Positions 1-64,000 of a DNA stretch of 64,000 bases are shown one piece after another. The stretch is from NCBI GenBank assembly GCA_946807835.1, contig OX327697.1, positions 16,192,001 through 16,256,000 of the forward strand. Reading direction: 5' to 3'. How positions within the stretch are numbered: position 1 is the stretch's first letter; each line of letters begins with the position of its first letter. This DNA is from Ailanthus altissimus. Lineage: Eukaryota > Streptophyta > Magnoliopsida > Sapindales > Simaroubaceae. Below the pieces are notes generated by a model. That model had not been told where the DNA came from. It was given only the letters and a program-made list of their open reading frames with translations, and searched no databases. Position numbers and translations under genes: made by a program.

Positions 1-1592
1 TAAAATTCATTTTATTTAGCAATTAAGTCCTCAATTAAATATTTGCTTTATTAATTTAATTATGAGTTAACAATTAACTCTAGTTAAATTAACTAATTAC
101 TTAATTCTTAAGTGATAACAAATATTTAGATTATTTAACACTTAAATAATCAATTTAGGAAAATAACTCTTAAGCCTTTAATTAACCCAATGTGGGTCTA
201 ACCATACCTAATACTTGAGTCAATTTAATCGAAGGCTAACTATGCACTACATATCACTATTTAATTAGTCAACAATAATTATTAACTAATTACTATACTT
301 AACACTTAAGTACTGATACATGCACATCCTGAGGGTTCTTGAAACAATTATTCAGTTTTACTGGAAATTATTAGATTAAACAATTCAATCCAGTACGCTA
401 CCCCCAGTGCACAATGTGTACACTTCATATTGCAGGACTCTCTAAGTCCATACCCGATTCATTAAATAAAACTCTTCCATAAGTCTATAATCGATGCCCC
501 ACACATATGTCACATATATTACAAATTAGTGCATTAGACCATACAAGCTGAGGTCACAATGTATACGTATAATCCTCCGCTATATGTATCCTGGATGTGC
601 GGGGATATAGATCAGCACTGTCAAATCCCTATATGCACATCCATGAACTTATCTCTAGATTTATATTTTCAAGAACAAAATAAGCAAACACATTTGCTAT
701 ATTTTTCAACCCTTTAGGAAACACTTTTCCCAGGTTAGTACTCGTGGCCACGGGATTTTTTAAAATATAATTTCGAAGCATCTGGATATAAAACTCCCCT
801 ATAAGAGCTTGCGGATCCCATATCTGTACACACCAGATTCTATAAGCATCGGACCATACCCAGCGACACACAACAGTCACACCATGAAAGGTCTGTGACA
901 TATGTGGAACCAAAGTATAGTGGATCACTTACAAGTCCACCGTGGCACTCAGGTCAAAGAACCATGTATATTACTCAACTCGAGAGGACTCACCATTGAT
1001 GGCTTCATAGGATGTCTATTGATATCCTCATGAGTCTTTAGTATTCAGTCCTAACTGAATACCCATATACATATATGAGCTTTTGGTAAGTCTATGGTCG
1101 GCTAAGAATAACCATCTATACCATATAAATATAGTATACACTGATCTATATAAAATGAATCCACCGACAGACCCGCATTGGTAAAAGTAATCAAGAATAT
1201 TATGTTTAAGGATATACTTGCATAATGACATCTCCTAACACCTATTGCAACTCCTTGCAACCATGTCATTACTAGTATACCTTCTGGTCTTTGTCCAATT
1301 GTAAACAAGGATCTAACCTTTTTAGATCTAACTGACTCTTATAACATGCTAATTCTTAGCAATGCTAACTGTTAGCATTTATAACTCTCAGCTCTTATAA
1401 TTCTTAGCATTAGTCTAAACTCCTTTAGACTAGGTCTGAACTCCTTCAAGTCATACAATGTATGTAATGTAACAAGCATTGTGCCATGTATTTACATTGT
1501 ATTAATGATTATACGAAATGTTTACTGTATAAATATTAAATAATTTAATATTCATATAGTATTGGAATGGCATGTAAGCATTAATTCTAACA
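1..1592 (-). mobile_element. Partial copia-like LTR (copy A), cut by the window edge
   Basis: This stretch is homologous, in the same orientation, to the repeat at 25551-27696; the clearest match is about 330-1300 against 26690-27640. On the minus strand it starts TGTTAGAATTAATGC at 1592, a typical LTR start with TG. Immediately beyond it the decayed gag reading resumes, so the LTR appears inserted in that gag. No coding potential is convincing; the short minus ORFs inside it are not conserved as proteins. The copia assignment rests only on the terminal TGTTAGAAT and general layout. The other end lies outside the window, so solo versus full-length cannot be decided. Confidence 0.6.
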
Positions 1593-2681
1593 GTTTCTCT
1601 AGTTATGATTATAGCTTTTAGAGTAACGTGAATAAGGCTTCTTATACATCTCTAGGGCATTACATTGTTCCTTATATATCTCTCTCATCTCACTATAAGT
1701 AGGGCAATCCTAAGCAAAGTGTTCCACTCCTTCACAGACAAAACAAACATCATGTGACTCAACCCTAGCAACCGTATGGGTAACCTTTCTATCTTTAATT
1801 TTCAAGACCTTTAATTCCCTAGTTAAGACCTTTAATTAGGCTTTGAGGTTATCCACTTCCCTAAGATGAAAAACTCCACTAGGTCGTGACCTATTTGTGC
1901 TTTCAGTAGCACTAGATCTAGTCCATGTATGACTTTTTTTGGCTAAGTCATTAAGGAATTCTATAACTTCCTCATGATCTTTGTGAAAGAACTCCTTATT
2001 ACACATCATCTCAACAAATTGACACTCTCTAATTATGAGTCCCTCATAAAAATAGCTAACTAAGCACCAATTTTCATACCTATAGTGAAGGTACAAATTT
2101 AACAACTCTTTAAACCTTTCCCACACTTGATACAAGGTTTCACTGTCTTTTTAGGAGAATGAAGAAATTTGTCTTTTGAGGCTATTAGTTTTATGTTGTG
2201 GGAAGAATTTATTGAAAAATGCTTGAATCATTTCTGCCCAAGTTCCTATCGACATTGGCCTCAAAAAATATAGCCAACTCTTTACTTTATCTTTCAGAGA
2301 AAAAGAGAAGAATTTAAGCCTAACTATGTTTATAGCTTCAGGTTGGCTATGGAAGGTGGCAACTACCTCTTCAAATTTTCTAACATGTACATAAGGATTT
2401 TCACTATCTATACTATGCAAAGTGGGCAAAAGTTGTATCATTCCATGTTTAAAATTCAAATATGGTGTATTTGATAGAAATATAATGTATGATGGTGTGG
2501 CGGTGCGAACAGAATTCAAGTAATATTTCAAAGTCCTAATGAGGCTATCCTGATATTGGCTCATTGTATTGAGATTACAAGATAAACTATATAATGAATT
2601 CTCTTCACTTACAAATTGTGGAGGTGGTTCTAGTTCTATGTTTCTCACAAATCTTCCTCGTTTGTCTCTAAGTCGATGCAT
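1593..2681 (-). pseudogene. Decayed Athila-type Gag (retrotransposon capsid polyprotein)
   Basis: Minus-strand reading from 2681 downward shows a plant Ty3/gypsy (Athila-like) Gag. The central retrotransposon gag region includes IVRLKFFSFSLKDKVKSWL and TWAEMIQAFFNKFFPQHKTN, and continues after one in-frame stop (at about 2148-2150) into LYQVWERFKELLN and a YFYEGL motif. A further stop follows the DNLKA stretch near 1833. Beyond it a CCHC-type zinc knuckle (C-X2-C-X4-H-X4-C) is readable near 1700-1770, again with a stop. The reading then reaches the LTR inserted at 1592. The stops and the insertion show it is dead. Leader, PBS and probable LTR lie upstream at higher coordinates. Family recognition is from motif resemblance; no search was run. 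Confidence 0.8.
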
Positions 2682-2754
2682 ACATCCTAATAGAAAAAAA
2701 TTTTAAAGAAAATTCTCAAGAAAAAATTAAGTGAACAAAAGAAAAAAAAATGAG

Positions 2755-3282
2755 TTAGGTGATAAAACCAACCACAAAAATGCAAGAAGAGAAATAAAAT
2801 ACAACAAGAAATTAAAAGAACTAGGTGGTAAGACCAACCATGCTATGTAAAATAAAATATAACAAATAAATAAAAGAAAATAAACTAAATTAGGTAGTAA
2901 AACAAACCATAATAAATAAAGAAAGAAACTAAAATGAACCGGGTTGCATAATAAAATACAAGATGTGAAATCAAACATAATAAGAAATTAAAAGAGCTAG
3001 GTGATAGAACCAAAAAAAGAAAAATAAAATACAATAAATGAATAAAAGATAATGAACTGTAAAAAAAAATAAATGAATAAAAGAAATTAAACTAAGTTAG
3101 ATAGTAGAACCAACCATAAAAATAAAATAAAATACAACAAATTAACAAAATAAAATAAGCTGTAAAATACAACAAATAAATAAAATAAAATAAAATATGT
3201 TATGTGGTAAAACTAACCATAAAAAATTAAATAAAAATAGAAGAAGATAACAAAATAAGTTAGGTGGTAAAATCTATCCTGA
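2755..3282 (-). repeat. Leader with seven spaced copies of a ~22-bp motif
   Basis: Between the PBS and the gag start, a word close to TTAGGTGGTAAAACCAACCA recurs at about 2755, 2821, 2890, 2997, 3097, 3200 and 3260. The copies are separated by 60-107 bases of A-rich sequence. No gene is visible. The position corresponds to the 5' untranslated leader of the minus-strand Athila-like element. Confidence 0.65.
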
Positions 3283-3400
3283 ATAATAATAAATTACAAC
3301 AAAGAAAATAAATTTAAGAACTAAAATTTTATATAGTAAAGTAAATGTACAAAGTTACCGCTTTAGTATTGATAGACACAACCTACTTTCTCCTAGTGTG

Positions 3401-3420
3401 TATCCTCAACAACGGCGCCA
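3401..3420 (-). other. Degenerate tRNA-Asp-type primer-binding site
   Basis: The minus strand reads TGGCGCCGTTGTTGAGGATA. It matches the complement of the 3' end of plant tRNA-Asp(GTC) except for a few transitions, and lies just inside the LTR end at 3426. The same PBS, undamaged, is used by the array elements at 31417. Confidence 0.75.
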
Positions 3421-3425
3421 AATTT

Positions 3426-4478
3426 TGTTTACGCTCAAAATATAATGCGGCTATTGTAGTATAGATTGACGTATCCATCCCATAATGAAAGCTTTTGGCA
3501 AAATAGGTTTGTGAAATACAAATATTAAAACAGTAACAAATGAGAAAATTAACTAATTGATTTATGTGGGTGAGATAGAATTGTATATGAATTAAGGAAG
3601 AAGTCTTATGATGATGTAAACAAGGCTTCGGAAATCCCAATTATGCTTCATAAATCTATTCTATCCTTTGATTTAATATTTATAACTCAATTGAAAGTTT
3701 CATATCGTAAACGATCAATTAGAATATATGTAAAATATGGCACATTTGATAATACATATATTTAATATGACTAAACTCTTTGCAAATATTATCACAAACT
3801 ATGTTCATCTATACAAGTTATGTAAGATCGAAAATATATCATTTTGACAATATTGCAGTAAAAGATTAACTTGTAAAACAATGTAACTAGTAAAAATTAT
3901 AATTTAACAAGAATCTCATAAAGAAAGAAAAATATATGAAACATGAGAATTATAACATTTGGATTATAAAAAAATTATAGATAAGAGTTTAGACACAAAC
4001 TTATAACATTGTAGCTCTTGACAAAACATAAAAGTTTAAAAGTAAATTTATTACACATAAAAGTTCATCTTTAGTCTTGACAAGAACTTTAGCCTAACTT
4101 ATAATGCATATTAAAGAGAAATTATATGAAAGAATTGTAAAGCATTTAAAAACGTCCATTAGCCTCCTAAGAGTGTCCTTATATAAGCAACATGTTTAGT
4201 GTGACTTCAATCTTCAATAATTTAGGCCACTCACTCTTTCACCTAATTTGCGTACCTTTTTAACAATAAAAATGATTGATATAGCCTTTTTGTTCAACTT
4301 AAAAGTTGTAGTATTTTGTCTCTTCTTTCAATAGCCACTGGGTTCATACAATTTGAATAAGTATCCAATGAAATATGGACAAAATACCAAATATACATCA
4401 GATTTCGGCCAACAACCTTTTTACTAATTTGTAATATAATTTGGTCTATGATAACGACTACTTTGGACTTTGCTATCA
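3426..4478 (-). mobile_element. Probable 5' LTR of the minus-strand Athila-like element
   Basis: The low end is set by the PBS: on the minus strand the LTR ends with ...GTAAACA, then AAATTTGGCGCC. The sequence just before resembles the end of the array LTRs (a TGGGAT word followed by T-rich DNA and GAGCGTAA). The high end is uncertain. I place it at a TGATAGCA on the minus strand at 4478 because related LTRs start TGATAA. The boundary could be elsewhere. Confidence 0.45.
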
Positions 4479-5386
4479 ACATAAGAGTTGTATATAATTA
4501 AGTTAATATTTCTCAGCTTCAAGAATTATACTGATTGAGTACGCATTTTGAGCGATGCGGTCTAAATATTTAAGGTGGGTTAAGTTGAGTAAAAGTTAAA
4601 ATCCAGTTCTATTGTATCCAAATTTTAGCCTATAAAATGTTATATTTGGATTTTTAACTATTCTTCAAGTTTGTGTAAGATTGAGTCATGTTATTTCAAG
4701 TTTATGAATTTCTTCATTTTGATTTCTATGTTGAAAGTTATATCCATTTTACTAAACTTGTGCAAATAGCATTCATTAATCACAATTTAAGAATAACACT
4801 TTATTTCAAACTTAAAAATACAAAAATGCTAAATTTAGTGACATTAAATGGTGGCTGAATCTCTGAACAAATATACATTTTTAATATGTTCATCACTTGA
4901 CATCTTGCTTCTTGAGACTTATGGTGGATCAAAATTGATGTTTAATACATGTTGCTGATAAAACTTCTGTGCGGCCTTTCTTGGCTCTATGATCAAGCTT
5001 TTGATAGTTGACTCTAACCATTTTATCTTGTACTTTTTTGAAAAAGGTTCTGACTTAGGTTAAGAGAAAGAGTTCTTTTGGCCGATGTCTTTTAACGTTT
5101 CCTTGAGGTGCGATCATGCCTCTTCTTTCTCTTTATTTTGTTTAGCAACCTTTTCTTTCTCATCTAGGGATATATTTCCTCCATATCTTTTAGTTGTAGG
5201 GACTACTATTCTCCATTTGGTTATATTACATCCTATTTGGTTGTACTGCATTCATTCTCAAATAATTTTCACTTTTCATTCATGAAAGCAACAACAAAGA
5301 AAAGTTAAACAAAGTAAAATAAAAAATAAAATAAAATTTTGAATTATAAATAAGATAGACTAGTATTAGTATTGACAAAAATAACT
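4479..5386. other. No gene recognised; probably internal retroelement sequence
   Basis: This stretch lies between the probable LTR ending at 4478 and the duplicated PBS of the next element. It would be the 5' internal region of the minus-strand element whose LTR is at 5458-7135. I could not recognise a Gag in it. Confidence 0.3.
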
Positions 5387-5463
5387 AAATTCCTTGGCAA
5401 CGACGCCAAAAGCTTGTCGTCAAATAACTAAATTCCTCGACAACAACGCTAAAAATTTGTCGT
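5387..5463 (-). repeat. Tandem duplication of the LTR-end/PBS junction
   Basis: On the minus strand the 43-base block that starts ACGACAA, contains the PBS and ends AATTTAGTTATTTG occurs twice in a row. The PBS copies are at 5392-5408 (TGGCGTCGTTGCCAAGG) and 5435-5451 (TAGCGTTGTTGTCGAGG). Both are diverged from the tRNA-Asp complement. Confidence 0.75.
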
Positions 5464-7135
5464 GTGATTACCAAATGCAAGTACACACTATCATTGACAA
5501 GTAATATATGATGAGTAGAGTATTGTCCCATGAGAAATTTATATGTATTTTGTAAACCAATTACTATAATGAATCCTCTTGTTTTTATCCAGATAATTGA
5601 TTCTTTAAACTGTAAATAAAAATTAATATTAATACTAATTAATTAACCTTAAATGGACAAGCAAAAAGACTATAAACTTAATGGATGAGAATATCTAGGA
5701 CTATAGTTATCCTCCAATATGTTTTACTAATAATATTTTTTTCGAATGTTAGTCCCTTATTTTAATTATTGGTCATAACACAACACTCATTGCAAACATT
5801 TTTAATAGTCGAGCAATTATACCTTAACTCACCCACTACTTATATTTCTATGATAATGCGATTAAGCCAAAATTCATTAAGTACAAGTTGTATTAACTAT
5901 GCATTCTAATTAGGAATATTCTTATTCTAATTAGAATATTCCTAATTAGAAACACACAACTACTAAGTTGTAATTATATATCAATTTATCCTAGACTTTA
6001 CACTAAGATGCATTTTTCAAGTTTATTTTAATGTATCAAAAATCATTTAACAACTGGCCAGGTTAATTAAAAGCATTAAGAATAGATCAAATGAATAATA
6101 AACTAAGTTCATAATATTCAAGGATAAAAATATTTAAAACCACATATTGGTTTTAAAACTATAATCCCAGACAATAAGTTTAATTCAACATAATGAAAGA
6201 GAAATGACTAAAAATAATATGAATCATAGTACAACTAATCCCAAACCACATAAAGTGCAAATTATGATAATCTCAATTAGCTCTTGGTCTTGGTTGAATG
6301 ATCTTCTATGTAGCCACAAACTCTTTGATTGTGTTGTCTTTGTGTGATTCTTCTCTCCAATGATTTCAAGTGTTATTTGTTGTGTATGGCACTAAAAATG
6401 ATGAATTATAGCCTTAAGATGATCTAACTTGAAGGAAAAATAAAGCTGAATTGTCCAAAAGCTTCTTGTGTCTTCCAAAAAGTGAGCTTTTATAGTATAA
6501 GTGATAACCGTAATGCCACGACGTTTTCTCTATAATGCTAATGCGTTCTTCATCTTTATCATCCTAACATTGCAGAATTCTTTGCCTCTAATGTTGGGGC
6601 ATTCTTGATGTAATTATAGAGCTGTTAAAATGTAGAAGCTTTACCTGCCTTGGATTTCACATCATGGCATTCATAATGTTCACGCCCCGATATTAGCCTC
6701 ATGCATGAACACTGGGGGCGTTATGATTTAAAACGTTAGAGCGTTTATCCGTTATCATGAATGTTGGCGCATTGAAGTGGAGAACACTGAAATATTCATT
6801 ATTTTTATGTACTTCACTTCTGAATATTTATTCTTTGGTTCTTATTTTTTATAGTTCCACTCTAACTCTTTTAGTATTCATCTTTTTCATGATTTATTCT
6901 ATAAAATAAATATTTGAATACATATATAGCATGAAATTACTTGAAAACGGTCAATTTTTAACTTACAATAGGACTGAAATATATAAAATCTGGGGTCAAC
7001 ATTAAGGCATACAAAAAATGTATATAATTTAGTTCTTGAAACATAAAAATTAAATGAATTAAAGTTAATTCTAATTATTAAATCTAAAAGTAGAAAAATT
7101 TTCAATTACGCTAAACTAATAGATAATTATTATCA
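5458..7135 (-). mobile_element. LTR of an Athila-like element, minus strand
   Basis: The 3' end of this LTR (minus strand, at 5458) resembles the end of the array LTRs: ACTCTACTCATCATATATTACTTG is nearly shared, and it ends CACACGACA next to a PBS. The high end is placed at 7135, where the minus strand starts TGATAATAATTATC, like the TGATAAG starts of the array LTR and of the foldback at 28278. A cluster of short words such as AATGTTGGGGCATTC and AATGTTGGCGCATTG lies at about 6520-6780, where the array LTR carries its GC-rich cassette. No matching 5-bp duplication was found at both ends, as expected if it is one LTR of a longer element. Confidence 0.55.
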
Positions 7136-7436
7136 TGCCAAATGATAGACCTTGAGCCACAAGGACCATTATAGTTCAAAGTTCAGTTACCATAACTGCC
7201 ACACGAAGTTCGTGAATATTATTATCTGGTGCGAGAAAAAACTTCTTGTCATTGTCATGCTGTGATTGATAATTCTTCTTCTTGTTGTCTTAGGATGGTT
7301 GGGGATTCCTTATAGACTTATAGGCTTAAGTGACAATGTCATATTTGAAATGAGATATTAAAAGTCGGTATTCATACATAGGTCAAATTTTAAAATATAA
7401 AAGAAGTTTTCAAATTTTATATATATATATATATAT

Positions 7437-8501
7437 GGCACTTCTTTTTTTACAAAAATTTTTAATCATTAAATTACTATTTATTCATTTATTAAAATTA
7501 AAGTTGTGTAATTATTATATTTTTAAAAATTATTTAACTATTAACAAACTCACCACAATAATAATAATATTATATTCTCTATTCTCTTTTATCCTTCTTT
7601 CATTATCTCATCCAATTCACTTTTATTGTCATATTAATACTTTTCTCATTTATTATATATAAATATCATATTTAACTAATTATAATAATTTTATTTTTTT
7701 AAATTAAGTATGATTTTTGTACACAATAAGAGAGAATTATTATTTTAACTTTAAAAAATGTATCCTTAACCCTTGTTAGAATAATTGAAATACCACTTAG
7801 TGCTAAGTTAGGTACACTTACATTGTGATGATTAAAAATTAATCCGTTGTAAGAAGAAATTGAACATATTAAAAATACAAAAAAATAATTTAAAAAAGGT
7901 CATATATAATTTATAAATTTAAGTTTTAAGAAAAAATTAAAGTTGTTATAATTACGAACATTGACATAAAGGAAGTCATGAAACAATTAATATATTTAAT
8001 CAAGGTCATATACACGAAATAGGTTGATTGTAAATAATAATAAACAAGCAGCAAGAAAACAAGCAGTAAGTAAATAATAATAAACAAATATTCTGCTTAT
8101 ATTATCACTAATGAAAAATGAAAAAAAAAAAAAAACATAGAGTGTGAGTAGTAAGAAAATAAAAAAGTAGGCAAATTAGTCCAGAATCTCAAATATAAGT
8201 GTGATACCAACACCGAACCTATGGACAAATTACATGGATAAAAGTGAGTTATTATAATTAATTAAGTATGAAATTTGTATATCATAAGAGAAAAAGGGAT
8301 TAATATGAGAGAGAAAAATAAATTAAATGAAATAAAAAATAAATAAATAAGAAAATGGGAGATAATACAATTATTATTGTGGTGAGGTTTATTAATAGTT
8401 ATATAAAATTTAAAAATATAATAATTATAATTTAATTTTAATTTTAGTCATTAAATGAAAAGTGATTAATGGTTAAAAAAATTGTGTAAAAAAGTGGTGC
8501 C
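7437..8501. mobile_element. Inverted-repeat (MITE-like) element 1
   Basis: The left arm from GGCACTTCTTTTTTTACA (7437) through about 7640 is the inverted counterpart of the right arm at about 8300-8501, which ends GTGGTGCC. The arms are about 200 bases and roughly 75-80% alike by eye. The interior is AT-rich, with no coding sequence. (AT)n tracts lie at both edges. The same arms occur in the element at 8894-9857. Confidence 0.6.
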
Positions 8502-8893
8502 ATTGATTCTGTCTCATATATATATGATTTGCAAACACAACAGATAATTTCGAAATCTTTCTTGCCGTGTTCGCCTGCTCAATTTGTTGTTCATTGAACA
8601 AGATCCCTTCTCAACAATCAATTCCAGTCTCTTATCTTTTATTATTATACATTTAACGCTTTCGAATGAGTCGATTTAAACAACTCATAAACCCAATATA
8701 AAAGTTTCACTTAGGTATACATATCCTTACCTTATCTTTGGTTCATGACCAACCATGTACTCACAGCCACTACTTCTCTTCTTGGAGCCGGACACGATTC
8801 ATGCTACGTGGCTAATCCAAGGGGATGCAGAGATCATTTTTTTATTTATGTGCTATATATATATATATATATATATAAAAGGACATGATCAAT

Positions 8894-9857
8894 GGCACCT
8901 CTTTTTTTACATTATTTTTTTAATAATTAAATTAATTTTTATTTAATGATTAATTGTTAAAATTAAAGTTAATGTATCATTATTGTACTTTTTAAAAATT
9001 ATTTAACTATTAATAGACCCTATTATAATTATAATAATATTATTTTTCTCTACTTTTTTTTTTCTCTTTTCTATCTCATTCAAATGAAAAATTGTCATTT
9101 CTGAATTCAAATAAAATAAACCAAATATATTCCATAGATTAAGAGTAAAAGCATGCTCCAAGAATTAATTTGTATAATTTCAAACAACTTAAAAAATAAT
9201 TAACTAGTAGAATCTTTATTTTTCCATAATATTTTTCCTATTGCATTCTCAGCAAGGAAGAGGTTCTTATGCAACTTTACTTTTTAAGGTAATAAAAAAA
9301 TAAAGAGGTGGTTTATGATGGAAATAAAGCTTTTTAAGTTAATTGTTTGAAGAGGTTTTTGCCTTTCACCATCAAAATAACATATACTAAATTTACAAAT
9401 TAATTAAAATATAAATATATAAAATATGAAATAATGATATTAAAAAGAAAGAATCAACCACATTTTAAAAAAAATCAAAGAAAAAGAAAAAAAATAGATA
9501 TGATATTTATAGAGATGAAAGTATTAATATGAGAGATAAAAAATAAATTGAATGAGATTGAAAAGAAAGAATCAAACACATTTTTAAAAGAAATCAAAGA
9601 AAGAGAAAAGAAAAAATAGATATGATATTTGTAGAGATAAAAGTATTAATATGAGGGATAAAAAAAAATTAAATGAGATTGGAAAGAGAAATAAAAGAGG
9701 AGAAAGAAAATAAAATTATTATAGTTATAGTGGAGTCTATTAATAGTAAATAATTTTTAAACAATACAACACATATTAACTTTAATCTTAACTATGAAAT
9801 AAAAAGTGATATAATAATTAAAAGTTTATATCAAAAATTATATTAAAAAAAAGTGTC
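8894..9857. mobile_element. Inverted-repeat (MITE-like) element 2
   Basis: The left arm from GGCACCTCTTTTTTTACA pairs with the right arm ending AAAAAAAGTGTC near 9857. The outer flank GGACATGATCAAT at 8881 resembles the inverted flank beyond 8501 and 9857, so the true ends may lie about 13 bases further out. The interior carries a 118-base tandem duplication (starts near 9447 and 9565). No gene is visible. Confidence 0.55.
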
Positions 9858-9871
9858 ATAAATCCTGCCCA

Positions 9872-10410
9872 TACATACATATGTATAATTTATGCATAGC
9901 CATAGCTTGCATGCAAGCACTAGGCAGTAGGCTTATACCTACATTCTTGCATATTAAATTACTGGGTTGTCAATATAATTAAATTCTAATTTTATATAAT
10001 TTTTAACTTTAAAATCTAATCCTCCCTCATCTTAAAATTTGGTTCCACCCTACTTCTTACTCTTATTGATATAAGTGTTACAAAAATTCTATTTATATAA
10101 AAACTTTAAGATAGAAAAAACAATATTAGATATTACTAAAGATATACAAAGATTAAAGAGATTTGATAGGTTATAGCTGAGTTAACAAGTTCTAATTTTG
10201 ATTATCATAACCATGCTCGCATATCAATAACTCAATTTTGAGGATCCTTCTATAATTCTTATCACTTATTGTGTAAGCATAAAAATATTAAGAAAAGATT
10301 ATCTCCTTTCTATAGAGATGCCTATTTTTTTTTAATGGAATAGGTGAATTTATTTTGTTTTATGGTTAAATATAATTTAACTTGTGCCTCTCCATTAATT
10401 AATAATATTA
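9872..10410. other. Intergenic, no feature recognised
   Basis: AT-rich sequence between two inverted-repeat elements. I see no reading frame, RNA gene or clear repeat in it. Confidence 0.4.
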
Positions 10411-11429
10411 GGAAAAATAATATTTGGATCTCTAAAATTTTAAGAAAAAAATATACAAACATTAATATTTTTAAATTTTCTATTTACACCTTTATTAAGT
10501 AAAAATTTCTATTAGTTTAACGACAAAAAAGATAAAAATTAAAATTCATTCCCGTTTTGACTAAAAAAGGTCAAAATTTAAATAAATGCTAAAAAAAAGT
10601 TTAAACCTTCGACTTTATGATTAAGACCACACACTTTAAATTAACAAAGTTATTCTAACTTTATATTTATGTATAAGTTTATAAATCATTAACATATTAT
10701 CCTCAAAATCACATATTAATAATTATAAAAAATACCTTTAATAGGTTTGAACTCTGGTCACCCATATGACAAATAAAAATACTCACCATTAAGTTATAAC
10801 AAATTTTATTGATCTAAGTGTCAAAAGAGAAAATACAAAAATATGAAATGATAAGACCTTAGCCATTGCTCACAGTTGCCAATCACCACTACTAATCATC
10901 GTCTGACTGAGGCGAGTGGTGACAGGCAGATGGCGACTGTGGTTGGCTGCGAACGGTGACCAACGACCGTGGCTAGAGTCCTGTCATTTTACATTTTTAT
11001 AATTTTTATTTTGATATTATATTAACAAAAATTATTGGAACTTAACGGTGAGTACTCTTATTTATTATATGGATGACTTGGGTTAAAACCTTGTCAATAA
11101 CATTTTTATAATTATTGATATGTGGTCTTGAGGCTAATACATTAATAAATTTGCAGACTTACATATAAAAATAAAATTAGAATAACTTAGTTAGCTAAAG
11201 TATGTAAGCTTTAACCATAAAGTTAAGTGTTTAAGTCTTTTTTTTATAGATTTAATTGAATTTTTACTTTTCCTACAAAATGGGATTATAATTGTACTTT
11301 TATTATTTTTTATTTTTTTATTAAAATTAACAAAAATTAATACTGATAAATGTGTAAATAAAAATTTTAAAAATATTAAAATCTATATGTACCATTCCTA
11401 AAATTTTTAGCTTACATATATATTTTTCC
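10411..11429. mobile_element. Foldback element with ~440-bp arms and a GC-rich core
   Basis: The left arm (about 10411-10855) and right arm (about 10985-11429) are inverted copies. Matching landmarks include ATTTACACCTTTATTA against ATTTACACATTTAT, AAAGTTATTCTAACTTTAT against AAGTTATTCTAATTTTAT, and TACTCACCATTAAGTT against TACTCACCGTTAAGTT. The ends read GGAAAAAT...ATTTTTCC. The ~120-base core (10862-10980) is markedly GC-richer than its surroundings. Long arms and GGAAA ends recall Mutator-like elements. The flanks are too AT-rich to identify a target duplication with confidence. Confidence 0.65.
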
Positions 11430-11908
11430 TATAAAATAGAAAAGATTAATCATTGTAGACTTAAAAAGGGCCACAAGACACTGTAAATAGGCTCTCAATT
11501 AAATAAAATAATTCCCACAAGACTCGATTATTATTTAGTTTAACTAATTTAATTTATTCCTGTATAAAATTGTGATTGAACTTCAATTTACATGATAACT
11601 TAAATTAAAGCCACTTAATTACCACATTATTTTGTCATTGTCTTACTAATTGACGGTTGTTATCTCTGAATGAATAAATATCTGTAACTGTAAATCAAGT
11701 AGGTTCCCAAAAGCATTGTCGATCTTTTGAATTACGTCATTAGTCCATTGAGTTTTAATTTATAATGAGATTGTTGAATTTTCTTTGTTCAATAAATTAA
11801 TCTCGAACGAATATCAAACCCATTGTAGTAAGACTTCTGTTAAAAACTAATGCATATATTTTATAATCACATTCCATAAATTATAACCAATTTTATAATA
11901 AAAGCTCG

Positions 11909-11918
11909 TTGATTCTAG
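11909..11918 (+). repeat. Left target-site duplication of the MULE
   Basis: TTGATTCTAG, repeated exactly at 18894-18903 in the same orientation on the other side of the element. Ten bases is within the 8-11 bp range typical of Mutator-like insertions. Confidence 0.85.
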
Positions 11919-12356
11919 GGAAATTTTCGTAAATAATTTAAATTTTTAATAATTAATTTCTTTTAACTAAAGTCAACAATTTCTTATTATTTTAACCAAA
12001 GACAACAAATTGTACCTGTTTTATCCTTTTACAAAATTTTAAAAAAAATTTCCACACAAAATCTCTCCCGGCCACTCTCTCTTACGTTCATTCGATCTAT
12101 TCGAAAGCTTGTAGATCAATTTTAAAATTATCATATTTTAAAGATTAAAAGTATAAAAAAAATTAATTATGTAATTAAAAATTGGTGAGTTTTGTATTTA
12201 ATATTATTTTATTATATTTTTATTATTTTATTAATGTAAATCTTTAAATTTTGTGTTAAAAATATAAAATTATAGTTAAAAATTAGTATAAATGACTAAA
12301 AATTGTAAAAAATAATAAAAATAGTCAAAATTAATCAAAATTAGCTGAAAGCTACG
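11919..12356 (+). repeat. Left terminal inverted repeat of the MULE
   Basis: Inverted counterpart of 18474-18893 and about 75-80% alike by eye. It starts GGAAATTTTCG and ends near GCTACG. Just inside it (12360-12480) is a GC-richer, TGCA-rich segment with CAGCATGCA twice. Confidence 0.85.
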
Positions 12357-12499
12357 TCTTGCTTGCAACACCTGCGTAGGCACATGCACCACGTGTAGGA
12401 AGCAGAGCCCCATGCACATGGCACATGGTACTACACGCTGTGCAGCATGCATACTAGGCATTGCTATGCAGCATGCAATTTATTAAGTTTTTTATTTGT

Positions 12500-14600
12500 T
12501 TTATTTATTAATTTTATTTGTGTAATATATTATATTTTATGTTTTTTTTTTAAATTTTATTTAATTAATTATTTTAATTTTTAAAGCTATTTGTTTATTA
12601 AATTTTTTATTTTTATTTTTAATTAATTATTTATTTATTTAAATTTAAAAATTTTTTATTAATATAATTTTTATTTTTATTTATTAAATTTTTTTATTCA
12701 CATACATAATCGTTATTTAACATGTAGGTAATTTTTTGTTATTAATTAGTTAAATTTATTTAATTATCTACTCATCTATAATAATTATTTTTTTCAAGAA
12801 GCAAAACGTTTTCAAATCATATATAATTCCAGAAAATAAGTTCTATCATTTGTCAATTAGTACTTACTCTAAGTTGTAGACTATAAACTCGATCAAGAAA
12901 AAGTTAACAAATAAGCAGACAAAATTATTTAAGATCACATGTTTTGACCATTTTCTAGATGCACGTGATAATATCATTCTCAGTTATATTAATATATAAG
13001 ATTTTATTAAGACAAGTGCATACCAATAATTTTATTTGATTATAGGATTAAGGATGGGAGATTATCAATTAATAAAAGAGTTGAACAAAAAAAATAGACA
13101 ATAGACTGTGGGATAAATATCTTAAAAATAGAAGAGAGTTGACATACAAGGAGTTAGATACATGATTTAATGCAGTTAGTTTAGCATTAATGATGACATA
13201 GATGTTATGAAAATATGTATGTTTTATTTATTTAATAAATTATTGATGCTACGTAATTGGAGTAGAGTCATCCAGTATTTTGTGCTTTACCTTGTCAGTG
13301 ATTTAAATGATTTTAATGCCTACCCTTGGGCATTATTATATGGAATATGCTTTACAATAGATTAAGTAGAACGACAACTAAAAAATTAGTGAAGGTGAGA
13401 AAAGGTCATGGCTAGGAGAATGAATCATATAACATATATGCTTTTGGTCATACATTCCTAGTGTTTAAGTTTTTCAAGTTATTATTGTATTGAAATGCAG
13501 AAAATTTAAATAGTTATTTTTTATTGAATCATTATCTCAAGTTTGGACATACGAGATGATCTCAATATATGGATCGATGTTTACGCACAAGGAGGTAAAT
13601 CATTTTTCTCGCCTCTTAAATTGGTCTCGCAAAGGCCTTATATTGTACGCAGACATTGAAAATATTCAATTTAAAAAGATAAAGATTTTGTATATTTTTA
13701 CATAGAATGAAAAATGTATATTTTGTGAGAAATACTAATTCCTATTAATGGTTAATAAATGTGAAATTTTGTGTAAGTTTTGAACACATATAGGAAGTTG
13801 GTGTCCCACAAACATAAGAAGAATAAGGATTGTTGCACGACAGCAAAATTATGCTTCCATCGAGAGAATAGGCAAGGGCTCTCAAACTTAAGCATATTGC
13901 AAAGTCAAACATCCAATTCACCAATCCTATAAATGATATGGATGCTCTGTGTAACTACCCATTCGAAGCCCAGCCAGTGTCTGGACCAATAATAGAATAA
14001 TTTAATCTTTTTATCTTTGATTCATTATATAATGTTAATGAGTATTACATTATAAAGATTTATTAGAATTACTTATGTATAATTTGAGCCGAGCACATCA
14101 TCGCAATATAATGTTCTGAAAAAAAAGTTTGATGATCAGTGGGACGAGATGCAAGTTATGAAAATAGAGCTAATGAGGAGGACGGATAAAGACAAAGTAT
14201 AGCTAATGACCAGGATGGACAAGAACAAAGCAAAGCTCTTGCATCAGATGAGTCTTATAATGCAGTACCTCAATTCATCCAAGATGTTTGAGGATGTAAA
14301 TCTAACAATAGTACATCTTGTATATAGAGTGCATTTGGTGCAAAGTTAATAAGTCAACATATTGATTAGTGTTGTTTTATTTTAAAGGAGAGAATGTATA
14401 GCCGATGACACGTCTTTAGACACAGACTCTAGTAGCTGAGTATCAACATTAATCGCAGCCAGATATGCAGCATGTAACTAAGAGCCCTGCAAGTATTCAA
14501 ATTATACCCAATGTTGCTATATAAAGGATCAGCAGGTATAGGCGCACGTAAAAGTCTATGTGGTTAAACACACTCCTTATATCAATCCTCTTCGAAAAAA
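12500..14600. other. MULE interior, mostly non-coding or unrecognisable
   Basis: AT-rich filler up to about 13.0 kb. From about 13.8 kb there are scattered plus-strand coding-like stretches (for example a K/D-rich coiled-coil-like piece near 14.12-14.28 kb). They probably belong to the 5' exons of the decayed ULP1 gene. Their frames are too broken to annotate. Confidence 0.4.
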
Positions 14601-15410
14601 GGTCAAAAGAAAAAATGTCTAATTAGAAGTAGATAGTTCAATTAACCTGTATCAGCGATTGAAGCCTATAAATGAAGCAAAACTAAATGAAATTTTTGTT
14701 TTGATAAATAATAATGATTCACAACAACATGTTACTTTACATAGGTTCGATGCTAATGGGGATTGGTTTAAGGAGATCATGGCTTAATGATTCGGTGTGG
14801 ACATTTTATTTTATATTTTTTCAAACTATTTTTAAATAATATCAACACGTATATATATTATGTGGGTTTTACAATATATTAATGAGTATCTAAAAGTGGT
14901 GCGTACATGACAGGATAAGTTTCAGCAAGTGTACTTGTAGTATCATAAAGTTACATATGTATATTTTTATGTACATTTTTTTTTATTGTTGTTCACATTA
15001 CATTATAAATTTGTTGGTTAATTTTGATGAGTTTAATGTCATTTATTTGTTTTTAGGAGGACATTAGACAAATATTCCAAATACAAAGCCGTACACTAGT
15101 TGAGATTCAACTAGATGTTGCATTATTGTCATATGCACAAGAAACAAATGATGATTTAGTCATGGGTTGTGGTCAATAAGGTAGTCAATAAGGTAGTGGA
15201 AGTTAAGTAATAATTTTTTATCATTTAGAATACAATAAGTTCATAATAAAACAACAATGTTTTGTGTAGGTATATATTCTATTGAATTACAATCAACAAC
15301 ATTAGCTTACAGCAAAGATCAATTTTGTTCAGATGAGGATTGCACTGTATGATTCTAGTGTGAATGAAAACTCTGACCAAACGATTGAATATTTTATTGC
15401 ATCTCTATGA
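14600..15410 (+). pseudogene. Decayed ULP1-like (C48) cysteine peptidase of the MULE
   Basis: ULP1/SENP peptidases remove SUMO; plant MULEs have repeatedly captured such a domain. Translation of the plus strand gives broken but recognisable blocks. One near 14.66-14.79 kb contains FDANGDWFKEI. One near 14.87-14.93 kb contains INEYLKVVRT, resembling the H/L-rich helix of plant MULE-borne ULP1 domains. One at 15270-15408 contains YNQQH, a stop where the Trp following the catalytic His is expected, and IALYDSSVNENSDQ, which carries the expected acidic residue of the triad. Stops and frame changes between the blocks show decay. No start codon or splice sites are assigned. The family call comes from the HW...YDS pattern and the MULE context. 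Confidence 0.65.
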
Positions 15411-15782
15411 TTGTCATGCCATTTTATCTTCATAGATGTAAATTTTATAAGTTAAGGGGATAAGTCAATATAGATACGTCACCTTTTTTAGTTATTCATT
15501 TCAAGGATAATATACCTTAACAGAGGATCGGGAGTGGGATTGAGGTGTATTTACTTGTATGTTCATTAAGTACTTATGTTGGGTCAAACATTGATTTCTT
15601 CTTTGAGATTAGTGCCTTTTTTTAGACAAAAAATAGCCATAGATTTGTAGACTAATGTTTGACGGGATTTATAAATGTCCAAACTATTTTATATATGTGC
15701 ATTTGTGTTATATAATTAATTTTTATCATTGTGTTTGATGGATGTATGCATATATGATTTATAATTATATAGAAGTCTTTTT

Positions 15783-17399
15783 TTAATGTGATCTGTAGGT
15801 TTGGGAACGTCTATAAAATAGAAAAACTTCTACAAAAATTTTGTATTTTCTAAAAGCACCAGTTGATTGAGCCCATTTTCTCGTACTAACATCCTCCTCT
15901 AAATACTTAGTTATATCAGGTCTTGTCTCTCCTATCCTGTTTAGTTGGTGTTGAAAATAAAAAAAACGGTATGCATTGGCAGTAAGAAAATAAGCAAGCA
16001 AGTATCCTTTTTTTTAGACTTTTTCTGCTAGTAACTTGTACTTTGTCACTAAATTGCCCTTCAAGTGAAAGATACAATACCTATAATATTCATTAGGAAA
16101 CACACATTGAATAGCCCTCTCAATACTAGTATGGATATCAAATACAAAAACTAGATCTTGATGGCCATAAATTACTCCTTGTAATTTGACCATACACCAC
16201 GTCCAAAAATCATCATTTTCTAAGTCAGCAATCTTCCATACCAATGGAAATATCTGATTGTTTTTATCTTTACATACTACCACAAATATTATACCAAGTT
16301 AGACACTTTTTAAAAATATTCTATCAACTTTAATCATCGGTCGAATAGATGACTGAAAATCTCTAATGTAGGGTCTCAATACTATAAAGAAATACTTAAG
16401 TGATTATCATCATCAGTTTCTAAATGAGTAATCGTACCTGTGTTCTACTATTGGAACACATAGCTATACACAAGAAGCAATCTGAACGAATCTTTTGGAG
16501 CACCTTTTATCAATCTTAATACATGCTTCTTACCTTGCCAAACTGTAGTATATATTAACTCAACAATAAATTCTTCACGTATGTCCGTTTAAATTTACTT
16601 CAGTTTATAATTTCTACTAACTGAAGCAAATTTATTTTTAATTACTTTACTAATAATATGACTTTTGGCTTGCCTGTGACCATCCTGCAATCGGTCCAAA
16701 ACACAAGTGTGCTCTGCATCTACTCTCCTCACTATACATAATCTCAATTTGCATCTTTCATTATCACATTTTGTCTCAAAATAATTTTTGGTAGACTTAA
16801 GAACTTTGAAGCTCCAATTGCCCATAAGTGCTAGTATACTTATAGCCTTATGAATGTCATCTTTACAGTTATACAACTTTTTCACAAATACATCTCCAAT
16901 TCTAGTACACGATACTTTTTCTGATTGTTCAAGTCAAATAGTAGTCTTGGAGGCATGAACTGAAATGGGTTTTCTACTTGAACCCTATCTTCTCTTGCGT
17001 ACGGGACGTACTTATCATGCAACCCATAAACAGAAGTTTTAGAACCATAACATGGTCTGCCCTTTAATATGTCATTCAATCCATCAGCTTCTGTTTCACA
17101 ATCATCATTTTTATTATCATTACCAACATCATAACTAACATCATTACCATCATCATCATTCTCATAAGCATCTTTATTTTCAGCATCATTTTCATCATCA
17201 TAACCAACATTGTTACCAATATCATAACCAACATCATTACTAACATCAATATCAACATCAATACCATCATTCCATATATTTGACTATTATAATATGTGTA
17301 AGATGAGTCTTCGTTGAACATTGAAGGAGAATAATAATAATCATTTAAAGGGTTTGGCGGAAACATAAGAGTTAAAATTGTTGAGGCTATCTTATTCAC
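15783..17399 (-). pseudogene. Decayed MULE transposase (MuDR-A type)
   Basis: Read leftward. An N-terminal part (17399-17076) lies over an ATC/ATT-rich microsatellite that would give an acidic stretch in another frame. A block at 16885-16595 matches the MuDR DNA-binding region, with C-X4-C followed by an HTC motif in CDNERC...DAEHTCV. A block at 16283-16014 matches the MULE transposase core, with KNNQIFPLVWKIADLEN, FWTWC, VFVFD, AIQCVFPNEYYRYCIFHLKGN. A C-terminal block at 16001-15783 includes YLEEDVSTRKWAQS. Frames change and stops separate the blocks, so it is non-functional. The transposase would act in the nucleus on the element's terminal repeats. Confidence 0.8.
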
Positions 17400-18047
17400 T
17401 TGGTTGCTATCACTTGTAGATTATTTTTTCATACTTTTTGCATTTAGTTCTAGCTATTTATGCATCTTCTAATTGACCTGAACAACTTATACGAACCCCT
17501 TCAACCCCTTTAACCATACCTAATGGAATATCATTCACAATTTTACTAAAAATGATGAATTAATTAAGATAAACTTATTTTTGCTCGATGGGTGCTTCTA
17601 AATTATTTTAACTTGCGGGAGCTCAAACATTCAATGTTAAACATAGAGGTGTCATATTTTTTTAGGCTCAACTAAAAGATCACATCATCATCATTTTCAA
17701 GTGAAATTAGCCTCAACTTCATAGTATTTAAATAAATCTCAAAGTCGCTTTCTACTATACATGATCAACTCTAATTATATGACAAATTCTCCCTAACAAT
17801 ATTTTGTATTTTATATTTTTCGAAACTAATATGTGAGCATTTTGAAATCCAATGTATCTCTCAACATTATCACTATAACTCTCTCACTTTTCCCCAAAAC
17901 ATACAATGGTCGAAACAAACCCTATGATATCTAAAACAACATTAGCAACATTTGAAAAAAAATAATTATTAGTACATGATTAGATAATTAAATAACTTTA
18001 ACCAATTATTTACAAATATTTGCTTATATGTTAAATAACAATTCATA

Positions 18048-18161
18048 TGAAAATAAATTAATTATTATTTACCTATATTACACAATTAAATAAAATTCAA
18101 AAAATGAAAATAAATTAATTATTATTTACCTATATTACACAATTAAATAAAATTCAAAAAA
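18048..18161. repeat. Perfect 57-bp tandem duplication inside the MULE
   Basis: A block starting TGAAAATAAATTAATTATTA at 18048 is repeated without a visible change at 18105. It lies in AT-rich DNA of the MULE's right part, where no gene is seen (17400-18470). The lack of differences suggests it is younger than the element. Confidence 0.8.
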
Positions 18162-18473
18162 TTTAAATTACTTACAAATTTAAAAATATTCAATTTAAAA
18201 AATAAAATTGAAATTAAATAAAATTTAATTAATATAATACTTTTAAATAATTAATAAAATAAAATAATTACAAAAAATTTCAATTTAAATAATTAAATAA
18301 AGAAATTTTAAATAAAATTTTAAAAATTAAATTAAATAAAATTTATAAACATAATAAATTTAAATAATTAATAAAATAAATAAATTACAAAAAATTAAAT
18401 AAAATTTAAAAATAATAAAAAATATAACTAAATAAAACAAAATAAAAATAAATTGCCACATTGTGCATTGAAT

Positions 18474-18893
18474 GTAGCAATTGGCTATTTTCGGCCTTTT
18501 TTTTACTGTGTTTCATTATTTTTGACCATTTATACTTATTTTCAAACATTGTTTCATCTTCTTAACACTAAATCTAAACATTTACACTAATAAAATAACA
18601 AAACAATATCAAATGCAAAATTCACTAATTTTTTTTCTATTTTTAATTTTTTTCAACTCCACAATCTGTTTTTTACTTGTAATCTTCAAAATATAATGAT
18701 TTTAAATTTAATCTACAAGTTTTGAAATAGATAGAGTGGATTTGAGAGAAGGTGAGACCGAGTTTGTGAATTTATAATTTCTGTAAGAAGGGCAAAATAG
18801 AGAAAATTTTGTTAAAAGTGTATAAAACAGTTGACAGAGGTTAAAATAACTTAATTATTGAAAAAAATGCGATTATTTTAAAAAAACAAATCC
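18474..18893 (-). repeat. Right terminal inverted repeat of the MULE
   Basis: Inverted partner of 11919-12356, followed directly by the second copy of the 10-bp target duplication at 18894-18903. Confidence 0.85.
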
Positions 18894-18903
18894 TTGATTC
18901 TAG
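18894..18903 (+). repeat. Right target-site duplication of the MULE
   Basis: TTGATTCTAG, identical to 11909-11918. Confidence 0.85.
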
Positions 18904-19201
18904 CAAGAATAACTATTCCTAATGCTTGTTAAATCAACCGTGCAAGTGCTTGAGGATTTTAATTGAATATGATCTTACTTAATGGCCACTAAAAAAGTAT
19001 TGACTCACAAACACGAGTCCATCATCCTATCAAAATCAATAATGAACAAATACATTCTATTTTGGCCCAAAAATAACTAAGAAGTACAACATAAAGGTTG
19101 TTTAGACAATTTGCAGACATTTAAAAGTTCCAAATGAGGTCACTTTTGTTAGGTTGCTGAGATTATTACTTAACAACCTTTTATTTGGCTTATAACAGAT
19201 T

Positions 19202-20155
19202 TGTTGTGGATATCAAGTCATGCACTTCAGTTTGACACCCTTATAGCATCAACTAAGCCACAGCCTTGATACCCTTTTTATTCTATGCTCAGCGGAAAAT
19301 CATAACTCACACTATAAGTGAGAACATATAAGATCAATACACCAATAAAGAGAAAAAAAAAACCAATCAAGAAGACACAATATATAAGTGGTTCGGCCCA
19401 AAATTGCCTACGTCCGCAGAGGATCTATGATCCAGTTTCTTATTATTGCTATAGATCATTAAGTATCTTCTTACATTATCAATGATCCCATAAAACCCCC
19501 TTAGTATCTCCCATACAGATCTCTAAGTATCTACCATTGATCACCATGACTCCTCAAGACCTCTTAGTATCTCCTCATAAGAGATTTTTACAAGGAATAC
19601 AAGAAAAACTCGAGCATCTAAGCCAAAAGGATCTATGGTGTTTCTTTTGTTCCCTTAAGAACAAAAAAAAAACACTCCCCAAAGGTTACACCCTAGTGCA
19701 CCACGCACTTAGTGCCTACCTAGCTCTTCTATTCTCTCTTATGGTTACATCTTGAAACTTTAGATGCTTGTCTTTCTCTTGTATTTAGAAGGGTTTATAT
19801 AGTGAATAAAACACCCTTAAAAACTCTAAACCTAGTTGGAATAAGAGTTCTTACTTGTAGGAGTTCTAATCCCACTTAAAGAAGTCAATTGAGCCAAAAT
19901 AGGAAATACCATAAAGTTACCGCGTGTGAACAATAACTGTCATGAACAATTTCCCTCAATGAACAGTACCCGTCACCGCACACACAGTGCTCGTTGTGAA
20001 CAGTGTTGCCGCATGAACAGTACCTCATTCTTTTGTCTTTCTATTTTGCTCCTCCTTTGTACACCCAATATATACTTGACTTCATAATGACTCTCCTATT
20101 GATATTCATCTCAATTCTTTTCCATAAAAATTTTTTGAATCACCAATTTCCAACA
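19202..20155 (+). mobile_element. Solo LTR (954 bp) with perfect 5-bp target duplication
   Basis: It starts TGTTGTGGATATCAAG and ends CCAATTTCCAACA, so it has TG...CA termini. AGATT flanks it exactly on both sides (19197-19201 and 20156-20160). It is homologous throughout to the 5' LTR at 61658-62688. At 19921-20024, between flanks shared with that LTR, lies a cluster of GAACAGTA/GAACAATA words. The ORF over 19537-19755 is not conserved as a protein. A single LTR inside its own duplication is the usual scar of LTR-LTR recombination. Confidence 0.88.
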
Positions 20156-20160
20156 AGATT

Positions 20161-21049
20161 TAAAGAATTCTATTATGAGTCACAAAGGTTGTTATAAAGC
20201 CTCCACCTTCTCATTTCTATTGACATGAACTAAATTTTCTTTTCTTTTGTTTTTTTTTATTGAAACGTCTTTTTAAAATTCTTTTGAAAACACTTAAGAG
20301 AAAGATCATAGGAATTTTTTTGTGAGTTCTTGAGTTGAGGGTTTGTAATTCCTTGATCAAGCTTTTGTTCATTGTTCTTTAGGTTTGTTTTCAAGTTTAA
20401 CAAAAAAGATCAAACATTGTAATTGTGGTGTTATATCTTGTATCATCTCCATCTAGTGCACTAGAGCTCTTAACTAGCTCAAGTAGATGTAAACAGCTTT
20501 ATAAAGATGAACTACTATAATTTTCTGCATTCTTAATCTTGATTGCTTGGATTATGTTTTAAATTATTGCATCTTTGGTTAAAGAATTTCAATAGCAGAA
20601 AACCTTTAATGTTAATTAATTTCTCATTCGATCTTGCTCAATGCATCTAACTTATATAGATATTAATGTGTGACAACATTCTAGTTGAAATCCCTATACC
20701 TATTAAGATTGTGAATGTTTATTGATACATATATTTTATTACTTATAGAATTATGTATAACTCTATTACTTATATAATTCTTAAATTCTTATAGTTAGTT
20801 ATGTTATTTAATGTATTTTATTTAACTAGGTTTATTTTTTGTATAGGAAAAAAAAGATGCCAATTAGGTCAAGTCAATTTTGGAAGTTGTACGAAGACTC
20901 TTGCAACGTACTTGTGAGATTGTCCATAATTAAATAAAGTCTTGTGAAGCTAGGAATGTTACTTCCTATTGAGTTAAGGTTATTGGAAAACTTTTTAGAG
21001 CATTATAAATGGAGGTTAAAATTTTAAGAAAAAAGGATCATATGTTATA
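20161..21049. other. No gene recognised
   Basis: AT-rich DNA between the solo LTR and the decayed copia pol. It may include upstream copia sequence, but I could read no integrase motifs. Confidence 0.35.
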
Positions 21050-22450
21050 CATTAAAAAGGAAAGAAGACTTAAGACAAATGATTTATAAATATAAAACTA
21101 AGACCAAGTTAAATGGATCTATAGAGAGATATAAAGACTATCATATTACAAAGAGCTTTAATTAAGAGTATGAAATTAATTATGAAGAAACTTTTAGTCA
21201 AACTTTTACTCCAGTTACCAATTTTACCTTTACTCATAGTTTGTTATTATTATTGTTGTTTGTGGTTAGACATTATTCTAGATGGACATGTAGAATGCTT
21301 TTTTTTAATGGTGATCTTATTAAAAAGGTGTGTATCAAATTTCCTCCTAGTTAATCCTCTACACAAGGTGTGCAAACTTCCTCGTCCATTGTATGATCTT
21401 AAACAAGCTCCTTATACTTGGTTTGCTAAGTTTAGTAGAATAGTTATACAACATGATTTTCAATCAAATCTCTATAACTCAACTCTCTTTGTTCAAAAGA
21501 CAAATCATAGTTGTGTTGTACTACTTAATTATGCGGGTGATATGATTATCATGGGTGAGTATTTCTACTCTAAAGGATTTTTTCAGTAAAAGTTTAAAAT
21601 GAAAGATCTTTGTCATTTTAGTTATTTTTTTAGTCTTAAAATGCTCTTTGATTCCACTACATATTATCTTTTGTAGGCTAAATATGTGTCAGACCAACTT
21701 GTTTTCACAAGCTTGACAAATAATAAAACTACTTTCATTCCTTCGAAATCCGGTGATAAACTTAAGTCATCCATATAAGTGATGCCACTCTTTATCTTCA
21801 ATTAGTTGGTAGTCTATTATATTTTATTGTTTCTCGTCTGAACAATAATGTTGTTAGCTAGTTCATGTCTACTCTTTGTACCTTTTATTATGCAATGGTT
21901 TATTATATTTTATTTTATATCAAAGGTACTATCTTTATAGTCTTTATCTTTCGGCTTCATCTCCTCTTGTGTTAAAACCCTATATGATGTTGATTTGGGC
22001 TAATGATCTGACGGATCGATGTTCCACTTCTAGTTTTTATCTTTTCTTGAGAAATTCTCTTATTTCTTAGAAGAGCAAGAAGCAAACAACTATTGTTTAT
22101 TTTAGTACTAAAGTTGAGTATCGTTTTCTTGTTGACACTACCTAAGAGATTGTTAGCTTCGACAACTTCTTAGAGATATAACTATTTCTCACTCTAGAGC
22201 TACGGCTATTTTTATTGCGCTAATCATAATACTATTTAGATAACTCACAATGATTTCTTTCATGAGTGTAACTAAGCATATAGAGACATATTGTCACTTT
22301 GATTGGTAATGTGTTTTTTAGAGAACGGTTCAACTTTAATCTGTACCTTCTGATGCTCGATCGATGGATATCTTCACTACGTATCTTCTTCTTTGGTTAT
22401 TTTCAAGATTTAGTCAACAAATTCAAGCTCGTTATCACTATCTTGGATTT
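21050..22450 (+). pseudogene. Decayed Ty1/copia reverse transcriptase-RNase H
   Basis: Broken plus-strand translation follows a plant copia pol. Near 21.06-21.18 kb is a block resembling the start of the copia RT domain (NGSIERYKDY, then YEETFSQTFTPV). Then come CKLPRPLYDLKQAPYTWFAKFSR-like residues (21370-21445) and LLNYAGDMIIMG at about 21520-21560, where the YVDD catalytic motif is expected. The two-Asp signature is damaged to YAGD. Downstream, pieces of the linker and RNase H (QAKYVSDQL near 21.68 kb, SKKQTIVYFSTKVEYRFL near 22.08 kb) run to about 22.45 kb with several stops and frame changes. The element is dead. No LTRs were assigned. Confidence 0.8.
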
Positions 22451-22552
22451 GAAATAGAATAATAATGATATATTAGTTGTTAGTTTATGATAACTTACTT
22501 AGAGAGTTCACACCTCATTCACCATTAATCACAACATGAACTTGCCCTATAT

Positions 22553-23573
22553 TATTAGGGTATATGTTTTTTGCTAGATTTGGTAGGCACGCGGGCTTAG
22601 GAGCCTAAACTAGTAAGAATTTGTTTACTAAGAAAGAGCAACAATTCAATTGAGGTCACTAGAGCTCAGGGGCAGTGAGTGAAGAACTTAAGGGAGATAG
22701 AAAAGTAGAGTTTCCAATCTATTATATCTTTGAACTTGTGAATTTGAACTTGAACATAACTTTTTCTCTTGGAGAAAAATGAGATTTTTATAGTGGAGGT
22801 AAATCGTAGAGATAGAGAGAGTTGGCCTGAGATTACCCCTCAAGGGTAACACTTGACGAAATATTATTGGAGAATTGTCTCTATCATGAGGGGTATTTTT
22901 GAAAACTTGGTCAGTATGGGCAAAAAGGTAATTATAGCTCCTCTGATACTTGGAGTACTAGGTATATCCTGGCTGGTTGCTTTTCTAGAGTTGTCAGCCT
23001 GAATTGGTAAGACCTAAGGAGCATTTAAGGGTCGTTTGACTCTGTCCTTCTGAGCTCGGCGAATTCAGTGCTGAACTACTCAACTACCCTAGACATCTTC
23101 TGTTTATTATGTTAATAATGTCAATGATGTCAGCAGGAGACAAAGCCTTAATTCTAGCTGACGTGGTGTTTGCTCATTGGGTATTTAGGGATTTTCTTAT
23201 CTAACCTTATCCTTAGGTTAGATAGCTAGGTGACATGGCATCTAGGTACTCTTCTATAAGTCTTGCTAGTAATATGCGGAGACTTGAGTTATACTAACTT
23301 GTACATTGCTAGTGGGCCATACTAACGTGGCAAGTGTTTAAGCTCTCATGACATATTCTCTAACACCATTATTGAGTAGCAATATGTGTCCAGACATAGG
23401 TCTTACAAGATGGGATTTATAGGCTAAGTGTTGGAGGTCCAAGTGTTGTGGCTCGGACTCAGTCCCACTAAGGTAGCTTGTTTGGGATTGGGCTGCTCAG
23501 GAAGTCTGGGCCTGAGTGCTGGACTAGGCTCCCCTAATTTAAGCTGAGTGCCACCGATCTTTACCTCCCAACA
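22553..23573 (-). mobile_element. 3' LTR of an old minus-strand Ty3/gypsy element
   Basis: Direct repeat of 52225-53367 plus 29990-30020. Long matches include the block with TCTCTATCATGAGGGGTATTTT and the block ending CAGACATCT-CTGTTTA. The low end (22553, TATTAGGGT) aligns with the other LTR's low end at 29990 (CGTTAGGGT); both probably derive from TGTTAGGGT. The high end is TTACCTCCCAACA at 23573. Divergence by eye is about 20-25%, so the element is old. Confidence 0.65.
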
Positions 23574-24379
23574 TCAACCTTCTAGTTCTTACTATTGAGG
23601 TGATGAGACATTAGGAATTACATATTTTTTTGGTGACACACATCGAGCTTCTAAACCAGTCTCTTCACTTCTTCTTTTCTTCTTTTATTTTTTACCCTTC
23701 TGAGTACAAATCCCAATCCGGTACTGAGTGGAGATAATACTAATTCGAGGACATGTCCCATATAAGATTCATTGAAGAACACGAGGCTCAATCCTTTAAT
23801 GTTGATGGAGATTCATTAAAGAACATAGAGCTCAACACTTTAGTGTTGAATAGAGATACATTAGAGAACACAAGGCTCAACCCCTTAGTACAAAATAGAG
23901 ATAGACTACTTTGAAGATACCTTGGTGCATGTTAAAGCTCAACTCTTTTTGGATATAATAATCCCATCATAAGTGATTTTAACCCATAATCATCTTTGGC
24001 ATAAAAAAATAATCATTACATATAGATCCATTTTTGACATCCTCATGACATTATCCACATTGCAAATTAAGGGCAGTAGAGAATATGGGGCTCAACTCCT
24101 TAATATTAAATTGAGATAAACTGCCTTGACAAACATTTGAAGGCTTAAGCCCTATCTCATAGATTGGGTGTAGTAACCTTCATAAAAAAAATGAGAACTC
24201 TAAGGATAGTATGTTGAGCTTCCATACTACTTCGAAGATTTGACACTAAGTTCTACACAACTCTACAAATTTTATATTAAGTTCCAACACTACTCTAGAG
24301 ATTTGACATTAGGTTCTACACAACTCTATAGATCCAACACTGAGCTCTATATAGCTATGGAGATTTAGATTAGCACTCT
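23574..24379. other. Internal 3' region of the old gypsy element, no coding seen
   Basis: Repeated phrases such as GAGCTCAACACTTTAGTGTTGA near 23.80-23.90 kb and GATTTGACATTAGGTTCTACA near 24.24-24.31 kb recur with variation, giving a loose tandem organisation. No pol domain is readable, so reverse transcriptase and integrase are absent between protease and LTR. Confidence 0.45.
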
Positions 24380-27300
24380 CCAGTGGACCACGTCAATGGA
24401 TCAGAGACATGTTATAGTTTAAGGGACTCAATCCCCATCTTGTCAAGTGCATCTTTATAGATCACCTTTACTGAGCTCCCAGTGTCTACTATCACCCAAG
24501 TGACTCACTAGTGCCTATTTTTAAAGTGACCACGAGAGCGTCATCATGAGGGAACACAACTCCTTGACAATCTTCCTTGATGAACACAATTAGAGTATAC
24601 AGGAGAACTGGCTCATGAGGATTAAGGTGAGCAACATGTATTAAAATTCCCTCTAAAATATCTCATCTTGTCTCTCTAGTATAATTCCTTACTATCGTCT
24701 TAGAGGTTCCTACTCTAATGGGACCTCCTAAAATTATATTGACCTTAAGGTTATTTTTTGGCGCGGGCCTCTCTGGAGCACCTTCTTCACCCTTAAGTAT
24801 GTTTCTCTGCTCTATGCCTGACTCACGCTAAGAATTTCTTACCTCACTGAGAAACTCTTTCAGTAGGTTGTTCCTGATCAAGACCTTAATCTTCTCCCTC
24901 AGCTCGAAGCAATCAACAATGCTATGACCATACCCCTTTTGTGAAAATCACAATACTTCCATTTGCTTTACCAACCCGAGTTATTCTTCATGGCTGAGGG
25001 TTTCTAAAGCCACAAATTATTTCGAATGGCAAAAAAATATTTTCTCATAATGTGTTTAGTAGGCTGTATGACTGGAACTGGGAGACCTTTATAGCCTAAT
25101 GTGGGTTTGTACTCTTCTTGTCTTACATATATCAAGATAGAAAGATCCTTGGGCCTATGATGTGCATATTAGAACTGAAAGACAAAATCCTCTAATAGCT
25201 TATCAAACTACTCATCGACTCAGGCTCTGAGCTTTGAAACTAAGCTCGAGCTGTTCCGCAATAAATGTGGGGAAATAAGAGGCACTTAGCATCCTTCTTC
25301 ACTTTTTGGATCAATATATGACTTTTGTAGAGCCATAAGTGAGTTACTAGTTTAGTTCTTCCTTCATAGCTAACGATTTGTGGCATCCCGAACTCTGGAG
25401 GTAATCACGCACTTTTGTTACTTTTGTAAAAAGAAACCTAGCCTCTACTAGTGGGATAGGGCTAAAGACAACATTCTTAGCATGGTAGATGTCTTCTAGG
25501 TCTTGTTAGAGCTTGTTGACCTTCTTTAGAAGTTTGGCTATAGTGGTACCTAATGGGAATCAAGTGTGTGATATACGAGTGTACATGTAATTTCAAACAT
25601 TACTACAAATAGTGGAAGCATGTTAACATATACACCCAATTTAACAAATTAAACATATATATCACACATATACATAAGTATAACAATTATACAAATTTAT
25701 ACATGATAAATAATTGTAAAACATTATGTAAAATACTTACCTAATGAAGGCAGCTTTACAAAATCTTTAAGTCTTCCAACAATCCATGTGAAGAGCTCAC
25801 CTTGAAGTATATTGTTGAACAATTCTAGTCCATAACGGTTTGGCAGGATTATGGAGCTAGAATGGTAGCTTTTATTTAGAATTTTCAGTAACTTGTATTC
25901 AAACTCTTTGAATACAAATATTTGTTTCATGATTATGAATATGGTTTAGCCATCTATGAAAGGAGAGGAAGATTAAGTTTTATTTTGTTCTTGTTAGTAA
26001 CACTTTACTAACATAACAACAATAATTTTTCTCTTTTATCATTAACAATTTTCTAAGCATGTAGAATAAGAAAAAAAAATAACTTCACCTTCTATTCTTT
26101 CAACTCCTTGAAAGGAAAAATAAGATCAAGCACATCTCTCTCCCTCCCTACATCTTGCTTGGCCGAATCATTCATTCTACCAAGAATGAATATGTCTTCA
26201 TTCTTTTAGTGATTGTAGCAAATGATAATCAATCACTAATGCTTCACTTAATTTCATTATTAATAAGTCTAGGTCCCTCAACTTCTTTAATGCTTAAAAC
26301 ATTAACAATAAATTAAGAACTGTTCCCTCCATTGACAAAGAGATGGTCGGCCATCAATGTGAAACAAATGAATAAAAATTTATTTATGGCCTACAATATT
26401 ATATTTAATACAAAATACCTCCACCATTCATAATGGCAACATATTTAATTCTTTTAAACAAGTATTAATATAATTAAATGATATAAATATTGTTTAGTGG
26501 ATTAAATGTATATAATGATATTATAAAATAAAATAAAAACTATTTTTGTATTATTTTATAGATATATCATGATACAAAATGAAGGGCAAAGATTTTTCCA
26601 TTTGTCACCATCCTATTGATTAACAACTCTTGTTAATTAATAAAATGATGTATCTAAAAATTAAGTCTTGAAAAATATATATCCCAAGGGATCCCGAAAT
26701 AATTATTCCATTTTACTAGAATTTATTGGATCGAATTATTCAATCTAATCCACTACCTTAGTGCGCAACGAGTATACTTCATATTTTGAGACTCTCTAGA
26801 TCCACACCAGGTTTGTCATATTGGGCTCATCCATATGTTCGTGAACGATGCCTTACACACACGTTACGGATATTATAAATCAGCGCGTTAGACCATACAA
26901 GTTGAGGTTATTACATATTCGTATAATCCTTTCATTATTTATATCCTAGAATAGCATAGATATAGATCATCACCATCAAATCTCTATTTGCTAAACTATG
27001 AACTTATCTCCAGATTTATATTTCATTAAACAATATCCACAAACACTTTTTTGATATTGTTTATTCCTACAGAATATATTTTTTGAGGTTTATGCTTATG
27101 GCCACAAAAATTTTTAAAATACAATCTCGAAGCATCAGGATATACAATCCACTCATATGAGCTGATGGATCTCATATCTACGCATACCGGACTCTATGAG
27201 CATTTGACCATACCCAGCGACACTCAGCAGTCAAACCATGAAAGGTTTCTGACATGTGTGAAACTAAAGCATAGTAGATTACTCATAAGCCCACCATGGT

Positions 27301-28272
27301 GCTCAGGTCAAAGGACCATAAATACTACTCAACTCAAAAGACTTTCTATTAATGGTTTTATAAGATGTCTATTGGAGGTCCTCATGAGTCTGTTCAATAT
27401 CCAGCCCTTATTAAATACTTACATCTTTATACGAGCTTTCACTAAGCTCGTGGTTTGCTAAGACTAACCATCTGGACCATCCAGATATAGACATACACTA
27501 ATCTATATTAATTGGTTCCACCAATAGAGCCGCATCGATGAAATTAGATCAGAAATATAGTGTTTGAGAACATACTTGCATAATGACATTTCCTAACACT
27601 ATCTGCAACTCTTTGCAGCTATGTTATTACTAATATATTCCCAGGTCATTATATATTTATACATAATGGGATGACACATAAGCACAAATCCAAATAGTAC
27701 TCACCTCAAAGTCTTTTACTCCTTACTAGTTTGGTGCTTGATGTTGAGGGATTCCCGATGGTCACTTATAAGAGGTTTTTTGGTCCTCTCTCCCTTGTAT
27801 TTTTGGACCTGCTCTTTACAGTGAAGCAGGACTGCTTATGGGTGTGAGAAACTAATTTACTCTTATTGGCCTATCCACTCTGCCTAGGCTCTCGAGAGTA
27901 GTGGCTCCTAGTTTGTTCAAGGGAAGAGCAAGTAAGAGCAGATTGAGTTGGCCTATAAATCTCTTTCTCTGTCCTTCTCTGGCCTCCGACGACACTGGTC
28001 ATCGTATGATGTAACTCCTCAGCAAGTTCTTCAAATTGCTTCCAAGTAACCAGAGCGTCTCCATCAAGCGATCCACAAGGTGACATCGAGATATTCCTTT
28101 GGGTTTGCTTAAGGAACCTCTACACGAGCTCTTTTAAGTTTTCAGCCAGTCTCTCATTAGGTGGATAATTAGGCTCCAATTTCTCTTGAAATTTCAGATA
28201 TGGTAGAGGGTTTGCATGCACCATTAGCTAGTTAAACTTGGTAGAGCATCTAAAAGCAAGTTTTTTCTTGAC
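24380..28272 (-). pseudogene. Decayed Ty3/gypsy gag-protease, split by a solo LTR
   Basis: Minus-strand reading begins close to the PBS remnant at 29970-29989 and runs through 28272-27697. After the solo LTR (25551-27696) it continues from 25550 to about 24380. Recognisable pieces are an N-terminal Gag-like part (28086-27871, MSPCGSLDGDALVTWKQFEE), a cysteine/histidine motif near 24905-24960 of the type C-X-F-H...GHS..DCF followed by a REKI helix, and a protease near 24430-24600 with PHDDALVVTLKI then VDTGSSVKVIYKDALDKMG, the DTGS active site. Many stops are present. Pol is missing before the LTR at 23573. The style matches large plant gypsy elements of the Tat type; the lineage is inference. 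Confidence 0.7.
25551..27696 (-). mobile_element. Solo copia-like LTR (copy B, 2146 bp) inserted in the gypsy gag
   Basis: Homologous to 1-1592. On the minus strand it starts TATTTGGATTTGTGCTTA, aligning base for base with copy A's TGTTAGAATTAATGCTTA. The other end reads ...CCCATTA at 25551. Flanks are GTACC (25546-25550) and GTACT (27697-27701), an imperfect 5-bp duplication. Relative to copy A it lacks about 200 bases near its start. Both canonical termini (TG, CA) have changed by transitions. Short ORFs inside (such as 25724-25930 and 27165-27461) are not supported. Confidence 0.6.
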
Positions 28273-28277
28273 TTCTC

Positions 28278-29969
28278 TGATAAGCGTAAATTATATCTAT
28301 TATTTTTATTCTTTTAACTTAATTAATTACTCATCTTAACAAGAATATTAGGCCTTTTATATGTTTTATTGTTATTTTATAGATTTGAAGTCAATTGAGT
28401 AAATGAGGATGAAAATATAAAGAAAATAAGGCAAAATATCAAAATACTACATTACATCACTATAGTAAAATTGATGCAGCAGTGAACGAAGTTTTATCCC
28501 AATAAAAATTCCAGCGTACCAACACCCAAGACATTTTGCTACAACGCTAAGTAAACAGTGTGTGGGAACAGTAACTCATGAACAATAATCGTGTTGTAGT
28601 ACTTTTGCCCCATCGATGAATAATATATCACTACAGCGTTTTAAAGATTCCTGAAGCAAAAAGAAATACAATTTCAAGACTCTAAGCAATCCTTATATAA
28701 AAGCCACTCATTTCATACCTCAAAGAATACACAACTTATGGCTCTTAGAGGCACCACATATAGAAGAAGAGTAATTTTAGAAACAAGCAAAGAGAATTTA
28801 AAGAAGCAAGAGATTATTGACAAATATTTGGCATATCAACCAACTATGAATTTACATCTATATTGGTTTACTTTTGGTTGTATCATGTTTATTTTATTTT
28901 TCAGCTATAATTTTCTTGTTATCACGAGCTAAATTCATTTTTTAGAGTTATTACTTGAACTCAATATTGGAGCTTAATTGTTGGATCTTTTTAATATTTA
29001 TTTGAATTCAATTATTTATTATTCAAATTATTTGTTCTTAATACTTCACAATATCTGATCAATATTATGATTGATTGGGTAATACTTTGAAGAGAGGCAT
29101 CACCATATTTAAATTTAGATAATTTGATACATGATTGTAGAAAGATTTACAAGTTTCAATTTATGATAGAGATATACCTAATTGATATGTGTAGTCAATA
29201 AGACTTGTTCTTAATGAGTCTTGATTTATTGCAATTACCATAAAAATATAGGTATTTGGTAAATTGAGATATACTTACTTGATCTTGAGAGAGACTTGTG
29301 AATATATTAGCGTCTTCACCAATAATAAGAATTCAATGACATTAATATTAAAGGATTAATCTTTAGAAAATATATTTAAGGATAGTAATTAATCTTAGGC
29401 TTTCTCTATTTTGCTATCTTCTTGATTTATTTGAGTTGTGTCATTTATTTTTTGCACTTTTATTTAATTTATTATAATTTAAGATTTGATTTTTCTGAAT
29501 AATTACAAGAAATATATAATTTTAATACTTGGTAGAAAATATAATTTAATTTAATTTATCTCATAAATGAAAAATATGTTTAAACTTGATACGATATTTT
29601 TATATTTCAAAATTAAGCGTAAGTATACGTTATCGTAATAGTAGCATGATTACTATTTACATACACTGTTCACTTAGCACTGCAACGAAATGTCTTGGGT
29701 GCCGAATTTTTGCTAGGACAAAACACCATTCTAGCGATTTTATTGTAACAAATCATTGTTCACAATGTGCTGTAGCAATGTAATATAGCAGGTTACTAAA
29801 GCATTTTGATGTTTTGCCTTATTTTCTTTAGATTTTTATCCTCATTTGCTCCATTAATTCCAAATCTATAAAATAATAATAAAATATATAAAATACCTAA
29901 TATTCTTATTAATATGAGTAATTAATCAAGTTAAGGGAGTAAAATAATAGATACAATTTAGGCTTATCA
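28278..29969. mobile_element. Foldback element made of two inverted LTR pieces
   Basis: The plus strand starts TGATAAGCGTAAATTATATC at 28278; the minus strand starts TGATAAGCCTAAATTGTATC at 29969. The arms (28278-28600 and 29641-29969) pair over about 325 bases at roughly 80% by eye. They share AATAAGAATATTAGG-like, TTTTATAGATTTG, AAAGAAAATAAGGCAAAA and ACCCAAGACATTT segments. The plus arm continues as LTR-like sequence to about 29560, whereas the minus arm jumps to an LTR-end-like segment (29600-29640, ATACTTACGC on the minus strand). Flanks are TTCTC and TTCCC, a near-perfect 5-bp duplication. The ends are related to the TGATAAGGCGTAATTG start of the array LTR. Confidence 0.7.
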
Positions 29970-29989
29970 TTCCCACAAATGGTGTTAAA
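29970..29989 (-). other. Remnant PBS of the old gypsy element
   Basis: The minus strand reads TTTAACACCATTTGTGGGAA. It resembles the common plant gypsy PBS context (GGCGCC followed by GT.TGTGGGAA) with CpG-type decay. It abuts the LTR end at 29990. Confidence 0.5.
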
Positions 29990-30020
29990 CGTTAGGGTCT
30001 AAATTTTGGCATTGGGGTGG
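29990..30020 (-). mobile_element. 3' tip of the old gypsy 5' LTR, cut off by the array
   Basis: Aligns with the low end of the LTR at 22553 (TTAGGGT...TTTGG...). It continues on the far side of the array at 52225. The array's target duplication GGTGG is at 30016-30020. Confidence 0.6.
30016..30020 (+). repeat. Left target-site duplication of the whole array
   Basis: GGTGG directly before the first LTR, matched by GGTGG at 52220-52224 directly after the fourth LTR. Confidence 0.88.
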
Positions 30021-31410
30021 TGATAAGGCGTAATTGTATAAACTATTTTATCTTCCTAACTTGATATTTGTTCAATTTATCTCAATAATTGGGCTATTTA
30101 TGCGTATTAATGTTGTTTTATAGGTTGAAGCATTATCGGAGCAAAAATACCGGAAAACGGACGCAAATCGGAGCATTAGAGATAAAAATACGAATGGGGG
30201 CACTGTTTGTTACAGTAACACTGTAGCTACAGTACACTGCTACAGTGCACTGTGGCAACAGTGCAGCGCCGCAGCGCTGGATTTCAGCGCCGCGGCGCCG
30301 ATTGCAGAAACTGAGCGCCGCAGCGCCAAATCGCAGCGCCGCGGCGCCGGGACCTGGGCAACAAGTTTTGACAGGTTCCTGAAAATCAGGAAACCCAAAA
30401 GTAACTCAAAATGCGCCCTAATTCCGTGCTCTTACCTATTTAATTGCTCAAAACTTACATTTTGGAAGAGGACTCCAGCTGGGACAGCAGCTGGAAACAC
30501 AAAGAAACACCTAACTTCTAAGTTTGAAGAAATCAAAGAGGAGGGAAGCAAGCTTCAACAACAAAGGCATTTGACAGGGATGTCTTCTTTTCTTTGATTC
30601 TTTACTTGTTGTAAGATGTTTAGTTTACATGTATTGATGGAATTAGCTTCAAGATTGTGTAGTTTAATGATGAGCTAATTTCGTTCATCTAGGATTACAT
30701 CCTTGAACTCATTATGTGATTGATTTTAGTTCTCTCTTTTATGGTATTAATTCAGCTTTTGATATATTCATTGTGCTTGTGCTTAATGCTATTTGATTAC
30801 TTGGCCAGTGGTTAAATTGATCTAGAAATGCTTAAATAAACTTGACAAAGGCATTTAGGTATTTAGTCTTAAGCATATTGATGCATGATCATAGTGTAGT
30901 ACACTTGAGTTTCATATGAGATAGACATATACTCATAAGGCATGTATGGCTCATAAAACTTGTGCTTAATGAATTTTGTTCAATTTATTTATCATAGACA
31001 TATAGATATTTGATTGGATGGAATAGATTCACTTGACCTGCAAAAGAGGCTTGTGATGTGTTGAGTGTTTTGGTCAATATATCAAGTTGAGAACCAATAA
31101 ACATCAAAGAGATTCTGCTGAATTTATTTGCATAATGAGGGATAGTTTGTAATCCTAGGATTTCTCATATTGAATATAATTTGTTGGTAATTTAGTTTAT
31201 CACTTAGCATAATTAAGTTGTTCTTTTACTTGAGTAGTTTAATCATCATACATTAAATCATTTTCTGGATAATAGTAGAAAGACACCATTTCGGTACTTA
31301 AACTAGAAAAGATAAATCATTCTCTGTGGGATCGACACTCTACTTATCATATATTACTTGTTGCGACAACGTGCACTTGCGCTAATTTGTGTTATAGAAA
31401 TCACACAACA
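30021..31410 (+). mobile_element. LTR 1 of the array
   Basis: Starts TGATAAGGCGTAATTG and ends ATCACACAACA, followed by the PBS. A cluster of ACAGT/ACTGT words lies at 30201-30264 and a GC-rich palindromic cassette at 30264-30351. A TATTTAAT near 30437 is a possible TATA region, followed by ATTTTGGAAGAGGACTCC. The end (TGTGGGATCGACACTCTACT...) is the part conserved with the LTR at 5458. Confidence 0.92.
30201..30351 (+). repeat. ACAGT-word and GC-palindrome cassette in LTR 1
   Basis: First come CACTGT, TACAGTAACACTGTAG, CTACAGTACACTG, CTACAGTGCACTGTGG and AACAGTGC. Then come four GC-rich motifs: CAGCGCCGCAGCGCTGG, CAGCGCCGCGGCGCCG, GAGCGCCGCAGCGCC, CAGCGCCGCGGCGCCGGG. GCGCCGCGGCGC is a perfect 12-base palindrome. 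The other LTRs carry the same cassette at 37137-37287, 44074-44224 and 51010-51160. Confidence 0.85.
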
Positions 31411-31416
31411 AGTTTT

Positions 31417-31434
31417 TGGCGCCGTTGCCGGGGA
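31417..31434 (+). other. Primer-binding site, unit 1 (tRNA-Asp)
   Basis: TGGCGCCGTTGCCGGGGA is a perfect 18-base complement to the 3' end of plant tRNA-Asp(GTC). It starts six bases after the LTR end. tRNA-Asp priming is common in Athila elements. Confidence 0.88.
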
Positions 31435-31524
31435 ATGAAAATTTTTTTTATTTTAATACTGATACAAATCTTTTCTCCTGTTAATTCAGATTTCTGTTTT
31501 TGTTTGTAGAAATTTCAGGTGTGT

Positions 31525-34371
31525 ATGAGACGTTCCAAGAACGTTGATCTAGCATACTTTGATCCTGAAATTGAGAGGACACTAAGAAGATTACGACGAG
31601 ACCAGAACCAAGTGACTAGCATGGAAGAGCAAAACCAGAATGTTTGTGCAGAGCCAAGAGCTTTAAGAGACTATGCAGTTCCTTGGGTGAATGGCATACA
31701 CTCGAGCATTCGCAGGCCAAATATCAATGCTAACAATTTTGAAATCAAGCCGGGGACTATTCGAATGCTTAAAGAATCAGTGCAGTTCAGCGGCTTCCCG
31801 AATGATGATCCCAACGAGCATATCACAAATTTCTTGGAAATTTGTGACACATTCAAATACAATGGCGTGTCAGATGATGCCATAAGACTCAGGTTGTTTC
31901 CATTCTCCTTAAGGGACAAAGCAAAAAGTTGGTTAATATCATCACCATCCGGTTCAATAACAACATGGGATGATTTGGCACAAAAGTTCTTAGCCAAGTT
32001 CTTCCCACCGGCCAAAACTGCAAAGATGCGTAATGATATTACCTCTTTTGTACAACATGAGTCAGAATCATTGTATGAATCATGGGAGAGATTTAAGGAT
32101 ATGCTGAGAAAGTGTCCACATCATGGAGTTCCCAAATGGTTGTTGGTGCAAACATTTTATAATGGATTGGTGGGACATTTAAGAATGATTGTAGATGCAG
32201 CAGCTGGAGGGGCGTTAATGAGCAAGTCCACGGATGTGGCATATGACTTGTTGGAAGAAATAGCCTTCAACAGCTACCAATGGCCATCAGAAATAGTGAA
32301 TCCAAGAAAAGTTGCTGGTGTGCATGAAATTGATGCACTCACTTCCTTGACAGCACAAGTTAGTTTGTTGGCTAAGAAGATGGATACACTTGGAGTCAAT
32401 GCAGTAAAAAGCCAACCACCAACTTGTGATTTTTGTGGAGATAATCACCAAAATGGTCTATGCATGGAGACAGCACAATATGTAGGGAGTTACAATCAGC
32501 AGCAGCATAATCCCAACTTGAATTTTTACAATCCAGGGTGGAGGAATCATCCAAATTTTTCTTGGAATGATAATAACCAAGGGCAATCCTCAAAATCCAT
32601 GAGTCCACCCAGATTTCAAATGCAGCAGCAGCAGCAACAATTTCAGCAAGAAAAGAAACCTGGTGTTGAGGAATTGTTAATTCAATACATAAGGCAAACT
32701 GACCAACTTTTGCAAAGCCAATCAGCATCTCTTCGCACCTTAGAAAACCAAGTTGGTCAATTAGCTTCTGCAATGAACAACCGTCCTCAAGGGTCGTTAC
32801 CGAGTAACACGGAAGTTAATCCAAAAGGTGACAAAGAGCAATGCAAATCAATAACGTTGAGAAGCGGTAAAGAATTGCAAAACATTGTGGGAAGACCTAA
32901 GTCATCAGCAAATGCAGAAAGTTCTGCAGATACAGAAAATTCTGCAGATGCAGCAAATGCAGAATATGCAGAAAGTTCTGCAGATGCAGAAAATTCTGCA
33001 GATGCAGCAAATGCAGAATATGCAGAAAATTCTGCAGATGCAGAAAATTCTGCAGATGCAGAAAATGCAGAAAATGCAGAAAATTCTGCAGATGCAGAAA
33101 GTGCAGAAAATGCAGAAAATTCTGCAGATGCAGAAAGTGCAGAAAATTCTGCAAAGGGGAATGAAAAACAAGAAGATGGTGCAGCAAAAGAAAAGGTTAT
33201 ACAGAAAGAGAAGGTGCAGCCTTATAGACCACCACCATTTCCTCAGCGACTACAGAAGCAAAAGAAAGAGAAGCAGTTTACAAAGTTTCTGGAAATTTTT
33301 AAGAAACTGCACATTAACATACCATTCGCAGATGCATTAGAGCAAATGCCTAGCTATGTTAAATTCATGAAGGACATTCTTTCAAGGAAAAAGAAGCTGG
33401 ACGAGTATGAAACTGTAGCGTTGACAGAAGAATGCAGTGCAATATTGCAGAAAAAATTGCCTCCAAAGCTCAAGGATCCAGGAAGTTTTACCATTCCTTG
33501 CACAATTGGAAACCGGTATTTTGGTAAAGCTTTATGTGATCTAGGGGCCAGCATAAATTTGATGCCTTTATCTATCTACAACCAGCTAGGATTGGGGGAA
33601 GCCAAGCCTACGAATGTCACTTTACAACTTGCAGATCGTTCACTCACATATCCTAAAGGTGTGATTGAAGATGTGTTAGTTAAGGTAGATAAATTTATAT
33701 TCCCAGCTGACTTCATTGTGTTGGATATGGAAGAGGATCTTGAAATTCCAATCATTTTGGGAAGACCTTTCTTAGCTACCGGTAGAACCTTGATTGATGT
33801 CCAAAAAGGAGAACTTACTATGAGAGTGCAAGATGAAGAGGTGACGTTTAATGTGTTCAAAGCCATGGAATTTCCCAAGGAAGCAGATGAATGTTACTGC
33901 ATCAGCATTATTGACAGAGAAATTCAAAGGATATTCAACAGCCATTATAGCCAAGACTCTCTAGAAAATGCAGTCAAGGGTTACCTTAATCTACAGATTT
34001 CCAAGGATTATTCCCATTGTTTCCAAATGGACATGGTAATTCCGGATGAAATACAATTACCTCAGAGGCTAAAAGTGATAGAAGCCATTCAACATCAAGG
34101 TCATAAAAAGGCATCATGGTACAGATTGATAACCAAGAAGAGGCAAAGTACTTTCACAAAGAAAACAGCGAAAATAGGCTATTGGAGTTCAATCTTCCAG
34201 TCTAAGATTAAAGTCTTTCTGGGAAGGCTCAAAGCAAAAAGGTCAGAGATGCCACTTCAAGATTTTCTTATGGAGTTGTGGAAGTCGAAGAAAAAGAATG
34301 TTAACACCCGAAGACATCGACTTAAGTTCCATAAGGGAGATGCTTCAGATATGCAGTTTGATCCTCATTGA
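31525..34371 (+). CDS. Gag-protease polyprotein, Athila type, unit 1
   Basis: An intact 948-residue frame. I start at the ATG at 31525 (MRRSKNVDLAYFDPE); the open frame extends two codons upstream without another ATG. Domains in order: a basic N-terminus; the retrotransposon Gag core (about 85-255, with DAIRLRLFPFSLRDKAKSWL and a TFYNGL motif); a zinc knuckle with Cys301, Cys304, His308, Cys313 (C-X2-C-X3-H-X4-C, one residue short of canonical); the Athila signature NPGWRNHPNFSW; a Gln-rich stretch; an A/E/N/S/D repeat linker (461-543); and an aspartic protease with DLGAS at 672-676 and an ILGRPFLATGRT block at about 744-755. The C-terminus is Lys/Arg-rich. Gag would form the cytoplasmic particle and the protease would cleave it. 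No reverse transcriptase or integrase follows the stop. Confidence 0.93.
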   Translation: MRRSKNVDLAYFDPEIERTLRRLRRDQNQVTSMEEQNQNVCAEPRALRDYAVPWVNGIHSSIRRPNINANNFEIKPGTIRMLKESVQFSGFPNDDPNEHITNFLEICDTFKYNGVSDDAIRLRLFPFSLRDKAKSWLISSPSGSITTWDDLAQKFLAKFFPPAKTAKMRNDITSFVQHESESLYESWERFKDMLRKCPHHGVPKWLLVQTFYNGLVGHLRMIVDAAAGGALMSKSTDVAYDLLEEIAFNSYQWPSEIVNPRKVAGVHEIDALTSLTAQVSLLAKKMDTLGVNAVKSQPPTCDFCGDNHQNGLCMETAQYVGSYNQQQHNPNLNFYNPGWRNHPNFSWNDNNQGQSSKSMSPPRFQMQQQQQQFQQEKKPGVEELLIQYIRQTDQLLQSQSASLRTLENQVGQLASAMNNRPQGSLPSNTEVNPKGDKEQCKSITLRSGKELQNIVGRPKSSANAESSADTENSADAANAEYAESSADAENSADAANAEYAENSADAENSADAENAENAENSADAESAENAENSADAESAENSAKGNEKQEDGAAKEKVIQKEKVQPYRPPPFPQRLQKQKKEKQFTKFLEIFKKLHINIPFADALEQMPSYVKFMKDILSRKKKLDEYETVALTEECSAILQKKLPPKLKDPGSFTIPCTIGNRYFGKALCDLGASINLMPLSIYNQLGLGEAKPTNVTLQLADRSLTYPKGVIEDVLVKVDKFIFPADFIVLDMEEDLEIPIILGRPFLATGRTLIDVQKGELTMRVQDEEVTFNVFKAMEFPKEADECYCISIIDREIQRIFNSHYSQDSLENAVKGYLNLQISKDYSHCFQMDMVIPDEIQLPQRLKVIEAIQHQGHKKASWYRLITKKRQSTFTKKTAKIGYWSSIFQSKIKVFLGRLKAKRSEMPLQDFLMELWKSKKKNVNTRRHRLKFHKGDASDMQFDPH
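32909..33153 (+). repeat. Coding minisatellite in gag-pro (unit 1)
   Basis: Repeats of GCAGAAAATTCTGCAGAT and shorter GCAGAAAAT units encode (AENSAD)-type repeats, residues 461-543, between the zinc knuckle and the protease. The same tract is at 39845-40089 and 46782-47026. It gives long open frames on the opposite strand that are only shadows. Confidence 0.88.
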
Positions 34372-35361
34372 GTCAAAAAGGATAACGTCTAGCCAGAGAC
34401 GAAAAATTAGGCGCTGTTTGGGAGGCAACCCAAGGTAAATATGTGTTGCATTAGTATTGGCATTTATTATTTTCAGTTTCTAAAAAAAAAAAAAAATAAA
34501 TAAATAAATAAATTTTTTTTTGCAAGGAACGAGCGCCGCGGCGCTCAAACTGAGCGCCGCAGCGCCACTTCCAGAGATGCAGCGCCGCAGCGCTGATTCC
34601 TAACGCCGCGGCGCTGCAGCGGGGATAGCAACAAAAGGGGCATTTGCCCAAATTTTTCCCCCTTTTCTCATGCTCTCTCTCTTGCTAACCCTAGACTCTC
34701 TCAACCCTCTCAACCTACCCCAATTCACACTCTCAAATCCCACCTTACCCATTAAATTTTCAGCTTAAAAACAACATCAAAACACACTCCAAACATCATT
34801 TCACACACTTCATCATCACAAATTCCATCAAATTGCATTTTCTACAACAAATTAACAAAGTTCTCCCAATCTCAAATTTCGGTGGATTAAACTCACAAGG
34901 TAAACAATCTTGTCTTTAATCTCTTATTTTACATTGATTCTTTCTTTATTCTACTTCCATTATGCAATTGTTGGATTAATTTGTGAGTAGTAAAATGAAA
35001 TCTTTGGGTTTAACCTTGAATTCTTGCATTGAGATTATGATGGAATTATGTTGAGATTTGTGTTGGAATTATATTGAGATTGTGTTGGATTTGTGTTGAG
35101 TTTATGTTGAAATTATGTTGAGATTTGTGTTGGAATTGTGTTGGCATTGAATTGGAATTATATTGAATTGTGTTGGAATTGTGTTGGCATTGAATTGGAA
35201 TTATGTTGGCATTATATTGGAATTGTGTTGGAATTGTGAAAACTTAATTCGTTATTCCATGAGTGTAGAAAGTTTTAGCCAATTTGATTGGAGTGTGGAC
35301 TTGTGACAATTAAGGAGATTGGTGGAGGGGCTTTAGTTGGCAAATTAGTGTTCTGAGCAAC

Positions 35362-35511
35362 ATGGCTTTGTTAGCGAAGATGAAGATGCAACAGCAACAA
35401 ATGATGACTAATGCCCGAAATCTATTTCAGGGAAGTATTTCTATGCTTTTTGTCTTATGTTTCTTTTTGTTTTGCCATGAGGACATGTCGGATAGTAAGT
35501 TTGGGGGATAG
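35362..35511 (+). other. 49-codon ORF with a hydrophobic segment, unit 1
   Basis: It starts MALLAKMKMQQQQMM and contains a hydrophobic stretch of about 12 residues (SMLFVLCFFLFC) before the stop in the first AAGTTTGGGGG motif. It occupies the place where Athila elements carry a third ORF. It may be a remnant or chance. The same ORF is at 42299-42448 and 49236-49385. Confidence 0.35.
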
Positions 35512-36941
35512 GGAAACACTTTCCCTTTTGTTATGCTTTTAGTTGTATTTATTCATTTGTTTTGTTTTTAATTGTCTTTTTAGTTGTTTGTTTTGCATAA
35601 TTTTTTTTGTTTTGTTTGTTTTCTTTCATTTTAGTGTTCAGTTGTGGGTTGGTTGAATGATTAGTAGTCAATGATATGAAATAGAAACATGATTTCAAAT
35701 GCTATGTTCTTTGGGAAACAATGAATGTTGTGATTGTTTACTTGGTAATCTAGGACAAGTTCAGCTTCACTTTGTGACCACTTGATATTTCGAGCACATA
35801 GTTAGAATTATTTAGTTTTATGCTTACTTAGAAGACTTTTATGCACTACAAGAATAAATATGGTCTCAAGAACACGCTAGAACTTGTTGGAGCATCACTC
35901 AAGGCGAAATCCTAGGGCATACATAATTAGGGATATGATTTTAGGCCATTTTTGGACCGATTGAGCCTTTCAAGCCAACCTATGTATAATTTTGACCGTA
36001 GTCACCCCCGTTGAGCCTAATTATCATTTTTTCTTGCTAACTATATCATTACCTTAGCCTTTACTTTTATTATCCTTCATAGTACCCATCACGCCATAAG
36101 TATAGCACTTCTTTTAAAGAGTTGTGTGAACTTTTATAAATGAAGGGGTGAATTAAATAAGAGCTTTGGGTTTGGTTATAAATGTTGGTTGTTCAAATAT
36201 GAAAAGCTTAAGTTTGGGGGTATAGTGACTTATATGTAAAAAAAAAAATAAAAAAAAAAATAAAAAAATAAATAAATAAAAAAAATAAATAAAAAAAAAT
36301 AAATAAAAAAGAAAAAAAAGAAAGAAACAAAAAGAAAAATTGAGTTTGCTATACCCCTAGCTTAAATGAAAAGAAAAGAAGAGCAACAAAATAGCTAGGG
36401 AATCAAAAGAAATAAGTTTGGGGGAAATTGGGTGGAAAACAATGGTTGGGTTTGAGTAACCTCAAGAGGAATGTGTGTTTATGGTGTAAGTTGAGCCAAA
36501 ATCGATCCATTTTATCATACCCTCACCCTAGCCATGCATTACAAGCTAACTAAAGTCCTATTTGATCCTTGATTATGTGTGTGTCTACATTAGTGGAGAG
36601 TGATGCGAAAAACAAGCATATGGAGTGTTAAATAAAAGCAAAATTCTCATAGAGACCATTTCATTATCTTATGTGCATAAACTAATCCGAGCGCATGCTA
36701 CTAATGATTTTAGCTATTCACACACACACCAAGTAGGTCACTTGTGGGTATGAATAAGTGTTGGATTAACATGTTGAACGGTTAAGATGTTTAGAATTTC
36801 CTTGAGAATAGTAGTCATGAGAAATTTTTGAGATAAATTACTAATCGTTTGCCAACCCAATGTTTTATATCTTTTTATTATTTGTTGTCATTTTTTTTGT
36901 GTTGTCCGTGTGCTCTCTTACTCGAGGACGAGCAAATATTT

Positions 36942-36956
36942 AAGTTTGGGGGTATT
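36942..36956 (+). other. Polypurine tract, unit 1
   Basis: AAGTTTGGGGGTATT directly precedes LTR 2 (36957). The G-run and position fit the plus-strand priming site. Equivalent sites precede LTR 3 (43879-43893) and LTR 4 (50815-50829). Confidence 0.75.
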
Positions 36957-38346
36957 TGATAAGGCGTAATTGTATAAACTATTTTATCTTCCTAACTTGA
37001 TATTTGTTCAATTTATCTCAATAATTGGGCTATTTATGCGTATTAATGTTGTTTTATAGGTTGAAGCATTATCGGAGCAAAAATACCGGAAAACGGACGC
37101 AAATCGGAGCATTAGAGATAAAAATACGAATGGGGGCACTGTTTGTTACAGTAACACTGTAGCTACAGTACACTGCTACAGTGCACTGTGGCAACAGTGC
37201 AGCGCCGCAGCGCTGGATTTCAGCGCCGCGGCGCCGATTGCAGAAACTGAGCGCCGCAGCGCCAAATCGCAGCGCCGCGGCGCCGGGACCTGGGCAACAA
37301 GTTTTGACAGGTTCCTGAAAATCAGGAAACCCAAAAGTAACTCAAAATGCGCCCTAATTCCGTGCTCTTACCTATTTAATTGCTCAAAACTTACATTTTG
37401 GAAGAGGACTCCAGCTGGGACAGCAGCTGGAAACACAAAGAAACACCTAACTTCTAAGTTTGAAGAAATCAAAGAGGAGGGAAGCAAGCTTCAACAACAA
37501 AGGCATTTGACAGGGATGTCTTCTTTTCTTTGATTCTTTACTTGTTGTAAGATGTTTAGTTTACATGTATTGATGGAATTAGCTTCAAGATTGTGTAGTT
37601 TAATGATGAGCTAATTTCGTTCATCTAGGATTACATCCTTGAACTCATTATGTGATTGATTTTAGTTCTCTCTTTTATGGTATTAATTCAGCTTTTGATA
37701 TATTCATTGTGCTTGTGCTTAATGCTATTTGATTACTTGGCCAGTGGTTAAATTGATCTAGAAATGCTTAAATAAACTTGACAAAGGCATTTAGGTATTT
37801 AGTCTTAAGCATATTGATGCATGATCATAGTGTAGTACACTTGAGTTTCATATGAGATAGACATATACTCATAAGGCATGTATGGCTCATAAAACTTGTG
37901 CTTAATGAATTTTGTTCAATTTATTTATCATAGACATATAGATATTTGATTGGATGGAATAGATTCACTTGACCTGCAAAAGAGGCTTGTGATGTGTTGA
38001 GTGTTTTGGTCAATATATCAAGTTGAGAACCAATAAACATCAAAGAGATTCTGCTGAATTTATTTGCATAATGAGGGATAGTTTGTAATCCTAGGATTTC
38101 TCATATTGAATATAATTTGTTGGTAATTTAGTTTATCACTTAGCATAATTAAGTTGTTCTTTTACTTGAGTAGTTTAATCATCATACATTAAATCATTTT
38201 CTGGATAATAGTAGAAAGACACCATTTCGGTACTTAAACTAGAAAAGATAAATCATTCTCTGTGGGATCGACACTCTACTTATCATATATTACTTGTTGC
38301 GACAACGTGCACTTGCGCTAATTTGTGTTATAGAAATCACACAACA
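36957..38346 (+). mobile_element. LTR 2 of the array (shared by units 1 and 2)
   Basis: 1390 bp, starts TGATAAGGCG and ends CACACAACA. I saw no base differing from LTR 1 in the parts compared. It serves as 3' LTR of unit 1 and 5' LTR of unit 2, with no target duplication between. Confidence 0.92.
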
Positions 38347-38352
38347 AGTTTT

Positions 38353-38370
38353 TGGCGCCGTTGCCGGGGA
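38353..38370 (+). other. Primer-binding site, unit 2
   Basis: TGGCGCCGTTGCCGGGGA, identical to unit 1. Confidence 0.88.
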
Positions 38371-38460
38371 ATGAAAATTTTTTTTATTTTAATACTGATA
38401 CAAATCTTTTCTCCTGTTAATTCAGATTTCTGTTTTTGTTTGTAGAAATTTCAGGTGTGT

Positions 38461-41307
38461 ATGAGACGTTCCAAGAACGTTGATCTAGCATACTTTGATC
38501 CTGAAATTGAGAGGACACTAAGAAGATTACGACGAGACCAGAACCAAGTGACTAGCATGGAAGAGCAAAACCAGAATGTTTGTGCAGAGCCAAGAGCTTT
38601 AAGAGACTATGCAGTTCCTTGGGTGAATGGCATACACTCGAGCATTCGCAGGCCAAATATCAATGCTAACAATTTTGAAATCAAGCCGGGGACTATTCGA
38701 ATGCTTAAAGAATCAGTGCAGTTCAGCGGCTTCCCGAATGATGATCCCAACGAGCATATCACAAATTTCTTGGAAATTTGTGACACATTCAAATACAATG
38801 GCGTGTCAGATGATGCCATAAGACTCAGGTTGTTTCCATTCTCCTTAAGGGACAAAGCAAAAAGTTGGTTAATATCATCACCATCCGGTTCAATAACAAC
38901 ATGGGATGATTTGGCACAAAAGTTCTTAGCCAAGTTCTTCCCACCGGCCAAAACTGCAAAGATGCGTAATGATATTACCTCTTTTGTACAACATGAGTCA
39001 GAATCATTGTATGAATCATGGGAGAGATTTAAGGATATGCTGAGAAAGTGTCCACATCATGGAGTTCCCAAATGGTTGTTGGTGCAAACATTTTATAATG
39101 GATTGGTGGGACATTTAAGAATGATTGTAGATGCAGCAGCTGGAGGGGCGTTAATGAGCAAGTCCACGGATGTGGCATATGACTTGTTGGAAGAAATAGC
39201 CTTCAACAGCTACCAATGGCCATCAGAAATAGTGAATCCAAGAAAAGTTGCTGGTGTGCATGAAATTGATGCACTCACTTCCTTGACAGCACAAGTTAGT
39301 TTGTTGGCTAAGAAGATGGATACACTTGGAGTCAATGCAGTAAAAAGCCAACCACCAACTTGTGATTTTTGTGGAGATAATCACCAAAATGGTCTATGCA
39401 TGGAGACAGCACAATATGTAGGGAGTTACAATCAGCAGCAGCATAATCCCAACTTGAATTTTTACAATCCAGGGTGGAGGAATCATCCAAATTTTTCTTG
39501 GAATGATAATAACCAAGGGCAATCCTCAAAATCCATGAGTCCACCCAGATTTCAAATGCAGCAGCAGCAGCAACAATTTCAGCAAGAAAAGAAACCTGGT
39601 GTTGAGGAATTGTTAATTCAATACATAAGGCAAACTGACCAACTTTTGCAAAGCCAATCAGCATCTCTTCGCACCTTAGAAAACCAAGTTGGTCAATTAG
39701 CTTCTGCAATGAACAACCGTCCTCAAGGGTCGTTACCGAGTAACACGGAAGTTAATCCAAAAGGTGACAAAGAGCAATGCAAATCAATAACGTTGAGAAG
39801 CGGTAAAGAATTGCAAAACATTGTGGGAAGACCTAAGTCATCAGCAAATGCAGAAAGTTCTGCAGATACAGAAAATTCTGCAGATGCAGCAAATGCAGAA
39901 TATGCAGAAAGTTCTGCAGATGCAGAAAATTCTGCAGATGCAGCAAATGCAGAATATGCAGAAAATTCTGCAGATGCAGAAAATTCTGCAGATGCAGAAA
40001 ATGCAGAAAATGCAGAAAATTCTGCAGATGCAGAAAGTGCAGAAAATGCAGAAAATTCTGCAGATGCAGAAAGTGCAGAAAATTCTGCAAAGGGGAATGA
40101 AAAACAAGAAGATGGTGCAGCAAAAGAAAAGGTTATACAGAAAGAGAAGGTGCAGCCTTATAGACCACCACCATTTCCTCAGCGACTACAGAAGCAAAAG
40201 AAAGAGAAGCAGTTTACAAAGTTTCTGGAAATTTTTAAGAAACTGCACATTAACATACCATTCGCAGATGCATTAGAGCAAATGCCTAGCTATGTTAAAT
40301 TCATGAAGGACATTCTTTCAAGGAAAAAGAAGCTGGACGAGTATGAAACTGTAGCGTTGACAGAAGAATGCAGTGCAATATTGCAGAAAAAATTGCCTCC
40401 AAAGCTCAAGGATCCAGGAAGTTTTACCATTCCTTGCACAATTGGAAACCGGTATTTTGGTAAAGCTTTATGTGATCTAGGGGCCAGCATAAATTTGATG
40501 CCTTTATCTATCTACAACCAGCTAGGATTGGGGGAAGCCAAGCCTACGAATGTCACTTTACAACTTGCAGATCGTTCACTCACATATCCTAAAGGTGTGA
40601 TTGAAGATGTGTTAGTTAAGGTAGATAAATTTATATTCCCAGCTGACTTCATTGTGTTGGATATGGAAGAGGATCTTGAAATTCCAATCATTTTGGGAAG
40701 ACCTTTCTTAGCTACCGGTAGAACCTTGATTGATGTCCAAAAAGGAGAACTTACTATGAGAGTGCAAGATGAAGAGGTGACGTTTAATGTGTTCAAAGCC
40801 ATGGAATTTCCCAAGGAAGCAGATGAATGTTACTGCATCAGCATTATTGACAGAGAAATTCAAAGGATATTCAACAGCCATTATAGCCAAGACTCTCTAG
40901 AAAATGCAGTCAAGGGTTACCTTAATCTACAGATTTCCAAGGATTATTCCCATTGTTTCCAAATGGACATGGTAATTCCGGATGAAATACAATTACCTCA
41001 GAGGCTAAAAGTGATAGAAGCCATTCAACATCAAGGTCATAAAAAGGCATCATGGTACAGATTGATAACCAAGAAGAGGCAAAGTACTTTCACAAAGAAA
41101 ACAGCGAAAATAGGCTATTGGAGTTCAATCTTCCAGTCTAAGATTAAAGTCTTTCTGGGAAGGCTCAAAGCAAAAAGGTCAGAGATGCCACTTCAAGATT
41201 TTCTTATGGAGTTGTGGAAGTCGAAGAAAAAGAATGTTAACACCCGAAGACATCGACTTAAGTTCCATAAGGGAGATGCTTCAGATATGCAGTTTGATCC
41301 TCATTGA
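38461..41307 (+). CDS. Gag-protease polyprotein, Athila type, unit 2
   Basis: An intact 948-residue frame whose translation is identical to unit 1, including the AENSAD repeat linker and the DLGAS protease. A slippage-prone coding repeat that stays identical in all three units points to very recent copying. It begins at ATG 38461 and is followed by the same pol-less 3' region. Confidence 0.93.
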   Translation: MRRSKNVDLAYFDPEIERTLRRLRRDQNQVTSMEEQNQNVCAEPRALRDYAVPWVNGIHSSIRRPNINANNFEIKPGTIRMLKESVQFSGFPNDDPNEHITNFLEICDTFKYNGVSDDAIRLRLFPFSLRDKAKSWLISSPSGSITTWDDLAQKFLAKFFPPAKTAKMRNDITSFVQHESESLYESWERFKDMLRKCPHHGVPKWLLVQTFYNGLVGHLRMIVDAAAGGALMSKSTDVAYDLLEEIAFNSYQWPSEIVNPRKVAGVHEIDALTSLTAQVSLLAKKMDTLGVNAVKSQPPTCDFCGDNHQNGLCMETAQYVGSYNQQQHNPNLNFYNPGWRNHPNFSWNDNNQGQSSKSMSPPRFQMQQQQQQFQQEKKPGVEELLIQYIRQTDQLLQSQSASLRTLENQVGQLASAMNNRPQGSLPSNTEVNPKGDKEQCKSITLRSGKELQNIVGRPKSSANAESSADTENSADAANAEYAESSADAENSADAANAEYAENSADAENSADAENAENAENSADAESAENAENSADAESAENSAKGNEKQEDGAAKEKVIQKEKVQPYRPPPFPQRLQKQKKEKQFTKFLEIFKKLHINIPFADALEQMPSYVKFMKDILSRKKKLDEYETVALTEECSAILQKKLPPKLKDPGSFTIPCTIGNRYFGKALCDLGASINLMPLSIYNQLGLGEAKPTNVTLQLADRSLTYPKGVIEDVLVKVDKFIFPADFIVLDMEEDLEIPIILGRPFLATGRTLIDVQKGELTMRVQDEEVTFNVFKAMEFPKEADECYCISIIDREIQRIFNSHYSQDSLENAVKGYLNLQISKDYSHCFQMDMVIPDEIQLPQRLKVIEAIQHQGHKKASWYRLITKKRQSTFTKKTAKIGYWSSIFQSKIKVFLGRLKAKRSEMPLQDFLMELWKSKKKNVNTRRHRLKFHKGDASDMQFDPH

Positions 41308-43893
41308 GTCAAAAAGGATAACGTCTAGCCAGAGACGAAAAATTAGGCGCTGTTTGGGAGGCAACCCAAGGTAAATATGTGTTGCATTAGTATTGGCATT
41401 TATTATTTTCAGTTTCTAAAAAAAAAAAATAAATAAATAAATAAATAAATTTTTTTTTGCAAGGAACGAGCGCCGCGGCGCTCAAACTGAGCGCCGCAGC
41501 GCCACTTCCAGAGATGCAGCGCCGCAGCGCTGATTCCTAACGCCGCGGCGCTGCAGCGGGGATAGCAACAAAAGGGGCATTTGCCCAAATTTTTCCCCCT
41601 TTTCTCATGCTCTCTCTCTTGCTAACCCTAGACTCTCTCAACCCTCTCAACCTACCCCAATTCACACTCTCAAATCCCACCTTACCCATTAAATTTTCAG
41701 CTTAAAAACAACATCAAAACACACTCCAAACATCATTTCACACACTTCATCATCACAAATTCCATCAAATTGCATTTTCTACAACAAATTAACAAAGTTC
41801 TCCCAATCTCAAATTTCGGTGGATTAAACTCACAAGGTAAACAATCTTGTCTTTAATCTCTTATTTTACATTGATTCTTTCTTTATTCTACTTCCATTAT
41901 GCAATTGTTGGATTAATTTGTGAGTAGTAAAATGAAATCTTTGGGTTTAACCTTGAATTCTTGCATTGAGATTATGATGGAATTATGTTGAGATTTGTGT
42001 TGGAATTATATTGAGATTGTGTTGGATTTGTGTTGAGTTTATGTTGAAATTATGTTGAGATTTGTGTTGGAATTGTGTTGGCATTGAATTGGAATTATAT
42101 TGAATTGTGTTGGAATTGTGTTGGCATTGAATTGGAATTATGTTGGCATTATATTGGAATTGTGTTGGAATTGTGAAAACTTAATTCGTTATTCCATGAG
42201 TGTAGAAAGTTTTAGCCAATTTGATTGGAGTGTGGACTTGTGACAATTAAGGAGATTGGTGGAGGGGCTTTAGTTGGCAAATTAGTGTTCTGAGCAACAT
42301 GGCTTTGTTAGCGAAGATGAAGATGCAACAGCAACAAATGATGACTAATGCCCGAAATCTATTTCAGGGAAGTATTTCTATGCTTTTTGTCTTATGTTTC
42401 TTTTTGTTTTGCCATGAGGACATGTCGGATAGTAAGTTTGGGGGATAGGGAAACACTTTCCCTTTTGTTATGCTTTTAGTTGTATTTATTCATTTGTTTT
42501 GTTTTTAATTGTCTTTTTAGTTGTTTGTTTTGCATAATTTTTTTTGTTTTGTTTGTTTTCTTTCATTTTAGTGTTCAGTTGTGGGTTGGTTGAATGATTA
42601 GTAGTCAATGATATGAAATAGAAACATGATTTCAAATGCTATGTTCTTTGGGAAACAATGAATGTTGTGATTGTTTACTTGGTAATCTAGGACAAGTTCA
42701 GCTTCACTTTGTGACCACTTGATATTTCGAGCACATAGTTAGAATTATTTAGTTTTATGCTTACTTAGAAGACTTTTATGCACTACAAGAATAAATATGG
42801 TCTCAAGAACACGCTAGAACTTGTTGGAGCATCACTCAAGGCGAAATCCTAGGGCATACATAATTAGGGATATGATTTTAGGCCATTTTTGGACCGATTG
42901 AGCCTTTCAAGCCAACCTATGTATAATTTTGACCGTAGTCACCCCCGTTGAGCCTAATTATCATTTTTTCTTGCTAACTATATCATTACCTTAGCCTTTA
43001 CTTTTATTATCCTTCATAGTACCCATCACGCCATAAGTATAGCACTTCTTTTAAAGAGTTGTGTGAACTTTTATAAATGAAGGGGTGAATTAAATAAGAG
43101 CTTTGGGTTTGGTTATAAATGTTGGTTGTTCAAATATGAAAAGCTTAAGTTTGGGGGTATAGTGACTTATATGTAAAAAAAAAAATAAAAAAAAAAATAA
43201 AAAAAAAAAATAAATAAAAAAATAAATAAAAATAAATAAATAAAAAAAAAAAAAAAGAAAGAAACAAAAAGAAAAATTGAGTTTGCTATACCCCTAGCTT
43301 AAATGAAAAGAAAAGAAGAGCAACAAAATAGCTAGGGAATCAAAAGAAATAAGTTTGGGGGAAATTGGGTGGAAAACAATGGTTGGGTTTGAGTAACCTC
43401 AAGAGGAATGTGTGTTTATGGTGTAAGTTGAGCCAAAATCGATCCATTTTATCATACCCTCACCCTAGCCATGCATTACAAGCTAACTAAAGTCCTATTT
43501 GATCCTTGATTATGTGTGTGTCTACATTAGTGGAGAGTGATGCGAAAAACAAGCATATGGAGTGTTAAATAAAAGCAAAATTCTCATAGAGACCATTTCA
43601 TTATCTTATGTGCATAAACTAATCCGAGCGCATGCTACTAATGATTTTAGCTATTCACACACACACCAAGTAGGTCACTTGTGGGTATGAATAAGTGTTG
43701 GATTAACATGTTGAACGGTTAAGATGTTTAGAATTTCCTTGAGAATAGTAGTCATGAGAAATTTTTGAGATAAATTACTAATCGTTTGCCAACCCAATGT
43801 TTTATATCTTTTTATTATTTGTTGTCATTTTTTTTGTGTTGTCCGTGTGCTCTCTTACTCGAGGACGAGCAAATATTTAAGTTTGGGGGTATT
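41308..43893 (+). other. 3' internal non-coding region, unit 2
   Basis: Same contents as unit 1: GC cassette 41468-41559, TTGGAATTGTG minisatellite 41962-42175, 49-codon ORF 42299-42448. It differs in its simple-sequence tracts: A12(TAAA)5 instead of A15(TAAA)4, and a rearranged A/TAAA tract around 43175-43260. Confidence 0.85.
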
Positions 43894-45283
43894 TGATAAG
43901 GCGTAATTGTATAAACTATTTTATCTTCCTAACTTGATATTTGTTCAATTTATCTCAATAATTGGGCTATTTATGCGTATTAATGTTGTTTTATAGGTTG
44001 AAGCATTATCGGAGCAAAAATACCGGAAAACGGACGCAAATCGGAGCATTAGAGATAAAAATACGAATGGGGGCACTGTTTGTTACAGTAACACTGTAGC
44101 TACAGTACACTGCTACAGTGCACTGTGGCAACAGTGCAGCGCCGCAGCGCTGGATTTCAGCGCCGCGGCGCCGATTGCAGAAACTGAGCGCCGCAGCGCC
44201 AAATCGCAGCGCCGCGGCGCCGGGACCTGGGCAACAAGTTTTGACAGGTTCCTGAAAATCAGGAAACCCAAAAGTAACTCAAAATGCGCCCTAATTCCGT
44301 GCTCTTACCTATTTAATTGCTCAAAACTTACATTTTGGAAGAGGACTCCAGCTGGGACAGCAGCTGGAAACACAAAGAAACACCTAACTTCTAAGTTTGA
44401 AGAAATCAAAGAGGAGGGAAGCAAGCTTCAACAACAAAGGCATTTGACAGGGATGTCTTCTTTTCTTTGATTCTTTACTTGTTGTAAGATGTTTAGTTTA
44501 CATGTATTGATGGAATTAGCTTCAAGATTGTGTAGTTTAATGATGAGCTAATTTCGTTCATCTAGGATTACATCCTTGAACTCATTATGTGATTGATTTT
44601 AGTTCTCTCTTTTATGGTATTAATTCAGCTTTTGATATATTCATTGTGCTTGTGCTTAATGCTATTTGATTACTTGGCCAGTGGTTAAATTGATCTAGAA
44701 ATGCTTAAATAAACTTGACAAAGGCATTTAGGTATTTAGTCTTAAGCATATTGATGCATGATCATAGTGTAGTACACTTGAGTTTCATATGAGATAGACA
44801 TATACTCATAAGGCATGTATGGCTCATAAAACTTGTGCTTAATGAATTTTGTTCAATTTATTTATCATAGACATATAGATATTTGATTGGATGGAATAGA
44901 TTCACTTGACCTGCAAAAGAGGCTTGTGATGTGTTGAGTGTTTTGGTCAATATATCAAGTTGAGAACCAATAAACATCAAAGAGATTCTGCTGAATTTAT
45001 TTGCATAATGAGGGATAGTTTGTAATCCTAGGATTTCTCATATTGAATATAATTTGTTGGTAATTTAGTTTATCACTTAGCATAATTAAGTTGTTCTTTT
45101 ACTTGAGTAGTTTAATCATCATACATTAAATCATTTTCTGGATAATAGTAGAAAGACACCATTTCGGTACTTAAACTAGAAAAGATAAATCATTCTCTGT
45201 GGGATCGACACTCTACTTATCATATATTACTTGTTGCGACAACGTGCACTTGCGCTAATTTGTGTTATAGAAATCACACAACA
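43894..45283 (+). mobile_element. LTR 3 of the array (shared by units 2 and 3)
   Basis: 1390 bp with the same ends and cassette as LTR 1 and LTR 2. Confidence 0.92.
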
Positions 45284-45289
45284 AGTTTT

Positions 45290-45307
45290 TGGCGCCGTTG
45301 CCGGGGA
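45290..45307 (+). other. Primer-binding site, unit 3
   Basis: TGGCGCCGTTGCCGGGGA, identical to unit 1. Confidence 0.88.
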
Positions 45308-45397
45308 ATGAAAATTTTTTTTATTTTAATACTGATACAAATCTTTTCTCCTGTTAATTCAGATTTCTGTTTTTGTTTGTAGAAATTTCAGGTGTGT

Positions 45398-48244
45398 ATG
45401 AGACGTTCCAAGAACGTTGATCTAGCATACTTTGATCCTGAAATTGAGAGGACACTAAGAAGATTACGACGAGACCAGAACCAAGTGACTAGCATGGAAG
45501 AGCAAAACCAGAATGTTTGTGCAGAGCCAAGAGCTTTAAGAGACTATGCAGTTCCTTGGGTGAATGGCATACACTCGAGCATTCGCAGGCCAAATATCAA
45601 TGCTAACAATTTTGAAATCAAGCCGGGGACTATTCGAATGCTTAAAGAATCAGTGCAGTTCAGCGGCTTCCCGAATGATGATCCCAACGAGCATATCACA
45701 AATTTCTTGGAAATTTGTGACACATTCAAATACAATGGCGTGTCAGATGATGCCATAAGACTCAGGTTGTTTCCATTCTCCTTAAGGGACAAAGCAAAAA
45801 GTTGGTTAATATCATCACCATCCGGTTCAATAACAACATGGGATGATTTGGCACAAAAGTTCTTAGCCAAGTTCTTCCCACCGGCCAAAACTGCAAAGAT
45901 GCGTAATGATATTACCTCTTTTGTACAACATGAGTCAGAATCATTGTATGAATCATGGGAGAGATTTAAGGATATGCTGAGAAAGTGTCCACATCATGGA
46001 GTTCCCAAATGGTTGTTGGTGCAAACATTTTATAATGGATTGGTGGGACATTTAAGAATGATTGTAGATGCAGCAGCTGGAGGGGCGTTAATGAGCAAGT
46101 CCACGGATGTGGCATATGACTTGTTGGAAGAAATAGCCTTCAACAGCTACCAATGGCCATCAGAAATAGTGAATCCAAGAAAAGTTGCTGGTGTGCATGA
46201 AATTGATGCACTCACTTCCTTGACAGCACAAGTTAGTTTGTTGGCTAAGAAGATGGATACACTTGGAGTCAATGCAGTAAAAAGCCAACCACCAACTTGT
46301 GATTTTTGTGGAGATAATCACCAAAATGGTCTATGCATGGAGACAGCACAATATGTAGGGAGTTACAATCAGCAGCAGCATAATCCCAACTTGAATTTTT
46401 ACAATCCAGGGTGGAGGAATCATCCAAATTTTTCTTGGAATGATAATAACCAAGGGCAATCCTCAAAATCCATGAGTCCACCCAGATTTCAAATGCAGCA
46501 GCAGCAGCAACAATTTCAGCAAGAAAAGAAACCTGGTGTTGAGGAATTGTTAATTCAATACATAAGGCAAACTGACCAACTTTTGCAAAGCCAATCAGCA
46601 TCTCTTCGCACCTTAGAAAACCAAGTTGGTCAATTAGCTTCTGCAATGAACAACCGTCCTCAAGGGTCGTTACCGAGTAACACGGAAGTTAATCCAAAAG
46701 GTGACAAAGAGCAATGCAAATCAATAACGTTGAGAAGCGGTAAAGAATTGCAAAACATTGTGGGAAGACCTAAGTCATCAGCAAATGCAGAAAGTTCTGC
46801 AGATACAGAAAATTCTGCAGATGCAGCAAATGCAGAATATGCAGAAAGTTCTGCAGATGCAGAAAATTCTGCAGATGCAGCAAATGCAGAATATGCAGAA
46901 AATTCTGCAGATGCAGAAAATTCTGCAGATGCAGAAAATGCAGAAAATGCAGAAAATTCTGCAGATGCAGAAAGTGCAGAAAATGCAGAAAATTCTGCAG
47001 ATGCAGAAAGTGCAGAAAATTCTGCAAAGGGGAATGAAAAACAAGAAGATGGTGCAGCAAAAGAAAAGGTTATACAGAAAGAGAAGGTGCAGCCTTATAG
47101 ACCACCACCATTTCCTCAGCGACTACAGAAGCAAAAGAAAGAGAAGCAGTTTACAAAGTTTCTGGAAATTTTTAAGAAACTGCACATTAACATACCATTC
47201 GCAGATGCATTAGAGCAAATGCCTAGCTATGTTAAATTCATGAAGGACATTCTTTCAAGGAAAAAGAAGCTGGACGAGTATGAAACTGTAGCGTTGACAG
47301 AAGAATGCAGTGCAATATTGCAGAAAAAATTGCCTCCAAAGCTCAAGGATCCAGGAAGTTTTACCATTCCTTGCACAATTGGAAACCGGTATTTTGGTAA
47401 AGCTTTATGTGATCTAGGGGCCAGCATAAATTTGATGCCTTTATCTATCTACAACCAGCTAGGATTGGGGGAAGCCAAGCCTACGAATGTCACTTTACAA
47501 CTTGCAGATCGTTCACTCACATATCCTAAAGGTGTGATTGAAGATGTGTTAGTTAAGGTAGATAAATTTATATTCCCAGCTGACTTCATTGTGTTGGATA
47601 TGGAAGAGGATCTTGAAATTCCAATCATTTTGGGAAGACCTTTCTTAGCTACCGGTAGAACCTTGATTGATGTCCAAAAAGGAGAACTTACTATGAGAGT
47701 GCAAGATGAAGAGGTGACGTTTAATGTGTTCAAAGCCATGGAATTTCCCAAGGAAGCAGATGAATGTTACTGCATCAGCATTATTGACAGAGAAATTCAA
47801 AGGATATTCAACAGCCATTATAGCCAAGACTCTCTAGAAAATGCAGTCAAGGGTTACCTTAATCTACAGATTTCCAAGGATTATTCCCATTGTTTCCAAA
47901 TGGACATGGTAATTCCGGATGAAATACAATTACCTCAGAGGCTAAAAGTGATAGAAGCCATTCAACATCAAGGTCATAAAAAGGCATCATGGTACAGATT
48001 GATAACCAAGAAGAGGCAAAGTACTTTCACAAAGAAAACAGCGAAAATAGGCTATTGGAGTTCAATCTTCCAGTCTAAGATTAAAGTCTTTCTGGGAAGG
48101 CTCAAAGCAAAAAGGTCAGAGATGCCACTTCAAGATTTTCTTATGGAGTTGTGGAAGTCGAAGAAAAAGAATGTTAACACCCGAAGACATCGACTTAAGT
48201 TCCATAAGGGAGATGCTTCAGATATGCAGTTTGATCCTCATTGA
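45398..48244 (+). CDS. Gag-protease polyprotein, Athila type, unit 3
   Basis: The third intact copy, 948 residues, with a translation identical to units 1 and 2. Start ATG 45398. The same domain order applies: Gag core, shortened zinc knuckle, NPGWRNHPNFSW signature, repeat linker, DLGAS protease, basic tail. Confidence 0.93.
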   Translation: MRRSKNVDLAYFDPEIERTLRRLRRDQNQVTSMEEQNQNVCAEPRALRDYAVPWVNGIHSSIRRPNINANNFEIKPGTIRMLKESVQFSGFPNDDPNEHITNFLEICDTFKYNGVSDDAIRLRLFPFSLRDKAKSWLISSPSGSITTWDDLAQKFLAKFFPPAKTAKMRNDITSFVQHESESLYESWERFKDMLRKCPHHGVPKWLLVQTFYNGLVGHLRMIVDAAAGGALMSKSTDVAYDLLEEIAFNSYQWPSEIVNPRKVAGVHEIDALTSLTAQVSLLAKKMDTLGVNAVKSQPPTCDFCGDNHQNGLCMETAQYVGSYNQQQHNPNLNFYNPGWRNHPNFSWNDNNQGQSSKSMSPPRFQMQQQQQQFQQEKKPGVEELLIQYIRQTDQLLQSQSASLRTLENQVGQLASAMNNRPQGSLPSNTEVNPKGDKEQCKSITLRSGKELQNIVGRPKSSANAESSADTENSADAANAEYAESSADAENSADAANAEYAENSADAENSADAENAENAENSADAESAENAENSADAESAENSAKGNEKQEDGAAKEKVIQKEKVQPYRPPPFPQRLQKQKKEKQFTKFLEIFKKLHINIPFADALEQMPSYVKFMKDILSRKKKLDEYETVALTEECSAILQKKLPPKLKDPGSFTIPCTIGNRYFGKALCDLGASINLMPLSIYNQLGLGEAKPTNVTLQLADRSLTYPKGVIEDVLVKVDKFIFPADFIVLDMEEDLEIPIILGRPFLATGRTLIDVQKGELTMRVQDEEVTFNVFKAMEFPKEADECYCISIIDREIQRIFNSHYSQDSLENAVKGYLNLQISKDYSHCFQMDMVIPDEIQLPQRLKVIEAIQHQGHKKASWYRLITKKRQSTFTKKTAKIGYWSSIFQSKIKVFLGRLKAKRSEMPLQDFLMELWKSKKKNVNTRRHRLKFHKGDASDMQFDPH

Positions 48245-50161
48245 GTCAAAAAGGATAACGTCTAGCCAGAGACGAAAAATTAGGCGCTGTTTGGGAGGCA
48301 ACCCAAGGTAAATATGTGTTGCATTAGTATTGGCATTTATTATTTTCAGTTTCTAAAAAAAAAAAATAAATAAATAAATAAATAAATTTTTTTTTGCAAG
48401 GAACGAGCGCCGCGGCGCTCAAACTGAGCGCCGCAGCGCCACTTCCAGAGATGCAGCGCCGCAGCGCTGATTCCTAACGCCGCGGCGCTGCAGCGGGGAT
48501 AGCAACAAAAGGGGCATTTGCCCAAATTTTTCCCCCTTTTCTCATGCTCTCTCTCTTGCTAACCCTAGACTCTCTCAACCCTCTCAACCTACCCCAATTC
48601 ACACTCTCAAATCCCACCTTACCCATTAAATTTTCAGCTTAAAAACAACATCAAAACACACTCCAAACATCATTTCACACACTTCATCATCACAAATTCC
48701 ATCAAATTGCATTTTCTACAACAAATTAACAAAGTTCTCCCAATCTCAAATTTCGGTGGATTAAACTCACAAGGTAAACAATCTTGTCTTTAATCTCTTA
48801 TTTTACATTGATTCTTTCTTTATTCTACTTCCATTATGCAATTGTTGGATTAATTTGTGAGTAGTAAAATGAAATCTTTGGGTTTAACCTTGAATTCTTG
48901 CATTGAGATTATGATGGAATTATGTTGAGATTTGTGTTGGAATTATATTGAGATTGTGTTGGATTTGTGTTGAGTTTATGTTGAAATTATGTTGAGATTT
49001 GTGTTGGAATTGTGTTGGCATTGAATTGGAATTATATTGAATTGTGTTGGAATTGTGTTGGCATTGAATTGGAATTATGTTGGCATTATATTGGAATTGT
49101 GTTGGAATTGTGAAAACTTAATTCGTTATTCCATGAGTGTAGAAAGTTTTAGCCAATTTGATTGGAGTGTGGACTTGTGACAATTAAGGAGATTGGTGGA
49201 GGGGCTTTAGTTGGCAAATTAGTGTTCTGAGCAACATGGCTTTGTTAGCGAAGATGAAGATGCAACAGCAACAAATGATGACTAATGCCCGAAATCTATT
49301 TCAGGGAAGTATTTCTATGCTTTTTGTCTTATGTTTCTTTTTGTTTTGCCATGAGGACATGTCGGATAGTAAGTTTGGGGGATAGGGAAACACTTTCCCT
49401 TTTGTTATGCTTTTAGTTGTATTTATTCATTTGTTTTGTTTTTAATTGTCTTTTTAGTTGTTTGTTTTGCATAATTTTTTTTGTTTTGTTTGTTTTCTTT
49501 CATTTTAGTGTTCAGTTGTGGGTTGGTTGAATGATTAGTAGTCAATGATATGAAATAGAAACATGATTTCAAATGCTATGTTCTTTGGGAAACAATGAAT
49601 GTTGTGATTGTTTACTTGGTAATCTAGGACAAGTTCAGCTTCACTTTGTGACCACTTGATATTTCGAGCACATAGTTAGAATTATTTAGTTTTATGCTTA
49701 CTTAGAAGACTTTTATGCACTACAAGAATAAATATGGTCTCAAGAACACGCTAGAACTTGTTGGAGCATCACTCAAGGCGAAATCCTAGGGCATACATAA
49801 TTAGGGATATGATTTTAGGCCATTTTTGGACCGATTGAGCCTTTCAAGCCAACCTATGTATAATTTTGACCGTAGTCACCCCCGTTGAGCCTAATTATCA
49901 TTTTTTCTTGCTAACTATATCATTACCTTAGCCTTTACTTTTATTATCCTTCATAGTACCCATCACGCCATAAGTATAGCACTTCTTTTAAAGAGTTGTG
50001 TGAACTTTTATAAATGAAGGGGTGAATTAAATAAGAGCTTTGGGTTTGGTTATAAATGTTGGTTGTTCAAATATGAAAAGCTTAAGTTTGGGGGTATAGT
50101 GACTTATATGTAAAAAAAAAAATAAAAAAAAAAATAAAAAAAAAATAAATAAAAAAAATAA

Positions 50162-50194
<33 letters not shown>

Positions 50195-50829
50195 AAGAAA
50201 CAAAAAGAAAAATTGAGTTTGCTATACCCCTAGCTTAAATGAAAAGAAAAGAAGAGCAACAAAATAGCTAGGGAATCAAAAGAAATAAGTTTGGGGGAAA
50301 TTGGGTGGAAAACAATGGTTGGGTTTGAGTAACCTCAAGAGGAATGTGTGTTTATGGTGTAAGTTGAGCCAAAATCGATCCATTTTATCATACCCTCACC
50401 CTAGCCATGCATTACAAGCTAACTAAAGTCCTATTTGATCCTTGATTATGTGTGTGTCTACATTAGTGGAGAGTGATGCGAAAAACAAGCATATGGAGTG
50501 TTAAATAAAAGCAAAATTCTCATAGAGACCATTTCATTATCTTATGTGCATAAACTAATCCGAGCGCATGCTACTAATGATTTTAGCTATTCACACACAC
50601 ACCAAGTAGGTCACTTGTGGGTATGAATAAGTGTTGGATTAACATGTTGAACGGTTAAGATGTTTAGAATTTCCTTGAGAATAGTAGTCATGAGAAATTT
50701 TTGAGATAAATTACTAATCGTTTGCCAACCCAATGTTTTATATCTTTTTATTATTTGTTGTCATTTTTTTTGTGTTGTCCGTGTGCTCTCTTACTCGAGG
50801 ACGAGCAAATATTTAAGTTTGGGGGTATT
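48245..50829 (+). other. 3' internal non-coding region, unit 3
   Basis: Contents as in unit 1: GC cassette 48405-48496, minisatellite 48899-49112, 49-codon ORF 49236-49385. The first tract is A12(TAAA)5, as in unit 2. The second tract (about 50112-50195) ends in a long uninterrupted A-run not seen in units 1 and 2. Confidence 0.85.
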
Positions 50830-52219
50830 TGATAAGGCGTAATTGTATAAACTATTTTATCTTCCTAACTTGATATTTGTTCAATTTATCTCAATAATTG
50901 GGCTATTTATGCGTATTAATGTTGTTTTATAGGTTGAAGCATTATCGGAGCAAAAATACCGGAAAACGGACGCAAATCGGAGCATTAGAGATAAAAATAC
51001 GAATGGGGGCACTGTTTGTTACAGTAACACTGTAGCTACAGTACACTGCTACAGTGCACTGTGGCAACAGTGCAGCGCCGCAGCGCTGGATTTCAGCGCC
51101 GCGGCGCCGATTGCAGAAACTGAGCGCCGCAGCGCCAAATCGCAGCGCCGCGGCGCCGGGACCTGGGCAACAAGTTTTGACAGGTTCCTGAAAATCAGGA
51201 AACCCAAAAGTAACTCAAAATGCGCCCTAATTCCGTGCTCTTACCTATTTAATTGCTCAAAACTTACATTTTGGAAGAGGACTCCAGCTGGGACAGCAGC
51301 TGGAAACACAAAGAAACACCTAACTTCTAAGTTTGAAGAAATCAAAGAGGAGGGAAGCAAGCTTCAACAACAAAGGCATTTGACAGGGATGTCTTCTTTT
51401 CTTTGATTCTTTACTTGTTGTAAGATGTTTAGTTTACATGTATTGATGGAATTAGCTTCAAGATTGTGTAGTTTAATGATGAGCTAATTTCGTTCATCTA
51501 GGATTACATCCTTGAACTCATTATGTGATTGATTTTAGTTCTCTCTTTTATGGTATTAATTCAGCTTTTGATATATTCATTGTGCTTGTGCTTAATGCTA
51601 TTTGATTACTTGGCCAGTGGTTAAATTGATCTAGAAATGCTTAAATAAACTTGACAAAGGCATTTAGGTATTTAGTCTTAAGCATATTGATGCATGATCA
51701 TAGTGTAGTACACTTGAGTTTCATATGAGATAGACATATACTCATAAGGCATGTATGGCTCATAAAACTTGTGCTTAATGAATTTTGTTCAATTTATTTA
51801 TCATAGACATATAGATATTTGATTGGATGGAATAGATTCACTTGACCTGCAAAAGAGGCTTGTGATGTGTTGAGTGTTTTGGTCAATATATCAAGTTGAG
51901 AACCAATAAACATCAAAGAGATTCTGCTGAATTTATTTGCATAATGAGGGATAGTTTGTAATCCTAGGATTTCTCATATTGAATATAATTTGTTGGTAAT
52001 TTAGTTTATCACTTAGCATAATTAAGTTGTTCTTTTACTTGAGTAGTTTAATCATCATACATTAAATCATTTTCTGGATAATAGTAGAAAGACACCATTT
52101 CGGTACTTAAACTAGAAAAGATAAATCATTCTCTGTGGGATCGACACTCTACTTATCATATATTACTTGTTGCGACAACGTGCACTTGCGCTAATTTGTG
52201 TTATAGAAATCACACAACA
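50830..52219 (+). mobile_element. LTR 4 of the array
   Basis: 1390 bp, starts TGATAAGGCG and ends CACACAACA. Instead of a PBS it is followed by GGTGG and the interrupted gypsy LTR, which marks the right end of the array. Confidence 0.92.
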
Positions 52220-52224
52220 GGTGG
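52220..52224 (+). repeat. Right target-site duplication of the whole array
   Basis: GGTGG, identical to 30016-30020. Confidence 0.88.
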
Positions 52225-53367
52225 CTCGGCCCTAACTCAATAGTGAGAGAGAGATAAATGTTGGGAAGTCCGAATTCTTGGGTCTTCGGTTTCCAAGGGT
52301 CGAGATTGAGGTTTTGTTGATGGTAAGAGTCTAAGGTTGAACTGAGAGTGAGCTGACACCAAGCTAGGATTAGGTGGACTAAAGAGGCCTGAGGAGTACA
52401 GAATAAAGGAGGTCAGTATGATGTTATGGAGAAAGCTCCTTAAGGTTTACTTGCCCTAGGAAGAGTGTAAAAAATTCTAGAAAGAATGAGGAGAGTTTCA
52501 CTCACTAAAGAGAGAATTCAAAATTTGAATTGTTCAAGTTCTTTTTCTACCTCCCAATTTTGGAGACTTAACTTAAAGTTTAGAGAGTGAGGCTTTTTAT
52601 AGTAGAGGTGAACCTTAGAGGAAGAGGGAGTTAGCTTGAGATTACACCTTAAGAGTGACATGTGGCAGAACATTATTATAGAACCGTCTCTATCATGAGG
52701 GGTATTTTGGAAAACTTGCTTAGTATAGGCAAAAAGATAATTAGAGCTTCTCTGATGCTTGGAGTACTAGGTAGGTGTCTCTTAACAGGTTTCTTTTCTA
52801 AAGTTGTCAGCCTAAGTTGGTGAGACTTGATGAGCACTGAGAGATTGTTTGACTTTGTCCCCCTAAGCTCAGCAGATTGAGTGTTGAGCTGCTTAACTAC
52901 CCCAGACATCTACTGTTTACTGTGTCATTAGAGTTAGTATGAGGCAAAGCCTTATTCTAGCTGATGTAGTGCTCGCTTATTGGGTCTTTAGGCATTCTTT
53001 TATTCAACCTTATCCTTAAGTCAGATAGCTAGGTAATATAGCATTCGGGTGCTTCTCTAGCGGGTACTACTAATGACGTGGCGAGAGCTGAGCTATGTTG
53101 ACGTGTACACTGTTAGTGGGCCCATACTGAGTGGCAAGTGTTCAAGCTCCCATGACGTGTCCTTTGATATTGTTATTGAGTAGCGATACGTATCTTAACA
53201 CATGTCTCACTAGTATGGCTTCATGGGCTGAGTTATAAAGGTCTGTTAGGACCCGAACTCAGTCCCATTAATATAGCTCGTTAGGGATTGGGTTACTCAA
53301 AAAGTCTGAGCCTGAGTGCTAGATTGTGCTTCCTTAAGTTAGACCAAGTGTTATCAATCTTTACCCA
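52225..53367 (-). mobile_element. 5' LTR (main part) of the old Ty3/gypsy element
   Basis: Direct repeat of 22553-23573, with many shared blocks such as CTCTATCATGAGGGGTATTTT, GCTTGGAGTACTAGGTA and AGTTGTCAGCCT. The high end is TTTACCCA at 53367; the LTR at 23573 has a longer end (TTACCTCCCAACA), so a few bases may be lost here. The array sits close to this LTR's low end. No target duplication could be recognised for the old element. Confidence 0.62.
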
Positions 53368-55449
53368 TAATTATGTATTTTTAATTTTTAAAAAAAAATT
53401 TAGACAAATTTGTAATGTATAAAATATAGTAGAACATACAATTCTTTAATCTTTATTAAAAAAAAAAGGTTTAAATAGGATATGTTAGACTATTTTCTTA
53501 TAGAAAAGATTTATATATTGTTTCATTCAAATAATACCTTTTTTTTATAAGTTATAAATGTTTTTTTTTTTACTTATCCAAAATTTTAGTTATATTTTTA
53601 TGTTTTATAAAACGCAACATATAAAATAAAATAAATAATAAAAAAATTTAGACGTGCAACAAAAATTTTAAAATAAATAAATAAAGAATTAGAGTAGTTC
53701 CATCGTGGAACTGCTGTATGTTAGTTTCACGTGTCAATTTAATATAAAATTGTAGGTAATATAAGGATAAAACTCTACTGGGTTGAATTTAAATGGTTTA
53801 GAAGCAGTGAACGTAAGATAAGAGTAGTATGACAAAACTTAGCATCATTTGAACTGAAGGGACTGCCAATTGCCACCAACCAAAATGGTGTCCAGTGGAG
53901 TTGGGCGTTAGAAAATAGAAATAAAAATACGTGTGTGAATACGCGACCATCAAAGGCGTTAATGGTTATGGCGTCGGCCCCCACTTCTGTGGTAATACTT
54001 GAATTCCCTTCTCCTTTGTCATTTGTCAACAACACCCACCTTTCTCACATTCTCGTCCCCATAAACACAGCACCTCATCCTCCAGCATTTCTTCCTTTTT
54101 TAACTCTTCACTCAAAACCTGCCACGTGTACTCTTACCCACGACTCAGACGCCAGTCCACCTTCAGAGTTTTATTTCTTTTCTTTTCTTTTCTTTATGAT
54201 AACCTTATCTTGTCCTCATTGGCCAGTCCCTTCCCACGTACATCCCCCTCATCAAATAACAATATTGCGATCCCAATCTCATTATCAATCGGTTTGGGTC
54301 GGCTCATATCCTCATAATAATATTATAAACCGCCAACTTACACATCCTTTGAATGGTGATCTGATTATTACTATTAAAACAGGTATTTATACATTTGATA
54401 TATATATATATAATATCTTATCATATTTTGTAAAAATTTCAAAAGAAATATATGATATATATAATTGTGATTATTTTAACTTTTAAAACTTGTAAACTTT
54501 TTACTTGATCTTATAACTGAATATCCTCTGGATAGAGGTTGAGGAAGAATTATTTTTAATATTAAAAAATACATAGACATTTTTTTTTAAAAAAATAAGA
54601 GTAATTTAAAAAAAAAAACCCAATGTAGTAATTTTATTTTCCTTGTTTCTAAATTTGATGAAAATATGATAATGACGTATGCAATGAGACGGGTAAACCG
54701 GGAATATCCGGATCTACATGGATCCAAGACAGAACTGAATAAAGTAAACTCTTTCTTTCACTGCGAATCCGAACAATGCCACAATGGTGGTGGTAATAAT
54801 ATCGAAACAAAATTGCATATGGTTAAATATTAATGTAAATAAAAGGAAAACAAAAAAGAAGGGAAACAGTGTGAGGCTGTAAGGAGTCTGGAAGAGTGAA
54901 GAGTTTGTTAGGTAAGGAGTAAGGGTGGTCATATTAGTGGCCGCTGTTAGTTTACATTTCGTAGTGTGTGTGATGTTGAATACTTTTCAGAACTTTTTGG
55001 TTTAATTAAGTTTCAACTCTGTAGTCAGTGGTTCTTTTGCCAGCAATATTGAGCAATAATAGGTAGGCTTCTTGGTCTTGCTTTTATCATTATCTTTAAT
55101 TTTATTATATATTCTCCATTCTATCTGCTATAATAATTTGGTCTGTATTTGTTATAGCAAATACTTACTAGCAGTAAGTCGGGCTTATCTCTTTTGCTGC
55201 TGTTAAGGATTTGGGGTTTTGCATTATTTGATGTTAATGCTGTTTTCAGTATTTCTTTGTATGCTTTGCTTACTCTGATTCTGGTTCAATTACAGAGAGT
55301 TCAAAGGTAGTCTCTAGTTGCTTGGTTGGTCATTATTGGTTCTAATCGGATAAGCTTGTTTATATTGTACAAAAAGTGAGACTTGCAATTCAATTGGTTT
55401 GAATTAAGTTTGGACAAGGTTAAGTGAGTAGAATTTCCAAGTTTGAGCT
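53368..55449 (+). promoter_or_regulatory. Unique upstream region of PSY with two G-boxes
   Basis: This is the region between the old LTR and the PSY start. CACGTG occurs at 53728-53733 and at 54123-54128 (the latter in CCACGTGTAC, also an ABRE-like context). G-boxes bound by PIF-type and HY5-type factors control PSY in Arabidopsis; a role here is inference. An ATCTA element lies near 54711. A leader intron is possible between about 55067 (AATAG|GTAGGC) and 55296 (TTACAG|AGAG). The open frames at 53775-54035 and 53935-54486 overlap on opposite strands and resemble no protein I know. Confidence 0.45.
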
Positions 55450-58400
55450 ATGTCTGTAGCGTTGCTATGGGTTGTCTCCCCCAACCCACAGCTGGCCAAT
55501 TGCTTTCGGTTGGTCATTTCAGTTCGAGATGGAAACAAGCTATTAGATTCTTCAAAATTTATGTACCGAGATCGGAGTGCCTTGTTTAGCTGTAGACCTA
55601 AGAAGGGTAGAAAGCAGAAATTGAATTCTTACTCTTTAGAGGCAGATTTGAGACATCCTTGCTTAGGTGGAATCAACTTGCCCGAAATAAAAAGTATGGT
55701 GGCAAGCACAGCTGGAGAAGTGGCCATGTCTTCCGAAGAAAAGGTTTATAATGTGGTGCTCAAGCAGGCAGCGTTGGTTAAGATGCAACCGAGGGTTCTT
55801 CGGGATTTTGATGTCAATCCAGATATTGCTTTGCCAGGAAATTTGAGCTTGCTGAGTGAAGCTTATGATCGGTGTGGAGAAGTTTGTGCAGAGTATGCTA
55901 AAACATTTTATTTGGGTTAGCCTTCTTTCATCTGTTCCTTTATTACCAGAATTAGTTTCAAATTTGGAGTGGAAGTATTTGTTGTTTTTATGAATCAAGT
56001 TCTTAATGGCTCATTTCTTTTTTCAGGAACTATGCTAATGACCCCTGAAAGGCGAAGGGCTATATGGGCTATATATGGTTAGTGACTATAACCTTAAATC
56101 AAATGTATCTTTGACTATACAATTTAAAAAGATCAAGCTTAACTAAATTTACATTCAGACTTTGGGGCTTTCTAGGATTAGACTTTTGAAGGATCAGCAT
56201 GTACCTTGCAAGGGAATCATTATACTTTAAAAGTGTAGGTCTTGGGAGCTTACGGAACCTTGGACCTATTTCCAAACAAAGTTATTCTAGCTTCTGTACA
56301 TAGCATTTGATATCACTTATAATCCAATAACTTTTATGTCCAGTAAGGTTCTTTTGCGTGTTGAATCCATGCCATAATCGAAATCTTGTGAACATCTGTT
56401 TCTTGGCATACTAATGTAAAACTTTAACTGCTCCTTGCATGTTATCTTTTCAGTTTTCCTACTTGGTGCTATGAATTTTGAAAAACTGCAATCATGTTGT
56501 GTACGGGCTGCCCGGTATCACAGTTCAGACTTAAGTATGTCCAGTTCCTAAATGTGACCTTCTACATTGTGGCTATCTGATCAGTGGCTTCTTTTCTGGT
56601 CACCTTTGTAATTGTTATGAAAAGAAACACTTTGGAATAATTTTTTTATTTTTTAATTGGCGTTTTTGTTTCTCCTATGGCAATGGTAATTTATGACAAG
56701 GGGGTCATTAGCATTTTGAGTACTACAAGTTTAAACTTCGTAAACAATCATATTCTATGTTTATATGAATCATGGGGCCTTGAAAATGCCTGCAACCATT
56801 CTCAAAAAATCAAGAGAGAATACAATGAAACTTCAAGAACAACTTATGAGTCTACAATTGTTGTCACAAAAGTTCGAATACTTTTCTTTTCTTACTTCCC
56901 ACTTAGATAAAATGGAATAAGATCCTAAATAGTGAATCTTGTAGGAACAATTTCACAACATGGGTCATGAACTTTGGTAGCATTAGTTTGAAGTTGGATG
57001 GCAACATTTTCTATTAGAGGCAATATTCAGGTTATCTGTCACCTCTCAAAAATTGTAAAATGAGATACTTATCTAGGACATTACCCTTTTTGTCCTTTCA
57101 TATTTGAAGGGAAGTTTTTAAATTATTGTGATGGTTGTAGACTTTTATATTGGCCTAGAAGGATGGGAGATGGGATGGGGGACAACAGAGATCTATATTA
57201 TTATGCATGCCTGGCATCTGATAGCTAATTCTGTGTCAGTCATTATTTCTCCAAACTTATTCTCTTTTTTGGCCTTCATTTCCATTTTTTCTTATGATGC
57301 ATTTGTTCTACGAGCAATTTTCTATGAATGCATACAAGTCATAACATTGATGCAAAGGAGCACATGGCAAAGAAACATATATTTATTTCCTATGAAAGGG
57401 ATCATTATTACTTTCTTGTAGTTTCTTATGTTCTCTTCAAATATAGTGTGGTGTAGAAGGACAGATGAGCTTGTTGATGGGCCTAATGCTTCACACATAA
57501 CTCCTACAGCTTTAGATAGGTGGGAATCCAGGTTGGAAGATCTTTTCCAGGGTCATCCATTTGACATGCTTGATGCTGCTTTATCAGATACAGTAGCCAA
57601 ATTTCCTGTTGACATTCAGGTTTGGAGTACATTTTTTCTGGTCAAAAATTAAATTTTAACAGGAGAATGGTTGCTATAGTACTGACTGCAACACATTTTT
57701 TATTTGTGATATTTGATATCAGTTGGCGTCCTTGAGTGTGCAAGTGAATACTTATATTATGGAACAGCTTCTACTTAAACTTTAATCATGTTTCTAATAT
57801 TAAGCTTTTATATGTAATGACAGATGATTAATGATTTGAATTAAATCGTGTCAATTTTAAATTTATCCTTCAAGATCAAAACTTTGAGGATATTGCATTA
57901 TATGCCTGCTAGGAATTCTTTAGTTTCTGTAAATTGTTTGATTATTTATTAGGACATGCTCTTGAACTTACTGGGTATCAAGGGCAAATTTCTATGTCAG
58001 ACAACAATGTATACTAGCAATTATCTCTCTACTATTTTCATCTTTGCTCCATCTTCATGCCTATAAGAAAAAGCTAACTTTTGTCACAACAAAAATATTA
58101 TATAGCTAATAGCCCTCTGGTGCTAGATTTTGTATGCAGGATCTGCATGTTACTACTCTGAATAGCCAGACAACCGTCTGAAGGTCTACAATTTATAGAT
58201 AAAGCCTGTAGTATATATGATTGAAGTTCTGGAAGTTATTATGAGTTGTTTTCTTAAAAGTACTTGCAGTGAACGCTTAACCTAAACCTTCTGTATTTCA
58301 GGTGAATTTAGTCAATTCAATGTAATGGTCATCCATTAATTGAAGGTTGCACTTTTAAAATCTGTTTGTATTGCATGCAAGGCATTGAACTTGTTGCCAA

Positions 58401-60169
58401 TTGATTGGCTTCTTGTTTTGCAGCCATTCAGAGACATGATTGAAGGAATGAGGATGGACCTTAGGAAGTCAAGATACAAAAACTTCGACGAACTATACCT
58501 CTATTGTTATTATGTTGCTGGGACTGTTGGCTTAATGAGTGTTCCTGTTATGGGCATTGCACCTGACTCGTCGGCTGCAACAGAGAGTGTGTATAATGCT
58601 GCATTGGCTTTAGGAATTGCTAATCAGCTCACCAATATACTCCGGGATGTTGGAGAGGAGTAAGTAAAGTCCTTAAATCTGGTAGGCTGCAATATTATAT
58701 CTAAGTAAAGGTATAAAACTGTGAACTAGGCAATGCAATGAAAAATAGTACTATCTTCAGATAATTGTAAACATTAAATATGATTACTTATTGGAAAACA
58801 TAGATATCTATATAATGTAGTTTAATTTGTCTTTTGATGTAATTTGGCGATTTTTCCCCTTAAAAAGATACCTATCTTGACATTGTGTTGAAAGCCTAGG
58901 TACTTATTTTAAAGTGGAAGTGTTTTAATTGTTATGCCTGTTGTGCTCAGACCATGAGGTACATTATGTTTGGATTAGAAATTTTCAACTCCATCCAACT
59001 GCATAAAGCTCCAATCCTTCCACATCTTAGTTGTATACAAGTTGTGCTGATGCTTTATTTGATACTTTTCTTCAATTGGATTGAAGGAATTACCTTATAC
59101 CTGGTGCCTTTCCACCAAACCAGGATTTTCACCATCAGAATTTTTGCTTAAGTGGCTGTTCTTAGGAATTGAATCCATGCACTCATGCTCAGCAGCCAGG
59201 GAAAATAATTCTAAAAAAAGAGAAAAAAACCAAAGAATATCAGGAATCTTGGAACAGCTTTTTGTACATAAGATTATGAGATCCCAGATTTCTTTGTTTC
59301 TCTTTTGTTGTGGGATTTAAGTTGGTAACACTGCAGAAACTGCAACAAGCACAAATTTTACCAAAGCTAGCTTTATGCTAATTGTCATGAGAATGAAGAA
59401 AGCGTTAGTTGAAATTCTTTGGAATTTATGATAGAGTCTGAACGTAATGTTACTTTTTCATTTGCTTCTTTATTTATTCATCATATAAACTACTTTTGTC
59501 CAGTGCAAGAAGAGGAAGGGTTTATCTACCACAAGACGAATTGGCACAAGCAGGGCTTTCAGATGATGACATATTTGCTGGAAAGGTGACAAATAAATGG
59601 AGAAGCTTCATGAAGAACCAAATTAAGAGGGCAAGGATGTTCTTTGATGAGGCTGAGAAAGGTGTAACAGAGCTGAGTGATGCTAGTAGATGGCCGGTAA
59701 ATAATCACAACTCTTTTCAGTACAATTGTGCTACTAAATGCCTGAAAAAAATAGAATGGTGATATATTTTAGTACAATTGTGCTACAAAGATATTCACAT
59801 TTTATTTTATTTTTATTTTTTATACACTCCCCAACTAATGTGATATATTTTAGACACTTGAGACATGTAATAAAAAAAAATTGAAACATGTAACACTAAT
59901 AAAAGTTTTGAGGGCTTTACGGAATGACTCTAATATGGATCTCTCTGAATAATTAGAATCTCATTATGAATGCTTATTAGCTTTGGATGTTACAGGTATG
60001 GGCATCGCTATTGTTATATCGTCAAATACTAGATGAGATTGAAGCCAATGATTACAACAATTTCACAAAGAGGGCTTATGTCAGTAAAGCCAAGAAGATA
60101 GCTGCCTTGCCAATCGCATATGCAAAATCGCTCGTACGTCCAGCTAGAACAATTCCAAGTAAGGCATAA
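55450..60169 (+). CDS. PSY: Phytoene synthase, six exons, intact
   Basis: Condenses two geranylgeranyl diphosphates to phytoene, the first committed step of carotenoid synthesis, in plastids. Exons: 55450-55915, 56027-56077, 57447-57619, 58424-58659, 59504-59696, 59996-60169; all introns are GT-AG and phases join cleanly, giving 430 residues. Start: the ATG at 55450, with an in-frame TGA at 55444-55446. The N-terminal part (about 1-120) is Ser/Arg/Lys-rich and diverged, as expected for a transit peptide. Core signatures are [32 protein letters not shown], the first Asp-rich motif [11 protein letters not shown] (exon 3), [20 protein letters not shown], and the second Asp-rich motif [13 protein letters not shown] spanning exons 4/5; then [18 protein letters not shown] and a C-terminus ending IPSKA. 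The 51, 173, 236 and 193-bp internal exons follow the usual plant PSY layout. No lesion was seen. Confidence 0.96.
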
Positions 60170-61657
60170 ATTGAAGTTGAACTCAAATTTTAGAACAATA
60201 TACAGTTGAAACATATGGAAATAGAGGGGGAAAAAAAGAAAAAGAAAAAATGATTATTTGTATATTAGGAATTGTTCTAATGCAGGTTGTATTTGATGTA
60301 AGTCAAAATAGTAAATTCAATTCATGTAAAGGCCGATTGAATGCTCTCTTCAATATTGTGGAGTGTAGACTAATCATTTACTTCTCCAAAGATTACACAT
60401 CAACACAATGAGCTTTCTACAATGATGATTGATTCATTTTAAAATAAACATTAGGTGATGAGATAGATAGATAATGTGGTGTGAGCATCACAATATAGAA
60501 TATACAGTTTTTACCTCAAGTTTGTTAGCTTACAATAATTTTTTTTATGGTAAGTGTCTGAGACTACAGAGGATTTTGCCTCATGCTGCCCTGAATGGAT
60601 TGTGCTCCTCTTTTGGTTTTGTAAAACTGTTGAAAGAACGCTCACTGTAGAAGTTAGATGGAAGTTCTTCCATCATTTAACGTATATGAAATCAAGTCAA
60701 TTCACTGCAAAATCATTATAACGTATAGTCAATAACAAACAACAACTTAATTACAATAACATGCAATAAATCAACAACTTCCAGTGGAGGGTTCTCCAAT
60801 CACGGTACAGATTTTTAGATCAAACAAAGCTTATTTTTGTCTGCAAACTTGGGTTCCTTCTGCGCATGGAAATCAATCAAGATTTGTTTCGGGTTCTCTT
60901 TTTAAGAACCCAATTCTCGAGCCAAATTTCAAAGAGCGTCATAGTTGATCCGTGGAGGCTTTAATCTACCATTTCTTCCTAGCCTTAGGAAATGTATATT
61001 CGATACGTGATTAAAACTGAACTTCTTTTGTTACAGAAGTACAAAAACAGAAAAGAGAAACTGAATTAAGTGATTGAAAATCAGAGTTTCGGGTCAGGTT
61101 AATCCGGGTTTAATAAAATTAGATTTGAAAAATAAAATGAAACTCACATTACGGAAAAAACATTCCGAATTTAGCAGGTTTAGGTTTTTTTGAGTTTTCA
61201 ATTTTTTAGATACGAGTTTTTCTGAGTTTCCAAATTTTTTAATGTCCAGGTGCATTTTTTACCATCCTAAATAATTATTGTTGAAGAGAAGGATCCATTG
61301 TCAAATAGTAACAATATTGTTAAAGAATGACAAATGCTTTAAAAAAAACAAAGACAATAGAATGAAATGCATCAATAAAGAAATAATTGATGCATTAATA
61401 TGAAAATCACAGTTGAATGTGAACTTTAAAGAGACATTAGGCGGAACTTCCATTAAAGGAAACAAGAAGACAAATGCCAAGCTTTTATTAACTCAATTAA
61501 TGAGAAAACATCAAAATTTCTCTTGAACTTAATAGTAAAAACTCCTTTCAAGAAGGATAAAATGGGAGAGAAGATCTAAACTAATCGATGAACTTAGAGA
61601 TATTAAGTTACTGAAGAAATTTAAGATGTCAAATTTTTTTGTTTATAAAGGAATAAT
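60170..61657. other. 3' flank and intergenic DNA
   Basis: The PSY 3' UTR presumably occupies the first few hundred bases; no strong AATAAA is obvious close to the stop. The rest is AT-rich DNA with no recognisable gene. Confidence 0.4.
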
Positions 61658-62688
61658 TGTTGCGGATATCAAGTCATGTATTTTAATTTGACACTTCAAT
61701 GGTATCAATTAAGTCACAACTTAAATACCCCTTATTTTCTATGTGCAGCGAAAAATCATAACTCACACCATAAGTAAGAACACATAAGATTAACACACCA
61801 ATAAAGATAAAGAAAACAAACCAATCACAAGACACAAAATATACGTGATTCGACCTAAAATTGCCTACGTTCACAGAGGATCCATAATCCAACTTCTTAC
61901 TACTAAAATAGATCACTAAGTATCTTCTTACATCATCAATGATCTCACAAGACCTCTTAGTATCTCCCATAAAGACCTCTAAGTATCTACCTTTGATCAC
62001 CATGACTCCGTAAGACCTCTTAGTATCTCCTCATAAGAGATTTTTACAAGGAACATAAGAATAGCTCGAGCATCTAAGCCAAAGGATCTATGGTGTTTCT
62101 CTTTTATTTACTCAAAGAACCTAAAGAAGAAAATACCCCCAAAGGTTACATCCTAGTGCACCATGCACTTAGTGCCTACCTAACTCCTCTATTCTCTCTT
62201 ATGGCTACATCTTAAAACCTTAGATGCTTAATCCAAAATAAGGGTTTACAAGTGTTTATATAGGGTGTATTTCGTGCCTACTAACCCTATTCCTTGTTGG
62301 AGTAAGAGTCCACTTATTTTGAAAGTCTAAAACTTCCCAAAACTTGAAATCTCGAACCAAAATAGACATCCTGACGCGTCTGGACGCCACGACGCTCATC
62401 CCTGGGCGCTGCGGCGCTGGCCCTTCTCACGCCCATCGCCGCGGCACTGGGGACCCAGCTCTACGGCACTAGTCTTCTTTGTTGAGCGCTGCGGCGCTGG
62501 CAGCTCCCTCGCAATTTCTTCGTTTCCTTCGCGACTTTGAGTTCCGTTTCACTTTCCCCTTTGTGTCCTACACGTCCTAGACTTCTCCGTACGTATCCCA
62601 CACGTTCTAGACTTCTTGTGACTCTCCACTTTTATATTCATCTCAATTCTTGTCCAACTAAGATTGTTGAATCACCAATTTTCCAACA
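61658..62688 (+). mobile_element. 5' LTR of a Ty3/gypsy element running off the window
   Basis: Starts TGTTGCGGATATCAAG and ends CCAATTTTCCAACA. It aligns along its length with the solo LTR at 19202-20155 (shared blocks such as AAAATTGCCTACGT, AGTATCTCCTCATAAGAGAT, ATATTCATCTCAATTCTT). At 62371-62502 it carries a GC-rich cassette with GGGCGCTGCGGCGCTGG, ATCGCCGCGGCACTGG and GAGCGCTGCGGCGCTGG, where the solo LTR carries GAACAGTA words. No flanking duplication follows the end, and gag-like sequence comes next, so it is a 5' LTR. Confidence 0.78.
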
Positions 62689-62814
62689 ACAACAAATCCC
62701 CATCATTATGTTGATCAGGTAACCACCTATTATCAATTGTTGGCCTCAGACAAAAATAAGGTGTCAATTATTCCATGTCAACCTAGATATATAGGTTCTC
62801 CTATAGTACAGAAG

Positions 62815-63250
62815 TTTGAGGCAATGAAGTATTTCATCCTTTAGTGAACTGATCAAAAAGTTTGTTCAACATTTTCGAGGAATTTGTGAAAATGCTAAAG
62901 ATCCTCAAAAGCTACGACAACTCAAATAAGGTCATACTAAAAGCTTGAGGACTTCATTTAAAGATATCATAAGGGAGTGATCTAACTCGGGACATTTGAC
63001 TTACCGGTTGCATTAAGGCGTTGAAAGAATGACTAAAGATAAATCAATTCTATAATTTTCTATCAAAAAGTTTATCTACCACTTATGTAATTACCCACGA
63101 GCAAGCTCCTTGATATATCAAGATCGAATAGGAAGAAGCTGCAAAGAGCATAGTTAAAACAAGTGCACGAGAAAGATAAAAAGGCGAAAATTTAAATTTT
63201 TCATAAAAAAGAGGATAGCTCGAAAAAGAAGGGAGAAGACTCTACAAAGG
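62815..63250 (+). pseudogene. Decayed Ty3/gypsy Gag fragment
   Basis: Broken plus-strand translation shows FSELIKKFVQHFRGICENAK, then DPQKLRQLK, a stop, and GHTKSLRTSFKDI. This matches the Gag helix-rich core of plant gypsy elements (a region that usually reads LxxLKQGxxESLR). It is followed by Lys-rich sequence. Several stops and frame changes are present. It belongs to the element whose LTR ends at 62688. The family within gypsy is not resolved. Confidence 0.65.
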
Positions 63251-64000
63251 ACCACAAAGTTCTCACAAAGAGATCTAGCCAAAGTTCACGATGATATGTA
63301 TATTCTTACAATAGTTTCATTAGGCAAAATATTTGAGGCTATAAAGGAAATAGTCTCTTCGAAGAGCTCACACCTATTCGAATATTGCCCAAAAAAAGAA
63401 ATAAGAACAAAAAAAATGTAAATTCAATCAACACCATAATTATACCAATAATGAATGCATACATTTACGAATTCAAGTAGATTAATTGATGAGGAATTGG
63501 TGCCTTAATGAATTTAAAACTGACATTAGGTTGAGAAGGACTTAAAATGGAGGAAATAGGGAATACGAGAACTCTTGAGTATAAGAAATAACCATGATCG
63601 TCCCACATGGTGTGACATTTTATGAGAACATTTTATTTTGCAAGAAGTAAATAAAAAGATGGTTATCATGTTTTATAGTTGTATGTAAATTTTACAAGAA
63701 AAAATTTATGTGGTGAAATAAAAAAAAAATCACATCTCATTTAAAACGGCATTTGAAAAAGTATTTATTGACACATGGCAAACCTAATTAAAAACAAGCA
63801 CAAATTGATAAAAATGAAAGCAATGGTAAGTTATCTACTTTTACAAACTCACAAACTGGTATGAGAGAAGCCATTTAGCTACATCAAAACAACTTTTTTA
63901 CACTAATTGAAAACGTGGTTTTAATAAATTTATTAAAAAATATTTGTAGATTTGATTGCATCAAGTTGTTAACTGATATGAAAAGTACAATAATAACCAG
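63251..64000. other. Continuation of the decayed retroelement or unknown DNA
   Basis: No recognisable domain. The sequence is AT-rich and ends at the window edge, so the rest of this element cannot be judged. Confidence 0.35.

Follow-up and report, generated by a model that had tools for sequence, protein, structure and literature searches.

A tandem array of three retrotransposon units with shared LTRs, and a related array suggesting growth by unequal exchange in place

The window, i.e. the whole stretch of 64,000 nucleotides that was analysed (C15:16192001-16256000, from a genome of 939 Mb in 37 contigs), contains a tandem array of three retrotransposon units sharing their internal LTRs. 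We propose that one insertion of a non-autonomous, Athila-like element was followed by in-place expansion from one unit to three through unequal LTR exchange, which is probably how the array arose. At the level of sequence, this is supported by a single target site duplication (TSD), by LTRs that are shared and identical, by units that hardly differ, by numerous solo LTRs in the family and by one sister array with a mosaic internal LTR. More generally, we are inclined to believe that the LTRs of old arrays record how these were formed, and that at least one array in this genome was produced by unequal exchange within an insertion of about half a million years, with an internal LTR matching the 3' LTR on its left and the 5' LTR on its right.

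Layout of the window array and identity of the element

Four LTRs of 1,390 bp each (starting at 30021, 36957, 43894 and 50830) are identical base for base. Between them lie three bodies of 5,546, 5,547 and 5,546 bp, head to tail. The order starts and ends with an LTR, bodies alternate with LTRs, and the internal LTRs are common to adjoining units. The base-by-base comparison thus confirmed the arrangement described by the sequence-only reading. The sole TSD, GGTGG at 30016-30020 and 52220-52224, encloses the whole array, which with its TSD copies occupies C15:16222016-16244224, and no inner target duplications between the units were present at either internal LTR, as had also been claimed. At both internal LTRs, the PPT AAGTTTGGGGGTATT abuts on the left and the PBS AGTTTTTGGCGCC... 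on the right, with zero extra bases, indicating that neighbouring units truly share them. The window contains no N bases, and a chance origin of its repeats can be regarded as excluded, given their length and identity. The further claim of a single insertion is supported by the one TSD, the shared LTRs and the identity of the units. The features are as follows (strand in brackets, where assigned):

30016..30020: TSD GGTGG, left copy
30021..31410 (+): LTR 1 (TG...CA), 1390 bp
31411..36956 (+): unit 1 body, 5546 bp, with PBS AGTTTTTGGCGCCGTTGCCGGGGA at its start and PPT AAGTTTGGGGGTATT at its end
31510..34371 (+): unit 1 open frame, gag (PF03732) followed by an aspartyl protease-like domain (PF13650)
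34482..34513 (+): A/T-rich tract A
36238..36340 (+): A-rich tract B, site of the remaining differences between units
36957..38346 (+): LTR 2, common to units 1 and 2, with PPT on its left and PBS on its right
38347..43893 (+): unit 2 body, 5547 bp
43894..45283 (+): LTR 3, common to units 2 and 3
45284..50829 (+): unit 3 body, 5546 bp
50830..52219 (+): LTR 4
52220..52224: TSD GGTGG, right copy

Counted in alignment columns, the bodies differ at six (units 1 and 2), five (1 and 3) and six (2 and 3) positions. Every difference falls within two A/T-rich tracts, near 34493 and 36261-36311, which together make up 135 bp of the approximately 5.5-kb body; elsewhere, no differences were found in 21,794 bases. 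In tract A, units 2 and 3 carry one extra T compared with unit 1. For substitution rates of 1.3e-8 and 7e-9 per site and year, the 95% bound places the common origin of the units within approximately 10,600 and 19,700 years, respectively. Deduction of the duplication order from the A-rich tracts was abandoned, as pairwise differences of 6, 5 and 6 yield no clear tree. Relatives could not be reliably aligned across the A-rich tract.

The long frame comprises 953 codons from stop to stop and recurs at 38446-41307 and 45383-48244. Within it, a gag domain is recognised at 77.4 bits (PF03732), and an aspartyl protease-like region scores just below the cut-off (PF13650, 23.6 bits against 24.3). A protein search returned 1,204 matches at E 0.001 or better. 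Among the 120 matches listed, those named by source were plant proteins, and several add reverse transcriptase, RNase H and integrase domains; gag and protease resemble Athila-type polyproteins, with local identities of 40-75% to the matches listed. In tblastn against the body, seven polyproteins taken from these 120 matched gag and protease only, to about body position 2,600, and neither reverse transcriptase nor integrase was detected. The element therefore appears to be non-autonomous and would have to borrow both of these activities. Comparison of the gag-pro protein with PDB gave no match at E 0.01. The PBS TGGCGCCGTTGCCGGGGA, which sits after LTRs 1, 2 and 3, is presumably complementary to tRNA-Asp. 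Within Ty3/Gypsy, both the PBS and gag suggest the Athila group, which we take to be the lineage of the element. As in TR-GAG elements, gag is kept while reverse transcriptase and integrase are lacking. TR-GAG elements are short, under about 4 kb; a single unit with two LTRs would measure 8,326 bp, which is too long, and the element was not filed among them.

Solo LTRs, sister arrays and a mosaic internal LTR

Near-full-length LTR matches were taken from the best 40 of 2,824 candidates. Four of these belong to the window array, and all 36 located elsewhere were fetched. At 21 of the 36, the LTR had no body and was flanked by a perfect 5-bp TSD; three had neither body nor perfect TSD, and twelve were the ends of eight other elements. 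Given that bodiless LTRs with perfect TSDs account for 21/36 loci, exchange between LTRs looks frequent in this family. One of these bodiless LTRs (L014) is nested in another LTR copy. No internal LTRs were found among the 36 loci, and the closest other LTR within the best 40 differs from that of the window by seven bases and one gap. Single copies of the family are very young, with 0, 1, 0, 1, 2, 0 and 1 substitutions in seven LTR pairs; two pairs, one with a broken 5' LTR and one with an inverted LTR, were left out. As single copies are as young as the array, the zero divergence of the window LTRs is uninformative, and dating by LTR identity was dropped as evidence for a concatemer.

The LTR-PBS junction occurs 275 times in the genome with up to 2 mismatches. 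Among the 100 places listed, seven loci had same-strand neighbours within 8 kb, compared with approximately 0.04 expected by chance. Five of these were verified as arrays and two were dropped: i) C11:15734468/15736318, where one copy is nested in another and the LTRs differ by 54 substitutions, and ii) C6:20560262/20565906, where the internal LTR is truncated and the fetched stretch contained no third one. The array at C3:12.79 came from a separate search (best 40 of 5,795 candidates), which lacked three arrays found later. At least six arrays of the family were thus verified including that of the window, each within one matching 5-bp duplication and two with deletions; six is a lower bound. 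The sister arrays are:

C6:17550490-17565638: TSD GCCAT
C16:4306824-4321875: TSD AGATC
C3:15889862-15904792: TSD CTCAT at both ends
C3:12792561-12802261: first unit truncated, TSD ATGAT
C12:10205831-10215614: second body cut to 120 bp, TSD ATGAT

Among the six verified arrays, only that of the window has three full units. Within arrays, the first 2,000 bp of the body differed by 0 (C6), 1 (C16) and 1 (C3:15.89) substitutions, i.e. 0-0.05%, whereas 17-29 substitutions (0.86-1.55%) separated different arrays in 25 comparisons; unit 1 alone represented the window and C12 arrays, and the C3:12.79 array was left out. In the latter, the shared 1.19-kb body tails are identical. Since differences within arrays are tiny compared with those between arrays, the units of each array come from one molecule and not from different copies. 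As for the shortened second unit of the C12 array, a free short element was considered as its source and rejected, because the deletion junction is unique in the genome (a single occurrence with up to 2 mismatches allowed).

Four of the five sister arrays are silent on mechanism. LTRs are identical in the C12 array and in the C3:12.79 array (there, the first LTR over its remaining 196 bases), and those of the C6:17.55 array show no substitutions and some gaps. Between the outer LTRs of the C16:4.31 array there is no difference; its internal LTR carries two private substitutions (near 177-188) and four private gaps. These must be later changes, as exchange does not predict them.

The array at C3:15.89 is the single locus informative for mechanism. 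Over approximately 1.36 kb of LTR, its outer LTRs differ by 18 substitutions pairwise, and 21 sites are distinguished in the joint alignment. On the left, the internal LTR follows the 3' LTR at all 16 sites (133-743); on the right, it follows the 5' LTR at all five (1033-1338). Such an order has a chance of 1 in 20,349 when labels are shuffled. Its only private features are one base and one inserted base, both at a deletion of the 3' LTR. Derived bases were polarised against five other LTRs of the family. On the left, nine changes are private to the 5' LTR and five are common to the internal and 3' LTRs; on the right, three occur in the 3' LTR alone and one is common to the 5' and internal LTRs; the remaining three of the 21 sites are ambiguous in polarity. 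For 18 of the 21 sites, none of the five other LTRs has the derived base, and for this reason the changes look post-insertional. At a rate of 1.3e-8, the divergence of the LTRs corresponds to approximately 0.5-0.6 million years. Compared over 5,405 and 5,404 bp, the two bodies are one substitution and one homopolymer base apart, and are thus younger than the divergence of the outer LTRs (1 substitution in approximately 5.4 kb vs 18-21 in approximately 1.36 kb). From an internal LTR of 3' type on the left and 5' type on the right, combined with young bodies, exchange in place long after insertion seems most likely at this locus.

Possible origins of the window array

According to the model that we propose, a gag-pro Athila-like element would have inserted once, creating the GGTGG duplication, and unequal homologous exchange, occurring at least twice between LTRs paired out of register on sister chromatids or homologues, would then have raised one unit to three. 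Growth of the array would be the reciprocal of solo-LTR formation. If the 3' LTR of one chromatid recombined with the 5' LTR of another, the product would read 5' LTR, body, LTR with 3' left and 5' right parts, body, 3' LTR, and its bodies would be younger than the divergence of its LTRs. Joining of two different cDNAs through their LTRs would lead to the opposite mosaic and to different bodies, and insertion of a finished concatemer to three independently diverging LTRs. As its four LTRs are identical, the window array gives no answer to the mosaic test. The sequence-only reading had offered two origins, exchange within one insertion or a concatemer of extrachromosomal DNA that integrated once; taken by itself, the window decides for neither, and the mosaic at C3:15.89 favours the former. 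Because this readable locus belongs to the same family in the same genome, in which solo LTRs are many, repeated in-place exchange is the best explanation for the window as well, and we infer that the same mechanism, rather than a ready-made concatemer, made its array.

A concatemer might have formed from rolling or recombined one-LTR circles, or as a tandem transcript of a one-LTR circle, and have been integrated once as three units. It would account equally well for the one TSD and for the identical LTRs and units of the window, the very young age of the single copies is in line with it, and the route is kept open by PMC11899658 (Morales-Diaz et al. 2025). In the passages on circular DNA of PMC12273906, no tandem units were found. 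We consider this origin unlikely, since it leaves unexplained the mosaic internal LTR and the young bodies between old outer LTRs at C3:15.89, is required by none of the six arrays examined and, as the unique C12 deletion junction indicates, finds no free short element available for joining. An assembly artefact, in which a loop through the LTRs was walked repeatedly and only one or two units really exist at the locus, might be suspected from the identity of all window LTRs and from the length of the array (22.2 kb), which exceeds many read lengths. Such a graph loop likewise predicts an internal LTR with 3' left and 5' right parts, so that caution is due at C3:15.89, where the private differences between units argue against it, albeit short of proof. 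An artefact is nevertheless distinctly unlikely: the A-rich tracts differ among the three window units, two sister arrays carry a deletion in one unit only, other sister arrays show private differences between units, and a two-unit tandem in rice was confirmed by four spanning reads (PMC11899658).

Integrase-independent homologous insertion, by which cDNA of other family copies would recombine into an LTR of a resident element, would also retain one TSD. In passages of PMC12786077 it is described for Tf1 and proposed for plants, as a further route. However, cDNA from another copy should bring approximately 1-5% of body differences, whereas outside the tracts the units of the window are free of them and the units of three other arrays are as similar to each other as reported above, in contrast to the divergence between arrays. 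In addition, the closest other LTR is too distinct from that of the window, by the seven bases and the gap already mentioned, for a ready donor among the best 40 of 2,824. This route would fit only if the cDNA derived from the same element, and we regard it as highly improbable. In-place unequal exchange thus remains our preferred reading for the window array.

Relation to known tandem elements

The sequence-only reading had described such tandem products as rarely reported. This is not borne out by PMC11899658, which documents tandem elements that share their internal LTRs and lie within one TSD as common in plants, nor by the presence of at least six arrays in the family studied here. In that work, such tandems proved both common and polymorphic in rice and were also detected in Arabidopsis, almond and cotton; a bias towards Gypsy was seen in rice and Arabidopsis, and Athila was enriched in Arabidopsis, almond and cotton. 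Perfect 5-nt TSDs were reported for 10 of 28 clear rice tandems, and exchange could not be separated from tandem insertion. The terms mosaic and chimer are absent from its main text, and no mosaic test of internal LTRs was found in the open-licence literature searched.

The window array is a further case of these already known plant tandem LTR insertions. Like TLI1, TLI2 and others (PMC11899658), it alternates LTRs with bodies, has internal LTRs common to adjoining units, lies within one short TSD and shows high identity. The two loci detailed there have two units each, whereas the window array has three full ones, built of a gag-pro element in which neither reverse transcriptase nor integrase was detected. 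The internal-LTR configuration has elsewhere been attributed to unequal recombination. In plants, tandem LTR elements are a source of copy-number variation. How they arise was not decided in PMC11899658; if our reading is true, a genome-wide mosaic test would settle that question. Assembled sequence is all that the test needs, and any plant genome of good assembly quality is open to it. The one genome analysed here offers young arrays whose mechanism is invisible, one old array that is readable, and many solo LTRs. If the reading holds, tandems and solo LTRs would represent two outcomes of one exchange process that still acts on old insertions.

Cassandra TRIM elements are much smaller. According to passages of PMC7215508, they resemble the present case as non-autonomous LTR elements in tandem arrays, with unequal crossing-over as a possible cause of changes in their number, and differ in being devoid of gag, pol and env. 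A likeness is also found in HERV-K (HML-2) at 7p22.1, where, in the parts of PMC11807958 devoted to this locus, three LTRs surround two internal regions and the tandem alternates between people with a single-provirus allele; unlike the window array, this is a human endogenous retrovirus, and it has two units.

Matches to snoR71 and older retrotransposon remains

At the gathering threshold, an Rfam scan of the window returned four matches in total, and all of them were to snoR71 (RF00097):

window 2077-2183, +, snoR71 (RF00097) match, Rfam
window 32023-32129, -, snoR71 (RF00097) match, Rfam
window 38959-39065, -, snoR71 (RF00097) match, Rfam
window 45896-46002, -, snoR71 (RF00097) match, Rfam

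In every case, retrotransposon gag coding sequence was present on the opposite strand, and it seems that the gag of these retrotransposons is what the snoR71 model picks up. This raises the question of whether the Rfam family RF00097 itself could be a retrotransposon fragment.

Retrotransposon remnants of greater age, detected as domain matches, lie next to the array:

window 2151-2702, -, gag fragment (PF03732)
window 21125-21589, +, Copia-type reverse transcriptase fragment (PF07727)

Repeated features of the array units

The gag of unit 1 harbours a short tandem repeat, which is also present at the equivalent position in units 2 and 3:

window 32908-33136, 18/54-bp minisatellite within gag of unit 1

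The reading frame stays open throughout this minisatellite, which codes for a repeat of the Ala-Asp-Ala-Glu-Asn-Ser type. Furthermore, the PPT-like string AAGTTTGGGGGTAT occurs a second time, at window about 36210-36223, where the true PPT still lies about 730 bp downstream; this second occurrence directly precedes the A-rich tract and recurs at the equivalent position of units 2 and 3.

Sister arrays and other copies of the family

In the sister array C3:15889862-15904792, on another contig of the same genome, the internal LTR is a mosaic, and the outer LTRs are far older than the bodies. The second body of another sister array, C12:10205831-10215614, is reduced to 120 bp, made up of its PBS end plus the terminal 97 bp, which include the PPT, and the junction within it was found once genome-wide.

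In a copy of the family that lies from C6:24700877 onward, the 5' LTR is followed by body sequence and then by an inverted LTR. The LTR at C3:21596717-21599451 is flanked by its own GAAAG duplication, and its host site appears to be another LTR of the same family.
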